From: a virus
Direction: 5' to 3' (one strand)
Virus record (IMG/VR): IMGVR_UViG_3300025141_014429
Span: 1 to 64,000 of that record
Length of the DNA stretch: 64,000 nucleotides
Shown here: positions 1-64,000 of the stretch, piece by piece
Layout: the number at the start of each line of letters is the position of its first letter
Numbering within the stretch: the stretch's first letter is position 1
The notes under the pieces: model-generated
The model's database searches: none
The model's input: the letters and a program-made list of their open reading frames with translations, nothing else
What the model was told of the DNA's origin: nothing
Program-made: the position numbers and the translations under genes

Positions 1-8
1 GAGATAAT

Positions 9-377
9 ATGCAATTTCAATTCACACCACAAGCAGACAATTTGATGACGTCAAATATCACTTATGCTTTAAGCAGAGCAGGTATAGAACTTTTACATGG
101 AAGACAAGATATATTCAACCCCGATGTTTTAGAAGAGGTGTTTGGAGACGGTGATATGCACTGCTTTGAACCAGAACGAGGTTATTACGATCCTGAGTTT
201 TATTTCAAAGGACCGGGTGGAACTCTCTTAGGCATCTCATGGAGGTTCGGTCATGTTAGACTTAGAGGTAGCATGCGATCACTTGACGATCAGTTTATAC
301 CGGCATCAGATATCTGTGATTCTTTTGTAAGAGAACTAGTAGAACACATCAACAACTTTCAATCAATCAAGGAGTAA
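9..377 (+). CDS. Hypothetical protein, 122 aa
   Basis: I do not recognise this protein. It is acidic and soluble, with no membrane segment. A GAGATAAT stretch just upstream is a plausible ribosome site. The promoter lies outside the window on the left. The gene is followed after 3 bases by the next small gene, so the two are probably co-transcribed. Function unknown. Confidence 0.75.
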   Translation: MQFQFTPQADNLMTSNITYALSRAGIELLHGRQDIFNPDVLEEVFGDGDMHCFEPERGYYDPEFYFKGPGGTLLGISWRFGHVRLRGSMRSLDDQFIPASDICDSFVRELVEHINNFQSIKE

Positions 378-380
378 ATC

Positions 381-596
381 ATGATGAAACTATACACACA
401 ACAAGAAGTAAAAGCAAGAGCAGCAAGAATATTGTCAATGCCAGCAGGTATTCGTTTAGGAACAATCAATGAGTTTAGAGACATGGCAACAGGCGATACA
501 GCATATGGGATACGTGAAGAATATTACCCAGACAAGCCTAATCAATTCTTCAAAGATGTATTAAGCATCATTGATAAAAGTAACGGAGGTGAGTAA
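381..596 (+). CDS. Small protein, first member of a three-copy family
   Basis: This 71-aa protein has two close relatives in the window, at 7298-7510 and 7515-7727. The shared core is a QQEVxxRAxRIL segment, then GTINEFR, a YGIREEYY-like motif and KPNQFFxDVL. An AAGGAGTAAATC ribosome site precedes two tandem ATG codons at 381 and 384, and either could be used. It overlaps the next gene by one base (TAATG). Function unknown. The family is inferred from my own alignment of the three copies. Confidence 0.85.
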   Translation: MMKLYTQQEVKARAARILSMPAGIRLGTINEFRDMATGDTAYGIREEYYPDKPNQFFKDVLSIIDKSNGGE

Positions 597-910
597 TGAT
601 CGATCCAAATCTATGTTTCTCAGCGACTAATGAAATAATGAATATTGCCAAGTCAATAGTCATGACTTTCAAGCCGGGTTCAGACTATGTAACTGAATCA
701 GATCTTTATAAATATATTGCTGATGAAATGAGTAAGATTGAAAATAGTTGTAGTTCTGACGTAAGAGAAGGCTACACACGACATATTCTAGGCAAGTTTC
801 CAATCTGGATATCAGATGAAGCTTATAAGCGGATACGTCTGACAGAAGTTAAGTCAACACTTTCGAAGCTTAGAGGTGCTGCCAAGTCACACGTGCAAAA
901 TATCACATAA
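596..910 (+). CDS. Hypothetical protein, 104 aa
   Basis: This mixed alpha/beta-looking soluble protein has no motif I recognise. It starts at an ATG overlapping the upstream stop (TAATG) with GGAGGTGAGT as ribosome site, so translation is probably coupled to the preceding gene. Its last codons overlap the CGTGCAAA element of the next promoter (892-921), showing how tightly the promoter array is packed. Confidence 0.8.
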   Translation: MIDPNLCFSATNEIMNIAKSIVMTFKPGSDYVTESDLYKYIADEMSKIENSCSSDVREGYTRHILGKFPIWISDEAYKRIRLTEVKSTLSKLRGAAKSHVQNIT

Positions 911-921
911 CCTATTATAAT
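892..921 (+). promoter_or_regulatory. Array promoter 1 (CGTGCAAA-N16-TATAAT)
   Basis: CGTGCAAA at 892-899, 16 bp, then TATAAT at 916-921. The leader carries ACCAACCAA and AAGGAG before the gene at 958. It overlaps the 3' end of the preceding gene. Confidence 0.85.
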
Positions 922-957
922 ATAAACACATACCAACCAACTAATAAGGAGTTTATT

Positions 958-1155
958 ATGTTAAAATATTTCAAGACACTTAAACAGGCACAAAAATATG
1001 CAGACAATAATTGCGGATCTAAAGAATTGATGGTCATCATTGATAGAGAAGCAAAAGAATATGGCGACGACTGTTATTGCGTCGTTGACCAAGCAGGCAT
1101 CAATCACCTAGACCAAATGAATTGGGACTATAGGGTGTTTGAAGTCTGGAATTAA
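958..1155 (+). CDS. Hypothetical protein, 65 aa
   Basis: A small soluble protein with three cysteines and a tryptophan-rich C-terminus. It has its own array promoter and an AAGGAGTTTATT ribosome site. I recognise no family. A structured RNA segment (1158-1244) begins 3 bases after its stop codon, so that RNA would be the 3' UTR of this message. Confidence 0.8.
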   Translation: MLKYFKTLKQAQKYADNNCGSKELMVIIDREAKEYGDDCYCVVDQAGINHLDQMNWDYRVFEVWN

Positions 1156-1157
1156 AA

Positions 1158-1244
1158 CTCCGTGGTTGGTGTTTACAGACGGCTAGAAGGTCGTCGGAGA
1201 GAGAGCTGGTTACTCTCGGGTATGGGTGGGCAAAAAACATCAAC
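1158..1244 (+). ncRNA. Candidate structured RNA A (pseudoknot-like, anti-leader sequence)
   Basis: CTCCG 1158-1162 can pair with CGGAG 1195-1199. GTTGGTGTTT 1165-1174 can pair with AAACATCAAC 1235-1244 (one G-U). The pairings interlock in a-b-a'-b' order. Two small hairpins sit inside: GACG/CGTC at 1178-1195 and GAGAG/CTCTC at 1201-1217. The 5' strand reads AACTCC-G-TGGTTGG-TGTTT, the antisense of the consensus array leader (AAACA..CCAACCA..GGAGTT). No U-run follows, so it may be a 3' UTR element rather than a free small RNA. Seen in sequence; role inferred. Confidence 0.45.
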
Positions 1245-1245
1245 A

Positions 1246-1275
1246 CGTGCAAAAACTGCGGAAGCATATTATAAT
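1246..1275 (+). promoter_or_regulatory. Array promoter 2
   Basis: CGTGCAAA 1246-1253, 16 bp, TATAAT 1270-1275. The leader has TCAACCAATAAGGAG. It drives the gene at 1306. Confidence 0.85.
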
Positions 1276-1305
1276 ATAACTATATTCAACCAATAAGGAG
1301 TTAAC

Positions 1306-1587
1306 ATGAAGTTTCCAACAGGAACACCAAAAGAAGTAATTGAAGGATGTGCTAAGGTCAGTGCAGAAAACGTTCGCAAACTTAAAGAAAAGCTAAAGTT
1401 TCCAGATGTCAGATCATGCGAAGTATGGCTAGAATATGAGGACGGTTCTGAATATACAGTTGATACATTTCTTAATATGGACCTGGATATCGAGGAACAA
1501 ATACGTGAAACATTTGAAGCACCAAATCTAGAAGTAGAAGAAGGTTCAAAGTTAGTCAACTTCAAGTGGAAAGAACTTGGAATATAA
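1306..1587 (+). CDS. Hypothetical protein, 93 aa
   Basis: An acidic, lysine-rich soluble protein without a recognisable motif. A 111-aa frame opposite it is a shadow. The ATG follows AAGGAGTTAAC 7 bases upstream, and its own array promoter ends 30 bases before the start. The next promoter begins 3 bases after the stop, so it is probably a monocistronic unit. Confidence 0.82.
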   Translation: MKFPTGTPKEVIEGCAKVSAENVRKLKEKLKFPDVRSCEVWLEYEDGSEYTVDTFLNMDLDIEEQIRETFEAPNLEVEEGSKLVNFKWKELGI

Positions 1588-1590
1588 ACC

Positions 1591-1620
1591 CGTGCAAAAA
1601 ACAAACCAACCTATTATAAT
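1591..1620 (+). promoter_or_regulatory. Array promoter 3
   Basis: CGTGCAAA 1591-1598, 16 bp, TATAAT 1615-1620. The leader contains ACCAACCAA and AAGGAGTTATT. It drives the gene at 1652. Confidence 0.85.
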
Positions 1621-1651
1621 ATAACTATACCAACCAAATCAAGGAGTTATT

Positions 1652-1939
1652 ATGTACCCAAAAGCTAAATACATTAACATTTTCGAATCTAAGTTTGTGA
1701 GACCAAATGCCACCGGACATGCTGGCGCGACATATGTAACAAACAGTGATAAGATGGTCACCATTCGTCTCGATGCAATTATATCCATACACACAGAGAG
1801 GATCGAATATTCACATCATCGTTATTGCACAGTCACAATGTCAAACGGTTTTAGATATAAAATCACAGAGGAAACAGCAGAAGAGATTCGCCTCTGCTTG
1901 AATATCGATTCTATCCATGAAAAAAGAGGAGAAGAATAA
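1652..1939 (+). CDS. Hypothetical protein, 95 aa
   Basis: A small soluble protein whose middle part looks like a beta-rich fold (RLDAIISIH, then TVTMSNGFRYKIT). It is reminiscent of phage proteins that test a value in a short beta sheet, but I assign no family. It is first in a run of five tightly spaced genes; the downstream 48-aa gene overlaps its stop (TAATG). Confidence 0.8.
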   Translation: MYPKAKYINIFESKFVRPNATGHAGATYVTNSDKMVTIRLDAIISIHTERIEYSHHRYCTVTMSNGFRYKITEETAEEIRLCLNIDSIHEKRGEE

Positions 1940-2085
1940 TGAAAAACTTTATAATAGTCATTACATACAAAGACGGCACCGTCAGAAGACAGCCGTTATT
2001 CGGAACCATTCAACAAGCATCAGCAGCAATTCAAGCCTATGCACTAGTATCCACAATTGACAACGTTTTCTTGCAATTCAAATAG
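1939..2085 (+). CDS. Small protein, 48 aa
   Basis: This short gene encodes a peptide starting MKNFIIVITYKDGTVRR. It begins inside the stop of the upstream gene (TAATG) with an AGAGGAGAAGA ribosome site and ends just before another GGAG. It looks like a two-strand-plus-helix mini-domain. Function unknown. Confidence 0.65.
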   Translation: MKNFIIVITYKDGTVRRQPLFGTIQQASAAIQAYALVSTIDNVFLQFK

Positions 2086-2093
2086 GAGAAATC

Positions 2094-2168
2094 ATGTTAA
2101 TCAAAGTAGTTACATTAGCAAGACATAGACATAACCAACGAGGTGGTAAATGGGAAAGTATACAGTAG
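2094..2168 (+). CDS. Very small ORF, 24 aa
   Basis: ATG preceded by TAGGAGAAATC, giving MLIKVVTLARHRHNQRGG and a few more residues, basic. It overlaps the start of the next gene by 19 bases, so it may be a translational coupling peptide rather than a functional protein. Confidence 0.4.
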   Translation: MLIKVVTLARHRHNQRGGKWESIQ

Positions 2169-2755
2169 ACGACAATAGGTCAATGCAGCTTAACGACAAC
2201 AACGACCGTTACTGGTCATCCAGAGGTATAGACATAGATGATTTCATCTATGACGACGACACAAATAATCTTTCAAAAGGAAATAAAATCATGTTCATCG
2301 AAATAAATAACAAGCTTATCAATCTAGCACATGTTCACTCAATTAGTACAGAGGTGAATAAAGTCGACGTCAAAAGACACGCAATTGAATGGGATCGCAA
2401 CTGGCCTAGACGCACTCAACATCTAGCCGAGATAATTCCGGAATTTACTATCACATTTACTTCCGAACGTTGGGAAGAAAAAGTAATGATTAGTGCTAAA
2501 GTCCACGATCCGGATCGTATAGGTGATACTTACTATCCAAATAGGGGCAACAGCTATTGTAATGTCAATTATAGCTGCTATATTCCAGATGTGGATCTGC
2601 GTTCAGAGACTAAACTCTCCTATGCAACGATTGTATGCGGAGGCGAGGACTTCGATCAGCAAGCAATTAAAAAAGAGATTGAAGCGTCAAGTCATGGGCT
2701 GACACACGCGTATATCAGATCACTTTGTAGACAACACAATCCAGAATCACAATAA
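2150..2755 (+). CDS. Hypothetical protein, 201 aa
   Basis: I do not recognise the family. The first 47 residues are polar and rich in Asp/Asn. An internal in-frame ATG at 2291 is preceded by AAAGGAAATAAAATC and gives MFIEINNKLINL, which also looks like a natural start, so the product may be 154 aa. The body carries several Trp and Cys residues and looks beta-rich. It is fourth in the operon behind promoter 3. Confidence 0.75.
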   Translation: MGKYTVDDNRSMQLNDNNDRYWSSRGIDIDDFIYDDDTNNLSKGNKIMFIEINNKLINLAHVHSISTEVNKVDVKRHAIEWDRNWPRRTQHLAEIIPEFTITFTSERWEEKVMISAKVHDPDRIGDTYYPNRGNSYCNVNYSCYIPDVDLRSETKLSYATIVCGGEDFDQQAIKKEIEASSHGLTHAYIRSLCRQHNPESQ

Positions 2756-2765
2756 AGGAGAAATC

Positions 2766-3191
2766 ATGAAACCAACTAATCAACCACAAGTTAAGTTAAA
2801 AGGAATAGAGTATCTATTGCTAGCCATTCAATCAGATCCGGGTAAGTCTCAACGACATTATCTGCGTAGGCTTTATCAATATAATCATGGTGTGCCATCA
2901 TACAATAATGGAGGCACTAATAACGGATACTTTACCAGTCAAAGTTATCGTGGCGTTTTATGGTACGACGACTCAAACGATCCAGTATCTGCTAAGTATG
3001 AGTGTTACAAATCTGTTAATAGTGTTTTTATGTGCTGGGGTCCTGCGTCTAACTATGCGTATCGATCAAAGTGTTCAGCTATGAAACTGACGCTATCTGG
3101 TCATGAACGTGCTAATAAAGTCAGAGAAAAGCTAGGTCTTGATCCTATCGATTTATTGAATGGAGCTCCAGCGCATGCAAATTGGGTTTAA
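2766..3191 (+). CDS. Hypothetical protein, 141 aa
   Basis: A Tyr/Asn-rich soluble protein of unknown family, with an AAAGGAGAAATC ribosome site 10 bases after the previous stop. The last 18 bases of the gene contain CATGCAAA, which serves as the upstream element of the next promoter. Confidence 0.75.
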   Translation: MKPTNQPQVKLKGIEYLLLAIQSDPGKSQRHYLRRLYQYNHGVPSYNNGGTNNGYFTSQSYRGVLWYDDSNDPVSAKYECYKSVNSVFMCWGPASNYAYRSKCSAMKLTLSGHERANKVREKLGLDPIDLLNGAPAHANWV

Positions 3192-3203
3192 CTACTGTAT
3201 AAT
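3174..3203 (+). promoter_or_regulatory. Array promoter 4 (CATGCAAA variant)
   Basis: CATGCAAA 3174-3181, 16 bp, TATAAT 3198-3203. The upstream box lies inside the preceding gene. The leader has AACCAAGGAACTAAC. It drives the gene at 3231. Confidence 0.8.
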
Positions 3204-3230
3204 ATAAGTGTATATAACCAAGGAACTAAC

Positions 3231-3842
3231 ATGACCATATTCGAAAATCCAGACTTTTATTATAATGACTTAACACATTTAATAACTAATGAAATCATTA
3301 CGTCTATTGAAAAGGGAATATCAGGCGTAGAAGGATATGCGCGATGGAAATATCCTGTCTTCATTGATGCTGAGGACGATCTTATAGATTGGAGCTTTGA
3401 TGTTCAATACGTTGACGACGTTCCTGGTAGAACGTTCGATGTTTGGGCATCTGCAGGTTTCAATGAGGACTACATTCCTGGGGTCACGTTTACAATTGTA
3501 CTACCAAGAGGAACAGCACTAAAAGATGCTGACATAGATTATCCTGAACTATTCGGTTCAGTTGCACATGAGTTGCATCACATTGCTCAGAAGAATGAAG
3601 GCATATGTGAATATGAAGGGGAGGCATATAACGATCAAGTGAGGTACTACCTCAACCCGACAGAGATACCAGCATTTCATATTGGATTTAGAGCGCAGTG
3701 TGCTCTGTCGGGTGCGGACATGGAAACAGAAATGAGATCTTACTTATCTCTTCAGAATATCAACAAAGAAGAAACTAAACTTATCATTGAGTCTTGGATG
3801 AATCCGAGTTTCGAAATAGCTGAGTTGAACTTACTAGTTTGA
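3231..3842 (+). CDS. Putative zinc metallopeptidase (HExxH), 203 aa
   Basis: The motif GSVAHELHHIAQ, roughly residues 108-120, carries the HExxH zinc-binding signature. Acidic residues about ten positions later (EYEGEAY) could supply the third ligand or the catalytic surroundings. There is no signal peptide, so it would act in the cytoplasm or be packaged. A second HExxH protein lies at 33821-34228. Target unknown. The peptidase call rests on the motif alone. Confidence 0.6.
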   Translation: MTIFENPDFYYNDLTHLITNEIITSIEKGISGVEGYARWKYPVFIDAEDDLIDWSFDVQYVDDVPGRTFDVWASAGFNEDYIPGVTFTIVLPRGTALKDADIDYPELFGSVAHELHHIAQKNEGICEYEGEAYNDQVRYYLNPTEIPAFHIGFRAQCALSGADMETEMRSYLSLQNINKEETKLIIESWMNPSFEIAELNLLV

Positions 3843-3845
3843 ACT

Positions 3846-3875
3846 CGTGTAAATAATAAAACCGAACTGTATAAT
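3846..3875 (+). promoter_or_regulatory. Array promoter 5 (CGTGTAAA variant)
   Basis: CGTGTAAA 3846-3853, 16 bp, TATAAT 3870-3875. Leader AACCAATAAGGAG. It drives the gene at 3904. Confidence 0.83.
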
Positions 3876-3903
3876 AAAAGTGTAACCAATAAGGAGAATG
3901 ATA

Positions 3904-4251
3904 ATGATATATCGAAAACTATTCAACTGGATCGACGGTGATGATGCTTGTGAAGTTACATCAATTACGCTCTATTCAGCACATGATACCGGTCATGACG
4001 AAGAAAAAGACTTTATAATCCGTCGACTCAAGAGTCTTCTGGAAACTGGTGTGACAATCCAGAATATTGTACTTTATCTATGTCCCAAAGATGATCGTCC
4101 AAGATATTATCAGCAATTACCCGACAACTATTTGAATGATATCGATTCGCTCTCTAAAGCTATTGACAATCTTTACAGCGATGGACTAGAACTAGCTGAG
4201 GCTATCGAAACGATGACCATCAATGTTAGCATAAAAGAAAATGGACACTAA
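3904..4251 (+). CDS. Hypothetical protein, 115 aa
   Basis: An acidic soluble protein of unknown family. An ATG two codons earlier (3898) lies only one base after AAGGAG, too close to use, so I chose 3904, seven bases after the ribosome site. Own promoter; the next promoter starts 2 bases after its stop. Confidence 0.78.
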   Translation: MIYRKLFNWIDGDDACEVTSITLYSAHDTGHDEEKDFIIRRLKSLLETGVTIQNIVLYLCPKDDRPRYYQQLPDNYLNDIDSLSKAIDNLYSDGLELAEAIETMTINVSIKENGH

Positions 4252-4253
4252 CA

Positions 4254-4283
4254 CGTGCAAATAATAAAACCAATCTGTATAAT
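4254..4283 (+). promoter_or_regulatory. Array promoter 6
   Basis: CGTGCAAA 4254-4261, 16 bp, TATAAT 4278-4283. The leader AACCAACCAAGGAG is an exact target for both anti-leader loops described at 13041 and 13249. Confidence 0.87.
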
Positions 4284-4310
4284 ATAAGTGTAACCAACCA
4301 AGGAGCAATC

Positions 4311-4553
4311 ATGATACCACTAACACAAATAACATGGGCGTATATCTCAAGACATGGCGATGAAAGACGTGGACGAAAGACAAAGACCATTTATCTTAAT
4401 GCTAGTCACATCTTTAAACTAGAAGAGGAAGAACACGGTACTCGTATATGCTACTCGACAAATGGCAATTGTACAGTAGAAGAGTCACCAGCACAAATAT
4501 CATCATTAATGTTACGAGTACATCAGACTCGTAGTGCAGCAACAAACTATTAG
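4311..4553 (+). CDS. Hypothetical protein, 80 aa
   Basis: A basic N-terminal half (RHGDERRGRKTKT) precedes an acidic stretch (LEEEEHGTR). Unknown family. Strong CCAAGGAGCAATC ribosome site. It heads a five-gene run that ends at about 5306 with stop/start overlaps. Confidence 0.78.
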   Translation: MIPLTQITWAYISRHGDERRGRKTKTIYLNASHIFKLEEEEHGTRICYSTNGNCTVEESPAQISSLMLRVHQTRSAATNY

Positions 4554-4562
4554 GACTTAGTC

Positions 4563-4733
4563 ATGAAAAAGAATGAAGAAATCATAACAACAATTAAAGC
4601 AGCCAGAGGAATAGAGCGAGAAGAACACTTCAAGAACGGAGGATCATTAGTCTCTTGGAGAGGTGGAACTCGAACAGTCCAGCGGAACAAAAAAACCTAC
4701 AGCCGAAAAGGGAAATCAAAATGGAAACAGTAA
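4563..4733 (+). CDS. Small basic protein, 56 aa
   Basis: The peptide reads AARGIEREEHFKNGG followed by SWRGG and a Lys/Arg-rich tail, suggesting nucleic-acid or ribosome contact. It starts 9 bases after the upstream stop, with a weak TAGGACTTAG ribosome site. The next gene starts inside its 3' end. I do not recognise a characterised family. Confidence 0.65.
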   Translation: MKKNEEIITTIKAARGIEREEHFKNGGSLVSWRGGTRTVQRNKKTYSRKGKSKWKQ

Positions 4734-4948
4734 AAACAATCATCGAAGCATACGGCATATGCCAGATATGTGAACATAAATATGACGGGTATACTATACA
4801 CTACACTGTAGAGATATCAGGTGTACAGATATATCTTTGTTCTAGTCTTGAAAATTGTTATACATGTGCTAACAGTATCAATAGTAGTAATCCCATATCA
4901 AGAACAGTAGATGCATTTCGATATCAACAACAAGAAGGAGTAGCATAG
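4721..4948 (+). CDS. Hypothetical Cys-rich protein, 75 aa
   Basis: Start chosen at the ATG at 4721 because AAAGGGAAATC lies just upstream; an earlier in-frame ATG at 4655 has none. The protein has a CQIC pair near residue 13 and C..C..C residues around LCSSLENCYTCAN, so a small zinc-binding domain is possible. It overlaps the preceding gene by 13 bases and the next by one. Confidence 0.7.
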   Translation: METVKTIIEAYGICQICEHKYDGYTIHYTVEISGVQIYLCSSLENCYTCANSINSSNPISRTVDAFRYQQQEGVA

Positions 4949-5103
4949 TGTATTATCAAATATGGAACAAGAAAACAGAAGAGGTCGAGTGCACATGTCC
5001 TGACTACAATTCAGCATTGCGGTTTATCGAAATGATTGGAGATTCAGATCTAACAATCAAAATGATTCCGAAAGAAGATCACCCACTCAGGAGAGGACGA
5101 TGA
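4948..5103 (+). CDS. Small protein, 51 aa, GTG start
   Basis: GTG start preceded by AAGGAGTAGCATA and overlapping the upstream TAG by one base. The product has Cys-x-Cys (ECTCPDY) near its middle and a basic tail. It ends in an ATGA overlap with the next gene. Unknown function. Confidence 0.6.
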   Translation: MYYQIWNKKTEEVECTCPDYNSALRFIEMIGDSDLTIKMIPKEDHPLRRGR

Positions 5104-5306
5104 CATTCCAAGTAGGTGATCTGGTCGAGCAGAAATCGAATGGAACAAAGTGGCTAGTTACAAAAACACAACTCAGTGCATACTCCCCTCAGGGCTATTG
5201 TATCACGATTCAAAGATCGACTTTTCTTAAGACCGGTCATGGTGGATCAAGGACTGACTATCCAATATATTATGACCTGTTTTCTCGTGCAAGTGCGTGC
5301 AAATAA
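5100..5306 (+). CDS. Small SH3-like protein, 68 aa
   Basis: The FQVGDLVEQKSNGTKWLV opening resembles small SH3/Tudor-type barrels that start with a GDxV turn, like the proteins at 16703 and 16945. Start overlaps the upstream TGA (ATGA) with AGGAGAGGACG upstream. The 3' end carries the CGTGCAAA of promoter 7. Fold guess only. Confidence 0.65.
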   Translation: MTFQVGDLVEQKSNGTKWLVTKTQLSAYSPQGYCITIQRSTFLKTGHGGSRTDYPIYYDLFSRASACK

Positions 5307-5325
5307 TAAAACCAAACTGTATAAT
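5296..5325 (+). promoter_or_regulatory. Array promoter 7
   Basis: CGTGCAAA 5296-5303, 16 bp, TATAAT 5320-5325. Leader ACACACCAACTAAAAGG. It drives the gene at 5356. Confidence 0.85.
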
Positions 5326-5355
5326 ATAAACACACACCAACTAAAAGGAAATAAC

Positions 5356-5550
5356 ATGACACAATCACAATTTAGAGAAATCCTTAGAAGAGTTCAGAGC
5401 CTTCACACCGATTTTGAAGAAGGTATATCAGACGAAGCAGCATATGATATGGCACTCTTTATTCTCGATGATAACCCGGGTCTGAAAGAATATATCAATA
5501 ACAATTGCGGTGCCTCCGATGCAGTCGGCTGGCTCATGTGTGAAATGTAG
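5356..5550 (+). CDS. Hypothetical protein, 64 aa
   Basis: Helical acidic protein (LRRVQSLHTDFEEGISDEAAYDMA split over two helices). Start taken at 5356 after AAAAGGAAATAAC; the longer frame runs back through the promoter. It shares the ISDEAAYDMALFIL / ISEEAYSAIIEYLL pattern with the gene at 5717, so the two are probably distant paralogues. Confidence 0.75.
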   Translation: MTQSQFREILRRVQSLHTDFEEGISDEAAYDMALFILDDNPGLKEYINNNCGASDAVGWLMCEM

Positions 5551-5559
5551 GAAGATAAC

Positions 5560-5712
5560 ATGACTAGACTATATAAAAACTGGACAGTACACAACCTAGT
5601 ATCACACCCACTATCAGAGATCGCGTATCTGCTAGGTTTCTCAGAAGAAACATACAACTGGATACATGACGTCTCAATACCCAAACATAAACCCGGAACA
5701 GGGAGAGGATAA
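5560..5712 (+). CDS. Small protein, 50 aa
   Basis: Begins MTRLYKNWTVHNLVSHPLSE and ends in a KHKPGTGRG tail. AGGAAGATAAC ribosome site, 9 bases after the previous stop. It looks like a short helix-rich, possibly membrane-peripheral peptide. No family assigned. Confidence 0.65.
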   Translation: MTRLYKNWTVHNLVSHPLSEIAYLLGFSEETYNWIHDVSIPKHKPGTGRG

Positions 5713-5716
5713 AACT

Positions 5717-5956
5717 ATGAATACAGAATCATTATATAATTTCATCATGCTTTGTCTTAAAGATGATGATGGAATATCAGAGGAAGCTTATAGTGCTATA
5801 ATAGAATATCTCTTATCACAAAATGAACAAGCAATTGTAATCGAAATAAATAGTAAGTGCAAGTCAGCAAATGGGCGGAGGTATATACCTGATGATACTC
5901 CAACTGATTTATTTGAAGATACTCGAGCACGACTAAACAAATTAAACATTAGATAG
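5717..5956 (+). CDS. Hypothetical protein, 79 aa
   Basis: Start chosen at 5717 behind GGGAGAGGATAAAACT. Acidic helical protein sharing an ISEEAYSAIIEYLL segment with the protein at 5356. Third gene of the promoter 7 unit. Function unknown. Confidence 0.72.
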   Translation: MNTESLYNFIMLCLKDDDGISEEAYSAIIEYLLSQNEQAIVIEINSKCKSANGRRYIPDDTPTDLFEDTRARLNKLNIR

Positions 5957-5963
5957 ACATGTA

Positions 5964-5993
5964 CGTGCAAAACACAAAACCACTTTGTATAAT
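5964..5993 (+). promoter_or_regulatory. Array promoter 8
   Basis: CGTGCAAA 5964-5971, 16 bp, TATAAT 5988-5993. Leader CTAACCAATAAGGAGTTATT. It drives the gene at 6024. Confidence 0.86.
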
Positions 5994-6023
5994 ATAAATG
6001 TATCTAACCAATAAGGAGTTATT

Positions 6024-6398
6024 ATGTTAAACATCCAACCAGAAAAAATACTATACACAGGACCAGAAGGCTGCAGCTATCATGCATGGAACTACGAAAT
6101 AAAGCCTAATCTTGTAGGGTCAATCGACGAACACTCTGATACTCTAGATATTACAAGGAAGCTCGACGAACATTTGTTGTATAGAAGAGATGACGTAGAA
6201 TCTTTAAAACAATACATCCATGTCATAGTTGAACTATCAAAAATACATGGATTTACTCACATTGTTGACGAGGAAATGGGAATACTAATCGATGAACCTA
6301 AGCCACTCATCGAAGTAGTCAACGAGAGCTTAAAAGGTTGGCCGACAGGAGCTCAACTAAGAGTGCTCCAAGGTTTAGATATATCACATTTAGCGTAA
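6024..6398 (+). CDS. Hypothetical protein, 124 aa
   Basis: Acidic soluble protein with no motif I know, monocistronic between promoters 8 and 9. AAGGAGTTATT ribosome site at ideal spacing. Confidence 0.78.
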   Translation: MLNIQPEKILYTGPEGCSYHAWNYEIKPNLVGSIDEHSDTLDITRKLDEHLLYRRDDVESLKQYIHVIVELSKIHGFTHIVDEEMGILIDEPKPLIEVVNESLKGWPTGAQLRVLQGLDISHLA

Positions 6399-6400
6399 CA

Positions 6401-6430
6401 CGTGCAAATAATAAAACCAACTTGTATAAT
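6401..6430 (+). promoter_or_regulatory. Array promoter 9
   Basis: CGTGCAAA 6401-6408, 16 bp, TATAAT 6425-6430. Leader ACCAACCAAAGG. It drives the 51-aa gene at 6459. Confidence 0.87.
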
Positions 6431-6458
6431 ATAAACATACCAACCAAAGGAAAATACT

Positions 6459-6614
6459 ATGCAACAAATACCACCCAGACTTAAAAGAACACTAGACGCA
6501 GACTACGGCACTGACGGATGGACTTTTCTAGGTTATGATGAAAACTTATACATCGAAATAAGGTTTCATTTATCAGGAGCTGTCATATCATTCAACCGAG
6601 ACCACTGGTTATAA
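6459..6614 (+). CDS. Small protein, 51 aa
   Basis: ATG after CCAAAGGAAAATACT. The peptide (MQQIPPRLKRTLDADYGTD...) is aromatic-rich at its C-terminus. It has a dedicated promoter in front and another 12 bases behind, which supports a real monocistronic gene despite its size. Confidence 0.68.
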   Translation: MQQIPPRLKRTLDADYGTDGWTFLGYDENLYIEIRFHLSGAVISFNRDHWL

Positions 6615-6625
6615 GGAGCACATAA

Positions 6626-6655
6626 CGTGTAAATAATAAAACCAAACTGTATAAT
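6626..6655 (+). promoter_or_regulatory. Array promoter 10 (CGTGTAAA variant)
   Basis: CGTGTAAA 6626-6633, 16 bp, TATAAT 6650-6655. Leader AAACACACCACAACTTACGGAG. It drives the gene at 6685. Confidence 0.84.
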
Positions 6656-6684
6656 ATAAACACACCACAACTTACGGAGATAAC

Positions 6685-6867
6685 ATGGAAAATATAATCA
6701 AACTATTAAAACAACTAGACGACGGTGGAATCAAAGACGGATTCAAATCAGGACACTATGATTTAGAAGGATGTGTCATTGAACTACTCGATCAATTGTA
6801 TATGCGCGGATGTGATGATGAAAGTTGTCTACAAAAAGATGCAATCATGACTTACCTTCACACTTAG
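6685..6867 (+). CDS. Small protein, 60 aa
   Basis: Acidic helical protein with two cysteines near its end (CDDESCLQ). Ribosome site TACGGAGATAAC. First of a three-gene unit. Unknown function. Confidence 0.7.
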   Translation: MENIIKLLKQLDDGGIKDGFKSGHYDLEGCVIELLDQLYMRGCDDESCLQKDAIMTYLHT

Positions 6868-6876
6868 GGAGAAAAC

Positions 6877-7014
6877 ATGGAAAAAACATTCTTATTTACA
6901 GTCACTTTACAAGGATCAGGTGACACACCCGAGGAGGCTTGGGCTGATGCAGTCGAAGCATTCATCGAAGATCCAGGTGAACCACATGTAATCGAAGAAG
7001 TCGAAGAGGAGTAA
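6877..7014 (+). CDS. Small acidic protein, 45 aa
   Basis: Reads MEKTFLFTVTLQGSGDTPEE, then a helix and a Glu-rich tail (EEVEEE). The pattern resembles short phage beta-beta-alpha proteins with a GxGxTPEEAW motif seen in many phages. AGGGAGAAAAC ribosome site. Ends one base before the next ATG. Confidence 0.68.
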   Translation: MEKTFLFTVTLQGSGDTPEEAWADAVEAFIEDPGEPHVIEEVEEE

Positions 7015-7015
7015 C

Positions 7016-7219
7016 ATGCTAAAGAAGTCAGACATTCCTAACCTGCCCGGGAAGACAGTTATTATAACACACACTAACAAGACATATGAAATAATCTCAG
7101 CAAGTGTAGTTAGATGGGCAGGTCTCGTCGCAGTCCTAAGAGACGCGGAAGGAGAAGAACGAAAAATAGCAATACACACCTCAGTCTGGGACCCACAACG
7201 CAATGCGTATATACTATAG
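7016..7219 (+). CDS. Small beta-rich protein, 67 aa
   Basis: Starts PGKTVIITHTNKTYEIISAS, a pattern of alternating strands, and looks like a small barrel. AGAGGAGTAAC ribosome site. Third gene of the promoter 10 unit. No assigned function. Confidence 0.7.
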   Translation: MLKKSDIPNLPGKTVIITHTNKTYEIISASVVRWAGLVAVLRDAEGEERKIAIHTSVWDPQRNAYIL

Positions 7220-7235
7220 TCTCAAAAATCAAAAG

Positions 7236-7265
7236 CGTGTAAATTGCTAAAACAACTCGTATAAT
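7236..7265 (+). promoter_or_regulatory. Array promoter 11 (CGTGTAAA variant)
   Basis: CGTGTAAA 7236-7243, 16 bp, TATAAT 7260-7265. Leader lacks ACCAACCAA. It drives the gene pair at 7298 and 7515. Confidence 0.83.
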
Positions 7266-7297
7266 ATAAACACCTAATAAATAAAAGGAAAACCACT

Positions 7298-7510
7298 ATG
7301 ACAGAATCATATACACAACAAGAAGTAGAAGAACGAGCTAAACGCATCTTAAGCCAGTCAGGAGGACTAAGACGAGGAACTATCAATGAGTTTCGTAATA
7401 TGGCAAGCGGTGGAACTGAATACGGTATACGTGAGACTTATTACCCTGGAAAACCAAATCAGTTCTTTAGCGATGTCTTAGCTATTATTGAAGAATCAGA
7501 AGAAGGATAA
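7298..7510 (+). CDS. Small protein, second member of the three-copy family
   Basis: 70 aa, closely similar to the product of 381-596: YTQQEVEERAKRIL, GTINEFRNMASG, YGIRETYYPGKPNQFF. The conserved NEFR and YYPxKPNQFF blocks suggest a folded domain with a shared partner. Followed 4 bases later by the third, diverged copy. Function unknown. Confidence 0.85.
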   Translation: MTESYTQQEVEERAKRILSQSGGLRRGTINEFRNMASGGTEYGIRETYYPGKPNQFFSDVLAIIEESEEG

Positions 7511-7514
7511 ACAC

Positions 7515-7727
7515 ATGAAAACAAAACATACAAAACGAGACGTCGAACAACTCGGCCTTCAGATACTCGGCATGCCCGCATATGAACGTATGAATATTCT
7601 AACAGAAATGGCTGAGTACGCATCAACGCAAGATCATCCACTTAGAGACGAGTTCTATCCCCATAAGACACCCAAGTATTTCAGAGCTGTGATCTCTTAT
7701 GTCTTTCAGAACGGTGCCTTGAGTTAA
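7515..7727 (+). CDS. Small protein, third and diverged member of the family
   Basis: 70 aa. The start at 7515 follows AGAAGGATAAACAC. It keeps the layout of the two other copies: a DVEQLGLQILGMP helix, then LTEMAEYAS, then RDEFYPHKTPKYFRAVI. The identical residues are reduced to the structural core. Adjacent tandem position suggests local duplication followed by divergence. Confidence 0.78.
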   Translation: MKTKHTKRDVEQLGLQILGMPAYERMNILTEMAEYASTQDHPLRDEFYPHKTPKYFRAVISYVFQNGALS

Positions 7728-8177
7728 TCCCTATACTCCCAGAAGAGTAGGGCACGAGACGTCTTGCGCCCCGTGCACGCGATGTAGATTTCTCTTCGTT
7801 CGGCAGTGGCCAAAGAGCCACTGCCCTGGGCTCATGGAGCAGCCCTAGTACTCTGTCGTGTATAGCCTAAAAAACCTTTACAGTTCATTCCGGAAAAGAT
7901 AGCTCGCGCCCCGCGCGTGTAGAATGGACTTAGGGCGCGAGATAACTTGCGCTCGAGAACATGTTTTTTTGAAGACAACACAGCTTTTTCATTGACAGAC
8001 AGTACTTGACTGTACTCCCGCCGGACCCAGAGTCAATCCCAGACACCCCGTCATCACCCGGCAGCCCTTTTGGACAAGACGGCTCGCGCCCCGAGCGAGC
8101 GCGCGCACGTGGACACATCCCCACGCGTCACAGACAGCAACAAAGTGAACAAAGTGCGCGCCCTGGAGTCAACTTTT
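7728..8177 (+). other. 450-bp GC-rich noncoding island with strong hairpins
   Basis: No convincing gene on either strand; short frames here are compositional. The GC content is well above the surroundings. GGCAGTGGC 7802-7810 pairs with GCCACTGCC 7817-7825. AGAGTA 7744-7749 pairs with TACTCT 7849-7854, and CACGA 7753-7757 with TCGTG 7856-7860, the latter crossing the former. CTCGCGCCC 7903-7911 pairs with GGGCGCGAG 7933-7941, or alternatively GCGCGAG 7935-7941 with CTTGCGC 7946-7952. GCGCCCCG occurs three times (about 7766, 7907, 8086). Probably one or more structured RNAs or a control locus. Identity unknown. Confidence 0.55.
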
Positions 8178-8207
8178 CGTGTAAATCCCATCACTACACT
8201 GTATAAT
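8178..8207 (+). promoter_or_regulatory. Array promoter 12 (CGTGTAAA variant)
   Basis: CGTGTAAA 8178-8185, 16 bp, TATAAT 8202-8207. Leader ends CCCAAGGAAACATC. It drives the gene at 8239. Confidence 0.83.
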
Positions 8208-8238
8208 AAGATCATAACAAAAAACCCAAGGAAACATC

Positions 8239-8655
8239 ATGTCACTCGATCATCTTATCCCACAAGACGTATTCATAGACGGACTAGTCAATGGAGTCGC
8301 AATCCCGGCTCAGTCGTCCACTGAGCTCTACACTTTCGGCACGCGTCTTATTGACTTCGTAAATAATGCAAACAACGAGTACTGGGCAGGTTGGCACCCT
8401 TCGAAGACCGATCAGCTGATCATTGATCGCAACAACATACACATGATCGACATCGCCTTGGAAGCAGGCAAACTCATTTTCCTTATGCCCAGTAACGGCG
8501 CGGCACAGGATTTGCCAAAAGAGTTTGGACATGGCGCAGTCGGTGTTATTCTCTTCTGCATGCTTGAGAACGAGCAGATCAAAGAGACAACAGCTCCAAA
8601 GGCAGTCGAAGAGCCAAAGCCGAAGCGGCCGGCTCCCAATTTTGATATGCTGTAA
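8239..8655 (+). CDS. Hypothetical protein, 138 aa
   Basis: Soluble domain followed by a Pro/Lys-rich tail (EEPKPKRPAP) ending in NFDML, a short hydrophobic end that could be a docking tag. Base composition is richer in G+C than its neighbours. Two long minus-strand frames overlap it but lack start signals. Own promoter and AAGGAAACATC ribosome site. Function unknown. Confidence 0.8.
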   Translation: MSLDHLIPQDVFIDGLVNGVAIPAQSSTELYTFGTRLIDFVNNANNEYWAGWHPSKTDQLIIDRNNIHMIDIALEAGKLIFLMPSNGAAQDLPKEFGHGAVGVILFCMLENEQIKETTAPKAVEEPKPKRPAPNFDML

Positions 8656-8706
8656 TGCACTCCCCTCTCCACAATTGTCACAAAAAACCGAGGCATGCGC
8701 AAAACA

Positions 8707-8736
8707 CGTGCATAACCTCTTGGGCTCCTGTATAAT
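8707..8736 (+). promoter_or_regulatory. Array promoter 13 (CGTGCATA variant)
   Basis: CGTGCATA 8707-8714, 16 bp, TATAAT 8731-8736. Leader CAACCAACCAAGGAGTTATT. It drives the gene at 8764. Confidence 0.83.
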
Positions 8737-8763
8737 ATAGGGGCAACCAACCAAGGAGTTATT

Positions 8764-9078
8764 ATGAGTGTTTTACGTAAAGTCAAAGGTCAAGAGCTGA
8801 AGCTGGGAATATATTGGGAGCATGAAATATATTTCGCTCCTATCAAGGATAAGAACACCGGTAAGACTATTATGATACCGATGAAAAAGAAGATAGGTCC
8901 GTTTTATAACCATGTGTTTGTATGGACTGGCAGCTTCTGGTGTCCCAAGACCCGTTTTGAAAGATGGAGTGGAACACCAAAACTACAACAAATCAATCAA
9001 CGTTATGCTGATAGACCTACTCATTTTGTGGACCACATATTCGGTACCGATGAGGACGGCAACTCTAAGTTTGCTTAG
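8764..9078 (+). CDS. Hypothetical protein, 104 aa
   Basis: Basic, Trp/Tyr/Phe-rich soluble protein, monocistronic, with the canonical CCAAGGAGTTATT ribosome site. No recognisable family. Confidence 0.78.
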   Translation: MSVLRKVKGQELKLGIYWEHEIYFAPIKDKNTGKTIMIPMKKKIGPFYNHVFVWTGSFWCPKTRFERWSGTPKLQQINQRYADRPTHFVDHIFGTDEDGNSKFA

Positions 9079-9082
9079 AATT

Positions 9083-9112
9083 CATGCATATTTCAAAACC
9101 ACTTATTATAAT
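9083..9112 (+). promoter_or_regulatory. Array promoter 14 (CATGCATA variant)
   Basis: CATGCATA 9083-9090, 16 bp, TATAAT 9107-9112. Leader ACCAACCAATGGAG. It drives the gene at 9142. Confidence 0.78.
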
Positions 9113-9141
9113 ATAAACACCACCAACCAATGGAGAATATT

Positions 9142-9390
9142 ATGTCACAACATAAAACAAAATCAAATCAAGAGTTTTCAATCGAAAGACCTATCAAAAA
9201 ATCTCGTAAGGCACACAAATGCTGTTCATGTCAAAAAACAATACCCGCTAAGTCAAGCTATGTTCGAACAGTCGGTGTATCTGAATCCTATCGACATTAT
9301 GGTAACGACTTTTTTAGCAACGCATGGCATCAAGAATGTCTAGAAGACCATCAAGGATATATCCGCGATCGTTTAAGACGACAAGGATAG
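9142..9390 (+). CDS. Small zinc-finger-like protein, 82 aa
   Basis: The start at 9142 follows AATGGAGAATATT. KCCSCQKTI provides a CxxC knuckle around residue 27, and NAWHQEC provides His and Cys about 40 residues later, a treble-clef or Fpg-type finger layout. Basic at both ends. Probably binds nucleic acid or a protein partner. The zinc site is inferred from spacing only. Confidence 0.72.
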   Translation: MSQHKTKSNQEFSIERPIKKSRKAHKCCSCQKTIPAKSSYVRTVGVSESYRHYGNDFFSNAWHQECLEDHQGYIRDRLRRQG

Positions 9391-9398
9391 CAATATCC

Positions 9399-9428
9399 CG
9401 TGCAAATTTACAGATGCATCCGTATAAT
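9399..9428 (+). promoter_or_regulatory. Array promoter 15
   Basis: CGTGCAAA 9399-9406, 16 bp, TATAAT 9423-9428. Leader ACCAACCAATAAGG. It drives the gene at 9462. Confidence 0.86.
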
Positions 9429-9461
9429 ATAAACACCTACCAACCAATAAGGAAATATAAC

Positions 9462-9710
9462 ATGTTCAAAGTTTACGTTACATTTAAGACTGGAGATCGT
9501 CACCTCGACACCGATTGGTGCGATGAGAAGAAGCTGATGCAATCCTTATATCGTCTTATTCATGGACCGGTCGCTCGGTTAAACATTATCAAGGAAATAC
9601 GCGTTGTCGATCAAGATGACTATACTATATTCCTCAGTCAGGAAGGCAAACAAATCTTTCCTGCTATATTAACGCAACCGCAGGATAACAATCACATCAT
9701 TCAAAACTAA
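9462..9710 (+). CDS. Hypothetical protein, 82 aa
   Basis: Start at 9462 behind AATAAGGAAATATAAC; an upstream in-frame ATG lies inside the previous gene. The opening FKVYVTFKTGDRHLDTDW is a pair of beta strands followed by a helix. Unknown family. Its 3' end is overlapped by an open frame lacking a normal start (9681-9864). Confidence 0.75.
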   Translation: MFKVYVTFKTGDRHLDTDWCDEKKLMQSLYRLIHGPVARLNIIKEIRVVDQDDYTIFLSQEGKQIFPAILTQPQDNNHIIQN

Positions 9711-9864
9711 AATCCTTCGTATCATTCAGTTCTCACTTAGAGCGTTCGGTCAAGAGAATAGCAGAATAGTTATCAAGGTTCTAGAAGCACTAGAACGCGA
9801 ACACATCAAAGAGGAAGAGAAGTGGTTGCGTATCAATGGCCACAACTGGAAAATCAGCAGGTGA
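9681..9864 (+). other. Coding-like frame without a canonical start codon
   Basis: After the stop TAA of the +1 frame near 9670, a frame stays open to TGA at 9862-9864. It encodes about 58 helical, charged residues (for example LEALEREHIKEEEKWLRING), which look protein-like. No ATG, GTG or TTG lies near a ribosome site; only ATA or ATC follow CGCAGGATAACA. It could be a degraded gene, a non-canonical start, or a +1 frameshift extension of the upstream gene. Confidence 0.3.
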
Positions 9865-9871
9865 CAACTCA

Positions 9872-9901
9872 CGTGCAAAACATAAAACCAATCTGTATAA
9901 T
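9872..9901 (+). promoter_or_regulatory. Array promoter 16
   Basis: CGTGCAAA 9872-9879, 16 bp, TATAAT 9896-9901. Leader ACACACCAACCAAAGGAG. It drives the gene at 9929. Confidence 0.87.
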
Positions 9902-9928
9902 ATAAACACACCAACCAAAGGAGAATAC

Positions 9929-10153
9929 ATGCGATCATCAATCATCATTACAGTTCTAGTTAAGAATATAGTTTGGGACACAGATAGTCAAGAGGATATT
10001 ATTGAAAATAACCTCCCAGAAGAAGTACCTGTCCAAGTCGATCTAGCTTCAATACATAGTTTTGATTGTATCAATAAACAAATATGCAATCACCTTTCAG
10101 ACGAATATGGATGGTTGATCTCTGACTATGATTTAGAAGGTTATTCAAAATAA
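9929..10153 (+). CDS. Hypothetical protein, 74 aa
   Basis: Start at 9929 after AAAGGAGAATAC. A strand (SIIITVLVKNIVW) is followed by an acidic segment. No family assigned; monocistronic. Confidence 0.72.
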   Translation: MRSSIIITVLVKNIVWDTDSQEDIIENNLPEEVPVQVDLASIHSFDCINKQICNHLSDEYGWLISDYDLEGYSK

Positions 10154-10162
10154 ATCAAAACA

Positions 10163-10192
10163 CGTGCAAAATCAATTAGAGTTCTGTATAAT
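10163..10192 (+). promoter_or_regulatory. Array promoter 17
   Basis: CGTGCAAA 10163-10170, 16 bp, TATAAT 10187-10192. Leader ACCAACCAATAAGG. It drives the 40-aa gene at 10224. Confidence 0.86.
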
Positions 10193-10223
10193 ATAAACAC
10201 ATACCAACCAATAAGGAAACATT

Positions 10224-10346
10224 ATGAAAAACCAATCACCAACACAACCTTTTTTCGATCTCATTGAAAAAGAGTTAAAAGAATATGAACAAAAAATCGC
10301 ACAAAAAAATGGACATCAATCTAAAACGCGTGCAAAATCAAAATAA
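10224..10346 (+). CDS. Very small protein, 40 aa
   Basis: MKNQSPTQPFFDLIEKELK followed by a Lys/Gln-rich helix and basic tail. It has its own complete promoter, leader and AAGGAAACATT ribosome site, which argues that it is made. The promoter of the next gene overlaps its last six codons. Confidence 0.62.
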   Translation: MKNQSPTQPFFDLIEKELKEYEQKIAQKNGHQSKTRAKSK

Positions 10347-10358
10347 CCACTGTATAAT
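10329..10358 (+). promoter_or_regulatory. Array promoter 18
   Basis: CGTGCAAA 10329-10336, 16 bp, TATAAT 10353-10358. Long leader with two AACCAATAA copies before AAGGAG. It drives the gene at 10401. Confidence 0.86.
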
Positions 10359-10400
10359 ATAAACACCTAACCAATAATAAACAACCAATAAGGAGTCAAT

Positions 10401-10832
10401 ATGACTATTTCAAATAAAACAACCCTTCAAGAGCTTATCAAACTCGGTCTATTTTCAGAAGCTGATATCGAAAAGTTCAATAAAAAACTTCAAAGAGCAG
10501 CTGATAGCCAAGCTCGTAAAGCCTTAGTAGATGGCACCATGTCAGCTATCAAAGCTCTAGTTCAATCAGAAGTCCATAATGGAAATAAGTATTGGTCTGT
10601 TAAAACAGCAGCTCATAGCCTTGGTTTCATGAGTTATATCCAAGCTGATAGAGGGATCGTTCTCAAAGCTCTTACAAAGTTAACTGAGGAAGGGTATTTA
10701 ACTAAGATTGGTCTTAAAACCGTCGAAGGTAAGCTAACAGAGTTAACGCCTAAACAAGTTAACGCATTCCAAATCCGTTATGTAGTTACCCCCGTTGAAG
10801 CTGAAGGCGCTATCGTTCCAGTGGCCAAGTAA
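10401..10832 (+). CDS. Helical protein with repeated LQELIKLG module, 143 aa
   Basis: The first 45 residues (TLQELIKLGLFSEADIEKF...KLQRAADSQARKAL) recur in the proteins at 14265 (TLQELVDSGVITAADVAKFEKRL) and 11302 (TLKELVDLGLISQEM). They define a small paralogous module. The remainder looks like a winged-helix-type domain (LKALTKLTEEGYLTKIGLKT). I infer a DNA-binding or regulatory role; not proven. Confidence 0.78.
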   Translation: MTISNKTTLQELIKLGLFSEADIEKFNKKLQRAADSQARKALVDGTMSAIKALVQSEVHNGNKYWSVKTAAHSLGFMSYIQADRGIVLKALTKLTEEGYLTKIGLKTVEGKLTELTPKQVNAFQIRYVVTPVEAEGAIVPVAK

Positions 10833-10842
10833 GGCCCTGGAG

Positions 10843-10869
10843 GTGGGAGGACTTTAACCGGTCCCCCAC
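10843..10869 (+). terminator. Hairpin after gene 10401-10832
   Basis: GTGGGAGGAC 10843-10852 pairs with GTCCCCCAC 10861-10869 (one bulged A). A T-rich stretch (TTTTATTTT) starts 10 bases later. Likely terminator, slightly imperfect. Confidence 0.5.
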
Positions 10870-10887
10870 TGCCCTCACTTTTATTTT

Positions 10888-10917
10888 CGTGCAAAATCAA
10901 TATCATAGTTGTATAAT
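10888..10917 (+). promoter_or_regulatory. Array promoter 19
   Basis: CGTGCAAA 10888-10895, 16 bp, TATAAT 10912-10917. Leader CATCAACCAAAGGA. It drives the genes at 10945 and 11302. Confidence 0.86.
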
Positions 10918-10944
10918 ATAAACACATCAACCAAAGGATATATT

Positions 10945-11292
10945 ATGAAATACTTTTCAATCGACTATCGTTCACCCCCTTCTGGAATGGGACAAATCAT
11001 TGACACCAAAAAACCTGAGAAGGTTGGAGATCAATATAACTTCATTCTTATTGACTACGGTACTGATCCTCATGAAGATCCCAGCTATGTCATGACAAAA
11101 TACTTCTATTCAGAACAAGCAGCAGAAGAAGGATGGGCAGGAGCAGTTCTTCCCCAAATATTTCAATTCCTTCGAGACTCCAAAGTTACACATGTCCATG
11201 ACAGTGAGCTATCATATGAAGAGGAAGGGGCAGACGAGGATGGGTATTTCCTATTAGATCGCTGGATCGAAATTATGAATTCATATTTATAG
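10945..11292 (+). CDS. Hypothetical protein, 115 aa
   Basis: Start at 10945 after CAAAGGATATATT. Acidic soluble protein, aromatic-rich, no motif recognised. Followed by a small gene with a GGAGACAAA ribosome site 9 bases later. Confidence 0.75.
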   Translation: MKYFSIDYRSPPSGMGQIIDTKKPEKVGDQYNFILIDYGTDPHEDPSYVMTKYFYSEQAAEEGWAGAVLPQIFQFLRDSKVTHVHDSELSYEEEGADEDGYFLLDRWIEIMNSYL

Positions 11293-11301
11293 GAGACAAA
11301 A

Positions 11302-11454
11302 ATGGATGTCAGTGCACTTACGCTCAAAGAGTTGGTAGACCTAGGTCTGATATCTCAGGAGATGATCATACGAATTCAAACCCGTGCTGATCGTCAACTT
11401 GAGAGGATGGCACAAAACCATAAGTTGAGCAATTACATAAAACGAAAAAAATAA
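11302..11454 (+). CDS. Small protein, isolated LxELVxLG module, 50 aa
   Basis: SALTLKELVDLGLISQEMII and a basic tail (IQTRADRQLERM, KRKK) match the N-terminal module of the proteins at 10401 and 14265 without the C-terminal domain. It may act as a partner or competitor of the longer paralogues. TAGGAGACAAAA ribosome site. Confidence 0.68.
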   Translation: MDVSALTLKELVDLGLISQEMIIRIQTRADRQLERMAQNHKLSNYIKRKK

Positions 11455-11469
11455 ACTTTTTTTGAAGTT

Positions 11470-11521
11470 GGTCATTTTTTGACCGGTTTCCAATACGGAG
11501 CTCAAAATAATATGGTATAAT
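11470..11521 (+). promoter_or_regulatory. Sigma-A promoter with GGTCA/TGACC inverted repeat
   Basis: The inverted repeat GGTCA 11470-11474 / TGACC 11480-11484 is followed by a -10 element TATAAT at 11516-11521 within ATATGGTATAATATATC. There is no CGTGCAAA box. The same arrangement, base for base over much of its length, lies upstream of the paralogous sigma gene on the minus strand (17771-17822). The leader carries ACCAACCAACAAGGAG. Distinct promoter class, probably controlled at the repeat. Confidence 0.65.
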
Positions 11522-11552
11522 ATATCTATACCAACCAACAAGGAGTTTATTT

Positions 11553-12017
11553 ATGAATATCAACATTAATGAATATATCAAACTAGTTCACCATATCGCT
11601 CACAAATACCGATGGGCAGGAGCCGCTCATGAGGACTTGGTCAGTGCTGGGATAGAGGGACTAGTTGAGGCTAAGGAGAGATTTGACCCTGAAATGGGGA
11701 ACAAATACATTACTTATGCACATTGGTGGGTCCGAGCTTATATCCAAAAAGCTGTCAATTCTCACATCAAAAATAATCATAAATCATTGAATCAAGAGGA
11801 TAGCCTAGGGCGTCAGGGAATAGATAAGGTTGCTGCTGAATATGAAGCTGATACCGAATCATTGATGGCACCTTATATTGAAAGACTCTTAGCTGTATTA
11901 GCTCTATCTGAGCGTGTTATTATTTCAAAAAGATTTGATTTAAAAGGTCCGATACCCACCAAAAGAGAAGAGGTCCTTGAGGAAGCCCGATCTGAGCTAT
12001 CAGCATTGAAGGTATAA
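11553..12017 (+). CDS. Region-2-only sigma factor A (gp55-like), 154 aa
   Basis: Residues about 20-70 form sigma-70 region 2: EDLVSAGIEGLVEAKERFDP, then YITYAHWWVRAYIQKAV, which is the -10 recognition and melting helix with its conserved aromatics. The C-terminus keeps the first helix of region 4 (LALSERVIISKRFDL), but the helix-turn-helix that would follow is replaced by a short helix. T4 late sigma gp55 is likewise region 2 without region 4. Paralogue at 17258-17740; an orphan region 4 protein lies at 43065-43295. It probably directs host RNA polymerase to one phage promoter class. Confidence 0.85.
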   Translation: MNININEYIKLVHHIAHKYRWAGAAHEDLVSAGIEGLVEAKERFDPEMGNKYITYAHWWVRAYIQKAVNSHIKNNHKSLNQEDSLGRQGIDKVAAEYEADTESLMAPYIERLLAVLALSERVIISKRFDLKGPIPTKREEVLEEARSELSALKV

Positions 12018-12053
12018 AACCCCGATGGTTAGCTAAAAAAAGATAAATAAATA

Positions 12054-12083
12054 CGTGTAAAACTCAATATTTAGAAGTATAAT
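12054..12083 (+). promoter_or_regulatory. Array promoter 20 (CGTGTAAA variant)
   Basis: CGTGTAAA 12054-12061, 16 bp, TATAAT 12078-12083. A long A/C-rich leader precedes the gene at 12141. Just upstream, AACCCCGATGGTTAG (12018-12032) resembles the anti-leader loop of RNA B. Confidence 0.82.
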
Positions 12084-12140
12084 ATAACCATATAATAAAA
12101 CAACCCAACAAATCCAAATCAACATACCAAGGAAACAAAT

Positions 12141-13019
12141 ATGACAAATTTTTTAGAAGGAAGCAAGACTGTTAGACCCGAGACACCTATCATTGACAGT
12201 GTAGCAGAATTTACGCCTGATGCACTTAATCAAGACGGTATTTGGGCACATGCTTTCGATGAGTCAAACGACATTGAGATACCAGCGTACTTAGACAATC
12301 CTATCAAAACAGGACTAAGTTATATGGACTACATTCTTGGTGACGCAGGGTTCTATCCAACACAGTGTACCATCTTAACAGGTGACCCTGGATGTGGAAA
12401 GACTACTATGGCTCTCGAGATGGCATCTGCTATGCGTGGGCTCGGCTCTAATGTCGCATTTGCTTCCTGTGAGATGCGAAGAGAGATGGTCGCTAAATTT
12501 CAAAAGCGGCTCAAAGCAGAACATCCGATCAAAGTCATTACAGACAAGATCGTGCGAACTGCTAGAGGTTCTACCCGTGTTCCCTTTGCATCTCACGTTC
12601 CAACTCTCATTGAGACATGCGAGCGAATCCGTGCGCAAGATCCTGATAAGCCGTTCGTCCTCATTATTGATTCCCTTCAGGAGTTAGATGATGGACACTT
12701 CGGGACCGGGCGCAAGACATCGAAGACAGCATATCGTGCGCTGGACCGACTCAACAGTTACTGCAAGCAGACAGAATGTACTTTGATAGTCATTGGTCAG
12801 GTAACAAAGTCGGGTCAAATGGCCGGTAGCAATGATATCAAGCATCTCATCGATGCACATCTTCATCTATCAGTAGAACAAAAGGATGAAGAGATGCGAG
12901 GTGCTAGAATACTCCAAGCAACAAAGAATAGGTTTGCTGGATGCGGTCAGCTGGTGTTCCTCCAGATGAAGTCCGAAGGATTGCAGGAAATCGCACGTCT
13001 CAAGGAGAGCTCTTTATAA
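12141..13019 (+). CDS. RadA/Sms-like RecA-fold ATPase, 292 aa
   Basis: Walker A GDPGCGKT at residues 81-88, Walker B FVLIIDS at 172-178, and a KNRFA sequence at 262-266 matching the KNRFG motif diagnostic of RadA. It lacks both the N-terminal zinc finger and the C-terminal Lon-like domain of bacterial RadA, so it is a minimal core. Known RadA proteins are branch-migration helicases in recombination. By analogy this protein would help phage recombination-dependent replication. DnaB- or RecA-type relatives are less likely given KNRF. Confidence 0.85.
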   Translation: MTNFLEGSKTVRPETPIIDSVAEFTPDALNQDGIWAHAFDESNDIEIPAYLDNPIKTGLSYMDYILGDAGFYPTQCTILTGDPGCGKTTMALEMASAMRGLGSNVAFASCEMRREMVAKFQKRLKAEHPIKVITDKIVRTARGSTRVPFASHVPTLIETCERIRAQDPDKPFVLIIDSLQELDDGHFGTGRKTSKTAYRALDRLNSYCKQTECTLIVIGQVTKSGQMAGSNDIKHLIDAHLHLSVEQKDEEMRGARILQATKNRFAGCGQLVFLQMKSEGLQEIARLKESSL

Positions 13020-13030
13020 GTTATTAGATG

Positions 13031-13116
13031 TGTGTCGTTCATTGGTTGGTTACCTTTATGGGCGGTAGGTAAGAACGACACAAACTCCGATGGTTGGACC
13101 TACCGCCCACTTTTTT
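13031..13116 (+). ncRNA. Candidate RNA B: perfect pseudoknot with anti-leader loops and U-run
   Basis: Stem 1: TGTGTCGTTC 13031-13040 with GAACGACACA 13073-13082. Stem 2: TGGGCGGTAGGT 13059-13070 with ACCTACCGCCCA 13098-13109. The order 1-2-1'-2' is a classical H-type pseudoknot, followed by TTTTTT 13111-13116. Loop ATTGGTTGGT 13041-13050 is the exact complement of ACCAACCAAT. Loop AACTCCGATGGTTGG 13083-13097 is complementary to CCAACCA and to the SD GGAGTT of the array leaders. Located in the 3' UTR of the RadA-like gene, one base before the tRNA. Confidence 0.7.
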
Positions 13117-13117
13117 A

Positions 13118-13191
13118 GCACCAATAGCTCAAATGGAAAGAGCATCCGCCTTCTAAGCGGACGGTTGCAGGTTCGAGTCCTGCTTGGTGTA
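13118..13191 (+). tRNA. tRNA-Arg (anticodon UCU)
   Basis: Full cloverleaf: acceptor GCACCAA/TTGGTGT (one G-U), D stem GCTC/GAGC, anticodon stem TCCGC/GCGGA with loop CTTCTAA, T stem GCAGG/CCTGC with loop TTCGAGT, discriminator A13191. Anticodon TCT at 13152-13154 reads AGA, the dominant arginine codon of the AT-rich genes to the right. CCA is not encoded. It lies between two pseudoknot RNAs and has no promoter of its own in between. Confidence 0.95.
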
Positions 13192-13204
13192 CAGACTTAA
13201 ACAT

Positions 13205-13278
13205 ACGAATCGATTCTGGGTTCGGGTGCTATGGTAGGATCGGTTCGTTCCTTGGTTGACCATAGCACCCTTTTTTTT
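13205..13278 (+). ncRNA. Candidate RNA C: second pseudoknot with anti-SD loop and U-run
   Basis: Stem 1: ACGAATCGAT 13205-13214 with ATCGGTTCGT 13239-13248 (one G-U). Stem 2: GGGTGCTATGGT 13224-13235 with ACCATAGCACCC 13259-13270, immediately followed by eight Ts. Same 1-2-1'-2' topology and nearly the same stem lengths as RNA B, but unrelated stem sequences. Loop TCCTTGGTTG 13249-13258 is the exact complement of CAACCAAGGA, the SD region of leaders at promoters 6, 13 and 24 and of sigma B. Starts 13 bases after the tRNA. Confidence 0.7.
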
Positions 13279-13279
13279 G

Positions 13280-13309
13280 CGTGTAACTCTCGTGATAACA
13301 AAGTATAAT
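13280..13309 (+). promoter_or_regulatory. Array promoter 21 (CGTGTAAC variant)
   Basis: CGTGTAAC 13280-13287 starts one base after the U-run of RNA C; 16 bp; TATAAT 13304-13309. It drives the gene at 13334. Confidence 0.78.
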
Positions 13310-13333
13310 AACAACACATCCAACGGAGGCTCT

Positions 13334-13519
13334 ATGAAAAGAGGTACACATGTAACAATCACACAACACGAAACTGAAAGTGTGGTGGGTCAACAAGGTA
13401 TTATAACAGCTGCACATTGTGTGACAGGATCTGTGAGATATCATGTCAAAACTGAAACAGCTACATATTATTGTTCAGTCACTCAGCTCAAATTAAGTAA
13501 CGCAATTGCGTGCAAATAA
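13334..13519 (+). CDS. Small beta-rich protein, 61 aa
   Basis: Start at 13334 after AACGGAGGCTCT, one of the strongest ribosome sites here. The MKRGTHVTITQHETES opening and GQQGIITAA resemble a small SH3/KOW-type barrel. Its last codons contain the next promoter's CGTGCAAA. Function unknown. Confidence 0.7.
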   Translation: MKRGTHVTITQHETESVVGQQGIITAAHCVTGSVRYHVKTETATYYCSVTQLKLSNAIACK

Positions 13520-13538
13520 ACATTAAACCACGTATAAT
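13509..13538 (+). promoter_or_regulatory. Array promoter 22
   Basis: CGTGCAAA 13509-13516, 16 bp, TATAAT 13533-13538. It overlaps the end of the preceding gene and drives 13570. Confidence 0.85.
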
Positions 13539-13569
13539 AGATACACACCCAAACAATCAAGGAAATATT

Positions 13570-14169
13570 ATGACCCATACAAAACAACAAGTTCTTGACC
13601 TTCTTCAAGACCCTGACTATGTCGGAGCAGCAATCATTCTTATCGGACAAAATCAGACTCAGGATGAATTGAGAACCAAGCATACCCATAATCTTAATGG
13701 AGAAGGATTCTCAGCCGCATATGCAAAGGTTGGTACAAGGTTTTATGAGTTTGTTACAGGTATTCAAACCTCAACTGGTAAGAAGAAGTGGCAATCCCGA
13801 TCCCTCGCTCACCCAAAAGCTGATCAGATATTTCGTCGTTATATCAACAATCGTGGCTGTAACAATGCTATTGACTATGCTCGTGATATTGCAGCTCTCC
13901 ATTGGAAACAACTAGGTGCTATGTTTGAAGTTGGTTTTACTGTTCCATCATATGACGTTCAAGTTGGAGAACCTGAAGCTGCACCAGCTAAACAAGAACC
14001 AGCACGTATATTGTTGGCTTGCCAGTTTATCAAAGTCAGTGGTAAGGCCGTCCAAGTCAAGATGAATGGGAATGGCAAAAAGATTTGGTTACCAAAGTCT
14101 CAAGTCCAATCAACAGAAGATGGATTGAGTATACCAACATGGTTGGCTTCCAACAAAGGACTCCTGTAA
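13570..14169 (+). CDS. Hypothetical protein, 199 aa
   Basis: Start at 13570 behind CAAGGAAATATT. Two parts are separated by a Pro/Ala/Glu linker (GEPEAAPAKQEPAR). The N-terminal domain of about 135 residues has several Trp and basic residues. The C-terminal domain of about 55 residues (ILLACQFIKVSGKAVQVKM then KKIWLPKSQV) looks like a small beta barrel. Unknown function; the linker and basic faces would fit a nucleic-acid-associated protein. Confidence 0.75.
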   Translation: MTHTKQQVLDLLQDPDYVGAAIILIGQNQTQDELRTKHTHNLNGEGFSAAYAKVGTRFYEFVTGIQTSTGKKKWQSRSLAHPKADQIFRRYINNRGCNNAIDYARDIAALHWKQLGAMFEVGFTVPSYDVQVGEPEAAPAKQEPARILLACQFIKVSGKAVQVKMNGNGKKIWLPKSQVQSTEDGLSIPTWLASNKGLL

Positions 14170-14194
14170 GGGGTCCAACTTCATCTTTCATTTT

Positions 14195-14224
14195 CGTGCA
14201 AAACTCTAATCTAACCCGTATAAT
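14195..14224 (+). promoter_or_regulatory. Array promoter 23
   Basis: CGTGCAAA 14195-14202, 16 bp, TATAAT 14219-14224. The leader CAACAACCAAGGAG is an exact match for the loop of RNA C. Listed elsewhere in this annotation as promoter 24 of the leader comparison. It drives the gene at 14265. Confidence 0.86.
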
Positions 14225-14264
14225 ATAAACACATAATCCAATAACAACAACCAAGGAGAATATT

Positions 14265-14678
14265 ATGTCATTCAATCAAAAAACCCTTCAAGAGCTTGTA
14301 GATTCAGGCGTCATTACAGCAGCTGATGTTGCTAAGTTTGAAAAACGTCTAGCTCGTTTAGATAAGAAAGCAGCTAAGGAAGCTAGAGCAGCTGAAGTCC
14401 TTACCAAAGTTGGAGATGCTTTTCATGAGCTGACCAAGGAAGGTAATCCAACAAAGCATCGTGCAATTTGGGAAAAAGTTGGTCGTGAAGCTCATAGCCG
14501 TGACGAAGTCCTAGATGCTCTTAGAACTCTACGAGATAACGGAGAAGCCCGTACCTATAAGCTTAGTAACAATAACTTTCAAATCTTTTGGGCTCAACCT
14601 CTACCTGTTGTAGAAGAAGCTGATGAAGATGCAGATGCAGAAGCTCTTGCTGTTATCCCTGGTGTTGATGAGGTTTAG
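14265..14678 (+). CDS. Helical protein with LQELVDSG module, 137 aa
   Basis: TLQELVDSGVITAADVAKFEKRL matches the N-terminal module of the proteins at 10401 and 11302. A Lys/Ala-rich helix, a winged-helix-like part (VLDALRTLRDNGEARTYKL) and an acidic tail (EEADEDADAEAL) follow. Architecture like a small DNA-binding regulator with an acidic C-terminal arm. Function inferred from layout only. Confidence 0.78.
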   Translation: MSFNQKTLQELVDSGVITAADVAKFEKRLARLDKKAAKEARAAEVLTKVGDAFHELTKEGNPTKHRAIWEKVGREAHSRDEVLDALRTLRDNGEARTYKLSNNNFQIFWAQPLPVVEEADEDADAEALAVIPGVDEV

Positions 14679-14686
14679 GCCTCATC
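14667..14686 (+). terminator. Hairpin overlapping stop codon
   Basis: GATGAGG 14667-14673 pairs with CCTCATC 14680-14686 around the TAG stop. No T-run follows, so it may protect the 3' end rather than terminate. Confidence 0.3.
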
Positions 14687-14692
14687 ACCTAG

Positions 14693-14722
14693 CGTGTAAA
14701 CATCGAAGTTCAGTTGTATAAT
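14693..14722 (+). promoter_or_regulatory. Array promoter 24 (CGTGTAAA variant)
   Basis: CGTGTAAA 14693-14700, 16 bp, TATAAT 14717-14722. Short leader ACATCAAGGAGATAAC. It drives 14743 and 14932. Confidence 0.84.
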
Positions 14723-14742
14723 ATAAACATCAAGGAGATAAC

Positions 14743-14922
14743 ATGACAATAACACTTAAATCACTTTTCACTGCCTTCATCTCTCTGGTTATGCCAGGAG
14801 TGGGCCAACTCTTCTATGGAGAACTAGGTTGGGCACTATTTTGGTTTGTAACAGCAATCATCACAGGTGGACTTACAATATGGCCATCAGCAATTCACTG
14901 TCTTTTTTTAGCAAACAAATAG
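14743..14922 (+). CDS. TM2-domain-like membrane peptide, 59 aa
   Basis: Two hydrophobic segments. The first ends in MPGVGQLFYGELGWALFWF, matching the PGxGhxYxG turn of TM2-domain proteins; the second is FVTAIITGGLTIWP. It would sit in the inner membrane with a short loop. Perfect CAAGGAGATAAC ribosome site and its own promoter. A role in membrane take-over or exclusion is speculative. Confidence 0.75.
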   Translation: MTITLKSLFTAFISLVMPGVGQLFYGELGWALFWFVTAIITGGLTIWPSAIHCLFLANK

Positions 14923-14931
14923 GAGTATCAC

Positions 14932-15213
14932 ATGAAACTAACAGATCTATCCGCAGCATTAGCTAATCTAACACCGCTAGAACGTACACAAATCGAAGCA
15001 GCAAAGAGTAGCTATATGTTGCATGTTGCTATAGTAACATCTGAATATATTAAGCAAAAGGAAGAGCTGGAAAATTTTGAATTGTTCACCGATCCAGAAG
15101 ATGCCATATCTCAGCAAACACTAGTACTAATCCGTAAGCAGGTCGCAGAGATGGAGATGAAGGTATCACAACTAGCATGTGAGCTGGAGAATCATTTCAA
15201 TATATCAGCGTAA
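14932..15213 (+). CDS. Helical/coiled-coil protein, 93 aa
   Basis: Heptad-like helices dominate (LVLIRKQVAEMEMKVSQLA). Predicted oligomer. Ribosome site TAGGAGTATCAC, 9 bases after the TM2-like gene, suggesting co-expression. Unknown function. Confidence 0.75.
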   Translation: MKLTDLSAALANLTPLERTQIEAAKSSYMLHVAIVTSEYIKQKEELENFELFTDPEDAISQQTLVLIRKQVAEMEMKVSQLACELENHFNISA

Positions 15214-15215
15214 TA

Positions 15216-15245
15216 CGTGTAAAACGATCGATTGACTAGTATAAT
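15216..15245 (+). promoter_or_regulatory. Array promoter 25 (CGTGTAAA variant)
   Basis: CGTGTAAA 15216-15223, 16 bp, TATAAT 15240-15245. Leader ACACACCAACCAAAGG. It drives the lipoprotein gene. Confidence 0.86.
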
Positions 15246-15272
15246 ATAAACACACCAACCAAAGGAAACAAC

Positions 15273-15896
15273 ATGATCACACTACTTATTCTTACAGCAT
15301 GCGGAAACGAAAACCAAATCATTGACACATCCCCACCCTCAGCTAGTGTCGAAGAAGTGACAGAAGAATGTGCACCGGCAGAACAACCTGTCATCAACCT
15401 CACATGTCCGGAAGTGCAGCTAACATGCCCTGAACCGGTTATCAATGTCCAAGTTTCAGCTCCGGATGTACAGGTTGATGTTGCAGCTCCAGATGTCGAT
15501 GTCACTGTGGAAGGCCCTGATATGTCAGGTATAGAAGCAGCAATTGATGAAATGATTGATGCGTTGAGCAGCAATTCTGGCGGCACTTCAGGAGACAAGG
15601 AATGGATATTCTTTGCTAGTGATATAACAGTCGCATCAGGAGATGTTATAACTGCTACAAACACTAGAACCACCGATCTGATCATAACAGAGATAAGACT
15701 ATCCAATACCATTGAATGCTGGATAGAAGGATCTGCAGGTATTATTGCTTACGTTGGGCACAACACCGGTGCACCAACAAATAGTCAACAAGGCTCAAAT
15801 CAACTAAGTCTCCCTATACATCAAGGTGAAACACTATATTGCAGCACCCATGAAAGTGGTGCAGGATACGTATTTGTCAACGGTTACTATCAATAA
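15273..15896 (+). CDS. Phage-encoded lipoprotein, 207 aa
   Basis: A very short signal sequence MITLLILTAC ends in lipobox LTAC with the lipidated Cys at residue 10. Then come a low-complexity acidic region with near-repeats (LTCPEVQ/LTCPEPV, APDVQVDV/APDVDVTV) and a beta-rich C-terminal domain of about 100 residues with two Cys. The unusually short signal is odd but the n/h/lipobox order is intact. T5 Llp shows that such phage lipoproteins can block receptors against superinfection. That role is inferred here. Confidence 0.78.
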   Translation: MITLLILTACGNENQIIDTSPPSASVEEVTEECAPAEQPVINLTCPEVQLTCPEPVINVQVSAPDVQVDVAAPDVDVTVEGPDMSGIEAAIDEMIDALSSNSGGTSGDKEWIFFASDITVASGDVITATNTRTTDLIITEIRLSNTIECWIEGSAGIIAYVGHNTGAPTNSQQGSNQLSLPIHQGETLYCSTHESGAGYVFVNGYYQ

Positions 15897-15926
15897 CATG
15901 CAAATTCTAGATAGGTATAGTATAAT
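15897..15926 (+). promoter_or_regulatory. Array promoter 26 (CATGCAAA variant)
   Basis: CATGCAAA 15897-15904, 16 bp, TATAAT 15921-15926. Leader ATACCAACTAGGAG. Last clear member of the array; it drives the run 15956-16648. Confidence 0.8.
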
Positions 15927-15955
15927 AACAATGCATACCAACTAGGAGTTAAACT

Positions 15956-16084
15956 ATGACAACCATCACCTGGAAGAACCGACAAGGTACACACACTGTA
16001 ACATTCACCCATTCAATCGCACGAGTATTCATAATGAAACTACGAACACTTGGCCTCACCTTTACTCTAACCAAGGAGCTCTAA
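15956..16084 (+). CDS. Very small protein, 42 aa
   Basis: MTTITWKNRQGTHTVTFTHS then a basic helix. CTAGGAGTTAAACT ribosome site behind promoter 26. The 3' end contains CCAAGGAG for the next start. Unknown. Confidence 0.58.
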   Translation: MTTITWKNRQGTHTVTFTHSIARVFIMKLRTLGLTFTLTKEL

Positions 16085-16086
16085 CC

Positions 16087-16185
16087 ATGGGCGCAATCAT
16101 CTTCTTAATCATCTGCTTTATCATGGTCTGTGACATTGCAAATACCCTAGACAAACAATACAACCCCAACAACAAAAGGAAATAA
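16087..16185 (+). CDS. Single-pass membrane peptide, 32 aa
   Basis: MGAIIFLIICFIMVCDIAN is a single transmembrane helix followed by a polar tail. CAAGGAGCTCTAACC ribosome site, 2 bases after the previous stop. It is translated within the same message as a second membrane protein at 16439. Confidence 0.58.
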   Translation: MGAIIFLIICFIMVCDIANTLDKQYNPNNKRK

Positions 16186-16187
16186 AC

Positions 16188-16454
16188 ATGACTATAAAAC
16201 AGTTATCTGAATACATTAATAAATATAAGAACAATCCACTTGGTGTCTGTGTCGACGCACTTGAGGATATGATACACCGCTTTGATCATCCTGAAGCTGA
16301 CGGCTATGTCTCAGCTATAGTTGGTGACGCTGATGTTCTGCTTATGCGTGCCTATGAAGCTCACAATGCAGCAATTGACTCAGAAGTAGCTACTGAGGTT
16401 CATCTTGGCAACCCTATTTTGCTAGAAGTTGCAAGGCAATGCCCATGTTGTTAG
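16188..16454 (+). CDS. Hypothetical protein, 88 aa
   Basis: Helical acidic soluble protein ending in CPCC. AAAAGGAAATAAAC ribosome site. Overlaps the next membrane-protein gene by 16 bases. No family recognised. Confidence 0.72.
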   Translation: MTIKQLSEYINKYKNNPLGVCVDALEDMIHRFDHPEADGYVSAIVGDADVLLMRAYEAHNAAIDSEVATEVHLGNPILLEVARQCPCC

Positions 16455-16648
16455 CATTATACAACATCTTTGTTTTAGTTGTGGGATCAGCAGCAATCAT
16501 ATGTGCTTCACTATGTGCTGTTGCTCTCGTCAACATCTTTGCAGCATCTGCAATCACCTACCGCGATGATAAGCTACTACTTGCATGGTCACTACCATGC
16601 ACAATGCTTTTTGTTGGGTTACTTATGATAATGTTAGGTTATATATAG
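16439..16648 (+). CDS. Small membrane protein, two TM segments, 69 aa
   Basis: Two long hydrophobic stretches (residues about 5-36 and 46-69) are separated by a charged YRDDK loop. Start could be ATG 16439 or 16445. Placement inside the 3' end of the upstream gene suggests coupled translation. Unknown function; together with 14743 and 16087 it forms a cluster of small inner-membrane proteins. Confidence 0.65.
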   Translation: MPMLLALYNIFVLVVGSAAIICASLCAVALVNIFAASAITYRDDKLLLAWSLPCTMLFVGLLMIMLGYI

Positions 16649-16702
16649 AAGACGTTGATCACGGTTGAACTCCGTCCAACTAAATAGGTTAACCTAGGTA
16701 TA

Positions 16703-16948
16703 ATGAAAGAAGAAGCAACCAACAGCAAAGCTATTGAGGACGCACCACTTCGCGCTGGCGACTTGGTGCTTTGCAAGCTTCGCAATGGATATCAGCGACA
16801 TGTACTAGTGCTGAGTGTAATACCCTATCAGTTATGGAAGGGAGACACCACTGGCTATAGGTACCGCTACAGAGTACTTTATAGACGAGGCACTATCGGT
16901 AAGATGGGATTGCGAAGTCATTGGCTGGTACAGAGAGCTGATGTATGA
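16703..16948 (+). CDS. Small basic SH3-like protein, 81 aa
   Basis: PLRAGDLVLCKLRNGYQRHV opens like a small beta barrel with GDLV turn; the protein is strongly basic. The ATG falls inside a TATAAT (16699-16704), so that hexamer cannot be its -10. CCTAGG just upstream gives a weak ribosome site. G+C content is higher than in the array. ATGA overlap with the next gene. Confidence 0.65.
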   Translation: MKEEATNSKAIEDAPLRAGDLVLCKLRNGYQRHVLVLSVIPYQLWKGDTTGYRYRYRVLYRRGTIGKMGLRSHWLVQRADV

Positions 16949-17244
16949 GTGGAGCTGAAAGCACTTTTTTCGTGGGAGATGTGGTTGAATTACTCTTTGA
17001 ATACCGCATGCGGAACGACAATGAATATGATCACAGGTCCCTGCAGCGTGGAATCGTCTTATACGTGGACGAAGTATGGGAAGCTTATACAGTAATGTGG
17101 ACAGACGGAACTGTGAGCCGGAACATGTTCTTGGACGAATGCACAACTCGGTGCATCATTCCAGCGAAAGGAACTTCGCGCTCGAACACAGCACTTCGAA
17201 CTTTGCGCCCGGGAATGCTGCATAGCGGATCTTTGGGGTGGTGA
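16945..17244 (+). CDS. Small SH3-like protein, 99 aa
   Basis: FVGDVVELLFEYRM and VLYVDEVWEAYTVMWTDGT resemble the barrel-like neighbour at 16703; both may be a diverged tandem pair. C-terminus basic and low-complexity. ATGA-coupled to the upstream gene; 13 bases from the converging sigma gene. Function unknown. Confidence 0.62.
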   Translation: MSGAESTFFVGDVVELLFEYRMRNDNEYDHRSLQRGIVLYVDEVWEAYTVMWTDGTVSRNMFLDECTTRCIIPAKGTSRSNTALRTLRPGMLHSGSLGW

Positions 17245-17257
17245 ATTGAGGTACCTC

Positions 17258-17740
17258 TTACTTAAGTAAGGCAGCAAGCTCCTCACGTGCCTCAGCAAGG
17301 TGAGCTTCTCGTTTAGGTTCTACTTCAAAATCAAAATCAAATCTTCTTGCAATAATAACTCTTTCCTTTACGGAGAGAACTGCCAACATACGGTCCACAT
17401 ATGGGCCCATGATATCTTGCATGCTAGGGCCTGAAGTATCGGGGACCTCAGCTAACTTTTCATGCATAGATTTGCCACAACTGTCTTGCGATTCAATGGA
17501 GACTAAACCACTTTGCGCGCGAATATGACGGTCAGCTGCTTGTTGTACTTTACCCCGTATCCACCACCAAGCGAAGGTAATAAACTTGTTCCCGGTATCC
17601 GGATCGAAACGTTCCTTAGCGATTTGTAAACCCATATATCCCTCTGCGACGAGGTCGTCGTACTCTGCGCCACACCACGCGTATCGCTTCGCCATTTGGT
17701 GGATAAGAGGGACTAGATTTGGATATTCTACATTTGACAT
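17258..17740 (-). CDS. Region-2-only sigma factor B, 160 aa
   Basis: Clear paralogue of the sigma at 11553: DDLVAEGYMGLQIAKERFDP then FITFAWWWIRGKVQQAADRH, including the invariant Trp-rich melting helix. The C-terminus has LSVKERVIIARRFDF and a helix ending REELAALLK, but no region 4 helix-turn-helix. Promoter and leader (ACAACCAAGGAG) are duplicated from the other copy. It could recognise a second promoter class or be expressed at a different time. G+C content is higher than that of its sister. Confidence 0.85.
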   Translation of the reverse strand: MSNVEYPNLVPLIHQMAKRYAWCGAEYDDLVAEGYMGLQIAKERFDPDTGNKFITFAWWWIRGKVQQAADRHIRAQSGLVSIESQDSCGKSMHEKLAEVPDTSGPSMQDIMGPYVDRMLAVLSVKERVIIARRFDFDFEVEPKREAHLAEAREELAALLK

Positions 17741-17770
17741 ATTATACTCCTTGGTTGTTTGTATAGATAT

Positions 17771-17822
17771 ATTATACCATATTATTTTTAAGTCTGTATC
17801 CGGAACCGGTCAAAAAATGACC
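17771..17822 (-). promoter_or_regulatory. Sigma-B promoter, duplicate of the sigma-A promoter
   Basis: On the minus strand, GGTCA/TGACC inverted repeat (17822-17808), then ATACxG, then AATATGGTATAATATATC with the -10 at 17776-17771. Matches the sigma-A promoter over about 90 bp. No CGTGCAAA box. Confidence 0.65.
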
Positions 17823-18181
17823 AACTTAAAAAAAAGTTTAAAAAAGTTTTTTGTACTTGGAGCTCGAATGTGCGAAGCCGATATGCATCTCGCGCTAAGG
17901 GCTAGGGCGCCTAGGCCCTGCCCGGGGGCGCTGCGTCGGGGCCCGCGTCTAGCCCACCGGCGCGGCCTGCGCCAGCCCCTGGCCCGCCTAAGGACGTTCA
18001 CTCTGCTCGAGAATTTTTCAAAAACTTTTAGTACAGCCAGACAACGAAGAGAACGATATATCACGATTATCACACGAAACACACGAAGTAACTCATTTTC
18101 TGCACGGAAGAGCAGTGGCTATAGACCAAAATCAAAAAAAATTCTTCGGGAAAATTTCAAAACTTTTTCCTATTTATATTC
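17823..18181. other. Noncoding gap with extremely GC-rich core (about 17860-18005)
   Basis: Flanks are A/T-rich. The core reads mostly G and C and can form many hairpins, for example CTAGGGCGCCTAG, AGGGC/GCCCT and GCGC-GGCCT-GCGC near 17965. A 199-aa plus-strand frame and a minus-strand frame cross it, but are Arg/Pro-rich and without ribosome sites, so I regard them as compositional. Possible structured RNA, replication origin or foreign insert. It separates the two sigma/early genes from the virion-type region. Confidence 0.45.
18171..18178 (+). promoter_or_regulatory. TATTTATA octamer before a leader-poor gene
   Basis: TATTTATA ends 3 bases before ATG 18182 and no SD is present. Similar octamers stand before 20276, 26064, 29004, 36012 and 44732. 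Candidate late-promoter element; unproven. Confidence 0.3.
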
Positions 18182-19564
18182 ATGAAGATTACAAGAAGAC
18201 AACTTAGACAAATCATTGAATCAAGTGTTATCAAGCGAGGCGACGATTACGTCGCTCCCGTTGAAGCCCCACTCACAGATCCGCGAGATTATGATTTTGA
18301 CCTATCAGATGAAAACAAAGAAAAACTCCATGCATTAGCAGGATCAGATCCGAATTCAGGCGGACCGGCTCAGGCAGACAGCTTAGCTGACACCTTAGAT
18401 TTCCCTAGTTCAGGTCGTTTCGGTGCAGATACGCTAAGCATGCAAACAAAAATGTATGACATGGGCTTGGATTTAATTAATGATCCGGAAGTCGATCAAC
18501 TACTAGATCGTGCAATTGAACTCTCTGTTAAAGATAATTATTCAGAACACATAACTGATGATCTCATTTACGTTCTAAATGCAGGTTATAAGTATCCAGA
18601 AGGGCCGGGTGGTTTTCAGTTATTTTTAAATGGTGATCCGGATTTTAATGATGAAAATCTGGATACTGAATGGGGAGGGCTAAATACTACAGTTTTTCAT
18701 CCAGGTCGGCCGGCGATTACCTCTGATCTGATTACCTTTGTCATGAGAAAAATGTACTTCCTAATTGGGATAAAACTCACCGGTATTCAAGATTCAATGC
18801 GCAGGGATGGTACCTCAGCTTTAGAATTGGTCGATGACTTCAGCTCCGATAGAAATGTAGAAGAACTTGCTCCGGAATACTTGAAGCAACGTTTTGAAAA
18901 GTTTGAGAAAGTCAAAGAATTATTTAAAAAAAGAACATCGAAGGCAAGATATCCTGCGGTTGCTCAGCATGTATACGACAAGTTGATGAAGCCAATGTAC
19001 GAGATATTCACCTCAGCTCATAAAGCTTATAAGCATGTTGACCCAGAGATAGACATGAGCCAAATCAAAGAGAGTAAGTTAGGAGACAACATGAAGCTAA
19101 ACAGAAAATCACTGCGCCGACTCATTATGGAAGAAATCGAAATTCTTGCAGAAGCGCCAGAAAACTCGCCCTTTCCTTATCGCGCAAAGGTCATGCTCGG
19201 TCTAGTACCTGGTGTGGACGTTTTACCAACTAGTGCAGTTGAAGAGCCATGGAATTCAGATGATGATGAACATCGAGCACTCTATGTCGCGCTACAAGAT
19301 CTAGGTGACATTGTCATGCCCGGATCACAAAACAGCACAGGTCAAGTTCAACTCAGGCAGGAAAAACTACGAGGTGGTGAGCGCTTACCCTTTCTTATGG
19401 ATAAGCTTAACATTGCAAAGAGTATCATCATGGATTCTGTCGATCCTTCTACAGAAAGAAAATGGTTTGTTAGAGAGGAAGACGCTCTAGTCCACTTTAT
19501 TACAGAACTAGGGCGTGTACTAACTAGAGAATCAGGCGGTCCGGACTTTAGCGTACTACAGTAG
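18182..19564 (+). CDS. Virion-type protein with two capsid-targeting-like peptides, 460 aa
   Basis: N-terminus MKITRRQLRQIIESS is the first of the shared targeting peptides. At residue 304 a second one appears in frame, MKLNRKSLRRLIMEE, encoded at 19091 just behind TTAGGAGACAAC, a strong internal ribosome site. Either two genes have fused in frame, or a 157-aa product is also made from the internal start. Both halves are acidic and lack domains I recognise. By analogy with T4, cutting after IIE and LIME would release two mature head-internal proteins. Confidence 0.8.
   Translation: MKITRRQLRQIIESSVIKRGDDYVAPVEAPLTDPRDYDFDLSDENKEKLHALAGSDPNSGGPAQADSLADTLDFPSSGRFGADTLSMQTKMYDMGLDLINDPEVDQLLDRAIELSVKDNYSEHITDDLIYVLNAGYKYPEGPGGFQLFLNGDPDFNDENLDTEWGGLNTTVFHPGRPAITSDLITFVMRKMYFLIGIKLTGIQDSMRRDGTSALELVDDFSSDRNVEELAPEYLKQRFEKFEKVKELFKKRTSKARYPAVAQHVYDKLMKPMYEIFTSAHKAYKHVDPEIDMSQIKESKLGDNMKLNRKSLRRLIMEEIEILAEAPENSPFPYRAKVMLGLVPGVDVLPTSAVEEPWNSDDDEHRALYVALQDLGDIVMPGSQNSTGQVQLRQEKLRGGERLPFLMDKLNIAKSIIMDSVDPSTERKWFVREEDALVHFITELGRVLTRESGGPDFSVLQ
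19091..19564 (+). CDS. Alternative internal product, 157 aa
   Basis: In-frame ATG with AGGAGACAAC at ideal spacing and a complete targeting peptide immediately after it. It was probably an independent gene originally. Nested in the 460-aa frame above. Confidence 0.55.
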   Translation: MKLNRKSLRRLIMEEIEILAEAPENSPFPYRAKVMLGLVPGVDVLPTSAVEEPWNSDDDEHRALYVALQDLGDIVMPGSQNSTGQVQLRQEKLRGGERLPFLMDKLNIAKSIIMDSVDPSTERKWFVREEDALVHFITELGRVLTRESGGPDFSVLQ

Positions 19565-19571
19565 GTTAATA

Positions 19572-19664
19572 ATGAAACTTACAAGAGTACAATTGCGAAG
19601 TCTGATAGACGAGCTCATGAGCTTAGACTACCAATTAACACCCGTTGTAATTGCAAATCGATAA
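19572..19664 (+). pseudogene. Orphan targeting-peptide fragment, 30 aa
   Basis: MKLTRVQLRSLIDELMS is a clear copy of the shared N-terminal peptide but the frame ends after 30 codons. Its 3' part overlaps the C-terminal end of the minus-strand beta-barrel gene. Best explained as the 5' remnant of a virion gene replaced by insertion of the barrel gene. Confidence 0.55.
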
Positions 19665-20164
19665 TAGTCCTTCACATCGGGTATATAAGCCACATGAACA
19701 GGTACACTAAACTTACCTGCCTGCTGTGTCCATCCTACAGCAGTTACTAAATGAAAATAATGTTCCTGATTAGATGGGTCATATATAGTACCATTCACGC
19801 CCACACCTAGCTGTAGAGCCTCGTTGATCTCGAAGCCTACCAATACATTAGCACTAGGTGCTAGTACACTCTGGTCAATACCAGAGACCATGATGTTTTG
19901 TATATAGAGGATATCTAGCCAGTCACCCCCATGCATTGTCTGCTGCATCTCGAATCCGAGTGAAACCATATGTGGACTTTCTAGTCTGTCGCTTGTGTCA
20001 GCTTTATTTGCGTAAGTGTAGCCAAAACGCATACCTTTTCTCGTCGTCCATTCTTCACCCGTCAGGTCATACACTTCATCGTTTTTTGCATATGATATAG
20101 TGGGTATCATTGTGAAGATAATTGTTATCAGTACTATGATTAATCCTATGAAATTCTTTAACAT
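19628..20164 (-). CDS. Outer-membrane beta-barrel-like protein with signal peptide, 178 aa
   Basis: N-terminal signal sequence (MLKNFIGLIIVLITIIFTMI then SYA, probable cleavage near residue 26), followed by amphipathic strands with Gly/aromatic alternation (MRFGYTYAN, ANVLVGFEI, LQLGVGVNG) and a terminal aromatic W, typical of small outer-membrane barrels. Opposite to its neighbours, it looks like a moron. TATAAT lies 40 bases upstream on its strand, and AAAGGAGACACT is its ribosome site. Possible roles are receptor masking or serum/phage resistance, by analogy with Lom/Ail. Confidence 0.72.
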   Translation of the reverse strand: MLKNFIGLIIVLITIIFTMIPTISYAKNDEVYDLTGEEWTTRKGMRFGYTYANKADTSDRLESPHMVSLGFEMQQTMHGGDWLDILYIQNIMVSGIDQSVLAPSANVLVGFEINEALQLGVGVNGTIYDPSNQEHYFHLVTAVGWTQQAGKFSVPVHVAYIPDVKDYYRFAITTGVNW

Positions 20165-20275
20165 AGTGTCTCCTTTATAATAGATTGATTCAATTATAAC
20201 CGGTCAATACAAGAAGTACTAACTAATTTATAACTTTTGCAAATTATTTCATATTTATCGATAGAGGGGTATCTT

Positions 20276-20869
20276 ATGAAAATAACAAGACGACAATTAA
20301 GAAAACTTATTATGGAGCAACTCAATACAGATCAGCTTCAAAAACTAAGTGGTTATCTATATAGCGATAATGAAGAAGACCTCAGGCAAGGCTTAGCACT
20401 AGTGCAATCTTTTATTGATGAAGAGGGCATGTATCCAGGAGTGACGCAATTATATAATGAAGTGGCTGCTGCTAAAAATGCAAAAATTGAACAGGTAAGA
20501 GGTGAGCTCACCAGTTTAGAACAGCAAAATACTGATATCCGCAATAAAACACGTAGTGTCTTAAAACAAATTGATGTACATCGTGATAGTTTTATAACAG
20601 GTGAGGAACCGAGTACTGGGCATAGCATGCTTAAACAAATAGCTGGTGTCGACATGCCGCAAGATAAGCTTAATGTGATGAAAAGAGAATTTACCCACCT
20701 CATACACAGAGGTTTTAAAGCCGAAAAAGCATTGGAAGCAAAGCATGCAGAACTCCAAAAACTTTTAAATAATTACAGAATATTTGAAGAATTCCCTATT
20801 GAATTAGACTATGGTAACAGGGGAAGTGTTGTCATACAAGACCCACTGATGGAATCTAAGTGGAAATAA
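20276..20869 (+). CDS. Coiled-coil virion-type protein with targeting peptide, 197 aa
   Basis: Start fixed at 20276 because GAGGGGTATCTT precedes it and the peptide MKITRRQLRKLIMEQL begins there; cleavage would follow LIME. The rest is largely helical with coiled-coil stretches (IEQVRGELTSLEQQNTDI). No known domain. TTTGCAAA (20236) and TATTTATC (20252) lie upstream as candidate promoter parts. Confidence 0.8.
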   Translation: MKITRRQLRKLIMEQLNTDQLQKLSGYLYSDNEEDLRQGLALVQSFIDEEGMYPGVTQLYNEVAAAKNAKIEQVRGELTSLEQQNTDIRNKTRSVLKQIDVHRDSFITGEEPSTGHSMLKQIAGVDMPQDKLNVMKREFTHLIHRGFKAEKALEAKHAELQKLLNNYRIFEEFPIELDYGNRGSVVIQDPLMESKWK

Positions 20870-20871
20870 GT

Positions 20872-20946
20872 CGAGAAGGACCCGTGGTCCTACTCGGCGC
20901 TCGTAGAGTAAAAGTCGCGCCGGCGGACGGCGGGAATTCTTTTTTA
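20872..20946 (+). ncRNA. GC-rich double hairpin with T-run
   Basis: Hairpin 1: CGAGAAGGACC 20872-20882 with GGTCCTACTCG 20886-20896 (one mismatch, loop CGT). Hairpin 2: GGCGC 20896-20900 with GCGCC 20917-20921, then GGCGGACGGCGGG and T6 from 20940. Either a strong terminator for the preceding gene or a short structured RNA. Confidence 0.5.
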
Positions 20947-20985
20947 ATGTTTTTTAGGTTGATTAAGAATAATTATGTATAGGTT

Positions 20986-21015
20986 AATGGGATGAGGTTG
21001 GTTGTGTGTCCCATT
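20986..21015 (+). other. Hairpin exposing GGTTGGTTG
   Basis: AATGGGA 20986-20992 pairs with TCCCATT 21009-21015. The 16-base loop contains GGTTGGTTG (20996-21004), complementary to CAACCAAC, which occurs in the leaders of promoter 1 and sigma A. Sits 35 bases before gene 21051. Confidence 0.35.
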
Positions 21016-21050
21016 TATTAAATGAATTGTTTAAACATAAGGTGAGTTAA

Positions 21051-21764
21051 ATGAAGTTAAACAGAATTAAACTGCGACAATTAATTATTGAAGTTCTGGT
21101 TGAGGGAAGTCACAAGTATGTTGCTAAGTCTGGAATTGGTGGAGAAGATGATGAAGTTTATACGATGGATCAAACCCATGTAGCTAAATTAACTGGAAGA
21201 ACACTTGACGCGATGTCAAAAGGCAAGCACCCAAATCTTGGTGCGTTAAAGGTGAGTGACCCAGACTATGCAAGTAAATTAGCATCAGATGCAGGATATC
21301 AACCAGAAACAACTACTATCGAGCGCGGTGCGCAAAATATTCCAGACAGCGAATTTACTAAACCAGACTCACCACTCCAAGATTATTCACAAGGTAAGTC
21401 AATAGAATTTACGAAGTATTTGAAAAAAGAATGCAGGAAAAGAGGATATACTTGTACTGTTAAAGACGAGAGAAACTTTGACCCTGAGGATCCTTTTCTT
21501 GCTGTGAGTGTTATGGATGATAATGCAATTGAAAGGAAAAAACTTTACGGTGAAAGTGAGTATGGTATTGATGCTAGTATTCATTTGAGTGACGATGGAG
21601 AAGGTATCTTTATTGAAATTTTTGACAACAGAGTCGATGCATCACCATTCAGCTTTAATGATGCTAGTATTGGTTTTGGTGAAGCAGAGACTGCACCATA
21701 TTTTAAACAGTCTGGTGGTTTAGATGAACTAGCAAAAAGAATTTTAGATAGTACTGCATATTGA
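21051..21764 (+). CDS. Virion-type protein with targeting peptide, 237 aa
   Basis: MKLNRIKLRQLIIEVLVEG carries the shared peptide, with a predicted cut after LIIE. The body is acidic and soluble with no domain I recognise. AAGGTGAGTTAA ribosome site. Separated by two bases from the Ig-like protein downstream, so probably a two-gene unit. Confidence 0.8.
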   Translation: MKLNRIKLRQLIIEVLVEGSHKYVAKSGIGGEDDEVYTMDQTHVAKLTGRTLDAMSKGKHPNLGALKVSDPDYASKLASDAGYQPETTTIERGAQNIPDSEFTKPDSPLQDYSQGKSIEFTKYLKKECRKRGYTCTVKDERNFDPEDPFLAVSVMDDNAIERKKLYGESEYGIDASIHLSDDGEGIFIEIFDNRVDASPFSFNDASIGFGEAETAPYFKQSGGLDELAKRILDSTAY

Positions 21765-21778
21765 ATGAAGGAGTATGT

Positions 21779-22624
21779 GTGAGTGAAAAAAATAACTTAT
21801 TAGATATTGATGGTTTTGTTGACTTAGTTAAAATGTTGGATGAAGAATTGCTATCAGAAAACCCTAGCGTAAATGTTAAAAAACATTCTCTACAAGAGCA
21901 ATTCATAGAAGTAATTAGAGATGCTGATGCTTTTGAAGAGTGGCAAGAATTATCGAATCAAAGAAAAATTGAGATGCAGGAAAGCTTTTCAGAATTTGGT
22001 AAAAAAACTAGAGGTCGAAGACGTAGATTGTTTGTACCTATAATAAATTCTGGTCCCGGTGCTATTGTTCAGGGAAATGCACAACAAATAAATTTCACAG
22101 GACAAAATTTTGGTAATAGTGAAATACAAATTCAATATGTCTTTGGAGGATCCTCAGCAACATCAACTGCTACACCAGAAAATCAAGGAACTTCTGCAAA
22201 TACATTTGTTCCAGCGGCTGTTTATGGACAAACGTTAGGTACCAGCATTACTATGTCTATAGTTGCAAATAACTTTACATCAAATGAATTTACAACAAAT
22301 GTTTTAGGCATTGTTATAGCACAACCTAACATTTTAAGCATTACAGGAGATATAAAGAATGGAGCTGTAACTACATTAACAATTGCCGGATCTAACTTTG
22401 GATCCGGAGCACCGGGACATCCTGCAATAGTTCAATTTAATGTAGGTGGTTCAATTACAAATCAAAATGCTGTGTCTACTAGTCAAACTTTAGTTACAGT
22501 TGAGGTACCGCCTGCTATTTATAGTCAGCCTGTTGGAACTACAGTTAATATTAAAGTTTTACGGAATGATGGTGGATCACCAGTTCCATCAGGCAACAGT
22601 ATTAATAAAACAATTATATCTTAA
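21779..22624 (+). CDS. IPT/TIG-like Ig-domain protein, 281 aa
   Basis: GTG start at 21779 behind GAAGGAGTATGT; the apparent TTG start upstream has no ribosome site. About 85 acidic helical residues lead to two tandem IPT/TIG-type Ig domains (QQINFTGQNFGNSEIQI and TTLTIAGSNFGSGAPG, each the characteristic GxxFG turn). Such domains decorate capsids or tail fibres in phages. Probably a virion surface or fibre component. Confidence 0.72.
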   Translation: MSEKNNLLDIDGFVDLVKMLDEELLSENPSVNVKKHSLQEQFIEVIRDADAFEEWQELSNQRKIEMQESFSEFGKKTRGRRRRLFVPIINSGPGAIVQGNAQQINFTGQNFGNSEIQIQYVFGGSSATSTATPENQGTSANTFVPAAVYGQTLGTSITMSIVANNFTSNEFTTNVLGIVIAQPNILSITGDIKNGAVTTLTIAGSNFGSGAPGHPAIVQFNVGGSITNQNAVSTSQTLVTVEVPPAIYSQPVGTTVNIKVLRNDGGSPVPSGNSINKTIIS

Positions 22625-22669
22625 AATTAGCTTATTCCTTAATAATTATACTTGTATTACGGAGTATAT

Positions 22670-23122
22670 ATGGATTCAATGTTAGATATACTGTTAAATC
22701 ATGGCTCTCTCGGTGTATTTGCTGCTTTTTTAATTTGGTTATATACCAATATGCAGCAACGCATGGATGAGTTAGTCAATAAATTTCAAACTCAAATAGA
22801 TGAGATGCGCAAAGATCAAAAAGATGAACAAGAATTACTACGTGTTCGTTATGATGATGTAATTGCAAAGTATGATTCTGAACGTAAACAAATGCGACTT
22901 CAAATCAAAGATAGATTAGAAAAGGTTGGATTGCGAACACAAAAAATCGATCAAAGAACATCTAACATTCTGATTAGACAAGAAAGCGGCAATGATGATA
23001 TTGGTTCTCTTGATAAGAAAATAGAAATAATGGCAGATCTGCTCAAACAAATGGAACAAGAGCAAAGAGTTAGAAATTTAGTTAAAATGGCTCATGGTGA
23101 TAATACTATTCCCCCAAAATAG
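22670..23122 (+). CDS. BhlA/holin-like membrane protein, 150 aa
   Basis: Start at 22670 after TACGGAGTATAT. One N-terminal TM segment (SLGVFAAFLIWLYTNM) is followed by a long charged coiled coil. This order, hydrophobic anchor then QxRxDELxxK helix, resembles BhlA/UviB-type holin-like proteins. The nearby peptidoglycan-related genes fit lysis, but a tail-tube or tether role is also possible. Confidence 0.55.
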   Translation: MDSMLDILLNHGSLGVFAAFLIWLYTNMQQRMDELVNKFQTQIDEMRKDQKDEQELLRVRYDDVIAKYDSERKQMRLQIKDRLEKVGLRTQKIDQRTSNILIRQESGNDDIGSLDKKIEIMADLLKQMEQEQRVRNLVKMAHGDNTIPPK

Positions 23123-23132
23123 AAGTGATTAA

Positions 23133-23858
23133 ATGAAAATATCAGAAAACAAAATAAGAAGATTGATAAGAGAATCTTTGTTTGGTAAAAGAATAAAGAC
23201 TATTAATGAAAGTATCATTGATAATTTTGTTGCAAAAGCAAAAGAAATAGGTGGTGACATTGCTAACAAAGCTGCTGAGTTTGGGGAAAATTTTCTTAAA
23301 TTTTATTCGGCAACACCTGCAGGATTAATATTTAGTTCATTAACTGGATGTTCATCATCAGGATGTAGTAAAGCAGGTTGTCATTGGGTTTGGTGGTTTA
23401 ACAACGGTATAATGAGTACTTGCAAATATAATCTATATGCTGTATCTGCTCAAGATGGTTCTATTCAGAAAAATTTTCACATTATTCACTGGCCTAAAGA
23501 ATCTTTTGATGAATTAATATCTGAAGATAGTATTTTTTGTGAAAAAGACTTTTCTAAAGCTTTTGGAAAATCTGAATGGGGAGATATTTTTGAAATGTTG
23601 CAAAATAGAAAAAAAGATGAAGAGCTTCTAGAATACACACTCAGTGAAGAAACTAATCGCGACTTAGATAACGGAGGTGTGTGCTGGGCCATTGACATGT
23701 CTCCTGGCACTATTTCAGATGCAAGGATTCCTCAAACACCAGGAATACTCATTGGAATAGATTTAGACGGGTACATTGATGTGCTTAATGAACCTAATAA
23801 TTTTCAAATCATAGGGGATCCTGTTTTAGTTGAAAGTGGTGGTGGCGCTAGCGGGTAA
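23133..23858 (+). CDS. Virion-type protein with targeting peptide, 241 aa
   Basis: MKISENKIRRLIRESLFG is a diverged shared peptide (cut after LIRE). A Cys-rich patch follows (SGCSKAGCHWVWWFN, then STCKYN), possibly disulfide- or metal-bound, and a C-terminal acidic domain. No known family. The gene ends a five-gene + strand unit. Confidence 0.75.
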   Translation: MKISENKIRRLIRESLFGKRIKTINESIIDNFVAKAKEIGGDIANKAAEFGENFLKFYSATPAGLIFSSLTGCSSSGCSKAGCHWVWWFNNGIMSTCKYNLYAVSAQDGSIQKNFHIIHWPKESFDELISEDSIFCEKDFSKAFGKSEWGDIFEMLQNRKKDEELLEYTLSEETNRDLDNGGVCWAIDMSPGTISDARIPQTPGILIGIDLDGYIDVLNEPNNFQIIGDPVLVESGGGASG

Positions 23859-23882
23859 TAATTTTTAATATATTAAAAATAT

Positions 23883-23912
23883 TTTGTAAACCCACCCCTT
23901 TATGTGTATAAT
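23883..23912 (+). promoter_or_regulatory. Array-type promoter (TTTGTAAA variant)
   Basis: TTTGTAAA 23883-23890, 16 bp, TATAAT 23907-23912. Same geometry as the early array but with TTTGTAAA. It drives the gene at 23976. Confidence 0.7.
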
Positions 23913-23975
23913 ATTATTAATTGGTTCAACAAATACCAGTTAAAAATCATAAAAAATTAAAGGGAGATATAATTT

Positions 23976-24176
23976 ATGAGATACAATAAATCAAAAGCTA
24001 CTACAAGATTCAATTTCAACATTAACCGTGATACAATCTCACACAAGAAAGGCGTTAATCGACTAGTAATTGGAACACGTGACAGTGGAACATATGGTAC
24101 TACTTCATCACAGTTTACATTGACTGTTAAAGAAGCAAAAGCACTTCGAAGCTTTTTGAATGAACATCTAGGTTAA
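23976..24176 (+). CDS. Small basic protein, 66 aa
   Basis: MRYNKSKATTRFNFNINRDT, a beta-rich middle and a helix VKEAKALRSFLNEHL. It lacks the targeting peptide and is monocistronic between a promoter and a terminator. AAGGGAGATATAATTT ribosome site. Function unknown. Confidence 0.78.
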   Translation: MRYNKSKATTRFNFNINRDTISHKKGVNRLVIGTRDSGTYGTTSSQFTLTVKEAKALRSFLNEHLG

Positions 24177-24206
24177 TTAGTTAAAGCTTTAGATTATAAA
24201 AAAAAG

Positions 24207-24233
24207 AAAACCTCCCTTATGGGAGGTTTTCTA
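24207..24233. terminator. Bidirectional rho-independent terminator
   Basis: AAAACCTCCC 24207-24216 pairs with GGGAGGTTTT 24221-24230, loop TTAT, with A- and T-rich flanks on both sides. Separates converging genes 23976 (+) and 24234 (-). Confidence 0.88.
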
Positions 24234-25253
24234 TTATCTTCTTCGATCCCAAATTCTTGCGTTATTTCTTTTCTTTTGTTTTTTTGCTGCGTAATATAAT
24301 CTTTTAAATGCATTTCGTACATTTTCATTTCCAGATCCTAAGTTTGACATATATTGTAGATTTTCCTCTAATTCTCTGTCATACTGGTTATCAAATCCGC
24401 TTTTTCTAACATTTTTATACCACGTATTTAAAAGCCATATAAAATTCTCTTTTAGCGCTTTCTTTTCTGACATACTATAGTCAGTGTAATTTTTAAGCTC
24501 TTCTAAGTATGTATTAAAGAAATCTTTCATATTGTTAATGGCATCAAATTTATCGCCCATATTATCTTCATCTTCATAGTATCCTATCTTGTAACCTAAT
24601 TCAATAACAAGATTGTAAAAATGATCCATCATATCAACACCTGTATCTAAACTTGATATGAGATTATAAGACATTCTACCGGATCCTGGTGCCGCATTTG
24701 TATCAAAAAATCCGGCATCCAACATTTGTTGAAACCATGTTTCTTTTGTCCTAGAGTCTATCGGTGCCATTAACCAATCTACTGTTTTTAAAAATTCCGC
24801 AGCTGCTGACTGTGCTGAGGATATCCTCCTATCAGCATTTCTTATTGGGGGGCTCACGTTGCGTGCCATGTTACATAGTGAAATATAAGCCTTAAGAAAT
24901 TCTTTGGCGTTCTGTATTTTTACAATATTTTGTGCGCCGGCAGCTAATTCTTGCATGGAATGTTGTTGTTGCTCTTGTTGTTGCTCTTCCTGCGCTAAAA
25001 TAATTTCTTCAGCTTGAGAAAAGCTCATCAAACCATCATCAACTTTTCCAAGAATATTAAAAATATTTCCCAAATCTTGGAAAGATTTACTTGCTGTAGG
25101 GTCAGGATTCTTATCCGGATGATAAGTTCTAGCAAATTCCCTATACTTGCTTTTAAAATCATTTTTTTCATATGCATCAAGCAAATCTTGTTTTTGTTTC
25201 TGGCTTAATTGTTCACTAATTAATATTTTGATAATTAATTTATCTACGAGCAC
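24234..25253 (-). CDS. J-domain (DnaJ-like) virion-type protein, 339 aa
   Basis: Residues 17-70 form a J domain with the HPD motif at 45-47 (EFARTYHPDKNPDPTA). A Gln-rich linker and a long helical region follow. The N-terminus MLVDKLIIKILISEQL fits the shared targeting pattern (cut after LISE), so the J domain would be near the new N-terminus of the mature protein. J proteins recruit Hsp70. An ejected one could redirect host DnaK on infection. Only minus-strand member of the targeting-peptide set. Confidence 0.8.
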   Translation of the reverse strand: MLVDKLIIKILISEQLSQKQKQDLLDAYEKNDFKSKYREFARTYHPDKNPDPTASKSFQDLGNIFNILGKVDDGLMSFSQAEEIILAQEEQQQEQQQHSMQELAAGAQNIVKIQNAKEFLKAYISLCNMARNVSPPIRNADRRISSAQSAAAEFLKTVDWLMAPIDSRTKETWFQQMLDAGFFDTNAAPGSGRMSYNLISSLDTGVDMMDHFYNLVIELGYKIGYYEDEDNMGDKFDAINNMKDFFNTYLEELKNYTDYSMSEKKALKENFIWLLNTWYKNVRKSGFDNQYDRELEENLQYMSNLGSGNENVRNAFKRLYYAAKKQKKRNNARIWDRRR

Positions 25254-25312
25254 TATTCACCTCTTGTTTATAGTTAATTATGTGGTGATATTGTAATTTT
25301 CTATGTAAAGTA

Positions 25313-25597
25313 ATGAGCAGCAGAATAAAATATAATGAAGAGAGCGCAACTCAAAGTATTGAGGGATATTGGTGCATAAGGGACTTAAGGGTTGGAGATG
25401 TTATCAAGATCAAACCTGCTTTAGAAAAAAAGCAACCTACTCTCTTTCCTCAGTCTGGATACTGCATTGTAATAAAAGTTATAAAACATATATACAAAGA
25501 TTACCCAGATGAGCATCTTCTTCACGTCCTTAGTAAAAAAAGAGGAATATTTAAAATTCAACCAGAGTGTTGCATGTTAGTAGTAGGCGTTTCATGA
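25313..25597 (+). CDS. Hypothetical beta-rich protein, 94 aa
   Basis: DLRVGDVIKIKPALEKKQPT and GYCIVIKVIK suggest a small barrel. First of three ATGA-coupled genes. No good ribosome site is visible before ATG 25313. Function unknown. Confidence 0.7.
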   Translation: MSSRIKYNEESATQSIEGYWCIRDLRVGDVIKIKPALEKKQPTLFPQSGYCIVIKVIKHIYKDYPDEHLLHVLSKKRGIFKIQPECCMLVVGVS

Positions 25598-25839
25598 AAG
25601 ACAAATTTAAAATAGAAAAAGGTGATTTACTGAAGATCGGGTTAGAAACCTTAGGAACATTCTGGTGTGACTCAGGGGAAAGCTTTGACTACATAGTACC
25701 TAGAGGAACAGTAACTGTGGCTATGTCAAATATTAATCAGATTCCTGGTTGGGAAATATTAGAACTAGATATACTATTAGACAATAGAATTGTTACCTTA
25801 ATTTTAAATACTGATTTAGCTGAGATAGATATAATTTAA
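25594..25839 (+). CDS. Hypothetical beta-rich protein, 81 aa
   Basis: Start at 25594 overlaps the previous stop (ATGA). FKIEKGDLLKIGLETLGTFW again starts with a GDLxKI turn, so it may be a diverged tandem copy of the preceding barrel-like protein. Unknown role. Confidence 0.7.
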   Translation: MKDKFKIEKGDLLKIGLETLGTFWCDSGESFDYIVPRGTVTVAMSNINQIPGWEILELDILLDNRIVTLILNTDLAEIDII

Positions 25840-26051
25840 TGGAATCAATAAGAAACAGTTATTGGGTAATTCACATCAATCAGGAAATGATTACTGATCA
25901 TGAAGGGAAGTACTTAATTTTTGAATCTTTATCAACATTAATACTATATCTTGGTTACGAACTGGATGAAGATTTAAGAAAAATTGCAAACTACGATCAG
26001 ATTGCAATAGATACAGAAGATTTAGATATGGGAATAAATATAATAAACTAG
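25839..26051 (+). CDS. Hypothetical protein, 70 aa
   Basis: Acidic alpha/beta protein (SYWVIHINQEMITDHEG...). Start overlaps the upstream TAA by one base (TAATG). Unknown family. Confidence 0.68.
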   Translation: MESIRNSYWVIHINQEMITDHEGKYLIFESLSTLILYLGYELDEDLRKIANYDQIAIDTEDLDMGINIIN

Positions 26052-26063
26052 ATATTTATTTTT

Positions 26064-26447
26064 ATGTTAATAAGCGAAACAATACTGAGATTGTCTATTG
26101 CTAGGCTGATTATTGAGAGTGACAATGTGGACAGCAAAAAGGCTGTTGAGTATGTGAAAAAGTATCTTGGCCCGGAGTACTTATATCTTTTAGCGCAACC
26201 TGCATTAATACAAGTGCTAGGCTCAACTTTTCAACCGATAACTGTACCTTCACATGTAAGAGACGTAAGAATAGAAGATCATGAAAAAGATGCAAAAGAG
26301 TCAGAAAAACTTAGCAAAGGATCATTAAAAATAGGTAAAGCAGGTGAATTTGATATTTATGATGTCAATATCGATTCAATTGAAGACATAACAGATGAAT
26401 TAAAATTTCGTGATGAAACTAGTTTCTTAGATAAGAAAAAGAAGTAG
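26064..26447 (+). CDS. Virion-type protein with targeting peptide, 127 aa
   Basis: MLISETILRLSIARLIIES fits the shared peptide with a longer spacer (cut after LIIE). No SD; TATTTATT (26053-26060) ends 3 bases before the ATG, as at 18182. C-terminal half is charged and Lys/Asp-rich. No known domain. Confidence 0.7.
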   Translation: MLISETILRLSIARLIIESDNVDSKKAVEYVKKYLGPEYLYLLAQPALIQVLGSTFQPITVPSHVRDVRIEDHEKDAKESEKLSKGSLKIGKAGEFDIYDVNIDSIEDITDELKFRDETSFLDKKKK

Positions 26448-26457
26448 CAATCGATAT

Positions 26458-26724
26458 ATGTCTTCAAAAAAGAAATGTTGCAAAATAAAGACTTATGATC
26501 TAGTCTCATCGCAGGTATTTTCTGCAGGCTATTCGGCGCCGGGTCCTAATCAGACTTTTATAGAAGCTAGTAGGCAAAGAATGTTTACTGGTTACGCAAT
26601 AGTCCTAGAACCTGTGGATGAAGATGTAACAGACCCCACTTGCAAAATTATGTTGTCAAATGGTAGTACACTTAGAGTTCGTTCAGGATATTTATTAATA
26701 TTGTCTAACTATGAAGAATCATAA
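26458..26724 (+). CDS. Hypothetical beta-rich protein, 88 aa
   Basis: Basic Cys-containing N-terminus (MSSKKKCCKIKTYDLV) and strands such as GYAIVLEPVD and LRVRSGYLLIL, barrel-like. Ends one base before the next start. Function unknown. Confidence 0.68.
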   Translation: MSSKKKCCKIKTYDLVSSQVFSAGYSAPGPNQTFIEASRQRMFTGYAIVLEPVDEDVTDPTCKIMLSNGSTLRVRSGYLLILSNYEES

Positions 26725-26725
26725 A

Positions 26726-27196
26726 ATGAAATTATCTAGAAAAATCATAAGAAAAATAATAATTGAGTCACTTTCAGAAGATCGTCATGATCCCAACAAG
26801 CTAAATCTTCACGATGCAAAAATTGGTGATATACCAATTAAAATTCAAATATGCGATGAAATTGAAGATAGAAAGAAAGGACTCATGTTTCGTCACAGCA
26901 TGCCAAAAAATGAAGGAATGTTGTTTATTCATGATGCACCGATAGAAGCTAGTTATTATATGAAAAATACCTACATTCCTTTAACAATTGCTTTTGCGGA
27001 TGAAGAAGGTGTTATATTTCAAATGGAAGACATGTCACCTGAAGATTTAACAAGTAAAGTATCAATTCAACCTGCTTTATATGCTTTAGAAATGAATCAG
27101 GGATGGTTTGATCGGAACGGAATAGTTATAGGTGACAATATAGATTTTAAGGAGAGATTGTGCAAAGACTTAATAAATATGAACTCAGATATCTGA
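26726..27196 (+). CDS. DUF192 protein with targeting peptide, 156 aa
   Basis: Start at 26726 because MKLSRKIIRKIIIESL, the shared peptide (cut after IIIE), begins there. The rest is a typical DUF192 domain: ICDEIEDRKKGLMFR, MPKNEGMLFIH, YYMKNTYIPLTIAF, ALEMNQGWFDRNGI. DUF192 proteins are small beta proteins, usually periplasmic, of undetermined biochemical role. Its fusion to a capsid-targeting peptide implies packaging in the head. Overlaps the next gene by 37 bases. Confidence 0.82.
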   Translation: MKLSRKIIRKIIIESLSEDRHDPNKLNLHDAKIGDIPIKIQICDEIEDRKKGLMFRHSMPKNEGMLFIHDAPIEASYYMKNTYIPLTIAFADEEGVIFQMEDMSPEDLTSKVSIQPALYALEMNQGWFDRNGIVIGDNIDFKERLCKDLINMNSDI

Positions 27197-28077
27197 TTAA
27201 TGAAGAATCTAAATCAACTCAATATAGTCAACAAAAGCTAGATGAAGGTGCATTAGACTACGTAGAAAATCTTGCTGTTACTGCACTAGGACATGCAGGA
27301 TTTGGTGATGCTGCTGCTGCTATTAAAGCTGTAGGACCTGATGCTTATAGAGTTGGAAAAAGTGCTATGGAACTTAATACTGAATTAGAGAAAGCAACAA
27401 ATGGAATGTTAAATTTAGTAGACTTTTTTCGTGAAGATATTGACGATAACCCAGAAATGCAAGAAGCTTTAATGATTATATCAAGTCCGGAGTTAAGTCA
27501 GCCAGATAGAGATTTAATCAAGCAAAAGTTGGTCCGGTTAGGTGAAAATACGAAAAAGTTATTAGTATCTATAGTTTCAATATTTCCTGATGTTGTAATA
27601 TCAGGAAGCATTGCCTTAGCCATAACAAATATGCCTATTGAAAAGTTTTTAATAGAAGCAGCTGGAGTTTTCGCTGATATGATGGATAAAGCTGAAGAAT
27701 CTATGTTTGGCGGTGTAATGAAAGGATTTTTAGAGTTCATGGCTAAACTAGCTAATGGGCCGGCAGGATTACTATTTAACAGTCCGCTAATTACATTTAA
27801 GAATATGGGTGCTTTAGCTAATGCAACACTAAACCCGGGTGTTACCCCTTTTAAACAGTTTAGTTCTTCTCTTTCTGATGCAGGCGTTACAGATATGGCA
27901 AAAGGTATTGCTAAAGACAAAGCTTTAGGTTATTTAGACAACTTTAGTGCTATTGATGATTTTGACTTAGATGCGCCTGATTTGCAAATGGTAGCTGAAT
28001 CTAGAAAAAGAACAGCAGTAAATCAAGGACCTTCATTCAATGAAGCGAGAATGCTAAAACTAGCAGGAATCAAATGA
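27160..28077 (+). CDS. Virion-type protein with targeting peptide, 305 aa, GTG start
   Basis: GTG start after TTAAGGAGAGATT. MQRLNKYELRYLINEES is a shared-peptide variant (cut after LINE). The centre holds three long hydrophobic helices (LLVSIVSIFPDVVISGSIAL, MPIEKFLIEAAGVFADMM, NGPAGLLFNSPLITF), which could insert into membranes. Candidate ejected pore-type protein; similar organisation to 29374. Family unknown. Confidence 0.75.
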   Translation: MQRLNKYELRYLINEESKSTQYSQQKLDEGALDYVENLAVTALGHAGFGDAAAAIKAVGPDAYRVGKSAMELNTELEKATNGMLNLVDFFREDIDDNPEMQEALMIISSPELSQPDRDLIKQKLVRLGENTKKLLVSIVSIFPDVVISGSIALAITNMPIEKFLIEAAGVFADMMDKAEESMFGGVMKGFLEFMAKLANGPAGLLFNSPLITFKNMGALANATLNPGVTPFKQFSSSLSDAGVTDMAKGIAKDKALGYLDNFSAIDDFDLDAPDLQMVAESRKRTAVNQGPSFNEARMLKLAGIK

Positions 28078-28532
28078 GACTAACAAGAAGACAATTAAGA
28101 CAGTTAATCTTAGAGCAAGCAGATGTAGTTATTGTTGATCCAAAAACAGAAGATGAAGCTGAAGCGAATAATAGAGATCAAGATAAATTAAAAAAACAAA
28201 TAGCAGATGATAATCCAGATGCATCTCCTGAGGATGTTGACAGTGCATATGAAAAGATAAAATCCGAACAAAATGAATCAATTACTCTTATGAAAAAACC
28301 CATGCATAATCATGACAGTGTATCAATAGTTGACTTTATGGGTAGGCCAGATCACGAAGGTAAGATGGCTTATAAACAACTTAAGAGAACTAGTTCGATG
28401 TCTCAATCACTCTGTCACAGACTGGAAGATAAAGAAAACATACAACTTCCTGCCTGGGTACAGTCAAAAATAACAAAAGCAGCTGACTATATACAAACTG
28501 TATACAACTACTTGGATGAAGATCTAGACTAA
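28074..28532 (+). CDS. Virion-type protein with targeting peptide, 152 aa
   Basis: MRLTRRQLRQLILEQAD is nearly the consensus peptide (cut after LILE). ATGA overlap with the preceding gene. Acidic helical body with DNPDASPEDVDSAYEKI and a C-terminal helical region. No known domain. Confidence 0.82.
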   Translation: MRLTRRQLRQLILEQADVVIVDPKTEDEAEANNRDQDKLKKQIADDNPDASPEDVDSAYEKIKSEQNESITLMKKPMHNHDSVSIVDFMGRPDHEGKMAYKQLKRTSSMSQSLCHRLEDKENIQLPAWVQSKITKAADYIQTVYNYLDEDLD

Positions 28533-28601
28533 TAAACTGTACTTTTCTTTCTAAACGTATATGTAGTTTATATAGGTTTAGATTAGTTTAGTGAGTTATT
28601 T

Positions 28602-28937
28602 GTGCCAGAATTTCAGTCGCTTGTATTATTTTTAATTACTGTCATTGTTTCATCAGTATACATTTTAGGTAGATTTGTTGATCATCATGATCCTAATTCA
28701 AAACAAAATTATTACGATTATAATTCGAACAATAAGGCAAACAACAGAGAAAATCATACTGCGATGATTAAAAAACAATCTATAAAAATGATAGAGCAAG
28801 AACTTCGTGATCGAAAGTTAGTTAATCAAACTGTTCATAAGATTATGTCTTTACAGAATAAAAACAATCTTGAAGAGATGGAAGTCTACGATATAAAGAC
28901 AGGAAAGAAAATCAAATACTATAAAGAAAATAGTTGA
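28602..28937 (+). CDS. Membrane-anchored coiled-coil protein, 111 aa, GTG start
   Basis: GTG start behind TTAGTGAG; one N-terminal TM helix (SLVLFLITVIVSSVYILG), then an Asn/Lys-rich soluble helix (MIEQELRDRKLVNQTVHKIM). No targeting peptide. Possible Rz-type spanin or holin-associated protein; not certain. Confidence 0.6.
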   Translation: MPEFQSLVLFLITVIVSSVYILGRFVDHHDPNSKQNYYDYNSNNKANNRENHTAMIKKQSIKMIEQELRDRKLVNQTVHKIMSLQNKNNLEEMEVYDIKTGKKIKYYKENS

Positions 28938-29003
28938 TATTTTCATATCTTTAGAATAAACGTGGTGCAGTAGATATTTATAAGTATAATTTTGGGGGTT
29001 GCC

Positions 29004-29357
29004 GTGAAAAATATTAACAGAAAACTACTAAGGGAATTAATAGTTGAGGAAATTCTTAATGAGTGCGGTTGTAAAGCTGCAGCTCCAGATCCAAGAGAAT
29101 TAATTCCTCAATTTGAAATTGTAGGACTTGAGAATCATCCGCATTTTGATATGATATCAGATTATGAATTAGATCGAGAAGGTCATGCGCTAGATGCAAA
29201 ATGCCCGGGATCTTATGCAAAAACTGCAGATCAACTTGTAATTAATCCAGAATTTGTTGCTAGTATAATAAAGATTTTAATGGATAAGTCCGGATCAACA
29301 TGTCCACAAAGTTCTGCAAAAGCTTTAAATGACATTGCTACGCTGTATAATTTTTAA
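29004..29357 (+). CDS. Virion-type protein with targeting peptide, 117 aa, GTG start
   Basis: GTG at 29004 follows TTGGGGGTTGCC and starts the peptide MKNINRKLLRELIVEEIL (cut after LIVE). The body has a CGCKAAA patch and acidic segments. TATTTATA lies 21 bases upstream. Unknown domain. Confidence 0.75.
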   Translation: MKNINRKLLRELIVEEILNECGCKAAAPDPRELIPQFEIVGLENHPHFDMISDYELDREGHALDAKCPGSYAKTADQLVINPEFVASIIKILMDKSGSTCPQSSAKALNDIATLYNF

Positions 29358-29373
29358 GGAGAATTAGAATAAA

Positions 29374-30150
29374 ATGAAAAAATCTAAAAGAACACTTTTA
29401 AAAAGTAATAAAATTGCTCAATTAGTCTTGATGGAAGCCAAACTATTAACAGAAGAAAAAAGAATTCTTGATGGCTTGATACTTGAAGGTCGAAAAATGG
29501 AAATGGCTGGATATGATCAGATTGCAATCAATGAAGGCATTATGGATATGCTCAAAAAATTCGGTGGTGATGCTCTAAGCGGAGGTATTGAAAAGATGAA
29601 AGAATATTTTGTTGAAGGCATGCTTAAATTTTTCGGCTTGGACCCTAAAGCTAATACTGCAATGGGTTTAGTAGGATGCGCAATAAAAAATAGTTTAGGT
29701 AATCTTTCAATTGAGAAATTTCAAGAACTAATCACCGGAACAAGAGAAGGATTTTCTGGATTCAATGCAGAAAGTATGAAAACTGTCTGGGGAAATGTTT
29801 GCAATGATGTTGCTGATTTAATAATTCAAGGTATTACAGAGTGTGGTGTAGAAAAAGCACAGAATTCTAAATTTGTTGAAAACTTTTATGGTGCAATTGT
29901 TGGTCAGACAACTGCAGCTGCTGCTAAAGATAATCCTCTTTGGCAAATAAGTGATGAAATGTTCCAGAACTTTATTAACAATACAGAAGTAATGGGATCT
30001 ATAAGAGGTGCAATTACTGAATTTGTTTGTAATTTAAATATTGTAGAAATGCTAGACTATGCTACAAAACAATTAGGTAATATGGCTGGCGGGTTTTTGG
30101 ATATGTTTGGACTAGGAAATATGTTTGGTGGTACACCTGCTAAAGCTTAA
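29374..30150 (+). CDS. Virion-type protein with diverged targeting peptide, 258 aa
   Basis: MKKSKRTLLKSNKIAQLVLMEAK is a longer, diverged version of the peptide (cut after LVLME). A Gly/Met-rich C-terminus (MAGGFLDMFGLGNMFGG) and amphipathic helices suggest a membrane-active or flexible protein. AAGGAGAATTAGAATAAA ribosome site. No family known. Confidence 0.72.
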   Translation: MKKSKRTLLKSNKIAQLVLMEAKLLTEEKRILDGLILEGRKMEMAGYDQIAINEGIMDMLKKFGGDALSGGIEKMKEYFVEGMLKFFGLDPKANTAMGLVGCAIKNSLGNLSIEKFQELITGTREGFSGFNAESMKTVWGNVCNDVADLIIQGITECGVEKAQNSKFVENFYGAIVGQTTAAAAKDNPLWQISDEMFQNFINNTEVMGSIRGAITEFVCNLNIVEMLDYATKQLGNMAGGFLDMFGLGNMFGGTPAKA

Positions 30151-30163
30151 TTAGGAATCGTTA

Positions 30164-33067
30164 ATGAATAAAAAAAATAAAAGAAAAATCAGATTAACAG
30201 AATCGCAGCTTCAAAAACTAATCTTAAAAGAATTTAGACCTAAAAAGACTATGCCCGGTGGGGATGTCATTACTTCAAGTGGTAAAAAGTATCGAGTACC
30301 TGGAAGTCCTAAAAAGACTAGAAATAGACAAGCAGTTGAGGATATTGGTGATGGTGCAGGTGATAGAGAAATAGCTTTTTTTGATTCAACACAAAAACTC
30401 ATATTAAATTTTGAATCTACACCTAGCTTGCTGGAAGCAACTTATGCAAGTGTACAATCCTTTGTATCTAATAATTGGGATGATTTAACTAACGGCTTGA
30501 TTGAAGGTCTTTACTTTGGAGATCCTAATAATCCCGGTAATATAGTATCTGATCCTATAGATACAATCTGGAATTGGACAGCATCATTTCTTATACAACG
30601 AGGTCAGTCAATATCTGATGTTGCTTCAAATTTTGAACTTGCACAAGTGAGTGAGAGATTAAGCAAGCTTCGAGCTTTTGAAGGTGTAGACGTCGTTGGT
30701 TCTTTCGCGGGTCAGCTTTTAATATCAATAGAAAGTTTAGAACAACTTTGTGATTTTGGAATTACACTCCTCTCAGAGCCTATATCTACGGAAAACATTG
30801 ATGATCTTTTTCAAATAGTTTCTCTACTTGCAGGCAACAAAAGATCAATAAAGGATGCACTTGGAAGATCAGGAGAATTAAACTCTGTGTGGTCTGATTT
30901 TAAACAAAAATACATGAAAGGTGCTATAGAAATATTTAACGCAACAACAAACGCGAAAATACAGACAGGTGAGGCAGACTTTGCAAATCCTGGCCCAGTT
31001 ATGGCCACAGATAAGCAAATTGTTGTTAACGCATTGGAATATTTCAAACACGCACTCTGGGAACAAGGTGGATTGAATCAGTGGGTAATGTTTGAAGGTG
31101 ATGTACAAATAGCAACAAAGACTGTAAGTAGAAATGAGGCCGGCCCTCTTGATAAACTGCTTACATTCATTGGATATGGAGATGCTAATCAAGAGATTGA
31201 AGTTCCTGATCCTGAAAATAGTACGTTTAATTTTACTAGGACATCACCTGGTAATCAGACTATTATTGAACGATTGGACTTTCTTGATGACTACTACGGA
31301 AGACAACGACAGGAAGCTCAAAATACTTTAAATAGTTTAGGTAATACAATACAGAATAGTTTAGGTGATCAAGCTAAACAACAACTAGAAGCATTTAAAT
31401 CTTTACAAGCCATAATGGCTTCAACTATGAAAATATCTAGAGCTATTAGAAGAAATTTACAGGTTGCGCAAGCTTTAAGACTTCCAGGTCAAGGTAGTGA
31501 CACTAGTGTACAATTAGCCCTCCAGTTCGATGAATCAATTAGAGATAGAAGAAAAAATAAGAAGCTTCTACTAGAGCAGGCCAGTGCTGTAAACTATGCT
31601 GGTAATTTTGGTGACTACGTAGATCAGTTAGCAAATTCACAAGGAGGACCGTTTACAGGAAGTGAGCTTCAAAATTATACTCTAACTGATGAAGACGAAG
31701 CAGCTCTCTGGTTAGGTCCTGATCAAAATGCTGACCCTTTTAAAATGGATAATTTAATGGGTAATGACACTTGGCCAGGCCCTGATTATGCAGGTCTAGC
31801 CAGTGCAGTAGTAGCATTTATGTTTACTGAAGAAGGTATGGCGCGAACAGGTGCTTACATTAATGATGATGAAAGTGAAGTTGGCTTACCTAATGAAGAC
31901 ACAGTAGCATTTTACATACTAGATATGAAGTCAGAAGACGAAGACAATCCAAAGTGGATAAATATTTTATATCAACCTGACTTTGCTGTTGCTTTTGAGG
32001 AGGCATTAGAAAGACAATTTGGGCAGTACCAACGTGTTATAAAATTACCCCCCAATCCAGAAGAAGATCCAGAAAAACCTGAAGAAGAAGATAAAAAAGG
32101 TAAAAATTGTCCTAAGGATAAGTTAAGCGTTGAGATTGAAGCACTCCCTGATAACAAAGCTAGAACTTTAAAATTCCAGAAAATTATAAACAAATATATA
32201 ACTCATCACGATTTAATGGGCGGTTCAATTGGTGAAGATGGAAAATGGGGACCTAGGACTGATGAAGGTTTTGAAAGGGTGCTTATTCATGGTTTGTCAG
32301 ATACACTAAATCATCCTGTTTACGGTGACTTAAATTTAAATAATAATGCTATATCATCTATGGCTTCTAAATGGAAACAAAACGCTAGAAGGCTAAATAG
32401 GACAGGTTACATCAACAGTAATGATAATGGAGATATAACAGGAGCACTTGCTTTAGTTTATGACCTCTATAATTGTAATGATGAGTACGGAAAGAAAACA
32501 ATTAAAAGAAGTGGAGTGCCAAAAAAATCTACACCTGAAAAATCTGGTAAACCTAGGAAAGTAGGGGCAAAGAATGATGATGATGGTGTAGAATCTAAAG
32601 GTAAGTGCGCTGATGGTTCTGCTATGAAGAAGGCAACTTGGCGCGATATACAAATTCAATTTAATCAAAAATCAAAAAAGTTTGCTCTAGATCCGAAATC
32701 TGTTGATCAGTTAAAGGTTGATTTGGCAAAACAAACAGCTGCATTTATTGTTAACCCACCGCATAATATGAATCCAGTCGATCGTGAGCATGTAGGGACA
32801 TTTACAGTTGGTATGGGCGGAAGAATTAAAAATAGAAAATCTCATGACTGGAATGTTCCAGATGCTTATGAGAAGATCATTGATAAGGCTATGAAGAATC
32901 TAATTCAAAAAGCAAAAAAAGACTCTAAAGGTTTAGACGTTGTTAGAAATTCTAACATTATTATTACAATTCCTTGTGGAAACTATACTACACTTGCTGA
33001 GTCAATTAGGCAGAAAAGAGAAAAAGATTTTGAGAATCTTTTGCGTGAATTGATTAAAAAGGTATAG
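30164..33067 (+). CDS. Giant virion-type protein with peptidoglycan-binding-like segment, 967 aa
   Basis: Begins MNKKNKRKIRLTESQLQKLI, with the shared peptide displaced by ten basic residues. Long helical parts follow. Around residues 680-710 the sequence HHDLMGGSIGEDGKWGPRTDEGF resembles a PG_binding_1 domain (GxWGPxT). The C-terminal 130 residues form a separate basic domain. Position next to an M15 peptidase supports a role in cell-wall penetration or as a large internal/ejected protein. Confidence 0.7.
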   Translation: MNKKNKRKIRLTESQLQKLILKEFRPKKTMPGGDVITSSGKKYRVPGSPKKTRNRQAVEDIGDGAGDREIAFFDSTQKLILNFESTPSLLEATYASVQSFVSNNWDDLTNGLIEGLYFGDPNNPGNIVSDPIDTIWNWTASFLIQRGQSISDVASNFELAQVSERLSKLRAFEGVDVVGSFAGQLLISIESLEQLCDFGITLLSEPISTENIDDLFQIVSLLAGNKRSIKDALGRSGELNSVWSDFKQKYMKGAIEIFNATTNAKIQTGEADFANPGPVMATDKQIVVNALEYFKHALWEQGGLNQWVMFEGDVQIATKTVSRNEAGPLDKLLTFIGYGDANQEIEVPDPENSTFNFTRTSPGNQTIIERLDFLDDYYGRQRQEAQNTLNSLGNTIQNSLGDQAKQQLEAFKSLQAIMASTMKISRAIRRNLQVAQALRLPGQGSDTSVQLALQFDESIRDRRKNKKLLLEQASAVNYAGNFGDYVDQLANSQGGPFTGSELQNYTLTDEDEAALWLGPDQNADPFKMDNLMGNDTWPGPDYAGLASAVVAFMFTEEGMARTGAYINDDESEVGLPNEDTVAFYILDMKSEDEDNPKWINILYQPDFAVAFEEALERQFGQYQRVIKLPPNPEEDPEKPEEEDKKGKNCPKDKLSVEIEALPDNKARTLKFQKIINKYITHHDLMGGSIGEDGKWGPRTDEGFERVLIHGLSDTLNHPVYGDLNLNNNAISSMASKWKQNARRLNRTGYINSNDNGDITGALALVYDLYNCNDEYGKKTIKRSGVPKKSTPEKSGKPRKVGAKNDDDGVESKGKCADGSAMKKATWRDIQIQFNQKSKKFALDPKSVDQLKVDLAKQTAAFIVNPPHNMNPVDREHVGTFTVGMGGRIKNRKSHDWNVPDAYEKIIDKAMKNLIQKAKKDSKGLDVVRNSNIIITIPCGNYTTLAESIRQKREKDFENLLRELIKKV

Positions 33068-33070
33068 AGT

Positions 33071-33811
33071 ATGATTATTAACGAATTAATGCTTAGAAAA
33101 ATCATAAAAGATCAGCTAGTCAAAGAGCAGGTTTCTGCTAGAGGTTCTATAGTTCCAGGAGCAGAAACCGGTTCATCTGATTCTTCTGATGAAAGCGAAG
33201 ACGTAAATATTGATGCTGTCACTAAAAAAGGAGGTAAGTTTTATTTAGGTAATATCTCCACCGGTCTATCAGGAGATAAGTTTAAAAAATTAATGGCTGA
33301 TATGCAAAACTTTATTAATAAAGAGTACCCAGAAGTTGGCATACAGATAGAGTCCCTAGGTATTATGAGAGACTTAGAGTCTGCAGCTGATACTTCAAAT
33401 CCTAATAGGATCCCAGGATCTAAACACGGAGCAGGATTAGCTTTGGATGTTAAATATCATACAAAAAAACACGGAAGATATACAAATTATGAAAAAAATA
33501 ATGCAAAATTAGCTAAGGATCCTAAGTTTTTAAAAACACTGCAAAAGTTTAATGAAACTCAAAGTGATATCGGGTGGGGTGGTACTTGGGGTAAATCAAA
33601 TCCGGCAGAGGGTATGGCTCAAGGTAAAGGAATTACTGAATTACACCACTGGGAAATTAGAGACGCCAGCGTGCCGGAATATTTTGAAAAATTTCCAAAA
33701 GTTAAAAAAGCTATAGAAGATTTAGGAATGACTTCTAAGGATATGATCAAAAAAGATAACAGGTCTAAGCTTTATAAAGCACTGGTAAGTAGTGCAAAAA
33801 AGTCTTCTTAA
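33071..33811 (+). CDS. M15-type peptidoglycan peptidase with targeting-like N-terminus, 246 aa
   Basis: MIINELMLRKIIKDQLVKE resembles the shared peptide. The catalytic part contains SKHGAGLALDVKYH and later HHWEIRD, matching the H..D...HxW zinc-ligand pattern of D-Ala-D-Ala-type M15/VanY peptidases. These enzymes cut peptide bridges in peptidoglycan. Three bases after the giant gene. It could be the endolysin or a virion-borne enzyme; the targeting-like start favours the latter. Confidence 0.75.
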   Translation: MIINELMLRKIIKDQLVKEQVSARGSIVPGAETGSSDSSDESEDVNIDAVTKKGGKFYLGNISTGLSGDKFKKLMADMQNFINKEYPEVGIQIESLGIMRDLESAADTSNPNRIPGSKHGAGLALDVKYHTKKHGRYTNYEKNNAKLAKDPKFLKTLQKFNETQSDIGWGGTWGKSNPAEGMAQGKGITELHHWEIRDASVPEYFEKFPKVKKAIEDLGMTSKDMIKKDNRSKLYKALVSSAKKSS

Positions 33812-33820
33812 AACACTGTT

Positions 33821-34228
33821 TTAATGATATATCATCTTTCTATGTGGTTTGCTTTTAGCAAACCTTTTTATTATCTCACCAGCTCGAGCATTTGCTTGAT
33901 CTTCGTGAAAACCACCTGCGTCTCTAATGTTTCCACCTTCTAAGAGGCCTAACTCATCTTGCATCATATGTGTCATTTCATGTGCTATTGATCTTAACAC
34001 ATCGACAAAAGCTCTATCTTTTGCATAAATAATACACTTGTTTTCACCAATATGATAAGCAGCTGTTGTTGCGATACCATATGGCTTTCTTTTACTTACA
34101 ATTTGGATGTCATAGTTACCAGTAATCGGTAGGAAATCAGCACAGAAGTTACAAAATTCGCCCACTAAATGTACTTTATTCCTATCTTCACACATTGGAA
34201 GATCTTTACTTATTTTTAATTTACTCAT
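33821..34228 (-). CDS. Small HExxH metallopeptidase-like protein, 135 aa
   Basis: LRSIAHEMTHMMQDELGLLEGG carries HExxH, and GGFHEDQANARAGE about 25 residues later offers the third ligand, an arrangement of zinc metallopeptidases. Four Cys near the N-terminus (two in CNFCADF). No signal peptide. Converges on the M15 gene and is followed by the trypsin-like gene on the same strand, so they may be one unit. Confidence 0.68.
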   Translation of the reverse strand: MSKLKISKDLPMCEDRNKVHLVGEFCNFCADFLPITGNYDIQIVSKRKPYGIATTAAYHIGENKCIIYAKDRAFVDVLRSIAHEMTHMMQDELGLLEGGNIRDAGGFHEDQANARAGEIIKRFAKSKPHRKMIYH

Positions 34229-34243
34229 GTTAGTAAATATATT

Positions 34244-35092
34244 CTAATAAAGTATTATGCCTGTTTCTTTGTCAAAGTCAAGTAAAAACTTTCTTATTTC
34301 ATCAACATGAGGTCCTGCTGATATGTTTTGGAATGGTATGATTGATATAGATACTACACTGATTAGTTGTCCTTTCTTATTAAGAACTAAACTACCCGAA
34401 CTACCGTAAGTTGCAGGTATTGTATACATACAACCGTATCTAGAGTCACAACCACCGTAATTACCGTTAAAATGTAATCTAAAAGATTTTCCGTATATAG
34501 AGAGTGGAGAACTTACTGTAAATATATTTTCACCAATATCAGGCATTTTTTTAGCTAATTTAATGTTATCAAAATCAAATTTTCTTGTTTCTAACTCATT
34601 AATTCTAAAAGACAATAAACACAAATCAGACTTAGGATCGATTTTTTCTATATAGGCACTAGTTGCAGTATTTAAAAAATGAACAATGATTAACTTTTTA
34701 TATTCAATATATTTTCCATCCTCACCGGTAGCTAATAAATCTTCTTCAGTGTCAAAACAAAAGTGTGCTGCTGTTAGTGCAAACAGTATATCATCTTCTA
34801 TACCAATGACTCCGCCAGAAGCTGAAGAGAGACTAGCAGTTTCTACTTTATCATTATCACATTCTTCACCGACAACACAAAATTCTAGATACTTGTTTAT
34901 TAGAACATGTTTTTCAAAGTATACAAAATAATCATTATTGTAAGGTGTATCTTTTGACGTCTCGAGAGAAACTAAATTAGTTCCATTTTGAATATCTCCT
35001 TTCATAACTCTTATGCAAGAAAATACAAAAACAACAAAAATTAATGCTAACATCACTTCCCCCAATATCAAATATGTGTATCTTTTAAACAT
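34244..35092 (-). CDS. Membrane-anchored trypsin-like serine protease, 282 aa
   Basis: Start at 35092, because GGAGGCAAAT precedes it. An N-terminal TM anchor (YLILGEVMLALIFVVFVFSC) is followed by a trypsin fold: His in LTAAHFC (about residue 110), Asp in PKSDLCLL (about 156), Ser in GSSGSLVL (about 232). Paired Cys (CVVGEEC, CDSRYGC) fit an oxidising periplasm. Serine proteases of this type are rare in phages. It could degrade host envelope proteins or process an anti-phage factor. Active-site residues are all present. Confidence 0.82.
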   Translation of the reverse strand: MFKRYTYLILGEVMLALIFVVFVFSCIRVMKGDIQNGTNLVSLETSKDTPYNNDYFVYFEKHVLINKYLEFCVVGEECDNDKVETASLSSASGGVIGIEDDILFALTAAHFCFDTEEDLLATGEDGKYIEYKKLIIVHFLNTATSAYIEKIDPKSDLCLLSFRINELETRKFDFDNIKLAKKMPDIGENIFTVSSPLSIYGKSFRLHFNGNYGGCDSRYGCMYTIPATYGSSGSLVLNKKGQLISVVSISIIPFQNISAGPHVDEIRKFLLDFDKETGIILY

Positions 35093-35199
35093 ATTTGCCT
35101 CCATAATATTACTTAACTTTCTGTGGAGAAAATGACACTTTTTTTTATTAATTTAACTTTAGCAAACCCTACATGATAATTAATATCAGGAGTGAAATT

Positions 35200-35892
35200 A
35201 TGTCTGAGCTTAACATGCGATCATTTTTACCTCATGATAAACTTTCTAAAAAAATTTGGGAAGATGATGAAAATATGCGCCCTGATGTACTGAGAGCATT
35301 AGAAAATATTGCAAATGAATTTTTAAATTACTTAAAGATTGATGTTGATGTTGATGATGTAACTTTTACAGGATCTTATGCAAATTACAATTATACTCCT
35401 TACAGTGATATAGATTTGCATATAGTGATTGATTTCAATAAAGTTTCTAGTGATGAAGATCTAGTAGAAGGTTTTATGAATGCTAAAAAAAGTTACTGGA
35501 ATGATAGATATGATATAAAAGTTAATGATATTGAAGTTGAAATTTATCCACAAGATTCTTCTGAAGATCATATATCTTCAGGTATTTATAGTATTGATAA
35601 AGAAAAATGGTTAATAAGACCCGAGAAATTTCAAAAAGAACCTAATTTAAAGTCAGCTAATAAAAAGTTTCAAATGTTAAAAAGAGAAATTTCTTCTGCT
35701 ATAGAATCTGAAGATCTGAAAAGTATAGAGAGGCTTTTAAAGAAAATAAGAGATATGAGAAAATCAGCTTTAAGTAAGTCAGGAGAAATGTCTGTTGAAA
35801 ATATAGCTTATAAGATGTTAAGATCTGAAGATTTGATACAGAAAATGTATGATTTAAAATTTAATTTATATGGAGATTCTATTTCATTATGA
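35200..35892 (+). CDS. Nucleotidyltransferase-fold protein, 230 aa
   Basis: Start at 35200 behind CAGGAGTGAAATT rather than an upstream ATG without ribosome site. FTGSYANYNYTPYSDIDLHIVID is a polymerase-beta-type nucleotidyltransferase motif (GSxxN...DxD), with a third acidic residue in EVEIYP. C-terminal helices follow. Relatives transfer AMP or other nucleotides to small molecules, RNA or proteins, including toxin-antitoxin MNT types. Substrate unknown. Confidence 0.75.
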   Translation: MSELNMRSFLPHDKLSKKIWEDDENMRPDVLRALENIANEFLNYLKIDVDVDDVTFTGSYANYNYTPYSDIDLHIVIDFNKVSSDEDLVEGFMNAKKSYWNDRYDIKVNDIEVEIYPQDSSEDHISSGIYSIDKEKWLIRPEKFQKEPNLKSANKKFQMLKREISSAIESEDLKSIERLLKKIRDMRKSALSKSGEMSVENIAYKMLRSEDLIQKMYDLKFNLYGDSISL

Positions 35893-35961
35893 ATAATATT
35901 ATTAATAAGATAATACAGAACTATAATCTACTTTTACAAATTAAATTTAAATTAATTTATT

Positions 35962-35991
35962 TTTGTAAATTCAGTATTTATGATTTAAATT
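35962..35991 (+). promoter_or_regulatory. Candidate promoter of the YeaH operon
   Basis: TTTGTAAA 35962-35969, 16 bp, TAAATT 35986-35991. A TATTTATG octamer lies between them at 35975. Weak -10. Confidence 0.4.
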
Positions 35992-36011
35992 AATTCTAAG
36001 AGGTTTATATA

Positions 36012-37190
36012 ATGTCAATATTTAAAGAACATAAAACTATAGCAGATAGATCAGCTACAGATAGAAGAAGACATAAAAAGAAAATAGAAAAAGCTATCAA
36101 GGAAGGTATTCATGATATTATTGCTGAAGAGAATATTATTGGAAAAGATGGCAAGAAGAAAATAAAAATTCCTGTAAGAGGTATTAAAGAATTCAGGTTT
36201 ATATACAATGATGAGCCGGGAAATGGCCAAAAAAAGGTAGGATCAGCACAAGGTAAAAATATATCAAAAGGACAAAAAATATCTAGTGGTAAACAAAAGA
36301 AGGGTAAAGGTAAAAAAACAGATAAACCGGGTAATGAATCAGGTGATGAATACTATGAGGTAGAAATTTCTTTAGAAGAATTAGCAAATTATCTTTTTGA
36401 TGATTTAGACTTGCCTGAATTGGAAAAGAAGAATTTCACTAATATTGTTAGTGAAAAGTATAAAAGAAAAGGTTACAGACCTCAAGGTATAAGGCCTAGA
36501 TTATCAAAAAAAGAGACAATTAAAAATAAAATTCGTAGAAAGAAAAAAGCAATAAAGACAGGCACATATGATCCTGAGTCTGAAGAAAGATTCACATTTC
36601 ACGAAAGTGATCTAAAATACAAACACATTGCAGTTACACAAAAAGAAGTTACAAATGCTGTGATATTTTTTATCATGGATGTCTCAGGATCAATGGGGAA
36701 AACTAAGAAATTTCTTGCAAGAAGCTTTTTCTTCTTATTGTATCAATTCTTAAGACATAGATATCAAAAAGTAGAAATTGTTTTTATATCACACACAACA
36801 GAAGCATGGGAAGTTGATGAGGAACAATTCTTTTCTAGGGGCTCATCAGGAGGTACATTCATAAGTTCAGGAATAGAAAGATGCTTAGAGATAATAACAC
36901 AGCGATACTCGCCTGAAAATTGGAACATATATAGTTTTCACTGCAGTGATGGTGATAACTGGTCAGAAGATAATAAAAAAGCATTAGATTTAACTGATCA
37001 ACTAAAAGAAATGTGTCAATTATGTGCATATATCCAAATACTGGGTAGGAATAGTTTCGGTGCCGGAGACGGTAATAAGATGGCAGATGTATATGATCAA
37101 ATGCAGGATAAGAAATTTAAAGTTTCTAAAATAAACAATAAGAAAGATGTTTGGCCTGAATTTGCTAAGTTATTTGGAGGTAAATTATGA
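36012..37190 (+). CDS. yeaH: YeaH/YhbH-family (DUF444) VWA protein, 392 aa
   Basis: Basic N-terminal region, then a low-complexity Lys/Gly linker and a C-terminal von Willebrand A domain with MIDAS sequence IMDVSGSMG (about residue 224) and later FHCSDGDNW. Length and layout match YeaH (E. coli) and YhbH (Bacillus). In bacteria it acts with kinase YeaG/PrkA in stress and nitrogen-starvation responses and sporulation. Here it heads a three-gene set: yeaH, ycgB (4-base overlap), yeaG. Confidence 0.9.
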   Translation: MSIFKEHKTIADRSATDRRRHKKKIEKAIKEGIHDIIAEENIIGKDGKKKIKIPVRGIKEFRFIYNDEPGNGQKKVGSAQGKNISKGQKISSGKQKKGKGKKTDKPGNESGDEYYEVEISLEELANYLFDDLDLPELEKKNFTNIVSEKYKRKGYRPQGIRPRLSKKETIKNKIRRKKKAIKTGTYDPESEERFTFHESDLKYKHIAVTQKEVTNAVIFFIMDVSGSMGKTKKFLARSFFFLLYQFLRHRYQKVEIVFISHTTEAWEVDEEQFFSRGSSGGTFISSGIERCLEIITQRYSPENWNIYSFHCSDGDNWSEDNKKALDLTDQLKEMCQLCAYIQILGRNSFGAGDGNKMADVYDQMQDKKFKVSKINNKKDVWPEFAKLFGGKL

Positions 37191-38509
37191 CATGGAAGAT
37201 AAATGATCTTACTAGTTGGGATGATAAAATCATAGAAATTGCTAAAAAATACAATTTAGACTGGTATGATATCAACTATGAGATATGTGATTATTACGAA
37301 ATGATGGGTCATATGTCATATCACGGCATGCCAAGTCATTACAATCACTGGAGTTATGGAAAGTCATTCGAACAAACACGACAACTTTACAATTTAGGAG
37401 CACAAGGTCTACCATACGAATTAATTATAAATTCAGACCCATCTATAGCTTATCTCATGAGACAAAATGATTTATATCTTCAGATATTAATTATGGCACA
37501 CTGTATTGGTCATAGTGATTTTTTTAAAAATAATCGCTGTTTTCAGCATACAGATGCAAAAAATATTGTAGCTAAATTTAGAAATGCAAGAAATAGAATT
37601 CAAAAATATTCCGAAGATCCCAGTATAGGAATTGATGTTGTTGAAGAATTTATTGATTGTTTACATAGTATAAGATTCCAAACATGCAGACATAATATTC
37701 CACGTAAATCAAAAAATCAAATCAAACGTGATCTGATTAAAAAATACAACAAGGATAAAAACAACCAATTGATTAAGAAAGTATCCTTGAATAGATTAGA
37801 ATCATCACAACTATTAGAAGATGATCATGATTTGCTTTCATTTTTACTAGAATACGGAACACATTTTGAAGATTGGCAACTAGATATAATTAATATAGTT
37901 AGAGAAGACAGCATGTATTTTATTCCTCAAATAAAGACAAAGATACTTAATGAGGGATGGGCTTCTTTTTGGCATTATAAAATTCTTCATGAGTTGGAAT
38001 TGCCACAAGAATATCATATTCCTTTTTTGAAAATGCATAATGCAGTAGTCAGACCTCATATAGGTGGAATCAATCCTTATCATGTAGGCTTTTATCTTTT
38101 TCAAAAAATTGAAAAAGAAATGGGATTAGATGAATGTTTTCTAATACGAGAAGTGCACGACGATGAATCAGCGATAAGAATGTATTTAGATGAAGATGAT
38201 TTTAGAAAATTAAACTTGTTTACATATTCAAAAGATAAAAATAATGATACTTTTATCGATGAAGTATCAGATCATGATGACTGGAAAGTTGTTAGAAATA
38301 CACTGCTGCAGAACACCGGTGTTAATTCAATCCCAAGAATATATGCACATGATATAAAGAAAGATAAGTCATTGGTTCTTAAGCACGATCATGACGGAAG
38401 AGATCTAGACTTAGAATATGCTGATAAAGTTATTGAAAACGTTCGACATCTCTGGCCAGAAGGCGCAGTTCTTTTTACTGTAATAGAAGATGAGATATGG
38501 GAAATATAG
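37187..38509 (+). CDS. ycgB: SpoVR/YcgB-family protein, 440 aa
   Basis: Family signatures include YGMPSHYNHWSYGKSF near residue 50, MAHCIGHSDFF, LLNEGWASFWHYKILHELE-type text and NPYHVGFYLFQKIEKEMG. Full-length relative to YcgB/SpoVR (about 450-510 aa). Function in bacteria is still unclear, but the gene is nearly always beside yeaG/yeaH. ATGA overlap with yeaH shows translational coupling. Confidence 0.92.
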   Translation: MTWKINDLTSWDDKIIEIAKKYNLDWYDINYEICDYYEMMGHMSYHGMPSHYNHWSYGKSFEQTRQLYNLGAQGLPYELIINSDPSIAYLMRQNDLYLQILIMAHCIGHSDFFKNNRCFQHTDAKNIVAKFRNARNRIQKYSEDPSIGIDVVEEFIDCLHSIRFQTCRHNIPRKSKNQIKRDLIKKYNKDKNNQLIKKVSLNRLESSQLLEDDHDLLSFLLEYGTHFEDWQLDIINIVREDSMYFIPQIKTKILNEGWASFWHYKILHELELPQEYHIPFLKMHNAVVRPHIGGINPYHVGFYLFQKIEKEMGLDECFLIREVHDDESAIRMYLDEDDFRKLNLFTYSKDKNNDTFIDEVSDHDDWKVVRNTLLQNTGVNSIPRIYAHDIKKDKSLVLKHDHDGRDLDLEYADKVIENVRHLWPEGAVLFTVIEDEIWEI

Positions 38510-38576
38510 GGTAAACTTTTTTTAATATATAGTTATAATAGTATATGACAGCAATTAATTTCATAGGAAAATAAAA

Positions 38577-40511
38577 ATGGCCAACAAAGATTTTTTAAAA
38601 ATTATCAAAAAGCAGAGATCAAAAAGCAAGAAAAAGAAATTTCAAGGTACTCTTTTAGAGTATTTAGATATCATACAGGAAGATCCTAGCGCAGTTCAAT
38701 TAGCTCATAGAAGACTTTATGATGTAATTAATAATAAAGGTTGCAAAACAGTTGATATTGATGACGATGGTTACAGAGGCATCTTTAATGGTGATAAGAT
38801 TAGAACATATGATTATTTTAAAGAAGAATTCTTTGGAATGGAACTCATCATCAATAAGCTTATGAGGTATATGAAATCAGCTGCACTTAAAGGTGAAGAA
38901 TCTAGACAAGTACTTTTACTTATGGGGCCGGTAGGTGCAGGTAAATCAGCACTAACAGAGCATGTTAAAAGAGCACTTGAACTAGCAGAACCTGCATATC
39001 ATTTAGATGGTTGTCCAATTCGTGAAGAACCTCTTCATTTAATTCCTAGAAGTTTAAGACCTGAATTTGAAAAAATACTTGGTGTTAAAATTGAAGGTGA
39101 TCTATGCCCTATTTGTCGTCATAGGCTTATCAATGATTTTAATGGAGAGTATGAAAAATTTCCAGTTAAACAATCATCATTTTCACAAAGAGGACGAAGA
39201 GGTATTGCAACAGTGCCGCCTATGGATGCAAATTCACAGGATGTATCTGTTTTAATCGGAACTGAAGATATTAGTAAACTAGATCTTTATCCAGAAGATG
39301 ATCCTAGAGTATTATCGCTGAATGGTGCATTCAATGTGGGTAATAGAGGAATAGTAGAATTTGTTGAGGTATTTAAAAATGAAATTGAGTTTTTGCATAC
39401 TATGTTAACAGCAACTCAAGAAAAGCGTGTACCTTCGCCAGGTAAAAACGATATGATCTATTTTGATGGAGTCATATTATCCCATTGTAATGAAGCAGAG
39501 TGGAACAGATTTAAAGGTGAACACACGAATGAGGCTATTTTAGACAGGGTCATGAGAATAGAAGTACCTTACGTGCTAGAACTAGATCAAGAAATGAAAA
39601 TTTATGAAAAGATGATAAATAGATCTGATTTCAAAGGTGCACATATTGCACCGCATACTATTAAAATTGCATCGATGTTCTCAATAATGTCACGACTTAA
39701 AACGTCAAACAAGTGTGATATCCTTACTAAAATGAAAATATATAATGGTGAAGATATTATAGAAAAAGGAAAAGTAAGAAAAGTAGACATTAGAGACTTA
39801 AAAGATGAAGCAAGAAAAGAAGGGATGACGGGTATATCTACAAGATTTATTATGAAAGCCCTAGATGCAGCATTATCTGATTCTGACAGGAATATGATCA
39901 CTCCAATAAGTGTAATGGAAAGTCTAAGTAAACAAGTCAAAGAACAAATAATTGCTGAAGATGTTAAGGAAACTTACTTAGAAATAATCCAAAAGATAAT
40001 AAGGGAAGAATACCTTCGAATTCTAGAAACTGAAATAGCTAAAGCATTTATCACTGCTTACGAAGAACAAGCACAATCATTGTTTGAATCTTATCTTGAT
40101 AATGCAGAGTGTTACACAACAGGTGCTAACGTCAAGGATAAGATAACAAGAGAAGAACGTGAACCTGATGAAAAATTCATGAAGTCTATAGAAGAAATGA
40201 TAGGTGTTGTAGGTTCTGCACGTGACGGGTTCAGATCAGATGTTACTTCATATATGTTTTCTAAGATGAGAAGAGGAGAAACTATTGATTTTAAATCGTA
40301 TGGACCACTCAGAGAAGCAATCGAAGAATATATGATAATGTCAGTTAAAGATATATCTAGAATTGTAACTAGATCTAGATCAAGAGATGATGATCAAAAG
40401 AAAAAGTATAGTGAAATGGTCAGTACGTTGATTGAAGAGTATGGGTATGATGAATGGTCAGCTGAAGAAATACTGACTTATGCTTCAAATAACCTCTGGA
40501 GAGACTCATAA
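38577..40511 (+). CDS. yeaG: PrkA/YeaG serine kinase-AAA protein, 644 aa
   Basis: Walker A GPVGAGKS near residue 120 within a AAA+ domain, a central C-x2-C (LCPICRHR), and a C-terminal PrkA-type kinase domain. Length matches YeaG/PrkA (about 640 aa). In bacteria this kinase controls stress gene expression. A phage copy could keep starved hosts productive. Weak TATAAT at 38534 and GAAAATAAAA before the start; 67-base gap to ycgB. Confidence 0.92.
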   Translation: MANKDFLKIIKKQRSKSKKKKFQGTLLEYLDIIQEDPSAVQLAHRRLYDVINNKGCKTVDIDDDGYRGIFNGDKIRTYDYFKEEFFGMELIINKLMRYMKSAALKGEESRQVLLLMGPVGAGKSALTEHVKRALELAEPAYHLDGCPIREEPLHLIPRSLRPEFEKILGVKIEGDLCPICRHRLINDFNGEYEKFPVKQSSFSQRGRRGIATVPPMDANSQDVSVLIGTEDISKLDLYPEDDPRVLSLNGAFNVGNRGIVEFVEVFKNEIEFLHTMLTATQEKRVPSPGKNDMIYFDGVILSHCNEAEWNRFKGEHTNEAILDRVMRIEVPYVLELDQEMKIYEKMINRSDFKGAHIAPHTIKIASMFSIMSRLKTSNKCDILTKMKIYNGEDIIEKGKVRKVDIRDLKDEARKEGMTGISTRFIMKALDAALSDSDRNMITPISVMESLSKQVKEQIIAEDVKETYLEIIQKIIREEYLRILETEIAKAFITAYEEQAQSLFESYLDNAECYTTGANVKDKITREEREPDEKFMKSIEEMIGVVGSARDGFRSDVTSYMFSKMRRGETIDFKSYGPLREAIEEYMIMSVKDISRIVTRSRSRDDDQKKKYSEMVSTLIEEYGYDEWSAEEILTYASNNLWRDS

Positions 40512-40515
40512 AGTC

Positions 40516-41802
40516 ATGGACTTTATTGAACTTAAAGACAAGGAATTCCTAGAAAAATTACTTAGAGAGGAATACAAATCTTTTAAAAATTCTAGTGAAG
40601 ATGATACAGTTTATGAAAAAGGCTTTTTAGTAAAAGGAAAGTCTTTCAATTACTTAAATTCAAAAAGTGGAAATGAATCACAAAGTATATTTAGACCCCT
40701 GATAACAAATATATTTTCTGATTTAGAGTCGATTTATCCAGGACTAGGAGAACAATTTATTGATATTACTATGTCAGAAATTTCCAAACCCGGGTTTAAA
40801 GATGAGAAATTATCTGATATTGAAAACAGTATTAGTGAAATGATCAATGTAGTAAAGTCCAAGTCGATCAATATGTGTAAAAATGACTTTAGATATTTTG
40901 TTACAAATGAAATTTCTAAATGTAACAGAAAAATAATAAGAACAATTGTAGATAATATGAGAGTTTCTACAAGACTTTTTATTGAAGAAAGTCATATTGA
41001 TAAAAATATTATTCTTAAAACAAATAGTATAACATTTAATTTAGACTTTGATGGTGATTTTTTATTAAATAAACAAAAATGGGAAGCTAAAGACTATAAT
41101 TTTGTTATTATAGATGGTTTTATAGATACAGTAGGTGAAATATATCATCTGTTGCAAAATGCAAGTGAAAATAAAGAACCTTATGTAATATTTTGCAAAG
41201 GAATGAGCCCAGAGGTCAAAGATGTATTTTTGCAAAATTTAAAAAGAAGAACAATAAATGTTTTTCCTGTTTCGCTAGATATCAATGAATTGAATGTTAA
41301 TATTCTTATTGATTTTGCAATGCTTCATGGATCAGATGTTGTTAGTTCATTAAAAGGTGAAACAATATCAATAGCAATAAGGCGAAAACTTAAGAAAGGA
41401 CAAAAAATAAGCATAGATAAAAACGGAATTAATTTTAAACCATTAATATCCGACAACATTATTGCAAGGCATGTAGAATACTTAGAAAAAAGAAAAGCAG
41501 CGTCTAGTATAGAAGTAAATACAGAAATATTAGAAAAAAGAATAAAGATGTTATCAGCTGATAAAATTATATTAAAAATAGATAAAAGTGACAGTATTTT
41601 GGCAAGAGATGTAAAAAAGACTTTGTTCTTTCTTAAAACAGGATCTTCGGGAGTGTTTTACGGTAAGAAAAATCATATTACAGAATTAAAGATAATTCCA
41701 ACATACTCAATAATTCATCTACTTAAGAAAACTTTGTCATTCTTAAAAACAATTTACACTATTGATTGCGCAGTTATAATTAGAAAGAAAACTGGTCAAT
41801 AG
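40516..41802 (+). CDS. Divergent chaperonin-like (GroEL apical/intermediate) protein, 428 aa
   Basis: The stretch FVIIDGFIDTVGEIYHLLQN, then PYVIFCKGMSPEVKDVFLQNL, then INVFPVSLDINELNVNIL and FAMLHGSDVVSS, follows the GroEL apical domain in order: IxDKKIS..LLPxLE, PLLIIAEDVEGEALATL, AVKAPGF.RRKAML, and IATLTGGTVIS. The following IARHVEYLEKRKA...LEKRIKMLSADKIILKID...ARDVKKTLFF matches the descending intermediate helix. The N-terminal ATP-binding part is not recognisable. Start 40516 avoids overlapping yeaG. Confidence 0.6.
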   Translation: MDFIELKDKEFLEKLLREEYKSFKNSSEDDTVYEKGFLVKGKSFNYLNSKSGNESQSIFRPLITNIFSDLESIYPGLGEQFIDITMSEISKPGFKDEKLSDIENSISEMINVVKSKSINMCKNDFRYFVTNEISKCNRKIIRTIVDNMRVSTRLFIEESHIDKNIILKTNSITFNLDFDGDFLLNKQKWEAKDYNFVIIDGFIDTVGEIYHLLQNASENKEPYVIFCKGMSPEVKDVFLQNLKRRTINVFPVSLDINELNVNILIDFAMLHGSDVVSSLKGETISIAIRRKLKKGQKISIDKNGINFKPLISDNIIARHVEYLEKRKAASSIEVNTEILEKRIKMLSADKIILKIDKSDSILARDVKKTLFFLKTGSSGVFYGKKNHITELKIIPTYSIIHLLKKTLSFLKTIYTIDCAVIIRKKTGQ

Positions 41803-41810
41803 GAGAAATA

Positions 41811-42038
41811 ATGGCTTTAAAAGAATCTGATGTTACGAGATCATTTATAACAGTAGTTAGTCACGTAAAAAATCAAACAAAAAACAATGTTGTATTGGCA
41901 CATCAAAAAGGTATGTTTGGAGAGCTTAATAAGAGTCAAATTGAAAGAATATGCAATATTATTGAAAGCTCAATTGAACAAGCAGCAACTGCTGCTATAG
42001 CTTCAGAAGCAAGAGGATTAGCAAAAGCTTCAGAATAG
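41811..42038 (+). CDS. Hypothetical helical protein, 75 aa
   Basis: Short Ala-rich helical protein (IEQAATAAIASEARGLAKASE). AGGAGAAATA ribosome site 8 bases after the chaperonin-like gene. Function unknown. Confidence 0.75.
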   Translation: MALKESDVTRSFITVVSHVKNQTKNNVVLAHQKGMFGELNKSQIERICNIIESSIEQAATAAIASEARGLAKASE

Positions 42039-42041
42039 TCT

Positions 42042-42533
42042 ATGACCAAGTACAAAGGAATTAAGCATCTTATTGAATGTCATTGTATTTTACCTCAATA
42101 CAAGCGGCGAGATCCGCCTTTTTATCATAAATTTACTGTGTACTCTAAAATAATAGATGGTTTAGTTTATGAAAAATATGCACAATGTAATAATTGTGAC
42201 ATTGTGCATAAAGTTTTTGATATATGCAAATCTGAAATAGTTGTAGGTAAAGAAGAGTTTAATACAGGTTTGACAATATCTGACATGTCTCTACAGTTGT
42301 CAGATAAATTAAGTATGCTACTTTCTAATAGTAACTGTGACTATGCAACATGGGAACATGTACTTGATATCATAGATGAAGAAAGGTGGGAAGAACCTGT
42401 TGTAATTAAAAGAGAAATAGTAGATGATAAGACAGTTGTAAAAATTTTAAAAATACAATCAGGTGAAAGAATTAAGATACAGACAAAAACTATAGAGGAT
42501 CAATTAGTAGGAGAGTACTATGAAAATAGGTAA
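42042..42533 (+). CDS. Cys-rich conserved phage-type protein, 163 aa
   Basis: N-terminal HLIECHCILPQYK and YAQCNNCDIVHKV supply CxC/CxxC pairs of a zinc ribbon. The remainder is alpha/beta and acidic. Similar zinc-ribbon proteins of unknown role are widespread in T4-like phages, but I cannot name the family. Overlaps the next gene by 14 bases. Confidence 0.68.
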   Translation: MTKYKGIKHLIECHCILPQYKRRDPPFYHKFTVYSKIIDGLVYEKYAQCNNCDIVHKVFDICKSEIVVGKEEFNTGLTISDMSLQLSDKLSMLLSNSNCDYATWEHVLDIIDEERWEEPVVIKREIVDDKTVVKILKIQSGERIKIQTKTIEDQLVGEYYENR

Positions 42534-42789
42534 AACAGAAAGTGAGAAAGATATCAAAAATATCCAAGAGTCTAGAGAAATTGTTAAAACTATAATAGAT
42601 TACGGTGTCAATGAAGAGCATAAGGTGAACATACTTTATTTTTTATCTCTTGAATTAGAAAATAGATCTGCGCTTGAGGATATAACTAAAATTTTAAAAA
42701 AATATAGGTCTGGTATTAAACCTGATGAAGAATCACAGTATGATGATAAAGAACCTGATGGCGATAATAGAAAGCTATTAGGGGTTTGA
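42520..42789 (+). CDS. Hypothetical acidic protein, 89 aa
   Basis: Helical N-terminal part (IKNIQESREIVKTIIDYG then LENRSALEDITKILKKYR) and acidic disordered tail. Start within the preceding gene behind TAGGAGAGTACT. Function unknown. Confidence 0.75.
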   Translation: MKIGKTESEKDIKNIQESREIVKTIIDYGVNEEHKVNILYFLSLELENRSALEDITKILKKYRSGIKPDEESQYDDKEPDGDNRKLLGV

Positions 42790-42808
42790 CAAATTTAAGG
42801 AGTGAAAA

Positions 42809-43012
42809 ATGTCTGAATCAAACTTACTTTTAGGACAGTGGGAAGAGTTGAAAACTTTAGTTGAGTCCCTAGAGAGCGATATACAAAAAAACGCTGTCAA
42901 AGGAAATAAATCAGCAGGAGTTAGAGTTAGAAAAGGTCTAAGGCTAGTAAAAAAGCAAGCTACAGAACTGGTCAAAGCAACACTAAATAATGACAAAGCA
43001 GAAGAAGCTTAG
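42809..43012 (+). CDS. Histone H1-like (Hc1-family) protein, 67 aa
   Basis: WEELKTLVESLESDIQKNA then KGNKSAGVRVRKGLRLVKK then ATELVKATL closely follows the Hc1/histone H1-like N-terminal pattern (LKELV..LE.D..K...KGNK.AG.R.RK.L..LK..A). In Chlamydia and Bacteroidetes such proteins compact DNA. A phage copy may condense phage DNA or reshape the host nucleoid. TAAGGAGTGAAAA ribosome site. Confidence 0.75.
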   Translation: MSESNLLLGQWEELKTLVESLESDIQKNAVKGNKSAGVRVRKGLRLVKKQATELVKATLNNDKAEEA

Positions 43013-43020
43013 TATTTATA
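43013..43020 (+). promoter_or_regulatory. TATTTATA octamer
   Basis: TATTTATA after the histone-like gene, just before a terminator. No + strand gene follows directly, which weakens the promoter reading of this octamer. Confidence 0.2.
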
Positions 43021-43037
43021 TTTTCCATAATTTGTTT

Positions 43038-43066
43038 AAAAGCTCACTTTATGTGAGCTTTTTTTT
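43038..43066. terminator. Rho-independent terminator
   Basis: AAAAGCTCAC 43038-43047 pairs with GTGAGCTTTT 43053-43062, followed by more Ts. It ends the unit coming from yeaH and, in reverse, serves the converging gene 43065. Confidence 0.88.
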
Positions 43067-43295
43067 ATAAATTAATTTTCTTTTTAATCTTTTTAAGAAC
43101 TTGTTTTTCTATTTGACAAATTCTCATTCTTGTTACATTAAAAAGATTCCCTATATCTTGAAGGGTCCATTCTTTTCTTTTTGTTCCTACAATTACACAA
43201 TTACCAGATGATTTATCTTTGATCCAATATCTGCACGCTTTTAATTTACAGCCTGTGCAATTTTGTTCTTGAAACTTATAACATTTCATTCTCAC
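43065..43295 (-). CDS. Orphan sigma-70 region 4 protein with Cys-rich head, 76 aa
   Basis: C-terminal half RKEWTLQDIGNLFNVTRMR and ICQIEKQVLKKI is a sigma-70 region 4.2 helix-turn-helix (TLEEIGK.FNVTRERIRQIE.KALRKL). The N-terminus has Cys 5, 13, 16 and 21, a possible metal or Fe-S site. The two sigma proteins at 11553 and 17258 have region 2 without this part, so this protein could be the missing module, analogous to T4 gp33, which replaces region 4 at the beta flap. Confidence 0.78.
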   Translation of the reverse strand: MRMKCYKFQEQNCTGCKLKACRYWIKDKSSGNCVIVGTKRKEWTLQDIGNLFNVTRMRICQIEKQVLKKIKKKINL

Positions 43296-43365
43296 TCCTT
43301 ATACTAGAAATAGTTTAAGCATATTATACACAGATGAGATAATTAAGAACAATAAGGAGTTAATT

Positions 43366-44688
43366 TTGTCTAAACTAAAAAACCGAAAACTATTTGTAAT
43401 TGATACTAGTGTTCTACTTTATGATAAATCATCAATACACTCATTCCCAGGAAATGACTTAATCATACCATTAGTTGTTCTAGACGAATTAGACAGATTC
43501 AAAGACAAGAAAGGAATTGTTGGTGAAAATGCAAGATATATAAATCGCTATCTTGACAACCTTAGAAGTACAGGAAAGCTTTATCAAGGAATAGAGATAC
43601 AAAATAAACAAACAATTAGAGTTGAATTAGGTGGAATGAGAGATGTTCCTGTTGGATTGGATCCTAATCTTGCAGATAATAAAATCATTTCTGTTGCCAT
43701 GAATTTGCAAGGAAAAACAAAGCAAAAGGTTGTAGTTGTCACTAAAGATATAAATTTCAGAGTTAAATGTGATGCATTAAGTATACTTGCAGAAGACTAC
43801 TATAAAGACAAAATCATTGAAAGTTCAGAAGAAATATATCAAGGGCACATTGAAATAGACGTTGAAAGTAGTTTCATTGATGATGTCTACAGCGAAAAAA
43901 TTAAAAACATATCAGACATTGAAGAATTATGTCAAAAAAGAATTTATGAAAATCATTTTTTCTGTCTAAAGAATGGTAGTCAGTCTTTCATAGGAATGAA
44001 CAACGGAGGACAAGTAAAAAAAGCTCCTGAAAATTCTCAACTTTTAGAAGATTTCATGGGTATCAAGCCAAGAAATAGAGAACAGGTATATGCCTTAAAT
44101 CTACTATGTGATGAAAATATTCCTCTTGTTTCACTTGCCGGTCTTGCTGGGTCAGGAAAAACTTTCTTAACACTTATGGCTGCGATTGATTCACTTAATA
44201 AGAAAAAGTATGAGAGGATTGTAATAACAAGAAATATACAACCTGTAGGTAGAGACATTGGTTTTTTACCTGGAGACGTTAACGATAAGATGATGCCTTG
44301 GATGGCACCAATTATGGATAACTTTAGACATGGGCTAAAAGATAAGAACTTAATGTATTTTCATGCAATGAAAGATAAAGGACATATAGAAATAGCACCA
44401 CTTTCATTCATCAGAGGTAGAACATTTTCAAATACATTTCTCATACTTGACGAAGCTCAAAATGCATCCATTCATGAACTTAAGACAGTAATTACAAGAA
44501 TGGGAGAAAATAGCAAAATTGTGTTACTTGGAGACATTGATCAAATTGATACGCCTTATTTAGATTCGCTTTCAAACGGTCTAACAATTGTTGCAGAAAA
44601 GTTTAAAGAGAGTAATTTAGCAGGTCATGTCTTACTTAAAAAAGGTGAGAGATCTTCACTGGCAACAATAGCTTCGAAGATAATTTAG
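43366..44688 (+). CDS. PIN-PhoH (YlaK-type) protein, 440 aa, TTG start
   Basis: TTG start behind AATAAGGAGTTAAT. N-terminal PIN nuclease domain (LFVIDTSVLLYD, LDELDRFK, ending DNKIISVAMNL then VTKDINFRVK), then a PhoH ATPase with Walker A GLAGSGKT (residue about 262) and FLILDEAQNAS. PIN-PhoH proteins are predicted RNA-unwinding and cleaving enzymes; PhoH is common in marine phages, the PIN fusion less so. Likely a role in host RNA degradation. Confidence 0.9.
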   Translation: MSKLKNRKLFVIDTSVLLYDKSSIHSFPGNDLIIPLVVLDELDRFKDKKGIVGENARYINRYLDNLRSTGKLYQGIEIQNKQTIRVELGGMRDVPVGLDPNLADNKIISVAMNLQGKTKQKVVVVTKDINFRVKCDALSILAEDYYKDKIIESSEEIYQGHIEIDVESSFIDDVYSEKIKNISDIEELCQKRIYENHFFCLKNGSQSFIGMNNGGQVKKAPENSQLLEDFMGIKPRNREQVYALNLLCDENIPLVSLAGLAGSGKTFLTLMAAIDSLNKKKYERIVITRNIQPVGRDIGFLPGDVNDKMMPWMAPIMDNFRHGLKDKNLMYFHAMKDKGHIEIAPLSFIRGRTFSNTFLILDEAQNASIHELKTVITRMGENSKIVLLGDIDQIDTPYLDSLSNGLTIVAEKFKESNLAGHVLLKKGERSSLATIASKII

Positions 44689-44708
44689 ATAAATTTAATA
44701 TTGTCGGA

Positions 44709-44716
44709 TATTTATA
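44709..44716 (+). promoter_or_regulatory. TATTTATA octamer before the fibre genes
   Basis: TATTTATA, 15 bases before ATG 44732, with GAGGAACA as ribosome site. Candidate late-promoter element at the head of the fibre/glycan unit. Confidence 0.35.
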
Positions 44717-44731
44717 CCATGAGGAACAATC

Positions 44732-45064
44732 ATGGCAAAGCGAGATAAAAATAGATTTAGAAAAACATATCCTTATTTGAGAAGAAAACCGGTTTTTGAA
44801 ACTGTGTTAGGCGGCGGGTCTAGTATTGGAGAAATTGAAGTAGGCATCATAAGTTACAATAAGACAGATGTCGGTACACATACCTTTACTACGTCTTTCA
44901 GTTCAGTACCCACAATAACAGCAGTTGCGGCAGAAACATCAGGTGGTACTCCTGCAAATGTAAATGTTTATGTTGAAGCTGTCGACTTAGGGTCAGTTCA
45001 AATAAGAGTTAGCGATGCAAACTTTGTAGGAAACGTTCATTTTCACGCAATAACTCCGAGTTAG
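44732..45064 (+). CDS. Lectin-like/fibre mini-protein 1, 110 aa
   Basis: Basic N-terminus (MAKRDKNRFRKTYPYLRRK), then a beta domain FSSVPTITAVAAE ... VNVYVEAVDLGSVQIRVSD, ending FVGNVHFHAI. This resembles small H-type-lectin or fibre-tip domains. Its C-terminal half is similar to that of the next protein, so they are a tandem duplicate. Probably virion surface, adjacent to the tail fibre. Confidence 0.7.
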   Translation: MAKRDKNRFRKTYPYLRRKPVFETVLGGGSSIGEIEVGIISYNKTDVGTHTFTTSFSSVPTITAVAAETSGGTPANVNVYVEAVDLGSVQIRVSDANFVGNVHFHAITPS

Positions 45065-45067
45065 ATC

Positions 45068-45292
45068 ATGTCATCATTTACAATAGAAGTTCATAGCGTA
45101 ACGTTTACAGGAAGCAGTCAGCAATCTATTTCTTTTTCTAATTCTTACATATCAGTACCATCTGTGGCGGTAGTTGCTGACTCTGATAATGTCAACGCTT
45201 ACATAGAAAATATTACGACTACTGGCGCAACAATAAGAGTTAGTGACGATATATTTAATGGAACTGTTCAAGTACAAGTAATTGGAATTTAG
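45068..45292 (+). CDS. Lectin-like/fibre mini-protein 2, 74 aa
   Basis: Similar core to the preceding protein: ISVPSVAVVADS, VNAYIENITTTGATIRVSD, FNGTVQVQVIGI. It lacks the basic N-terminal extension. Starts 3 bases after the previous stop. Probably an accessory receptor-binding or trimer component of the fibre. Confidence 0.7.
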   Translation: MSSFTIEVHSVTFTGSSQQSISFSNSYISVPSVAVVADSDNVNAYIENITTTGATIRVSDDIFNGTVQVQVIGI

Positions 45293-45300
45293 GAGACACA

Positions 45301-46953
45301 ATGCCATCAAAAGATTTTACATCAAATCAAATTAGAGTAACAAAATTAATAGCTTCAGGAGGCCTTTCAGGTGGAGGAGCTCAGGCAGGAAACAATATAG
45401 GCATAGCTATTTATTCTGCATCTGATGCATCAGATGTTGCTGGAGGAATAGCTGACTCATCTATGCTTGATAAAGTTGGAAAAGATGTTTTTATGTTTAT
45501 ATCGGGTAGCACCACACCAAAAGGTAAGGATCACATAGAAGGATCAATAACTTTAATAGGGGGTGACCTTCATGTCTCTGGTGCATTGACAACAACAGGA
45601 ATTCTGTCAGGTGCTATACCTCCAGCAAGTATACTCGGCAGTGCTAATAGAATTCCTTTTTACAATAATGCTGCACCCCATAGTTTGACTAGTGATTCAC
45701 AGTTTAAATATTTTCATACAACAACAAATAAAGGGTTTTTGATGGGAGGCCCATCAAGTATTGTAGCTTCAAATGCTGCTAAATTATCTGTTGCCGCAGA
45801 ACTTGGTGTCGATTGCCAAGGACAGAATGATCCATCAAAATACGCACTAATGGTAAACGGGTTTAAAGACGATGGTGGTGGTGGTGTGAGCCTTGTTGAT
45901 ACAGAAGGTGGTGTAGGACTTGGGTTCTCTAGAAACTATACAGATGTAGGTGCCAGTATTGTTCATGATTCTTATGCCTCCTCAACAGGTGATTACTCAA
46001 GAGGAAGTCTTAAGTTCTTCAACAAAAATAACAACACCGACGGAGGAGTTCAGGCACAATGTTTTGAAATCGTAGGATCACACAATGGTTTAGTTAGAGC
46101 TACAGCAGGTCTTTCCATTGATGGTGGACTTATGGGTGGAATGTTTAATGTTGGTGACCCTACTATGGCTTCTGTAGGCTCAGGCACACGTCATCTTGAA
46201 TTTGACAAAAGAACAATGCAAGCTAAGGGTGATGAATGGGTACCTATGGTAGAAACGCATACAGGGGTTAAAACACTAAATACACTTTATATACATCCTT
46301 ACGGTGGTCATGTTTCAATAGGATATGACGGGATTACTAGACGTCCTTTACCTAATAGCATGCTAAGAGTAGCATCAGCTTCAATTTATGAAACTTCAGT
46401 AAATACTAATAGATATGTAGCTGACTTTAGGCATACAACTTGGAATGGAGACTCATCAGGTTCACCTAATCCAGGTGATGCTCAACATGGTGGTATAAGA
46501 ATTCAATGTGGTCAATATGCTGCCAGCGCAGATGACTCTGCATTGTGGATTAATTTCTTTGATGGAGATGGAACAGGTGGTTCACTAGGTAGAATTGCTA
46601 TGAAGAATGGAGTTGGCGCATTCTTGTGGAATAGTTCAGATGAGAGGATTAAGGCAGATATAAAACCTACATCTGTTAATGCGCTCAGTTTATTAAATAA
46701 GATAAATCTAAAATCCTTTAAAAAAGTACATAAGTCAGGAATTACTGGTTCTGCAAACCCAATTGGATTCGTTGCGCAAGATGTTGAAAGTTCAATTCCA
46801 GAATTAGTATCTGATTATAATGACGAAGCTTATGATTTCAAAGTCAAAAGTCTTGGATATTCTGGATTTGTTCCATATCTTGTAAAGGCTGTTCAAGAAT
46901 TAAGTGCAGAAAACGATGCTTTAAAAGCTAGGATTGAAGCTTTAGAAAATTAA
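45301..46953 (+). CDS. Tail fibre with S74 intramolecular chaperone, 550 aa
   Basis: Gly/Ser-rich N-terminal shaft with beta repeats; the C-terminal ~105 residues, starting at NSSDERIKADIKPTS (about residue 443), are a Peptidase_S74 chaperone. The SSDERIK motif supplies the cleavage Ser and Lys. A long coiled-coil helix (QELSAENDALKARIEALEN) closes the trimer. The chaperone folds the fibre and is cut off by itself. Predicted receptor-binding fibre. Confidence 0.88.
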   Translation: MPSKDFTSNQIRVTKLIASGGLSGGGAQAGNNIGIAIYSASDASDVAGGIADSSMLDKVGKDVFMFISGSTTPKGKDHIEGSITLIGGDLHVSGALTTTGILSGAIPPASILGSANRIPFYNNAAPHSLTSDSQFKYFHTTTNKGFLMGGPSSIVASNAAKLSVAAELGVDCQGQNDPSKYALMVNGFKDDGGGGVSLVDTEGGVGLGFSRNYTDVGASIVHDSYASSTGDYSRGSLKFFNKNNNTDGGVQAQCFEIVGSHNGLVRATAGLSIDGGLMGGMFNVGDPTMASVGSGTRHLEFDKRTMQAKGDEWVPMVETHTGVKTLNTLYIHPYGGHVSIGYDGITRRPLPNSMLRVASASIYETSVNTNRYVADFRHTTWNGDSSGSPNPGDAQHGGIRIQCGQYAASADDSALWINFFDGDGTGGSLGRIAMKNGVGAFLWNSSDERIKADIKPTSVNALSLLNKINLKSFKKVHKSGITGSANPIGFVAQDVESSIPELVSDYNDEAYDFKVKSLGYSGFVPYLVKAVQELSAENDALKARIEALEN

Positions 46954-47030
46954 GAATCTATGTAATAATTAAAAAATAGTTTTATCTCTTGGTCAATAAG
47001 CTGTATTATTGGCACAAAAGGAGATAAAAT

Positions 47031-48965
47031 ATGTTAACTAGTCCATTTGACACAGGAAGTGTTAGTAGGTTTGATTCAAACAAATTTAATCAAGCACAAG
47101 TTATTTTTGTTGCAGATATGTTTGTCGATGAATATGTTGGAGGTGCTGAACTTACAACTCAAGCACTTATAGATTCTGCTACAACTCCAACTTACTGGGT
47201 AAAAGCTAATCAGATTACACCTGAATTAATCCAAGCAGGTGTAGGTAAACATTGGGTATTCTGCAATTACACATCAATGCAACAACAACTTATTCCTGTG
47301 GTTATTGCCAATCTAAGTTATTCAATCATAGAATACGATTATAAATTTTGCAAGTATCGATCAATTGAGAAGCATGAAGTTGCCGAAGGAAAACCTTGTG
47401 ACTGTCATGATGAAATGCAAGGAAAATTAACGTCAGCATTCTTTCACGGTGCTGACAATGTTTTCTGGATGTCACAGAAGCAGTCAGATTTGTACGTGGA
47501 ACGTTTTCCTTTTCTTTCCGGTGGTAATAATCATATTTTATCTTCTGTGTTCTCTATTAACACTCTAGATAAGCTAAAAGAACTAAGAAGTAAATATCGC
47601 GGCAAGAAAAACGACAAGTGGTTAATAATTGGCTCTACAAGCTGGATTAAGGGTGCAAGTGAGTCAGAAGAGACTTGCAAAATAAATAATTTAGAATACG
47701 AAACAGTCTGGGGTTTACCTTATGAGGAAATGCTAGAAAAATTGGCACAATCAAAAGGACATGTTTACTCTCCTCCTGGTGGAGATACATGCCCAAGAGT
47801 CGTTATAGAGGCTAAACTTTTAGGCTGTGATCTTTTAATTAACGATAATGTCCAGCACAAATATGAAGACTGGTTCAATAGCAGGGTTGAGGTAATTGAT
47901 GAGTATCTAAGAGAGTCACCAGATAGATTCTGGAAAGTTATTGAAAGTCAAATCAATCATGTACCTACTATTAGTGGCTATACAACAACACGTAATTGTA
48001 TTTCTCAAAAATATCCCTTTAAGCAATGTATTGAGTCACTTTTAGGATTTTGTGATCAGGTTGTTGTTGTAGATGGCGGTTCCACAGATGGGACGTGGGA
48101 GGCTCTGGAGGAACTTTCTGTCGCAAATGATAGAATTATCATTGCACAAAACAAAAGGGACTGGGACCACCCTCGCTTCGCTGTATTTGATGGTTTACAA
48201 AAGGCTTACGCTAGAAGTTTATGTACTGGAGAATGGTGTTGGCAAATGGACTCAGATGAGGTTGTTCATGAGAAAGATTATGGCAAAGTAAAGGAAGTTA
48301 TTAAAAGATTACCTAAAGCAACAGATCTCATTGCATTACCTGTTATTGAATACTGGGGAGGCCCAGAGAAAGTTCGCATAGATGTTAATCCTTGGAAATG
48401 GAGGCTGAGTAGAAATAGAAAATATATTACACATGGAATACCTAAACAACTTAGAGTCATTGATGAAGAAGATCAATTATATGCTAGGCCAGGAACTGAC
48501 GGATGTGATTATATTGATACAGAGACACATGAAATAATACCTTGCACAACATTTTACACAAAAGAAGTGCACCAGCTTAGAGAAAATGCATTTAAAAATG
48601 GTAATCAAGGTGTAAATGGTTACGAAAATTGGTATAATCAAATAGTAAACGTTCTGCCTAGTGTTTATCATTATTCTTGGTTTGACATAGAGAGGAAAAT
48701 CAAGACTTATCGTGGATACTGGACAAAGCATTGGCAAAGTCTATATAATATTAAACAAGAAGATACTCCTGAAAACAACATGTTTTTTAAAAAGAAATGG
48801 TCTGATGTAGCAGATGAAGAAATAGAACAGTTATCAAAAGAGCTAGGAGAGAAAATGGGTGGTTGGATATTTCATGAGCCCATTAACTTTAATAAACCTA
48901 CACCTTGGGTAAAAATAAATAGAGGTCAACCTGAGTTGATGAAAAGTTGGAATGATAAGAAATAA
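47031..48965 (+). CDS. Bifunctional glycosyltransferase (GT4-like + GT2), 644 aa
   Basis: Residues about 1-300 resemble a GT-B/GT4 transferase (GSTSWIKGASESEE, then SPPGGDTCPRVVIEAKLLGC, the acidic UDP-sugar-site pattern). Residues about 310-560 form a GT2-type GT-A domain (VVVVDGGSTDGTWEAL and QMDSDEVVH, the DxD-like motif). One chain thus adds two sugars in sequence. It starts a block of more than 15 co-directional glycan genes with one-base overlaps. Confidence 0.8.
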   Translation: MLTSPFDTGSVSRFDSNKFNQAQVIFVADMFVDEYVGGAELTTQALIDSATTPTYWVKANQITPELIQAGVGKHWVFCNYTSMQQQLIPVVIANLSYSIIEYDYKFCKYRSIEKHEVAEGKPCDCHDEMQGKLTSAFFHGADNVFWMSQKQSDLYVERFPFLSGGNNHILSSVFSINTLDKLKELRSKYRGKKNDKWLIIGSTSWIKGASESEETCKINNLEYETVWGLPYEEMLEKLAQSKGHVYSPPGGDTCPRVVIEAKLLGCDLLINDNVQHKYEDWFNSRVEVIDEYLRESPDRFWKVIESQINHVPTISGYTTTRNCISQKYPFKQCIESLLGFCDQVVVVDGGSTDGTWEALEELSVANDRIIIAQNKRDWDHPRFAVFDGLQKAYARSLCTGEWCWQMDSDEVVHEKDYGKVKEVIKRLPKATDLIALPVIEYWGGPEKVRIDVNPWKWRLSRNRKYITHGIPKQLRVIDEEDQLYARPGTDGCDYIDTETHEIIPCTTFYTKEVHQLRENAFKNGNQGVNGYENWYNQIVNVLPSVYHYSWFDIERKIKTYRGYWTKHWQSLYNIKQEDTPENNMFFKKKWSDVADEEIEQLSKELGEKMGGWIFHEPINFNKPTPWVKINRGQPELMKSWNDKK

Positions 48966-49672
48966 TGACACCTAATAAAGTAATTTTCATAACGCCAATG
49001 TACAACTCAGAAGAGTACTTACCAGAATTAGTGTCGTCAATTATATCTCAAAAAAATCAAAATTGGGAACATATAATAGTTGATGACATGTCATCTGATG
49101 AGAGTTATGAAAAAGCTTTAGAATTAACCAAAGAATATTCTAGATTTAAAGTAATAAAAAGTAATGAAAAGAAATATCCGATTAGAATTACTATTGAAGA
49201 AAGTAAAAAATATCAAGATGAAAATGTAATAATAGCGATGATTGATTCTGACGACGCACTAATGAATAATAATACAGTAGATATTATATTAAATCATTAT
49301 AGTGATGAAGAATTAGATACAGCTTGGACTGCACATTACTGGGATGTTCACGGCATGAATATATCAGGAGATTTATATCCTGATGAAGATCCTTACGAAG
49401 TAGATTGGACAACATCACACCTTAAAACTTTTAGATCATCCATTGTCAAAAATTTAAGTAATAAAAACTTTAAAGATGATCAAGGTAAATGGTTTAAATC
49501 TGCTTCTGACCAGGTAGTGTACTTACCGCTTTTGTACATTAGTAGGAAGCGAAAATTCATAAGCGATATCTGTTACCTGTATAGGGTTAATTTAAAAGGT
49601 GAGACTAATACAAATACGCATAATCAACAATCTACTGTTGATTTTATTAGAAAGCGAGGTTTTATAAAATGA
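48965..49672 (+). CDS. GT2 glycosyltransferase, 235 aa
   Basis: FITPMYNSEEYLPELVSSI then IIVDDMSSDESYEKA and AMIDSDDAL (DxD-like) are the hallmarks of family GT2. Single base overlap with the upstream gene. Donor and acceptor unknown. Confidence 0.85.
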   Translation: MTPNKVIFITPMYNSEEYLPELVSSIISQKNQNWEHIIVDDMSSDESYEKALELTKEYSRFKVIKSNEKKYPIRITIEESKKYQDENVIIAMIDSDDALMNNNTVDIILNHYSDEELDTAWTAHYWDVHGMNISGDLYPDEDPYEVDWTTSHLKTFRSSIVKNLSNKNFKDDQGKWFKSASDQVVYLPLLYISRKRKFISDICYLYRVNLKGETNTNTHNQQSTVDFIRKRGFIK

Positions 49673-50037
49673 AAGATAATGTAAAGCATATAAGTGAGTG
49701 TAAAAAAACTGACAAACCTTGGGGTTATGAAGTACTATGGGCTCAGACAGATGAATATGTTGCAAAATTAATGCAAATTAGAGCCGGTCATAGAATGAGT
49801 CTACAATATCACGAAAAGAAAGAAGAGACTTTATACGTAATGTCTGGATTGTTAATTGTTTGGCAAAGTGAAGATGATGAAAAATGGATTGCACTCCGCC
49901 CCGGTGACATATATCACGTCAAACCCGGTCAAATTCATAGGTTTGGTGCAGACGCTACTGGTGATACAATGCTAATGGAAGTCAGTACAAATTTTTTAGA
50001 TGATGTTTTTAGAATAAAGGATGATTATGAAAGATAA
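49669..50037 (+). CDS. Cupin sugar isomerase-like protein, 122 aa
   Basis: KPWGYEVLWAQTD and SLQYHEKKEETLYVMSG and RPGDIYHVKPGQIHRFGA match the C-terminal cupin of type II mannose-6-phosphate isomerase/ManC. Likely isomerises Man-6-P, feeding GDP-mannose for the Gmd/Fcl pathway at the right end. The domain is stand-alone here. ATGA overlap with the GT2 gene. Confidence 0.75.
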   Translation: MKDNVKHISECKKTDKPWGYEVLWAQTDEYVAKLMQIRAGHRMSLQYHEKKEETLYVMSGLLIVWQSEDDEKWIALRPGDIYHVKPGQIHRFGADATGDTMLMEVSTNFLDDVFRIKDDYER

Positions 50038-50854
50038 AAATGAAAGATATTTTAAGGTAGGCAAGGTAAATATTGATTTAGATAATTTCTTTAAGACTGA
50101 CTGGGATCAGGTTAAAGTTAATGCATTGATTGACTTATTATACTTTCCTTTAAGAATATTAAATTCTTTGGAAGGAGTTGAGATAGACAAAGAGTCTAAT
50201 CAAAAAATATATCAAATATTTGAAAGAGAGATTAATCATAAATCATATTATGAACTTTCACAAAGCTGGAAAGCTTTGTTTGGAGAGGGTTCTTTTTTAC
50301 CTTATCATTTAGACGGCTGTATTTTAGATGGTGATGAAGAATCTTTTGACATTCCTGTTTTTGAGCATATTTTAAAAAATAACGATATCAAATCTATTAT
50401 TGATGTAGGCTGTGGCTCCGGACATGTAACAAATTATTTCAAAGAAAAAGGTAAAATATGCACTGGCGTTGATGGCTCACCAAGAGCAATAAAATATGCC
50501 AGGAATAAATTTAAAAACATAGAATTTATAGAACATGACTTTGCAAAAGGTAAAAACAATATTGTAATTAGTCATGATATAGCAATATCAATAGAATTTT
50601 TAGAGCATGTCGAAGAAAAGTACCAAGAAAATTATATGAATATATTCGAAAAATCAAAAAAGTGTTATGTTACTTTTGCTCCGGAAGGACAACCCGGTTA
50701 TCATCATGTCAATTGCAGAAATCAAGAATACTGGATTAATGTATTTGACAAATATAATTTTGATTTTTGCGAAGAAGAAACTGACTTAGTTAGATCTATT
50801 GCTAGCGGCTACTATTTTAAGAATAATGGTTTAGTTTTTAAAAAAAGAGAATAA
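50027..50854 (+). CDS. SAM-dependent methyltransferase, 275 aa
   Basis: Start at 50027 gives good spacing to AAAGG. IIDVGCGSGHVTNYFKEKG is a class I SAM-binding motif; EHDFAKGKNNIVIS and SIEFLEHVEEKYQ follow. Probably O-methylates a sugar or a glycan intermediate. Overlaps the cupin gene by 11 bases. Confidence 0.82.
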   Translation: MKDKNERYFKVGKVNIDLDNFFKTDWDQVKVNALIDLLYFPLRILNSLEGVEIDKESNQKIYQIFEREINHKSYYELSQSWKALFGEGSFLPYHLDGCILDGDEESFDIPVFEHILKNNDIKSIIDVGCGSGHVTNYFKEKGKICTGVDGSPRAIKYARNKFKNIEFIEHDFAKGKNNIVISHDIAISIEFLEHVEEKYQENYMNIFEKSKKCYVTFAPEGQPGYHHVNCRNQEYWINVFDKYNFDFCEEETDLVRSIASGYYFKNNGLVFKKRE

Positions 50855-50857
50855 CAA

Positions 50858-51703
50858 ATGAAAATTGTTACTAATGATTATCGCTGCGGAACTAGTTCTT
50901 CTATACTGGACTATAATATAGTAGATGTAGTAATTGTTTCTGAAGAAAATTACGATCATGTATATGATATAGAAGATGATCTTTTTTTTGTAGGGCATGA
51001 TTTTTTATTCTACTTGTGGGACACAGAAGAAAAGGTGCAAAAATGGATATCACACAAGCACAGAAAAGCAGTTTGGTGCTTTGAAAGAATTGATGCAATA
51101 GTACCACAGTGGAAAGCAAAATCTGAATACAGTATATCCCTTCTTAAGCGGTTTGTAGACCAAATATACGTTTGTGACGAAGATGATGCAAATACTTATG
51201 GAGACTGGTTTCCACAGTGGGCCAGTAGAAAGTTTTTTGATAACAGAGATAAAAAGATAAACAATGATAAAATACTATTTTCCGGACAAGCAGGTAAACC
51301 TGAGTATGCATCAAGGAATAAACTTTTAAACGATATCATTGCAGACCGAGATCTCAAAAACAAAATTAATATTACTAATTTTTCTAGAGACTATTCTTGG
51401 GATGATTATTGCAATAATTTACTTTCTTATGAAAAAATATTAAATCCCGTAGGGATTCTAAGAGGTTTTAATACTAGAACTTACGAAGTATTATATTCAG
51501 GAAGACTTTTACTACAACAAACCTATGGTAATTACGCTAAGCATTCTAGCATAGTTGAATCATGTCCAAATGTTGTTTTGTTCCAAACTTTACCTGAATT
51601 AAAATCAAAAATTAAATTATTAAAAACTGAAGATAGTACAAAATTTTTTGAAAATAACAACATATATGCACGCTTCAAGTCTATAGGGTGTGAAATAAAA
51701 TAA
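50858..51703 (+). CDS. Putative GT-B glycosyltransferase, 281 aa
   Basis: The C-terminal part (ILNPVGILRGFNTRTYEVLYSGRLLLQQTYG) is the pattern of GT1/GT4 CgeB-like transferases. The N-terminal half has ISLLKRFVDQIYVCDEDDANT. Family assignment from this motif is reasonable but not certain. Substrate unknown. Confidence 0.68.
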   Translation: MKIVTNDYRCGTSSSILDYNIVDVVIVSEENYDHVYDIEDDLFFVGHDFLFYLWDTEEKVQKWISHKHRKAVWCFERIDAIVPQWKAKSEYSISLLKRFVDQIYVCDEDDANTYGDWFPQWASRKFFDNRDKKINNDKILFSGQAGKPEYASRNKLLNDIIADRDLKNKINITNFSRDYSWDDYCNNLLSYEKILNPVGILRGFNTRTYEVLYSGRLLLQQTYGNYAKHSSIVESCPNVVLFQTLPELKSKIKLLKTEDSTKFFENNNIYARFKSIGCEIK

Positions 51704-51712
51704 GAGAAAATA

Positions 51713-52630
51713 ATGCAAATTACAGAGCAACAACTCAAAGATCAGTGGAAAAATTTATGTACAAACTTTCCACTAGTTTGTGGAATAAACACATACAATA
51801 ATGAGCTAACTATATATGCTTGTTTACAGCAAGCAGTTAAAAACTTTCACAAAGTAATAGTATTTGATGACGGTAGTACAGATAGAACTTTTACGTTTAT
51901 AAATAAATTTATTGAAGATTTTGAGCCTAAAAATTTAATAGTAATGTCTGTTGATCATATAGATCCCTGGCCTGATCAAAAAATTGAAAAAGATCATGGT
52001 CCTGATGAGGGTGTTCTTATGAAGAAGACTCATGCAAAATCAAAGGCAAAAGCTCATAGCATAATAAAACAAAATTTTCCTAATGCTTTGTATATTTCTT
52101 TAGAGTCAGATGTTATTTGTAATGACAACATAACAAGTAGAATCTATGATAGAATATCTAAGTGGGACGATCCCTTAAGGGATGTTGAATTTTTTAATGT
52201 TATGATGGCAATTGATAGAGAGTATTTTAGAGCAATATCATCATCAGAAGAAAAATGGATACCGTTAAAAGGTATAAAGCAAAGAGGCCCTTGTGACCAT
52301 CCAGGAGACTGGACACTCGCTTGTTTTTGGAATGGAGGTATAACTAGCATACAACCTGATCCAAGTTTTCCTTACGGTGCATGTACATTTCCGTGGTCAG
52401 CAAAAAATCAAACACAGAAAAAAGGACAGGACACAGATAATCCTTATGGTTTCCACATGTACAATTATAATAACAAATGTCTAGATGCAGATGTATCTAA
52501 GTCTTTAAAATTTACTTATAAAGAACTTAATGATCCTTTTATAGATATAAATACTTTAAAAAATGTTTGGTTTCCTAAAGAGTTGAAAATAAATAAAGAA
52601 GGAAAAAGATATGTGGAGGTTTTGCAATGA
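51713..52630 (+). CDS. GT2-like glycosyltransferase, 305 aa
   Basis: TYNNELTIYACLQQAVKNF then VIVFDDGSTDRTFTFINKF and a SLESDV metal-type motif mark GT-A/GT2. The protein is followed by a 4-base overlap with an NAD-dependent epimerase gene. Confidence 0.8.
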   Translation: MQITEQQLKDQWKNLCTNFPLVCGINTYNNELTIYACLQQAVKNFHKVIVFDDGSTDRTFTFINKFIEDFEPKNLIVMSVDHIDPWPDQKIEKDHGPDEGVLMKKTHAKSKAKAHSIIKQNFPNALYISLESDVICNDNITSRIYDRISKWDDPLRDVEFFNVMMAIDREYFRAISSSEEKWIPLKGIKQRGPCDHPGDWTLACFWNGGITSIQPDPSFPYGACTFPWSAKNQTQKKGQDTDNPYGFHMYNYNNKCLDADVSKSLKFTYKELNDPFIDINTLKNVWFPKELKINKEGKRYVEVLQ

Positions 52631-53523
52631 GGTATGTTGTAACAGGAGGAAGGGGTTTTATAGGATCACATTTTGTTGAAAAATTGCTCAAATTAGGACA
52701 CAGTGTAGTTGATATAGATAAAATGACTTATGCTGCTTCTAAAGAATTACCTTGGGACGATCATTCAAATTATACACATCTTAAAGAAGATATATGTAGT
52801 ATTAATCACATACCTCCATGTGATTATTTAGTTAATTTTGCTGCAGAGTCTCACGTTGATAATTCAATACATGAATCAAAAACATTTTTAAAAAGTAATA
52901 CAGAAGGTGTACACAATATACTGGAGTTACTAAGAGGAAAAGTATATGAAAGACCTCTTTTCATTCATATAAGCACAGACGAAGTCTATGGTGATACAAT
53001 CAGTGGAACTTTTAAAGAAAGTGATGTTTTAAACCCGAGCAATCCTTACGCTGCCTCAAAGGCAGCTGCAGAAATGTTTGTTCTTTCTCATGGTAGAACT
53101 TATGGAATAGATTATATTATCACTAGATCTGGCAACAATTATGGTGAGAGGCAATATATTGAAAAATTAATAGCAAATACAATCGACTGTATGAAACTAG
53201 GCAGAAAAATACCTATTCATGGTGATGGTATGTATATTAGAGATTGGATATACGTCAAGGATAATGTAGATGCTATACTAAAAATAATAGAGTCTGGCCA
53301 AAAAAATCAAACATTTAATATTGCTTCTCACAATGAAATGACCAATTTAGAAGTTGTAAGAACAGTTGTTTCTTGGTTTACTGATAAAGACTACAAAGAG
53401 TTTATCAACTTTGTCCCAAATAGATTAGGTCAAGATGTTAGATATTCAATATGCAATAAAAAAGTTAAAAAATTAGGTTGGATACCGAAGCACACAAAAG
53501 GAATAAAGAGGTTTATAAAATGA
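52627..53523 (+). CDS. dTDP-glucose 4,6-dehydratase-like SDR, 298 aa
   Basis: VVTGGRGFIGSHFVEKLLK (GxxGxxG), DYLVNFAAESHVDNSI, STDEVYGDT and YAASKAA (YxxxK) are those of RmlB/dTDP-glucose 4,6-dehydratase. With the FdtA/QdtA-like isomerase (56995) and the DegT aminotransferase (55971), it would make dTDP-3-amino-3,6-dideoxyhexose. The RmlA step is not in the window. Confidence 0.85.
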   Translation: MRYVVTGGRGFIGSHFVEKLLKLGHSVVDIDKMTYAASKELPWDDHSNYTHLKEDICSINHIPPCDYLVNFAAESHVDNSIHESKTFLKSNTEGVHNILELLRGKVYERPLFIHISTDEVYGDTISGTFKESDVLNPSNPYAASKAAAEMFVLSHGRTYGIDYIITRSGNNYGERQYIEKLIANTIDCMKLGRKIPIHGDGMYIRDWIYVKDNVDAILKIIESGQKNQTFNIASHNEMTNLEVVRTVVSWFTDKDYKEFINFVPNRLGQDVRYSICNKKVKKLGWIPKHTKGIKRFIK

Positions 53524-54470
53524 GAAATTTAGTAACAATATCAGATAAAAAGTATCTAGAAAAAGGAATAACATTATTTGAGTCGTTAATGAATACACAG
53601 TCAGAAAAAAGTTTTACTTTATTTTATATTTGCTTAGATGATCAAACATTTAAAAAGATTGAAGAAATTTCTAAAAATAATAGTCATGTCAAACCAATTC
53701 ACATTAATAGTGTAGAAAATGATAATTTTGAATTGAAAGCACATAGAAAGTGTACTCCTTCTAATGAGGCAATTTCTAATGGAAACGCACAGGGAAGAGA
53801 CCCAAGTTATATACAGTTTTGCTGGTCCCTATCTGCATATATGTGTCATTATTTTTTAAATAGAGTAGGATTGGATAACATTTACTACCTAGATGCTGAT
53901 TTGTTTTTCTATGAAGACTTGAAAATTTTTGATGATGAGTTAGATAATAGAAGCATCGGTATTGTACGACACAGAATAGATTATCTACCGGGAAGTGGCG
54001 AATATAATGTCGGCATAGTATATTTTAAAAATGATTATCAAGGTAAGCAATGTTCGCTATGGTGGAAAAAACAACTTTTCAAAGATCCTAATAGCAATCC
54101 ATATTATGCTTGGTATGGGCAATGTGGCGATCAAAAATACTTAGAACTTTTTCCAAAGATCTTTGGAGATTCTGTTGCAATTATTGACAAAGATATTGGG
54201 CATTTAGCGCCTTGGAATGCTACTTTTCATGAATACAAAGATGGTAAAGTGATTTGGGAAGGCAGAAAACAGACTTTACTATACTTTCATTTTGCACATT
54301 TTAAAAGAGATCAAAAGACAAATAATTACAAAACCTCTTATAATAATGAGTGGATATGGGGTGCACCAGAACTTTATCATAGTTTTGTAAAAGACAAATA
54401 TGATGATTATTATTTAAAGACAAAAGATGCAATCGAAAAATACAAAATAACGGAAATAGATAATGAGTAA
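53520..54470 (+). CDS. GT8-like glycosyltransferase, 316 aa
   Basis: Start at 53520 inside the preceding stop (ATGA). NLVTISDKKYLEKGITLFES, FTLFYICLDDQTFKKI, and NIYYLDADLFFYEDLK (DxD) match family GT8. A later GHLAPWNATF segment is characteristic of this fold. Acceptor unknown. Confidence 0.78.
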   Translation: MRNLVTISDKKYLEKGITLFESLMNTQSEKSFTLFYICLDDQTFKKIEEISKNNSHVKPIHINSVENDNFELKAHRKCTPSNEAISNGNAQGRDPSYIQFCWSLSAYMCHYFLNRVGLDNIYYLDADLFFYEDLKIFDDELDNRSIGIVRHRIDYLPGSGEYNVGIVYFKNDYQGKQCSLWWKKQLFKDPNSNPYYAWYGQCGDQKYLELFPKIFGDSVAIIDKDIGHLAPWNATFHEYKDGKVIWEGRKQTLLYFHFAHFKRDQKTNNYKTSYNNEWIWGAPELYHSFVKDKYDDYYLKTKDAIEKYKITEIDNE

Positions 54471-55974
54471 TTTAAAGAGTAAAATAGCATTTGGAATGAT
54501 AGTTTTTGAAGGCGATTATGTTTTAGAGGCAAGTTTAGAATCAGTTTACCCTTATGCTTCACAAATTTTAATTGCTGAAGGACCGGTCAAATTTTGGCAA
54601 GACAAAGGAAGAGTCACATCAAAAGACAACACTAATAGTATTATTGATAACTTCCCGGATCCTGAGAATAAAATAACAATAGTTCATGGTCAATTTTCTG
54701 AAAAAGACGAACAGTGTTCTGCTTATATGAAATATCTCAAAGACGATATTGACTTTGTTTGGAATCTAGATTCTGATGAAGTATTTAAAGGTGAAGATAT
54801 TGAAAATTTAATAAAAATAATGGAAGACAACAACTATACTAGCGCTGATTTAAAAAGCTGCAGTTTTTTTGGAGGATTCGACAGGTACATCGGAGGCTTT
54901 GAAGAAAAGAAAGGAAACTTTCATAGAGTGTTTAAAGTTTATCCAGGATCTACTTGGCTGACTCATAGACCTCCAACAATAATTCATAAAAAAGAATATG
55001 ATCATATACCTAAAAAGCACATTGATGGCGATACACTATGGTTTAAACATAACATTCGAATGTATCACTATTCCTATGTTTTTCCAAATCAAGTAAAAAA
55101 TAAAATTGAGTACTATGAAGCAAAAGTTAGTAAAGAAAACTGTTTTAAAAATTATTATGAAACAATCTATAAACCATGGGTGACTTCAAGCAGTGAAGAT
55201 GAAAAATTTAAAATAGAATCAATTAACAGTGGCGTTCATGAATTTATTAAAAGTGTAAGAACACACGCTTATACAAAGAAATTTTTAGGTTCTCACCCAG
55301 ACGTAATAAACAAAAGAATTAAAAACTACAAGGAAAGAATCATGAGAGAAATTAAAAAAGATAATGAAAATCAATGCTGGGACAATCCAAACATATACAA
55401 ACATATGCTAGATGGAGCTAAAGGTAAGATTTTTGCCAAACTAGAGCATTCAGATCACTGGCCTCATCTTAAGAGTCTACTAGACATAAGCAGTAAATCA
55501 GGTTCTAAAAAATTATGTGATTTAGGTTGTGGGGCAGCTGCACTAGGTGAAATTTATAAAGATATGGAGTATACGGGCAGTGATTTAGATAATGTCATAG
55601 AAAATGTTGCTCAAAAATTTTATCCAGAAGGTAATTTTATAAAGTCAGATATTAAAAGATCAAATTTGCAATTTTTAAATAATTTTGACTGTATTTTGCT
55701 TAATGGGCTTATAGAAGTTGTTGAAAATCCTATTGAGTGTTTGGATAAAATATTAAAAAATGCAAAACATCAAGTAATTATTCATCGTCAATGCATTGGT
55801 AACGAAACTAAATCTTGGCTCATCCCTTCTTACGGAGGAATGGACTCTTATAGAAGTCAATTCTCTGAAAATGACATTAACAATCTATTGTCTAAGCATA
55901 ACTTTAAACTAATTAAACTAATTCATATACAGCAACTTGATCAGTATAGTTTTTTAATTGAGAAAAATAAATGA
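54463..55974 (+). CDS. GT2-methyltransferase fusion, 503 aa
   Basis: N-terminal ~300 residues are GT2-like (FGMIVFEGDYVLEASLESV, VWNLDSDEVF). C-terminal ~180 residues form a SAM methyltransferase (KLCDLGCGAAALGEIYKDM; LLNGLIEVVENP). Transfer and methylation of one residue in one chain is plausible. Overlaps both neighbours. Confidence 0.75.
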   Translation: MSNLKSKIAFGMIVFEGDYVLEASLESVYPYASQILIAEGPVKFWQDKGRVTSKDNTNSIIDNFPDPENKITIVHGQFSEKDEQCSAYMKYLKDDIDFVWNLDSDEVFKGEDIENLIKIMEDNNYTSADLKSCSFFGGFDRYIGGFEEKKGNFHRVFKVYPGSTWLTHRPPTIIHKKEYDHIPKKHIDGDTLWFKHNIRMYHYSYVFPNQVKNKIEYYEAKVSKENCFKNYYETIYKPWVTSSSEDEKFKIESINSGVHEFIKSVRTHAYTKKFLGSHPDVINKRIKNYKERIMREIKKDNENQCWDNPNIYKHMLDGAKGKIFAKLEHSDHWPHLKSLLDISSKSGSKKLCDLGCGAAALGEIYKDMEYTGSDLDNVIENVAQKFYPEGNFIKSDIKRSNLQFLNNFDCILLNGLIEVVENPIECLDKILKNAKHQVIIHRQCIGNETKSWLIPSYGGMDSYRSQFSENDINNLLSKHNFKLIKLIHIQQLDQYSFLIEKNK

Positions 55975-57008
55975 AATTTTTAGATACAACTTCTGAATAT
56001 ATTTTTTTTAAAAAAGAGATAGACAGTATTGTCAATAAAACTGCAATGAGTGGGAAATACTTATTAGGAGACAATACAAAAAGTTTGGAAAGCAAATTTA
56101 ATCTAATAGTAGGGAATGAATATAGTAACGTAGCAGTTAAAAACTGTACAGATGCAATTACTATGATTGTAAAGAAAATATGGCGTCCTAATATGCCAAT
56201 TATTTTGCCAAATTTTGGAGCTTACCCTACAAGCGTAGCAGTTCATGCAATAACTAAAAATGTTCATTATGTTGATGTTGATAAAACTTTTACTATTGAT
56301 GCTGATAAGCTTCCAGACATTAAAAACGGAATTATAATACCTGTTCACTTATTTGGGAATAACTGTGACATGAAAAAAATTATGGATTACGCAAAGTCTA
56401 ATAATCACATTGTCATAGAAGACTGTGCTCAATCAACTGGATCTGGTACTGGAAATTTTGGGCACTACAGCGTTTTTAGCTTTTATCCAACAAAACCCTT
56501 AGCGTCGATGGGTGATGGAGGAATGATATGTACAAGAATGGGTGACGAAGAATATTTTAGAAAATTTAGATTCTATGGGCAACTAGGAAGAAATATGGAG
56601 TTTGTTGGTATTAACTCTAGAATTGATGAATTCCAAGCAGGTATTGTTCTTTCAAAATTAAGTAAATTTCATGAACTTAATGAAAAAAGAAAAGAAATAG
56701 CTTGCAGATATTCTGAGTTTGTTGTAGGCATGAAACCTAGAGGAAACTGTGTATATCACCAGTTTCCATTGCTTTTTAAAAATAGAGAAAAAGTAATTAA
56801 TTTGATGAAAAATCTTAAAATTCCTTTTATAATTCACTATGAAAAACACGTAACAGACTTTAAATTTTTAAACGATCTAAATTATAAAGCAAATTTTAGA
56901 GTATCTGATAAAATATTATCAATACCAGTGCATCCTTTTATGAGGGAGGATGAAATCAAAATAGTATGTGAATTCTTAAAAGAAGTAGGTAAATATGAAA
57001 TTAAGTAG
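55971..57008 (+). CDS. DegT/DnrJ/EryC1/StrS aminotransferase, 345 aa
   Basis: LPNFGAYPTSVAVHAI, VIEDCAQSTGSG and SFYPTKPLASMGDGGMI (PLP Lys in the FYPTK motif) match this PLP family. Probably adds the 3-amino group to the ketosugar made by the dehydratase and isomerase. ATGA overlap upstream and 14-base overlap with the isomerase gene. Confidence 0.88.
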   Translation: MKFLDTTSEYIFFKKEIDSIVNKTAMSGKYLLGDNTKSLESKFNLIVGNEYSNVAVKNCTDAITMIVKKIWRPNMPIILPNFGAYPTSVAVHAITKNVHYVDVDKTFTIDADKLPDIKNGIIIPVHLFGNNCDMKKIMDYAKSNNHIVIEDCAQSTGSGTGNFGHYSVFSFYPTKPLASMGDGGMICTRMGDEEYFRKFRFYGQLGRNMEFVGINSRIDEFQAGIVLSKLSKFHELNEKRKEIACRYSEFVVGMKPRGNCVYHQFPLLFKNREKVINLMKNLKIPFIIHYEKHVTDFKFLNDLNYKANFRVSDKILSIPVHPFMREDEIKIVCEFLKEVGKYEIK

Positions 57009-57381
57009 TAAACTAGTGTCTGGAGAAAGAGGTGATCTTAATGAATTTAGTTTTGATAAAATAGATATTAAAAGAATATTTGTTGTTTCTAATGTTCCTG
57101 ACGGATCGATAAGAGGATATCATGCCCATAAAAATACAAGACAGTATCTTTGTTGTATAGCAGGCAAGTTAGAAATTGTTTTAGACAATGGAAATGAAAG
57201 AACTAAATATTTTTTAGAAAAGTCTGACTACATATATCAAGATTCTCTAATTTGGTCAGAAATAAAGTTTATTGATAAAGAATCAAAACTGCTTGTTGCC
57301 AGCGCTACCCGTCATAACGAAAGCGACTATATAAGAGACTATAAAGAATTTACTCTTCTAACGAAAGGACAAAACAAGTGA
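56995..57381 (+). CDS. FdtA/QdtA-type ketoisomerase (WxcM-like cupin), 128 aa
   Basis: RIFVVSNVPDGSIRGYHAHK and RQYLCCIAGKLEIVLDNG match dTDP-4-dehydro-6-deoxyglucose 3,4-ketoisomerases (FdtA, QdtA; WxcM-like cupin). The full dTDP-Fuc3N/Qui3N route would be RmlB-like, this enzyme and the DegT enzyme. FdtA and QdtA cannot be told apart by eye. Confidence 0.85.
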   Translation: MKLSSKLVSGERGDLNEFSFDKIDIKRIFVVSNVPDGSIRGYHAHKNTRQYLCCIAGKLEIVLDNGNERTKYFLEKSDYIYQDSLIWSEIKFIDKESKLLVASATRHNESDYIRDYKEFTLLTKGQNK

Positions 57382-58160
57382 ACAAAGATAAGGTACTTAT
57401 TATAGGAAATAAGCCATATAAAAATCTAAGCATAGGAAAGTTAATTGATAATTTTCAAAACAATGTAAGATGTAATTTTTCTATACCTTTGCCAGAATTT
57501 AATAATGGGGCAATTTACGACGAGTTAGCCTTGTGCAATCATCAATGGAGTAATCTAGTACAAAAAAATCTTTCCTTAGACGACATTATTAAAATTTATC
57601 GAGATGCATATAGTGTCGAATATATGCAGAAGTACTATAGTTTATATAAAAAAAGTCTGAAAAATTATAAAAGGGTATGGTATGCGAAAGAAGATACTAG
57701 AAATTTTAACATAGGGTTGTCAATAATTGGTTGCCCGTATACACTTAATGCAATACCTAGAACGGGATATACAGCAATGTTGCAAAAAATTCTAGAAGGC
57801 AAAGATGTATTCGTAACTAATTTTAGTATCCAAAAAGAAGTTCGTTATACGTCATATGTATGCAAAGAATATGCTTTAAAAATATATGAAAGCGAAAAAA
57901 ATAAAAAGCAAGGAAAAAAAGAGTCTGTTCCAACTTGTCATGATTCTGAAACAGATGTGAAAATTTTGAGATGGCTTCATGACAATAAAATAATTGATGC
58001 ATCTTTATGTTTTTTACAAGATGTTGATGATAAAAATTTTCTCTTAGATTTTGAGTCAGAAAAATTAATAGTATCAGACTTCATTAGAGAATTAATCTAC
58101 AAATTCAAAAGAAATAAAGAAAAAATATTAAAAATGAAAACTTTTAATCAGAAAGAATAA
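57378..58160 (+). CDS. Hypothetical glycan-cluster protein, 260 aa, GTG start
   Basis: GTG start overlaps the previous TGA. VLIIGNKPYKNLSIGKLIDN at the N-terminus, with a later NIGLSIIGCPYTLNAIPRTG, resembles GT29/sialyltransferase-type proteins, but I would not insist. Its C-terminal ILKMKT sequence derives from a 22-bp direct repeat shared with the next gene's start. Confidence 0.6.
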   Translation: MNKDKVLIIGNKPYKNLSIGKLIDNFQNNVRCNFSIPLPEFNNGAIYDELALCNHQWSNLVQKNLSLDDIIKIYRDAYSVEYMQKYYSLYKKSLKNYKRVWYAKEDTRNFNIGLSIIGCPYTLNAIPRTGYTAMLQKILEGKDVFVTNFSIQKEVRYTSYVCKEYALKIYESEKNKKQGKKESVPTCHDSETDVKILRWLHDNKIIDASLCFLQDVDDKNFLLDFESEKLIVSDFIRELIYKFKRNKEKILKMKTFNQKE

Positions 58161-58265
58161 GCTTATTCTTTGTAAATTAAAAATAATATATGTATAATAA
58201 CAACAAATATTAAATATTGGATTGCAAAAGTGACTATAAAAAGAAAAATATTAAAAATGAAAACT
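58121..58265 (+). repeat. 22-bp direct repeat pair
   Basis: 58121-58142 and 58244-58265 are identical 22-mers (AAAAATATTA then AAAATGAAAACT), 123 bp apart. The copies encode ILKMKT at the end of one protein and the start of the next; a promoter lies between. Suggests duplication or repeat-mediated insertion of the YjbQ-like gene. Confidence 0.75.
58169..58198 (+). promoter_or_regulatory. Array-type promoter (TTTGTAAA variant)
   Basis: TTTGTAAA 58169-58176, 16 bp, TATAAT 58193-58198. Second TTTGTAAA copy besides 23883. Lies in the only sizeable gap of the glycan block and drives the gene at 58230. Confidence 0.7.
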
Positions 58266-58691
58266 GGCAAATTATTTACAAATATCACAAAAGAAGTTGT
58301 TGAATTTTGCAATATTCAAGAAGTAAAAGAAGGAATAATTTGTATATTCTCAAAACATACAACATGTTGTGTTAAAATATTAGAAGATGAATTATTTCAC
58401 AAAGCTGATGTTAGGTTTTTTCTTGATAAAATAGCACCAAAGTGGAAAGAACCAGAAGGTGATCACAAAAATATAAAATATCTTCACGATCTTATATCAT
58501 TAAGAGAAGATTGTCCTTTAGATGAGCCAATAAATGGTCATAGTCACATAAGAAGTTTATTTTTTAATTCTTCTGAAACAATACCTGTAATTGATGGATC
58601 ACCCATACTAGGGAAATGGCAAAGTATTTTCGTAGTTGAGCTAGATCCGACTAGAGACAGGGAAATATCTTTAACATTTTTAGAAGGGTAA
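58230..58691 (+). CDS. YjbQ/UPF0047-family protein, 153 aa, GTG start
   Basis: GIICIFSKHTTCCVKILEDE, NGHSHIRSLFFNSSETIPV and LGKWQSIFVVELDPTRDREI match UPF0047/YjbQ. The GTG at 58230 gives KRKILKMKT as first strand, consistent with the family; an ATG at 58258 would remove it. Bacterial YjbQ has weak thiamine-phosphate-synthase activity; true role unclear. Rare in phages and embedded in a glycan operon with its own promoter. Confidence 0.85.
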   Translation: MTIKRKILKMKTGKLFTNITKEVVEFCNIQEVKEGIICIFSKHTTCCVKILEDELFHKADVRFFLDKIAPKWKEPEGDHKNIKYLHDLISLREDCPLDEPINGHSHIRSLFFNSSETIPVIDGSPILGKWQSIFVVELDPTRDREISLTFLEG

Positions 58692-59411
58692 ATGATGAAA
58701 AATCAGAAATATAATTTTTTATATAGATCATCTTCAACAGATAGCGTAAAAGCAGAGCTTGGTACAATTGAAAAAGACGCATCTGGATTTAATGGATTGT
58801 TTAACCCAGAGAGATTCAGGGGCGAAGAGATAATAAGAAAACTTCTTTCTAAAGATTTTTCAACAGTTTTGGATATTGGTGCAGGAAAGAAAGAGCAGAC
58901 AAACTTTCTATCGAAACATGGAAAAAAAGTTTACACAAACGGTATCACAAAGGGCTCAAATGCTTTAGACTTCTATGACTATGATGGAGATTTTAACTCT
59001 ATTAGTTTTAATAAAAAGTTTGATGCATCTTTATGTAGTCACGTCTTAGAACATCAGCTTAATACTCATGAGTTTTTAGAAAATGTTGTAAGCGTAACAA
59101 AAGAGAATGGATACATTGTAATAATAGTGCCTCCAAGAAAACCGTTTATTATAGGAGGACATGTCAGTATATGGAATGCAGGCCTTGTTTTATATCATCT
59201 TGTTCTTGCTGGAGTTGACTGCTCTGTCGAGTGCAATATAAAACAATATGACTATAATATTGGAATAATTGTTAAAAATGTTCCCATTAAAGAGGACATA
59301 AAGAGTAGTATAACTTTTGACGGCGGTGATATTGATAACTTTTTATCAAAATATTTCCCCGTCAATGCTCATGATGGATTTAACGGAGACATAATGGAGT
59401 TTAACTGGTGA
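58692..59411 (+). CDS. SAM-dependent methyltransferase-like protein, 239 aa
   Basis: FSTVLDIGAGKKEQTNFLSK gives the SAM glycine loop; SLCSHVLEHQLN follows as motif II/III. Start ATG 58692 or 58695, immediately after the YjbQ stop. Likely methylates a nonulosonate- or hexose-type sugar. Overlaps the next gene by 4 bases. Confidence 0.78.
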   Translation: MMKNQKYNFLYRSSSTDSVKAELGTIEKDASGFNGLFNPERFRGEEIIRKLLSKDFSTVLDIGAGKKEQTNFLSKHGKKVYTNGITKGSNALDFYDYDGDFNSISFNKKFDASLCSHVLEHQLNTHEFLENVVSVTKENGYIVIIVPPRKPFIIGGHVSIWNAGLVLYHLVLAGVDCSVECNIKQYDYNIGIIVKNVPIKEDIKSSITFDGGDIDNFLSKYFPVNAHDGFNGDIMEFNW

Positions 59412-60097
59412 AAATATTTACATATATTAAAAATAATTCATCTCGAATATCGAGAAAGAACTTTAAGATACTAGGGGGTATACCCTTGTGGAAGCATTTA
59501 ATATACAATGTTAATTCATTTTCTGAAGTTTTTATAGACACTGATAGTCAGGAAGTTATAGATGAGTGCAATAGAGACGAAATGCTGATGGGTGTTACTG
59601 CTTACTCTAGGTCTCAAAAGTTTATAGACATGGAGAACGATCTAAAAAATAAATTAAGCCCTGCGCTTCTAATGACTAAAAATTTTTTATCTAAATTTGT
59701 AGATGATGAAAATGAAGTAATTGTTTTAACACATGTAACTTCTCCATTTTTAAAAATTGAAACAATTTTAGATGCAATTACTTTCCTGGGTAAAGGATAC
59801 GATGCAGTTCATTCAGTCACTTCAAAACAAGATTTTGCATGGTTGAATTCTTTTGATTACCCGATCAATTTCAACCCTAGCGTTGTACAAAGAACACAAG
59901 ATTTAGAAAAGATTTATTTCTCAAATGGTGCTTTTTTTATATTCACAAAAAAAACTTTTCTAGAAAACAATAATAGATTTGGTAAAAAAAATTACTTGTA
60001 TGAAATCAATGATGTTGAAGGGATAGAAATTGATACTTTGAATGACTTAGATTTTGCGAAAATAGTTTATAAAGGAGTTAAAAATGGAAATAATTGA
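59408..60097 (+). CDS. CMP-acylneuraminate cytidylyltransferase-like (NeuA/KdsB-type), 229 aa, GTG start
   Basis: GTG start overlaps the upstream stop. FTYIKNNSSRISRKNFKILG GIPL is the R(S)xR(x)K(N) signature of NeuA-type enzymes; TDSQEVIDEC and VLTHVTSPF follow. Activates a 2-keto sugar acid as CMP derivative. Its usual partner NeuB is absent; a DRE-TIM aldolase gene follows instead. Confidence 0.8.
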   Translation: MKIFTYIKNNSSRISRKNFKILGGIPLWKHLIYNVNSFSEVFIDTDSQEVIDECNRDEMLMGVTAYSRSQKFIDMENDLKNKLSPALLMTKNFLSKFVDDENEVIVLTHVTSPFLKIETILDAITFLGKGYDAVHSVTSKQDFAWLNSFDYPINFNPSVVQRTQDLEKIYFSNGAFFIFTKKTFLENNNRFGKKNYLYEINDVEGIEIDTLNDLDFAKIVYKGVKNGNN

Positions 60098-61019
60098 TGT
60101 TACACTTAGGGACGGTGGTCACGCTGTTAATTTTGATTGGCCTGTTCATGTTGCTAGAGAATATTATAAATTAATTTCTAATATTGACAGTGTAACTTAT
60201 GTTGAAATGGGTTACTGGAAGCAGACTTCAAAGACTAGTAATAGATTCTACAATCTAGATATAGCGAAATTAGTAGAAGTCATTGGTGATAAACCAAAAA
60301 AGAAAGTTGCTGTAATGATAGACTATCACTATTGCAAAAAAGACTTAAACGAATATCCAGACTGTAAACAAAATGTTGTTGGAATGATTAGAGTCTGTAG
60401 TAGAAAAAATGATATCGATAAAGCACTCCCATTTATCCAGAAATTAAAAAATAAGACAGGCTTGAAAGTAAGTCTTAATGTTTTCAACATTTCAAATTAC
60501 AGTAAAAAAGAAATAGATGATGTTGCAGAAAAAGTAAAAAATTATAATTTAGATTATGTTTACTTTGCTGATACGCACGGCTCACTTGATTTTGAAGTAG
60601 ATAGTCAAAGATTTAAAGATGCAGTTAGTGTCTTAAGAGAAAGTAATATAAAGGTTGGTATGCACTTACATGACCATAGAGGTAAAGCTTATAGTAACTT
60701 TAAGCACCTTAAAAGTATTGGTTTTACTGGTTTCGATGCATCTACGAGAGGCATGGGAAAAGGTGTTGGTAATTTAAGATTAGAAAATGTTATTGAAGAC
60801 AAAGAATTAATTGATCTAATGAGCTTTGTTGCTAGAAATGAAAAAAAATTCACTATGAGAGCAAGTCCATACGGAGTAATTACAGCCAAATATGGAATTA
60901 CTGATTATTACGCGTATTATGCAGAAAAAAATAAAATTACTATCGAATTATTTGATAGAATATGTAAAAACATAGAAGACATAGATAAAGATGTCTTCAA
61001 TATAGAAAAGATAAAATAA
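60084..61019 (+). CDS. DRE-TIM (HMGL-like) aldolase/lyase, 311 aa
   Basis: IIDVTLRDGGHAVNFDW near the start and GMHLHDHRGKAYSNFKHLK near residue 190 are the DRE-TIM metallolyase motifs (HMG-CoA lyase, 4-hydroxy-2-oxovalerate aldolase). Such enzymes join or split pyruvate-type units. Sitting between a CMP-sugar synthetase and an SDR, it may make the 2-keto acid carbon chain instead of NeuB. Pathway role inferred. Confidence 0.82.
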   Translation: MEIIDVTLRDGGHAVNFDWPVHVAREYYKLISNIDSVTYVEMGYWKQTSKTSNRFYNLDIAKLVEVIGDKPKKKVAVMIDYHYCKKDLNEYPDCKQNVVGMIRVCSRKNDIDKALPFIQKLKNKTGLKVSLNVFNISNYSKKEIDDVAEKVKNYNLDYVYFADTHGSLDFEVDSQRFKDAVSVLRESNIKVGMHLHDHRGKAYSNFKHLKSIGFTGFDASTRGMGKGVGNLRLENVIEDKELIDLMSFVARNEKKFTMRASPYGVITAKYGITDYYAYYAEKNKITIELFDRICKNIEDIDKDVFNIEKIK

Positions 61020-61020
61020 A

Positions 61021-61710
61021 ATGAAAGTAATAATAACAGGCACAAGTTCAGGTTTAGGAAAGGCTCTCGCAAATCAATTTGTAGAATTAGGTCATGAAAC
61101 GATAGGTATCAGTAGATCTAATTCTAAAGAAACAAAATATGTTTGTGACTTAAGTGAAGATAGAAATATTAAAAACACTCTTAGTAAAATAACTACTGAG
61201 TATGCTAACAAGTCTATAGAGTATTTATTTTTAAATGCAGGTGTTTTAGGAGATATTAAAAAAGCTTCAAAAGTAGAAAACAAGGAGCTCCAAGAAGCTT
61301 TGCAAGTTAATTTATTTGCAAACAAACTAATAATTGATACTTTTTTAAATTCTAAAGTTAAAGTTAAAAACATTATAATGATATCGTCAGGAGCTTCTAT
61401 TAAAGCATACGATGGTTGGCTTTCTTATTGTTTGTCAAAAGCAGCATTAAATCAACTTGCCAGATGCTACGCTATAGAAAATACAGATATAAATTTTCTA
61501 AGTTTAGCTCCAGGAATAATTCAAACAAAAATGCAAGATAAAATTATTGAATATTCTACAGAAAAATTTTCTTCAATTAAGAAATTTAAAGATTTGTACG
61601 GAAAAAATCCATCACCAGAAGAAATTGCAAATAAAGTAATTAGAAGCTTAGGAACGCTTAATAAACAAAAAAGTGGAAGCTTTTTTGACTTAAGGAGTAT
61701 AGATGATTAG
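61021..61710 (+). CDS. Short-chain dehydrogenase/reductase, 229 aa
   Basis: VIITGTSSGLGKALANQFVE (TGxxxGxG), NAGVLG, MISSGAS and YCLSKAALN (catalytic YxxxK) are a classical SDR. Probably reduces a keto intermediate of the CMP-sugar branch. Starts one base after the aldolase stop. Confidence 0.88.
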   Translation: MKVIITGTSSGLGKALANQFVELGHETIGISRSNSKETKYVCDLSEDRNIKNTLSKITTEYANKSIEYLFLNAGVLGDIKKASKVENKELQEALQVNLFANKLIIDTFLNSKVKVKNIIMISSGASIKAYDGWLSYCLSKAALNQLARCYAIENTDINFLSLAPGIIQTKMQDKIIEYSTEKFSSIKKFKDLYGKNPSPEEIANKVIRSLGTLNKQKSGSFFDLRSIDD

Positions 61711-62128
61711 TAAGATATACAATGAAAATGACAACAGACCTTCACTACTTAAGGATGAATTTAAGCAAATAGGTGTTGATTTCGACGGTGTTATTCATGC
61801 ATGTTCAAAAGGTTATCATGATGGAACAATTTATGACGATCCTATACCCGGCTCATTGGAAGCTGTAAAAAGATTAGCCAGTAAATATAAAGTAATAGTA
61901 TATACTGCCAAAGCTCGTCATGACAGGCCATTAGTTAACGGAAAAACTGGTGTTGAATTGGTTTGGGAGTGGCTCAAAGAAAAAGGGTTTAGTAAGTATA
62001 TTTCCGAAGTGACAGCTGAGAAGCCAAGAGTAGTTTTTTATATTGACGACAGGGCGATTAGGTTTACAGATTGGAAACAAACAATAAGAGAATTAAATTC
62101 ATTTGGGATAGATATAGATGGAACATAG
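61703..62128 (+). CDS. HAD-superfamily phosphatase, 141 aa
   Basis: IGVDFDGVIHACSKGYHDG (DxD motif I), VIVYTAKARHD (motif II) and FYIDDRAIRF (motif IV) mark a small HAD phosphatase. In nonulosonate pathways a HAD enzyme removes the phosphate before CMP activation; the same step is suggested here. Overlaps the SDR gene by 8 bases. Confidence 0.85.
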   Translation: MISKIYNENDNRPSLLKDEFKQIGVDFDGVIHACSKGYHDGTIYDDPIPGSLEAVKRLASKYKVIVYTAKARHDRPLVNGKTGVELVWEWLKEKGFSKYISEVTAEKPRVVFYIDDRAIRFTDWKQTIRELNSFGIDIDGT

Positions 62129-62183
62129 AGTCTTCCGATATGCATGTAAGTTTACTGATAAATAGAACTAGAAGGAAAAATTT

Positions 62184-63104
62184 ATGAATATTCTGATAAC
62201 AGGAGGTACCGGTTTAGTGGGCTCATCCTTTAAAAATATTATAACAGATAATAAACTTGCTTACATAGGGTCAGAATACGACTTAACAAAAAAAAGAGAG
62301 TCTGATCGTATGTTATACGATTTTTCTCCTGATGCTGTAATACATCTCGCTGCTAAAGTTGGAGGTGTAAAAGGTAATATGACAATGATGTATGATTTTT
62401 ACACAGACAACATTAAAATCAATACAAACGTTATTGATTCTTGTAAAGAGTTTGGAATAAAAAAAGTTGTGTCTCTTTTATCCACATGTGTTTATCCGGA
62501 TAATGTTAAATATCCGTTAACTGAAGATCAAATTCATAATGGTGAACCTCATGTTAGTAATTATGGATATGCATATGCAAAAAGAATGTTAGACGTACAC
62601 AGCAGAGCAGTAAGAAGCCAACATAACTTAAATTATATAACAGCAATACCTAACAACATATACGGCCCCAATGATAATTTTGATTTAGAAAACGGACATG
62701 TAATACCTGCGATAATTAGAAAAATATATGAAGCAAAAAAGACAAATAAGATTCCGGTGTTCTGGGGTTCCGGTATGCCGCTTAGAGAGTTTACATGTTC
62801 AAAAGATATAGCAAGGGCTATTCTACGCTTACTAGAGAATTATAATGGAATCAATCCAGTTAATATTGGTAAAACAGGAGATGTTAGCATCAAAGAGGTC
62901 GTCGAAATAATATCTGAGTGTTTAAGCTATAGCGGTGAAATTCAATGGGATAAGACAAAACCAGAAGGTCAGTACAAGAAACCAAGCAGTAATAAAAAAT
63001 TTTTGAACATGTTTGAAGATTTTGAGTATACTTCTTTTAAACAAGGGATTAAAGAAACTTGTGAGTGGTTTGTAGAAAAATATCCAAAAGTAAGAGGAGT
63101 TTAA
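62184..63104 (+). CDS. fcl: GDP-L-fucose synthase-like (Fcl/WcaG), 306 aa
   Basis: [41 protein letters not shown] and YGYAYAKRM (YxxxK) match GDP-L-fucose synthase. The epimerising/reducing step after Gmd. Ribosome site GAAGGAAAAATTT. Together with 63106 it makes GDP-L-fucose or a close relative. Confidence 0.88.
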
Positions 63105-63105
63105 A

Positions 63106-64000
63106 TTGAAAACAGCACTAATCACAGGAGTAACTGGTCAAGATGGTTCGTATCTTGCTGAATTACTTTTGAGTAAAGGTTATCAAGTAATTGGAATTAA
63201 AAGAAGAAATTCTTTGATATCAACTGATAGAATTGATCATATAATGAATGATGAAAAATTGGTTTTAAATTTTACACTTGTTTATGGTAATATGAATGAT
63301 TCTGGTAATTTGCACAGAACTCTACTAAAGTACAAACCTGATGAAGTATACAATCTGGCAGCACAATCTCATGTTAGAGTTTCTTTTGATACTCCTGAAG
63401 AAACAACAGAGTTTGTGGCAATGGGAACATTAAGACTCTTGGAAGCAATGAGAAATGTCTGCCCAGAAGCAAGATACTACCAGGCATCTTCATCAGAAAT
63501 GTTTGGAGACAATCCGGATCATCCTCAGAATGAAGACACTAGATTAATGCCGGCTAGCCCTTATGCTTGTGCAAAAACATATGCACATAATATATGTAGG
63601 AATTATAGGCAGTCTTATGGTATGCATATTTCTTCTGGGATACTATTTAACCATGAAAGCCCACGAAGAGGTGAGACTTTTGTCACAAGAAAGATTACAA
63701 TTGCTGCAGCAAAAATAAAATTAGGCTTACAGAAGAAATTATATTTAGGAAATTTAGACGCAAAGAGGGATTGGGGGCATGCCAAAGATTATGTTGAAGC
63801 TATGTGGTTAATGTTGCAGCAAGATATACCCGATGATTATGTCATAGCGACTGGTGAAACTTGTGCTGTATCTGACTTTTTAAGAATTGTGTTTGACATT
63901 GCTGGGTTAGATGAACGTAAATATGTGGAAATAGATGAAAGGCTTTATAGGCCTCATGAGGTACCACTTCTACTCGGAGACGCTACAAAAGCTAGAAAAA
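63106..64000 (+). CDS. gmd: GDP-mannose 4,6-dehydratase (Gmd), partial, TTG start
   Basis: Starts at TTG 63106 behind AGAGGAGTTTAAA; the frame runs open to the window end (298 codons). [21 protein letters not shown], then [22 protein letters not shown] and YACAKTYAH are Gmd signatures. Converts GDP-mannose to the 4-keto-6-deoxy sugar used by Fcl. The 3' end is cut by the window. Missed easily because of its TTG start. Confidence 0.93.

Follow-up and report, generated by a model that had tools for sequence, protein, structure and literature searches.

A candidate stand-alone sigma region 4.2 protein and a CGTGYAAA promoter array in an uncultured T4-like phage

Which protein recognizes a promoter box that stands at the -35 position without being TTGACA? 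This question is raised by the 123,028-bp record of an uncultured T4-like phage, whose first 64,000 nucleotides are hereafter called the window. The original prediction described an array of such promoters as one regulon, read either by host sigma-70 or by a phage factor. Its first part stands, as the array represents a single regulon-like promoter class with a non-TTGACA box, while neither of the two readers is proven. A small protein encoded at 43065-43289 on the minus strand shifts the balance moderately towards a phage factor.

A promoter array with an unusual upstream box

A search for YRTGYAWA-N16-TATAAT retrieved 25 exact matches in the window, all on the plus strand and spanning 892-15926 (Table 1), where dinucleotide shuffles yielded 0.06 on average and 1 at most. 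With the variant member at 13280, they bear out the predicted number of about 26 copies with a constant 16-bp spacer. The consensus of the box is CRTGYAWA, 16 nt ahead of a TATAAT that is present in all 26 promoters, and 25 of the 26 occurrences of C[GA]TG[CT]A[AT]A in region 1-16500 correspond to array promoters. In a gap test that presupposed TAYAAT alone and no fixed spacing, TGYAA showed a sole peak at gap 17 (31 observed for 1.3 expected, with 1 at each adjacent gap), indicating that the array spacing is no artefact of a fixed-gap search. TTGAC remained at background level at every gap around TAYAAT in the same test, in agreement with the earlier claim that the upstream box departs from TTGACA. 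No canonical TTGACA was found 16-18 bp from the -10 element of the array promoters. CRTGYAWA occupies its place, with TGYAAA at 16 bp, or GTGYAA at 17 bp, from TATAAT, and CGTGYAAA thus takes the -35 position.

All 26 promoters are followed by an ATG 20-57 nt downstream, and the box usually starts 0-25 nt past the end of the preceding gene, consistent with the predicted location ahead of single genes or short units. The common A/C leader was also recovered (A 0.49, C 0.23, CCAA in 23 of 26 cases). The array is made up of approximately 26 strong promoters, one per small gene or short operon, and by analogy this part of the T4-like genome may be its early or delayed-early region. Two outlying copies had been announced at 23883 and 58169, and both are present. 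Beyond the window, copies with the same spacing occur at 104986, 105383, 106526 and 107885, with genes 24-41 nt downstream, and a weaker copy is found at 66726. An intragenic match to the box at 48609 is probably due to chance. The T4-type late motif TATAAATA precedes only 2 of 112 non-array genes.

Searched against Pfam, the 43 array proteins gave essentially a single ATPase (12141), and no DNA-binding regulator or family was recovered; the majority of the array and early proteins lack known families. We also folded the 60 nt upstream of every box. Strong hairpins precede only a few of them (10888, 13280, 14195 and 14693), and a mobile promoter/stem-loop cassette was rejected on these grounds.

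Table 1. Positions of promoters and sigma-related genes in the window
Feature	Position	Strand	Description
promoter	892..921	+	CGTGCAAA-N16-TATAAT
promoter	1246..1275	+	CGTGCAAA
promoter	1591..1620	+	CGTGCAAA
promoter	3174..3203	+	CATGCAAA
promoter	3846..3875	+	CGTGTAAA
promoter	4254..4283	+	CGTGCAAA
promoter	5296..5325	+	CGTGCAAA
promoter	5964..5993	+	CGTGCAAA
promoter	6401..6430	+	CGTGCAAA
promoter	6626..6655	+	CGTGTAAA
promoter	7236..7265	+	CGTGTAAA
promoter	8178..8207	+	CGTGTAAA
promoter	8707..8736	+	CGTGCATA
promoter	9083..9112	+	CATGCATA
promoter	9399..9428	+	CGTGCAAA
promoter	9872..9901	+	CGTGCAAA
promoter	10163..10192	+	CGTGCAAA
promoter	10329..10358	+	CGTGCAAA
promoter	10888..10917	+	CGTGCAAA
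separate promoter of sigma gene 1	11476..11521	+	TTTTTGACCGG element and extended -10 TATGGTATAAT; common to sigma gene 2
truncated sigma-70-like protein 1	11553..12017	+	154 aa; region 2 and 4.1-like end, no 4.2; within array
promoter	12054..12083	+	CGTGTAAA
variant promoter	13280..13309	+	CGTGTAAC
promoter	13509..13538	+	CGTGCAAA
promoter	14195..14224	+	CGTGCAAA
promoter	14693..14722	+	CGTGTAAA
promoter	15216..15245	+	CGTGTAAA
promoter	15897..15926	+	CATGCAAA
truncated sigma-70-like protein 2	17258..17740	-	160 aa; 45% identical to protein 1
outlying promoter-like copy	23883..23912	+	TTTGTAAA; ORF 63 nt downstream
candidate box reader, Cys4 protein	43065..43289	-	74 aa; C-terminal stand-alone sigma region 4.2 helix-turn-helix
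outlying promoter-like copy	58169..58198	+	TTTGTAAA; ORF 31 nt downstream

Sigma-70 regions on two polypeptides

The large sigma-70-like proteins match positions 1-18 of the Pfam Sigma70_r4 model and stop after region 4.1. A region 4.2 helix-turn-helix was found in none of their 80 relatives (found with a profile including relatives; a scan with the two window paralogues alone confirmed none). The small Cys4 protein supplies the complement: its coding region (43068-43289) scores 37.9 bits against Sigma70 region 4 (PF04545), for a curated cut-off of 24.1, and covers model positions 12-50 of 50. Coverage of PHROG 351 is exactly complementary, the large sigma accounting for positions 469-692 and the small protein for 693-725. 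As judged from these sequences, the break in the sigma-70 of this phage lineage falls within region 4 and separates 4.1 from 4.2.

Among 96 distinct small proteins the TRMR-x-CQ motif is invariant, and 95 harbour the Cys4 pattern. Residues E585 and R588 of Escherichia coli sigma-70 determine specificity at -33 (PMC2613000); the corresponding positions are altered to Met and Cys, respectively, in the small protein and are invariant across the 96 homologues. Its structure prediction is confident (pLDDT 92.7), and the top Foldseek matches are sigma region 4, with E-values that are weak (best value 0.66) since only ~30 residues are matched. Structural re-alignment gave Z < 3 for all chains, over a part too short for the result to carry weight.

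The small gene lies 2.3-9 kb downstream of prkA in 48 of the 52 prkA loci with room for it, always on the opposite strand. All box-array records that contain the prkA-phoH region carry the small protein; those without it also lack that region, and its absence there is therefore uninformative. A tblastn search of 50,697 phage records with the 74-aa small protein of relative G035 gave no match at E 0.01, and the window's own small protein gave only weak sigma matches (E 1 or worse) among the matches listed.

Candidate readers of the box

The small protein may bind the box, join RNA polymerase and thereby turn on the array. The large polypeptide ending after 4.1, the Cys4 protein would provide the -35-reading helix-turn-helix with its two altered specificity residues, and the -10 element would be contacted by region 2 of a host or phage sigma. 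We consider the chances that this stand-alone region 4.2 protein reads the box in trans to be close to even. That this widespread lineage split its sigma-70 in region 4 and that the free region 4.2, with a Cys4 module binding a metal or an iron-sulphur cluster, is the trans-acting -35 reader defining the CGTGYAAA-N16-TATAAT class is a fuller proposal, which we hold more tentatively, at somewhat below even chances.

Alternatively, the host sigma-70 holoenzyme might read the box as a departed -35 element (xTGxxA), aided by the perfect TATAAT, with the split sigma and region 4.2 serving later promoters. We regard this as rather doubtful, yet as the most substantial alternative. The early promoters of T4, RB69, RB49 and Aeh1 set the precedent, with dozens of strong copies with near-perfect TATAAT and phage-specific -35 elements ahead of early genes and ORFans (PMC1524935, PMC2988021), read by host sigma-70. 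The 26 copies of the array similarly precede small ORFs and ORFans with their own -35 variant, CGTGYAAA in place of the T4 GTTTAC at -36 to -31. Early timing of the array is suggested by this analogy; if the array is immediate-early, its reader must be made first or injected, which counts against the small protein. Moreover, the large sigma gene lies behind a box promoter in 20 of 80 relatives, and another reader would thus be needed before that sigma exists. The phage must also own promoters usable by the unmodified host polymerase, and the box class is the only strong one found: in this genome and its relatives, it is the only TATAAT-linked class seen, with TTGAC at background. Finally, GTGYAA at 17 bp retains three of the six TTGACA bases. 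On the other hand, no array copy has drifted to TTGACA, the element that phage XacN1 uses in a like arrangement, the unusual box persists in phages whose GC contents range from 0.34 to 0.45 and whose hosts probably differ, and a separate -35-reading module is found in exactly this lineage.

An altered host, whose primary sigma factor would favour CGTGYAAA at its own promoters through a modified region 4.2, would also account for the fixed spacing and the missing TTGACA. However, the reader genes of several relatives have TTGTTA-N17-TATAAT, a more ordinary -35, and to our knowledge the -35 contacts of primary sigma factors are nearly invariant across bacteria. We consider this explanation highly improbable. 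A scan of genome contigs with PrkA, aimed at the host, yielded only two distant MAG contigs.

The same box with the same gap occurs in ten further IMG/VR records (G001, G002, G003, G004, G006, G007, G009, G013, G014 and G031). Variants were identified in G032, with the gap shifted by +2, and in G024 (34 copies of CGTGCG-N17-TAnnAT). The small protein is present without a detected box array in G028, G030, G034 and largely G023, contigs that may be fragments; they weigh against box reading by this protein, and a dyad search in the first three gave no promoter-like pair. TGYAA-N17-TAnnnT precedes 10 of 91 reader genes (1.2 in shuffles, maximum 7), all ten with [TAC]TGTAA and none with CGTGY. The co-occurrence of box and reader could also be explained by shared descent rather than function. 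A literature search on the box string returned unrelated matches only among the matches listed.

Should the small region 4.2 protein be the reader, the -35 contact, normally built into sigma, would come from a separate 74-residue protein, a compact natural case of a swappable -35 reader. It would account for how these phages create a private promoter class, and box, spacing and reader would form a DNA signature for classing transcripts of uncultured phages. The question of the odd-box reader can now be put to one small candidate protein.

Comparison with known systems

In T4, MotA and AsiA appropriate sigma: a phage DNA-binding protein replaces region 4 at the -35 element, and contact with the -10 element is kept. 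The same is proposed here for the region 4.2 protein. From this precedent for substitution of the -35 contact, another phage or virion protein, a MotA-like activator at the -35-overlapping box, might read CGTGYAAA, with the region 4.2 protein unrelated. The many array and early proteins of no known family leave room for it. However, the MotA domain (PF09158) is missing from all 15 records, which may be fragments, no other DNA-binding family was found among the 43 array proteins, and TGYAAA lies at a normal -35 distance of 16 bp rather than 12 ± 1 bp from the -10 element as does the TGCTTtA box of T4 middle promoters. We consider such an activator unlikely; the favoured candidate differs from MotA in being itself a sigma region 4.2.

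A blastn search with the promoter cassette led to the cultured jumbo Xanthomonas phage XacN1, rejected as a relative and kept as an architectural comparator. Its terminal region likewise has one strong promoter per small gene and a ACACACCAACC-like leader, but its -35 is an ordinary TTGACA, with 20 copies spaced at the same gap. Nine known phages, XacN1 included and T4 not among them, gave no stand-alone region 4.2 protein.

Phage sigma factors phiEco32 gp36, which lacks region 4, and 7-11 gp47 redirect the host core enzyme, and the late promoters of 7-11 consist of two elements 16 bp apart (PMC8948821). The gp36 promoters are single-element and gp47 has its own region 4, a separate region 4.2 protein being described for neither. 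Group 2 jumbo phages possess a minimal single-HTH sigma, with little beyond the promoter-binding HTH, treated as a possible ancestral remnant in the parts of the source consulted (PMC7824862). Those parts do not describe complementarity to a truncated large sigma or a link to a promoter box. A further parallel in layout is SigO-RsoA of Bacillus subtilis, a two-subunit sigma split between sigma2 and sigma4 (PMC8103513). Sigma-70 functions are distributed over two polypeptides there as well, whereas the newly recognized, predicted split in this lineage falls inside region 4 and places region 4.2 on its own small Cys4 protein.

Promoter array in the window and in related phages

The original prediction described some 26 promoters with a fixed 16-bp spacer, a non-TTGACA upstream box and an A/C-rich leader. 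The pattern YRTGYAWA-N16-TATAAT retrieved 25 copies from the window, each on the + strand, versus 0.06 in shuffled sequences, and a 26th copy carries the box variant CGTGTAAC. Because a fixed-gap search could itself produce an 'invariant' spacing, TGYAA and TTGAC were counted at all distances from TAYAAT. TGYAA peaked at a gap of 17 only (31 occurrences versus 1.3 expected, with 1 at either adjacent gap), TTGAC stayed at background at all distances counted, and the same box ranked first when the 5-mers preceding TATAAT were scanned without a preset motif. With leaders high in A and C and low in G, copy number, spacing, box and leader were all as predicted. Every array promoter lies 20-57 nt upstream of an ATG, and the box usually starts ≤25 nt past the end of the preceding gene. 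Four further copies beyond the window each precede a gene.

A KaiC/DnaB-like ATPase is the only clearly recognisable enzyme among 43 array proteins scanned. A strong terminator-like hairpin with a T run, shortly after a tRNA-Arg gene, directly precedes the variant promoter.

The same box with the same gap was found in ten related IMG/VR records (G001, G002, G003, G004, G006, G007, G009, G013, G014 and G031), in which a reversed control pattern gave zero matches. In the related record G032, TTCTGTAAAA is placed two bases further upstream, and G024 (IMGVR_UViG_3300042987_004038) harbours 34 copies of CGTGCG-N17-TAnnAT, mostly at ~4.5-20 kb and with TAGAAT, TATGAT or TACAAT as -10 forms, which represent a variant form of this promoter class. 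Thus, spacing is constant within one genome and shifts slightly between lineages, with the core TGY kept. GC content ranges from 0.34 to 0.45 across the box-bearing related records. The cultured phages tested showed no such promoter class.

Positions of the features discussed (numbering of the source record, G000)
Feature	Position	Strand	Remark
Promoter array	892-15926	+	
Variant promoter	13280	+	26th array copy
Promoter copies beyond the window	104986, 105383, 106526, 107885		
Shared TTTTTGACCGG element and extended -10	11476-11531	+	
Shared TTTTTGACCGG element and extended -10	upstream of 17740	-	
Sigma-70-like protein 1	11553-12017	+	154 residues
Sigma-70-like protein 2	17258-17740	-	160 residues
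KaiC/DnaB-like ATPase	12141-13019		
tRNA-Arg	13118-13192		
Terminator-like hairpin	13220-13279		
TTGACCGG	upstream of 20164	-	
YeaH/SpoVR/prkA-like genes	36012-40511		
Small region 4.2 protein	43065-43289	-	74 residues; region 4 match 37.9 bits versus cut-off 24.1
T4 gp55-like late sigma	70421-71185 (L009:6421-7185)		

The phage and its sigma-type proteins

The virus sequence of the source record spans 123,028 bases and belongs to the linear class, whose members are often fragments. Its terminase, portal and baseplate proteins and its gp55-like late sigma mark it, by sequence, as a T4-like phage; the closest cultured terminases, of Microcystis phage Mel-JY01 and Flavobacterium phage immuto, are ~41-44% identical. 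Late promoters of the T4 type (TATAAATA) are scarce, being found before 2 of 112 non-array genes.

Both sigma-70-like proteins of the window align to region 2 and the end of region 4.1, with region 3 mostly absent and region 4.2 absent. Relatives have a single large sigma of ~260 residues, near primary sigmas across regions 1.2 to 4.1, and none of 80 such genes harbours a 4.2 helix-turn-helix downstream. The large proteins match positions 1-18 of the region 4 model, and a region 4 search revealed, in 11 of 15 records, a separate small gene whose product matches chiefly the 4.2 part. Aligned to PHROG 351, the large protein and the small one abut at 692/693. To judge from these alignments, sigma-70 is split over a large and a small polypeptide in this lineage. 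As a gp55-like late sigma is also present, the phage has three sigma-type proteins.

The small protein is present in 36 of 44 lineage records and on 251 IMG/VR stretches. It was found in none of nine known phages (T4 not among them), and a tblastn search of 50,697 phage records with a relative's protein (G035) gave no match at E 0.01. Its gene follows prkA at a distance of 2.3-9 kb, and in the opposite orientation, in 48 of the 52 loci that have sufficient room. In the box-array records without it (G002, G003, G006 and G009), prkA and phoH are missing too, which means that those contigs simply do not include this stretch. Three window genes resemble the YeaH, SpoVR and prkA (YeaG kinase) stress genes of bacteria, the kinase alone having been checked by similarity; relatives of this kinase occur at 64 IMG/VR loci, whose contigs reach 293 kb.

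In 20 of 80 relatives, a box promoter also precedes the large sigma gene. Both window sigma genes have a distinct promoter, with a TTTTTGACCGG element ~30 bp above an extended -10. TTGACCGG was also observed before the gene of a 178-residue, probably exported protein, and the TTTTTGACCGG/TTGACCGG element resembles the operator of a shared regulator.

A candidate reader of the box

The structure of the small protein is predicted confidently (pLDDT 92.7), and its core of ~30 residues can be overlaid on sigma region 4 with a deviation of ~1 Å. TRMR-x-CQ is found in 96 distinct copies, which were collected by this motif itself, with only I, V or L at the free position and one four-cysteine pattern in 95 of them. 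In a homology-collected alignment of 60 sequences, T53, R54, M55, R56, C58 and Q59 are invariant, and TRMR variants could have escaped because the database pattern too contained TRMR. The protein has VTRMRICQIE at the place of VTRERIRQIE, residues 582-591 of E. coli sigma-70; E585 and R588 are replaced and R584 is retained. The 16-bp register for TGYAAA, itself ambiguous, would place a base other than G at -33, a suggestive match to the E585/R588 change. In sigma-70, the -33 preference depends on E585 and R588 and the -31 preference on R584 (PMC2613000).

Where the original prediction proposed host sigma-70 or a phage factor, a phage candidate can now be named: we tentatively propose that the small region 4.2 protein reads the box. 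Most economically, it would provide the -35 contact in trans, the box being its site, with region 2 of either the host sigma or the truncated phage sigma contacting the -10. That host sigma-70 itself reads the box, as in T4, is the strongest rival and a somewhat less probable one; T4 early promoters likewise depart from TTGACA (PMC1524935, PMC2988021). Upstream of the candidate reader genes, TTGTTA-N16-18-TAnnnT was found in 17 of 91 cases versus 1 in shuffles, and the window copy has TTGTTC and TATAAT. If the small protein is the reader, it would be expressed first via a host-type promoter, followed by the array and then the sigma.

Such a split sigma with a separate reader would not be a new category, since two-subunit sigmas exist in Bacillus (PMC8103513) and a single-HTH 'minimal sigma' has been noted in jumbo phages (PMC7824862). 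The terminal region of the cultured Xanthomonas jumbo phage XacN1 (L251/L254) carries TTGACA-N16/17-TATAAT promoters, some 25 in all and roughly one for each small gene. XacN1 resembles the window in having one promoter per small gene and a ACACACCAACC-like leader rich in A/C, but has TTGACA in place of the box, and it offers a cultured model of the same promoter layout.

Follow-up and report, generated by a model that had tools for sequence, protein, structure and literature searches.

Bacterial small RNAs derived from 3′ untranslated regions (UTRs) start near a stop codon and carry a 5′ seed that covers the ribosome-binding sites of several mRNAs; they usually keep the terminator of their gene, and are stable, processed and often bound by Hfq or ProQ. 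In phages, the c4 RNA lies upstream of its single target and is cotranscribed with it. In the account of a 2025 review (PMC12197685), c4 of phages P1 and P7 (RF01695) is a structured antisense RNA, parts of which are complementary to the region where ribosomes bind a phage mRNA, and P22 sar, lambda OOP, PAK_P4as15 and 24B_1 are phage RNAs for which pairing with phage mRNA is known or proposed, each tied to a single gene. In the titles and first lines of abstracts of the open-licence literature we found no antisense RNA directed against a leader common to phage early genes, which does not prove its absence. The locus described here compares with c4 in that its segments are complementary, in silico, to the ribosome-binding region of phage mRNAs.

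The locus lies in the window, a stretch of 64,000 nucleotides with which a virus record of 123,028 bases begins. Judging from matches to a tail fibre and a DnaB-like helicase and from a tRNA, the record looks like that of a tailed phage. A near relative was not found in a phage collection by blastn of positions 900-1700 or megablast of 45-64 kb, and tblastn returned only distant homologues. Scans of viral contigs with two neighbouring ORFs and the helicase, and with one exact leader pattern, yielded no matches, and the four matches in a scan of genome contigs were not tied to this phage.

Complementarity to the early leaders

The first 16 kb of the window contain many small genes, most of which have their own promoter of a single type. 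With at most one mismatch allowed, the record contains 31 occurrences of the pattern GTGYAAA-N16-TATAATA (22 exact), on a single strand only, and the reversed pattern was counted 1+1 times. The early promoters are followed by a short AACACATACCAACCAATAAGGAGTTATTATG-type leader, and its consensus form, AACACA.CCAACCA..AAGGAGUU-AUG, is found ahead of most early genes. From the first 16 kb, 24 leaders were used after removal of an overlapping duplicate (12078); leaders that deviate from the pattern, for example that of the promoter at 8179, are not among them, and with a second promoter pattern the record yielded 22 leaders, two of which lie beyond the window. AACCAA is present in 18 of the 24 window leaders, exact CCAACCA in 11, and GGAG in 14. 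The window also encodes a sigma factor (11553-12017; Pfam Sigma70_r2, E 5.7e-12), and the promoters at 11516 (+, that of the sigma factor) and 17776 (-) have a common upstream AGTTGGTCATTTTTTGACCGGTT inverted repeat and lack the GTGYAAA box. Further downstream, a protein like PrkA/YeaG-type serine kinases (38577-40511), with matches to a Thermus phage 'serine kinase' and 'YeaG', adjoins a protein related to a sporulation-type family (36012-37190; whole region 36012-40511).

The original prediction had pointed to an antisense of the consensus leader in one 3′ UTR, and its parts, AACTCC (1156-1161), G (1162), TGGTTGG (1163-1169) and TGTTT (1170-1174), are indeed present directly behind a TAA stop codon. 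Together they make up AACTCCGTGGTTGGTGTTT (1156-1174), the near-exact reverse complement of the early-gene leader with one odd base. When the + strand of the window was scanned with 30-nt tiles at steps of 6, tile 1153-1182 paired with the 24 early leaders at a mean of -17.9 kcal/mol (RNAduplex), with 22 of them at -12 or below. The only + strand locus that scored better, 17737, is the antisense of a real minus-strand leader, and top tiles of this kind were set aside (17737 in the window, 42402 in the related record G004, described below, and L032:5845, by sequence). The next-ranked loci, at 13027/13081, 20983 and 13243, are all intergenic, as the element is. Two related pieces had been proposed as well. 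The one at 20996 pairs with 20 of the 24 leaders (mean -14.8) and sits in a hairpin loop, in one phage only, and the one at 12018 (AACCCCGATGGTTAG) did not hold up, with a mean of -8.0 and 2 of 24 leaders.

In 400 dinucleotide shuffles of 1153-1245 the leader complementarity was never reached (closest -17.85 versus -17.88; z -4.7), nor was it in 500 shuffles of the 22-mer. The folding energy was reached in 18 of the 400 (z -1.84 for the window copy alone), and complementarity and folding jointly in none. Since 18 of 400 shuffles fold as well, the fold energy of the window copy is unremarkable and the complementarity is the remarkable part. Chance complementarity between a G/U-rich stretch and A/C-rich leaders could claim this ordinary folding energy and the one shuffle that came close, but it is contradicted by these region shuffles and by the leader shuffles given below, and we regard it as scarcely credible. 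Cofolding of the whole folded element with the leaders gained 4.1-13.7 kcal/mol (mean 9.8), with the poorly pairing leaders at 7260 and 13533 gaining 4.1 and 5.4, and the 5′ part of the element alone gained 11.6 kcal/mol on average. The positions of the features are listed in Table 1.

Table 1. Features of the element, its transcript and related structures, in window coordinates
Feature	Position	Strand	Remark
Early promoter of the element-bearing transcript, GTGCAAA-N16-TATAATA	893..922	+	
Stretch with 24 early leaders (candidate targets)	925..15276	+	
Leader of the element-bearing transcript, ACACATACCAACCAACTAATAAGGAGTTTATT	926..957	+	candidate cis partner
65-aa ORF upstream of the element	958..1155	+	stop TAA 1153-1155; Pfam match below cut-off only
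RNA element, window copy	1156..1247	+	
Seed ACTCCGTGGTTGG	1157..1169	+	complementary to leader CCAACCA and GGAGT; identical in 8/8 aligned copies
P1 5′ strand	1161..1174	+	
P2 hairpin	1178..1195	+	sequence different in each copy
P3 hairpin GAGAG-CTGGTTA-CTCTC	1201..1217	+	covarying
G-rich tract GGGTATGGGTGGG	1218..1230	+	
P1 3′ strand AAACATCAACACG	1235..1247	+	leader-like
Next early promoter	1247..1276	+	first base is last base of P1
Pseudoknot E1	13031..13108	+	anti-leader loops, U-tail; different from the element
Pseudoknot E2	13206..13270	+	anti-leader loop, U-tail; different from the element
Hairpin with anti-leader GGTTGGTTGTGTG in loop	20986..21015	+	

Copies in other virus records

A relative, G004 (IMGVR_UViG_3300029319_009305), was found by a scan for leader-like promoters; it shares the promoter type, and at least one of its early genes (MKYFSIDYRSPP..) is evidently a homologue. 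Within the stretches examined, the + strand tile that pairs best with the 18 leaders of G004 holds TTAACTCCGTGGTTGGTGTTAA, which is near-identical to the window element, and the sequence that follows (GGAGRGAGAGCTGGTTACTCTCGGGNNNGGGYGGG) can be aligned as well. A core-pattern scan that contained no seed letters led to the element in L027 (record G009) and L028 (record G010), with the seed intact in both; the core pattern matched 10 stretches, of which three (L010, L027 and L028) contain the element and seven (L023-L026 and L029-L031), where it is absent, were rejected. A seed-pattern scan gave two copies in G011, one in G012 and a partial copy in G010; among its nine stretches, L034 and L037 were rejected and L036 holds the partial copy. 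Tiling of G010 revealed two further full copies, so that there are up to three per record. With a covariance model built from eight copies, nine full copies were detected at E 3.5e-20 or better in six of 11 IMG/VR records (the window record and five others); the scores of the eight copies that went into the model are high by construction. The search also gave one partial copy (20.7 bits) and one core-only match (19.6 bits), and no convincing match in the other five records; several of the records are fragmentary. Among the first viral matches, L007-L009 and G005-G008 entered the promoter counts and the covariance search.

The alignment and the P1 and P3 analyses comprise eight of the nine full copies, without the G012 copy (90.3 bits, equal to c17b). 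The constancy of the seed among them is partly a matter of ascertainment, because five of the eight are the starting copy or were found via the seed or its complementarity. The remaining three (G004, G009 and G010c) were hit by the seed-free core scan and have the seed; G004 had first been seen by tile complementarity. The core-only match, L010:2790-2837 in G004 (E 7e-4), consists of P3 and the G-tract without the seed (CTCGGGATAGGGTGGGTA), lies in the 5′ UTR of an ORF and is perhaps a cis-acting use of the core. Conversely, L036:9718 and a site on the minus strand of L022 (around 5334) have an anti-leader segment and a hairpin without the core; the genes that precede them have the same kind of end as window ORF 13510-14169.

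By blastn the element had no match in phages (two copies tried) or plasmids. Membership of a known Rfam family was rejected, as scans of the window and of L027, L028, L032 and L033 gave only a tRNA, and a permissive scan of 1100-1320 gave one chance match to another family. The covariance model of c4 (RF01695) was likewise unmatched at the gathering score.

The nine seeds (eight full copies and one partial) from five phages paired with their own leaders at -14.9 to -16.4 kcal/mol, compared to -8.8 to -11.0 for dinucleotide-shuffled leaders, and for each seed none of 200 shuffled-leader sets reached the own-leader pairing, with dinucleotide and mononucleotide shuffling alike. These tests cover five of the six copy-bearing records, in the stretches examined; G012 gave one leader only. 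In G009 the element is the best + strand tile and fits 13 of 13 leaders, the three full copies of G010 rank first, third and fourth among the loci, and in G011 two other loci outrank the two copies; one of these loci at least appears by its sequence to be antisense to a minus-strand leader. Seed and leader do not covary, because the seed is invariant although the leaders differ among the phages.

Structure of the element

From 5′ to 3′ the element consists of the seed, the rest of the P1 5′ strand, the P2 hairpin, GGAG or GGTG, the P3 hairpin, a G-rich tract that ends in GG-Y-GGG, and the P1 3′ strand. All eight aligned copies contain CUCC-G-UGGUUGG, in which a perfect antisense to CCAACCA-A-GGAG would carry U at the position of the G. 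The long-range stem that had been proposed between the anti-leader part and AAACATCAAC (1235-1244) is part of P1; it occurs in the minimum free energy (MFE) fold and is kept in the relatives, and it hides the seed in the predicted fold. The P1 duplex is present in eight of eight copies, with P values against shuffled 3′ regions of 0.0005 to 0.19, three of them above 0.05, and a combined P of 2e-7 (Fisher's method), to be read with the fact that the copies are related and hence not independent. Its 5′ strand is frozen over the seed, its 3′ strand drifts via G-U steps, and beyond the seed both strands vary (G010a). Such an arrangement is expected if the frozen strand has further partners. The 3′ strand is leader-like: it reads AACACCAAC in several copies, AACCAACCAAGG in G010b and ACACCGACAGGAG in c17b, and by their sequence the latter two are leader mimics.

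P2 is present in all copies with unrelated sequences, and 0-10% of shuffles are equally stable. P3 has five pairs and a UGGU loop; 40 of 40 cells in the alignment are paired, and four of the five pairs have changed on both sides. Its covariation score is 0.714 versus 0.204 in shuffles (0/500 reached it), and versions slid along the alignment score at most 0.221. A predicted helix with such compensatory base changes is the mark of a conserved structured RNA. P3 is absent from the MFE structure of the window copy itself. One may speculate that the G-rich tract and the UGGU loop could form a two-layer quadruplex. A conserved CUCC:GGAG pseudoknot was rejected, as four of the eight copies have GGTG, and so was a coding sequence, as the differences in copy length are not divisible by 3 and P3 covaries. 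The original prediction, that a foldable 3′ UTR carries a possibly switchable antisense of the consensus leader, is supported in part. It survives the shuffles, the own-leader controls in five phages and the conservation of seed and P1; besides citing the piece at 12018, it had overlooked that this is a conserved RNA family with a covarying P3, a G-rich tract and a leader-like P1 3′ strand.

These structures bear on two other explanations. The leader follows promoters, where a DNA-binding protein could sit, and the locus might be a DNA-level feature, either a leader-type site that binds a phage regulator and stands inverted, or an inverted promoter-leader that has decayed. This appears very improbable, as the minus strand shows no promoter boxes to go with the seed, and the P1, P2 and P3 stems together with the compensatory changes in P3 favour RNA. 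Alternatively, the element might bind a protein or ligand through the P3 loop and the G tract, as a sponge, a riboswitch-like or a polymerase-binding RNA, with leader pairing being secondary or merely closing P1. The UGGU loop and the G tract are conserved beyond what leader pairing needs, the core occurs on its own in a G004 5′ UTR, and the invariant G of the seed is unpaired with the leader. However, the core is missing from the partial copy L036:9718, which retains the seed, and in five of five phages tested the seed pairs with the phage's own leaders; we regard a binding regulator of this kind as distinctly unlikely.

Other structures in these phages also carry anti-leader segments. E1, E2 and L020:3968-4039 of G004 lie beside tRNA genes, and each forms a fully paired H-type pseudoknot with stems S1 of 10-12 bp and S2 of 11-12 bp, anti-leader segments in the loops and a U-rich tail. 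Since the stem sequences are completely different among the three, it is the architecture that is kept. They are like the element in their anti-leader segments and differ from it in being H-type pseudoknots with a U-tail and no P3/G-tract core. The loops of the G004 pseudoknot pair weakly with its leaders (6 and 9 of 18 at -8 or below). Furthermore, the window contains a GC-rich structured stretch with a T6 end (20866-20947; fold z -3.2) after ORF 20237-20869, for which there was no Rfam match.

Genomic setting, proposed action and related systems

Seven of the eight aligned copies start 0-7 nt after a stop codon, this being the predicted start of the element and not a mapped RNA end, and one (c17b) lies 14 nt after a tRNA-Leu gene with no upstream ORF. 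The 17 flanking proteins gave no mutual matches in blastp at E 1e-3, with the exception that the gene upstream of the partial copy in L036 ends like that upstream of the G004 copy and, by eye, looks homologous to it. The element occurs independently of its neighbours, and the unrelated neighbours and the tRNA-adjacent copy favour a function that does not depend on them, which argues for action in trans. In and behind the tRNA-following element, L032:4705-5336 contains nine CTCGCGC repeats on one strand, possible iterons or an origin, and three more are present at window 7903-8083.

The element could instead act in cis within its own mRNA, through RNase III or RNase E processing, protection of the 3′ end, or a 5′-3′ panhandle by which its own gene is tuned; its likeness to other leaders would then arise because the P1 3′ strand derives from the leader of a downstream gene. 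P1 closes the element in all eight copies, the long P2 stems would suit RNase III, and in the MFE fold of 926-1246 the transcript's own leader is paired with the seed. A promoter comes directly after the element in most copies; G004 has none there, its P1 3′ strand being continuous with the leader of the following ORF. Against this, neighbouring genes differ among copies and one copy stands behind a tRNA, the frozen strand is the leader-matching one whereas its P1 partner drifts, and a record can hold as many as three full copies. We consider action in cis alone possible, though somewhat unlikely; own-leader pairing in cis and action in trans may both be true.

The reading that we prefer, with a probability of about 0.48, is a phage antisense RNA family that would occlude the Shine-Dalgarno region of many early mRNAs and of its own, with P1 as a leader mimic that hides the seed. 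The RNA would be transcribed and presumably processed from its mRNA, and ACUCCGUGGUUGG, continued by UGUUU, would be the antisense seed for the leader common to most early genes. Once released, or while nascent, the seed would pair simultaneously, in trans, with CCAACCA and Shine-Dalgarno GGAG in many early mRNAs, and also with its own mRNA in cis. Such pairing would block ribosome binding, so that early translation would be damped or switched off. In the unbound state the seed would fold back on the leader-like 3′ strand of the element, and the leaders would therefore compete with a built-in mimic. Because leaders still bind the folded element in the cofolding calculations, P1 may be a barrier that can be surmounted, or avoided during RNA synthesis. 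P3 and the G-rich tract form the conserved core, which may stabilise or gate the P1 switch. Weighing against this reading are the invariant G of the seed, the hiding of the seed by P1 in the predicted fold, the leaders that pair poorly, the lack of seed-leader covariation, the part of ascertainment in the seed's constancy, and the limited number of window leaders with GGAG or exact CCAACCA.

A more far-reaching form of this antisense reading, which we hold to be unlikely, is a one-to-many trans-acting, riboswitch-like off switch for early genes, in which the core would sense a protein or metabolite and the P1 mimic would decide on seed release. If this were true, the tRNA-linked pseudoknots would be a second RNA class aimed at the same leader. 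A leader common to many early genes, combined with complementary conserved RNAs, would allow a whole temporal gene class to be turned down by RNA only. The element also represents a structured RNA family that can be tested, has no Rfam match and recurs in five further records of uncultured phages.

Antisense phage RNAs as such are already known, and on our best reading of the sequences it is the structured family that would be new. With its predicted start near a stop codon and its putative 5′ seed, the element would resemble 3′-UTR-derived small RNAs, and it is unlike them in lacking an intrinsic terminator: the original prediction had called it terminator-less, and within 850-1700 no terminator-like site was found. 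None of P22 sar, lambda OOP, PAK_P4as15 and 24B_1 is described in the 2025 review as targeting a leader repeated across the early region (PMC12197685). Nearest in working principle is c4, as both have segments complementary to the ribosome-binding region of phage mRNA. Unlike the c4 arrangement, the element lies 3′ of ORF 958-1155, with unrelated neighbours among its copies and many candidate targets, and, as a further difference, its seed is held by a leader-mimic stem. Finally, c4 targets one mRNA (ant), whereas the single seed described here fits the leader that about 20 early genes have in common.

Follow-up and report, generated by a model that had tools for sequence, protein, structure and literature searches.

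A candidate split sigma factor in a T4-like phage, with region 2 proteins and a separately encoded region 4.2 protein

Can a phage sigma factor be divided among separate genes, so that one polypeptide reads the -10 element and another reads the -35 element? Three sigma-type genes raise this question in the stretch of DNA analyzed here (the window), which comprises the first 64,000 bases of the linear 123,028-bp IMG/VR phage record IMGVR_UViG_3300025141_014429. We read the phage as a T4-like myovirus from its structural genes. A sequence-only reading of the window had pointed to two sigma paralogues, at 11553 and 17258, and to a third gene at 43065 that could supply what they lack. The coordinates and strands that it gave for the three genes are correct. 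Judged by profile scores, the sigma-type matches are real and far above chance. Searching the whole 123,028-bp record with the Sigma70_r2 and Sigma70_r4 profiles revealed no match beyond these three proteins. The record probably falls short of the complete genome and may lack a longer truncated sigma factor.

Region 2 fragments and a detached region 4.2 protein

Sigma fragment A (11553..12017, plus strand, 154 aa) and its paralogue, fragment B (17258..17740, minus strand, 160 aa), have the same architecture and are 45% identical. Both exceed the curated Pfam cut-off of 24 bits for Sigma70_r2, fragment A with 45.7 bits (E 5.7e-12, residues 5-68) and fragment B with 52.6 bits (E 4.1e-14, residues 10-69). 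Region 2 of fragment A is followed by a linker, a region 4.1-like helix (residues ~106-130) and a short C-terminal helix. Region 3 and the region 4.2 helix-turn-helix are absent from both fragments. Neither protein qualifies as a complete sigma-70 factor: Pfam finds no Sigma70_r4 in them, and their coverage of the NCBIfam sigma70-ECF model TIGR02937 stops at position 128-130 of 165. Pfam and TIGR02937 therefore agree with the earlier description of paralogues that keep region 2 and the first helix of region 4 but lack the -35-binding helix-turn-helix.

The C-terminal parts of the fragments are less sharply defined. Residues 106-144 of fragment A align weakly with region 4.1 of RpoS, an alignment that is not significant by itself. 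After the 4.1 helix, both fragments continue for about 25 residues and end in KRE..L.EAR.EL.AL. In our reading, this final helix resembles the last helix of region 4, and the intervening first helix of the helix-turn-helix is missing. A single-chain AlphaFold model of fragment A was built on an alignment that used only region 2 of long sigma factors; an earlier alignment with the full long sigma factors misplaced the C-termini of the short proteins and was dropped. The model has a pLDDT of ~90 or above over most of region 2. It places helices at residues 106-115, 118-127 and 138-153 with middling confidence, block means in the C-terminal half range from 43 to 74, and the linker has low confidence. 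Foldseek searches with this model returned sigma factors, and sequence alignment with A, together with the Pfam and TIGR02937 matches, supports the assignment of B. A search of IMG/VR for relatives of the 11553 and 17258 proteins found none.

The regions upstream of the two genes also match. The 98 nt aligned, at 11452..11549 (plus strand) for fragment A and 17743..17840 (minus strand) for fragment B, agree at 88% of positions. The region before A contains the palindrome GGTCATTTTTTGACC and GGTATAATATA. Both regions are free of the GTGYAAA promoter box described below, which would suit the 11553 and 17258 proteins as regulators made ahead of the firing of their target promoters.

The third gene (43065..43295, minus strand) encodes a 76-aa protein with an N-terminal four-cysteine module followed by region 4.2, as identified by Pfam, TIGR02937, a family profile and a structure model. 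Its start is likely the ATG at 43289 rather than the GTG at 43295, because many family members open with MKC; AAGGAG lies upstream of this start. Numbered from that ATG, the cysteines are C3, C14, C19 and C31, and region 4.2 reads TLQDIGNLFNVTRMRICQIEK. Residues 34-72 match positions 12-50 of the 50-position Sigma70_r4 model with E 1.3e-9 and 37.9 bits, above the curated cut-off of 24.1. The sequence-only reading had called this protein nearly pure region 4.2. That description fits its second half; the first half is the four-cysteine module.

The single-chain model of the 43065 protein has a mean pLDDT of 91.6 and helices at residues 3-10, 32-38, 43-50 and 54-72. In the best Foldseek rows, residues ~33-74 align with SigA region 4 at 41-52% identity over 31-34 residues. 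The Foldseek E-values are not significant (best 0.6) and the VIA-align Z is at most 3.1; the region 4.2 assignment rests on sequence profiles. Compared with PDB sequences, the family profile matched region 4 of Taq SigA with E 1e-7. Within the recognition helix, the family has M in place of E and C in place of R of Taq SigA. For the cysteine half, we read no match from the Foldseek or VIA-align lists, a result that does not imply a new fold, and the module matched no sigma family in Pfam, PHROGs or NCBIfam. PHROGs and NCBIfam hold no dedicated model for the small-protein family, and the only PHROG matched by the 43065 protein is phrog_351.

We collected the family from IMG/VR with a DNA pattern for TRMR[I/V]CQIE, which covers the helix-turn-helix only. 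The residues of this motif are invariant by construction, and the cysteines lie outside it. The small protein was found in at least 120 stretches. All 120 stretches listed encode the motif protein, nearly always at a length of ~75-120 aa, and 118 of these 120 matches have C-x10-C-x4-C-x10..16-C ahead of region 4.2. The N-terminal part is absent from the other two loci as read. The four cysteines are invariant in a 41-member alignment, as are one glycine and one lysine outside the search motif.

Relatives were scarce in other collections. Among 50,697 phage records, the 43065 protein found no relatives as query; two other family members used as queries retrieved 41 and 2 records. No match in these spans 80% of the query, and the strongest ones lie in the region 4.2 part. 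The 84,980 bacterial and archaeal genomes searched contained four small-protein loci, all in contigs of metagenome-assembled genomes (MAGs). Phage contigs with the small protein were binned in MAGs of Halobacteriovorax sp. and Methylococcaceae TMED69. The Halobacteriovorax sp. contig and one IMG/VR record are both 101,404 bases long, so binned phage DNA is likely.

The 43065 gene looks like a single-gene unit, since a terminator-like hairpin read from the sequence (AAGCTCAC..GTGAGCTT, 43039..43060, minus strand) lies directly 3' of it. Its divergent neighbor (43366..44688, plus strand) is a PIN-PhoH gene with PIN_4 and PhoH matches in Pfam. PIN-PhoH is divergent to the small-protein gene in 81 of 109 loci. 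Genes of unknown function at 40480-42789 adjoin 43065 and have no Pfam match above cut-off; relatives of 42042, 42520 and 40480 occur at 77, 70 and 52, respectively, of the 109 small-protein loci.

The fragments and the small protein tile on sigma profiles. On the 165 positions of TIGR02937, the 11553 protein covers 7-128, the 17258 protein 12-130 and the 43065 protein 129-165. On PHROG 351, the corresponding spans are 505-700, 515-693 and 693-725. The same junction appears on RpoD_Cterm, where a truncated sigma factor from a 340-kb relative covers 2-195 and the 43065 protein covers 194-227.

Truncated sigma factors and a -35 box in related phages

We searched 50 records of at least 50 kb that bear the small protein, taken from the 120 stretches listed, for Sigma70_r2. 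Matches above cut-off were present in 12 of the 50: 9/9 records of at least 200 kb, 2/13 of 100-200 kb and 1/28 of the smaller ones, counts that are not independent because the records share descent. In all 12, the sigma factor contains region 2, stops shortly after region 4.1 and lacks region 4.2. Two of these truncated sigma factors were scanned in Pfam; both have region 3, and one also has region 1.2. An alignment of 10 truncated sigma factors has 33 invariant columns, and regions 2 to 4.1 are kept although the sequences vary widely.

The end point is uniform in a wider sample. The best 80 of 442 sigma relatives, a set biased towards the query, all end 29-35 residues past the start of LRF/RLRF, a region 4.1 motif, and none has a helix-turn-helix. 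After the end of region 4.1, we counted 13-31 residues in 93 truncated sequences versus 40-53 in six full-length ones. In a phylogenetic tree, the truncated group is set apart by a branch that has 84% bootstrap and an SH-aLRT of 38; this tree holds only six full-length rows, as the TRERIRQIEA control pattern yielded mostly short contigs.

The reverse search found the small protein in 3 of the 28 records in which a sigma factor had been found, or in 3 of the 4 that reach at least 130 kb. The sole record of at least 130 kb without it also lacks a gp55-like gene and may lack that part of the genome. Where one record has both, the small-protein and sigma genes lie ~40-270 kb apart, a separation that would explain why fragments seldom contain both. 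Both genes are present on a 306-kb contig in a Methylococcaceae MAG, at 127 kb and 244 kb. A 145-kb record encodes one truncated sigma factor and a second sigma factor that ends in LRLRFGVPAQARVTSDDGVRERIMAIEAKALAKLKPNKRG. This second protein runs from region 2 to region 4.1 and still has the last helix of region 4; only the opening helix of the helix-turn-helix has been lost. We read its internal loss as the same kind as that in the 11553 and 17258 proteins.

The window also contains a distinctive promoter. A pattern search identified 22 copies of GTG[C/T]AA-N17-TATAAT on the plus strand between 893 and 15245, with a spacer of exactly 17 bp throughout. They start at 893, 1247, 1592, 3847, 4255, 5297, 5965, 6402, 6627, 7237, 8179, 9400, 9873, 10164, 10330, 10889, 12055, 13281, 13510, 14196, 14694 and 15217. 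Elsewhere in the record, the pattern occurs three more times on the plus strand and never on the minus strand. TTGACA placed 16-18 bp before TATAAT is absent from the record. T4-type late promoters (TATAAATA) occur 7 times on the plus strand and 14 times on the minus strand with no cluster upstream of late genes, and this candidate was dropped.

The small early genes and the GTGYAAA promoters lie in the first 20 kb of the window. GC content is ~37-46% in 1-20000 and mostly 28-38% in 20001-64000, and the GC skew shifts at ~20 kb. The window has a single tRNA gene, tRNA-Arg (TCT), at 13118-13192.

We searched for the box in the related phages. Box plus TATAAT gave 120 matches in 49 small-protein records versus 7 for the backwards pattern, with most of the 120 falling in five records; T4 has one match. 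This first pattern demanded TATAAT and so missed GC-richer phages. In a 298-kb record without this motif, an unbiased search upstream of genes returned GGTGCAA as the top 7-mer and the dyad GTGCA-N16-AGGTA. GTGCAAA-N17-TANNNT sites occur in this record and in another of 55.6% GC, many of them just before start codons.

A second pattern, GTGYAAA-N16..17-TANNNT, was drawn after looking at four of the group records. It matched 281 times versus 79 backwards in 40 group records, and 189 versus 62 in the 36 records left when the four source records are removed. The 40 records were chosen mainly by size; 37 bear the small protein and 3 are known for the sigma factor only. The corresponding counts were 34 versus 46 backwards in 31 control phages, namely T4, eight other named phages of 130-550 kb and 22 IMG/VR records that were picked by TRERIRQIEA and not by absence of the small protein. 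Small-protein records lacking a box excess were kept in the count, with 1 versus 0 matches at 340 kb, 1 versus 1 at 293 kb, 4 versus 2 at 369 kb and 0 versus 3 at 109 kb. The box thus accompanies the group across GC contents and -10 sequences, as expected with a shared reader. The small protein may be that reader.

A proposed split sigma factor and rival readings

We propose, with somewhat more belief than doubt, that this phage encodes a sigma factor in separate pieces, a -10-reading fragment and the detached -35-reading region 4.2 protein 43065. In the proposed mechanism, the sigma fragment, which terminates in the first region 4 helix, would use region 2 to bind both core RNA polymerase and the -10 element. 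The 43065 protein would contribute only the -35-reading helix-turn-helix and would be stabilized by its four-cysteine site, which may hold zinc or an iron-sulphur cluster. It would dock on the region 4.1 helix of the fragment, on the beta-flap tip, or on both, and so complete domain 4. The completed sigma factor would steer polymerase to phage promoters with GTG[C/T]AAA instead of TTGACA. Two region 2 paralogues and one region 4.2 protein would provide two -10 modules, which may be interchangeable, and one -35 module, as the sequence-only reading proposed. In this phage, the 11553 and 17258 paralogues most likely serve as the -10 pieces; in larger relatives, that role would fall to the longer sigma factor that reaches region 4.1. 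The data show how the sequences are built, how they tile, that both pieces recur within single records and that the promoter box recurs in the group; from these we infer that the pieces associate physically, that the small protein recognizes DNA, that the cysteines form a metal site and that the partners in this phage are those named.

Several observations count against the proposal. The pieces are encoded tens to hundreds of kilobases apart, the 11553 and 17258 proteins lack relatives in IMG/VR, and several small-protein records show no box excess. Host polymerase normally serves early promoters, and the box could therefore mirror what a host sigma factor prefers. In addition, a gp55-like protein occurs alongside the small protein in more records than the truncated sigma factor does. 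This protein is encoded outside the window, at 70385-71185 of the record. It has a borderline match to the late sigma family phrog_234, with E 0.0025 over residues 20-160, and no Sigma70_r2 in Pfam. A gp55-like protein is present in 42 of 50 small-protein records and in 7 of 28 sigma-bearing records.

The distribution of the gp55-like protein would fit a role of the small protein as the counterpart of T4 gp33, sitting on the beta flap and partnering the gp55-like protein rather than 11553, 17258 or the truncated sigma factors. According to the available text of PMC2988020, T4 gp33 sits at the sigma4 site of the beta flap. In the group, we found no convincing gp33: its family, phrog_254, was detected in the T4 control but had no credible match in 49 small-protein records, where the only hit had E 0.006 over 30 positions inside a 634-aa frame. 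gp33 is divergent, however, so one could have been overlooked. The same text describes gp33 as having neither DNA sequence recognition nor discernible sigma similarity, whereas the 43065 protein retains region 4.2 with the identity to SigA given above. A gp33-like role would also leave unexplained a second set of sigma factors that lack precisely region 4.2. We consider this role the main rival, possible but unlikely as a replacement for the split sigma factor, with which it is compatible. The partner of 43065 in this phage may be 11553/17258, the gp55-like protein or a truncated sigma factor outside the record. The idea of a sigma factor in two pieces is well supported by the tiling, the truncated sigma factors in relatives and the shared -35 box, while the assignment of a partner to 43065 here stays among several candidates.

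Regulators are often encoded alone and divergently, as the 43065 gene is, and its cysteine module is unmatched to any sigma family in Pfam, PHROGs or NCBIfam. The small protein might accordingly be an independent DNA-binding or anti-sigma-like regulator that took its helix-turn-helix from region 4.2, with the fragments acting alone on -10-driven promoters, much as T4 gp55, which has region 2 and no region 4, can support basal transcription (PMC2988020, available text). It would then be a coincidence that the pieces abut at one point on several sigma profiles, and another that the small protein co-occurs with sigma factors from which exactly region 4.2 is missing, and the phage promoters keep a strongly conserved -35 box at fixed spacing; we regard this explanation as improbable. 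Still further from the data, the split might be meaningless, with decayed sigma genes, an unrelated small protein and a host sigma factor doing the work. The lack of IMG/VR relatives for the 11553 and 17258 copies would agree with decay, and the functions of the pieces are deduced from their sequences. Decay is hard to reconcile with the conservation of regions 2 to 4.1 and the uniform end point of the truncated sigma factors, or with the retention of the four cysteines and the divergent PhoH neighbor by the small protein, and we give it very little credence.

A broader form of the split sigma factor is more speculative, and we offer it tentatively as a less probable extension. One detachable -35 subunit bearing a metal or iron-sulphur site could be common to several -10 subunits, comprising the truncated sigma factors, the compact 11553/17258 type and perhaps the gp55-like late sigma. 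Promoters would then be chosen combinatorially, and the cysteines could make that choice sensitive to redox or metal state.

Relation to known two-part systems

The sequence-only reading had suggested that a genuine region 4 partner would be without precedent. This does not hold, as SigO (sigma4) and RsoA (sigma2) of Bacillus subtilis already form a two-subunit sigma factor whose parts must cooperate, according to the accessible portions of PMC10028694 and PMC10141391. As described there, sigma domains 2 and 4 on different polypeptides cooperate at one promoter, which is the likeness to the phage pieces. That system is bacterial and has the whole of sigma4 in one subunit, whereas in the phage the cut falls within region 4 and separates 4.1 from 4.2. 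A four-cysteine module is a further feature of the detached phage piece, and the phage genes are far apart.

T4 gp55 and gp33 have also been termed a split sigma, and T4 late promoters lack a -35 element (PMC2988020, available text). The likeness is a phage region 2 protein with a separate beta-flap protein, and our record also encodes a gp55-like protein. The two systems differ in that gp33, as described in that text, does not read DNA, whereas region 4.2 in 43065 is genuine and a -35 box is present in the promoters. The 43065 protein had no match to phrog_254 and is not in the T4 gp33 family. A split sigma factor is therefore already known in kind.

The phage proteins gp34 and gp33 of SPO1 together serve late transcription, at promoters that have an upstream box and a -10 box (PMC3601020, available text). 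We considered and rejected SPO1 as the same arrangement, since gp34 spans positions 4-163 of the 165 in the sigma70-ECF model and so has no cut inside region 4. SPO1 gp33 has its own Pfam family, Phage_Gene33 (PF25742), and lacks region 4; this profile matches SPO1 gp33 and not 43065. Ordinary phage sigma-70 factors, such as RpoD of Microcystis phage MaAM05, are homologous to the truncated sigma factors in regions 2, 3 and 4.1 and differ in carrying region 4.2 in the same chain.

WhiB-like proteins offer another comparison: they too are small, have four cysteines and act on region 4 of sigma. Among the Foldseek matches of the 43065 model are SigA region 4 chains taken from WhiB complexes. WhiB, however, contacts sigma4 in trans, whereas a single chain of 43065 contains both the cysteines and region 4.2. 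The WhiB cysteine spacing is C-xn-C-x2-C-x5-C, from which the C-x10-C-x4-C-x10..16-C of the 43065 family differs. No WhiB match was found for 43065, for which Sigma70_r4 was the only Pfam match at E up to 1.

Large aquatic phages share, among other genes, a sigma factor and PhoH (PMC12619734), and the available parts of that paper, of PMC7162821 and of PMC9429907 mention no sigma split. In the open-access PMC literature, of which our search had partial coverage, we recognized no phage sigma factor with a detached region 4.2. As far as these searches show, what is new is that the cut separates 4.1 from 4.2, that the detached piece bears a cysteine module, that the arrangement is spread among uncultured phages and that a -35 box is associated with it. 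Sigma domain 4 appears to be cut near the point where DNA reading begins, and many large phages encode the pieces in separate genes. Should these pieces cooperate, they would form a natural experiment on the modular independence of sigma regions and a phage counterpart of SigO-RsoA. They could also provide a link to T4 gp55/gp33, as a gp33-like position that still reads DNA. The analysis points as well to a protein family without its own PHROG or NCBIfam model and to a promoter class for reading the genes of uncultured phages.

Two other features of the record were observed. Near the region 4.2 and PhoH genes, window positions 36012-40511 encode a VWA-like protein (36012), a SpoVR-like protein (37187) and a large ATPase (38577), presumably a YeaH-SpoVR-PrkA set. 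The best PHROGs for the 36012 and 38577 proteins are 19072 and 22605, both of unknown function. Many otherwise different proteins open with a similar leader, such as MKITRRQLRQIIxE. They include those at 18182, 20237, 21051, 23133, 26711, 27160, 28074 and 28992 in the window and those at 103412, 116809 and 117374 of the record. We take this leader to resemble the capsid-targeting leaders of T4, which are cut by the prohead protease after (L/I)xE, and by this analogy the proteins that bear it may be packed in the phage head.
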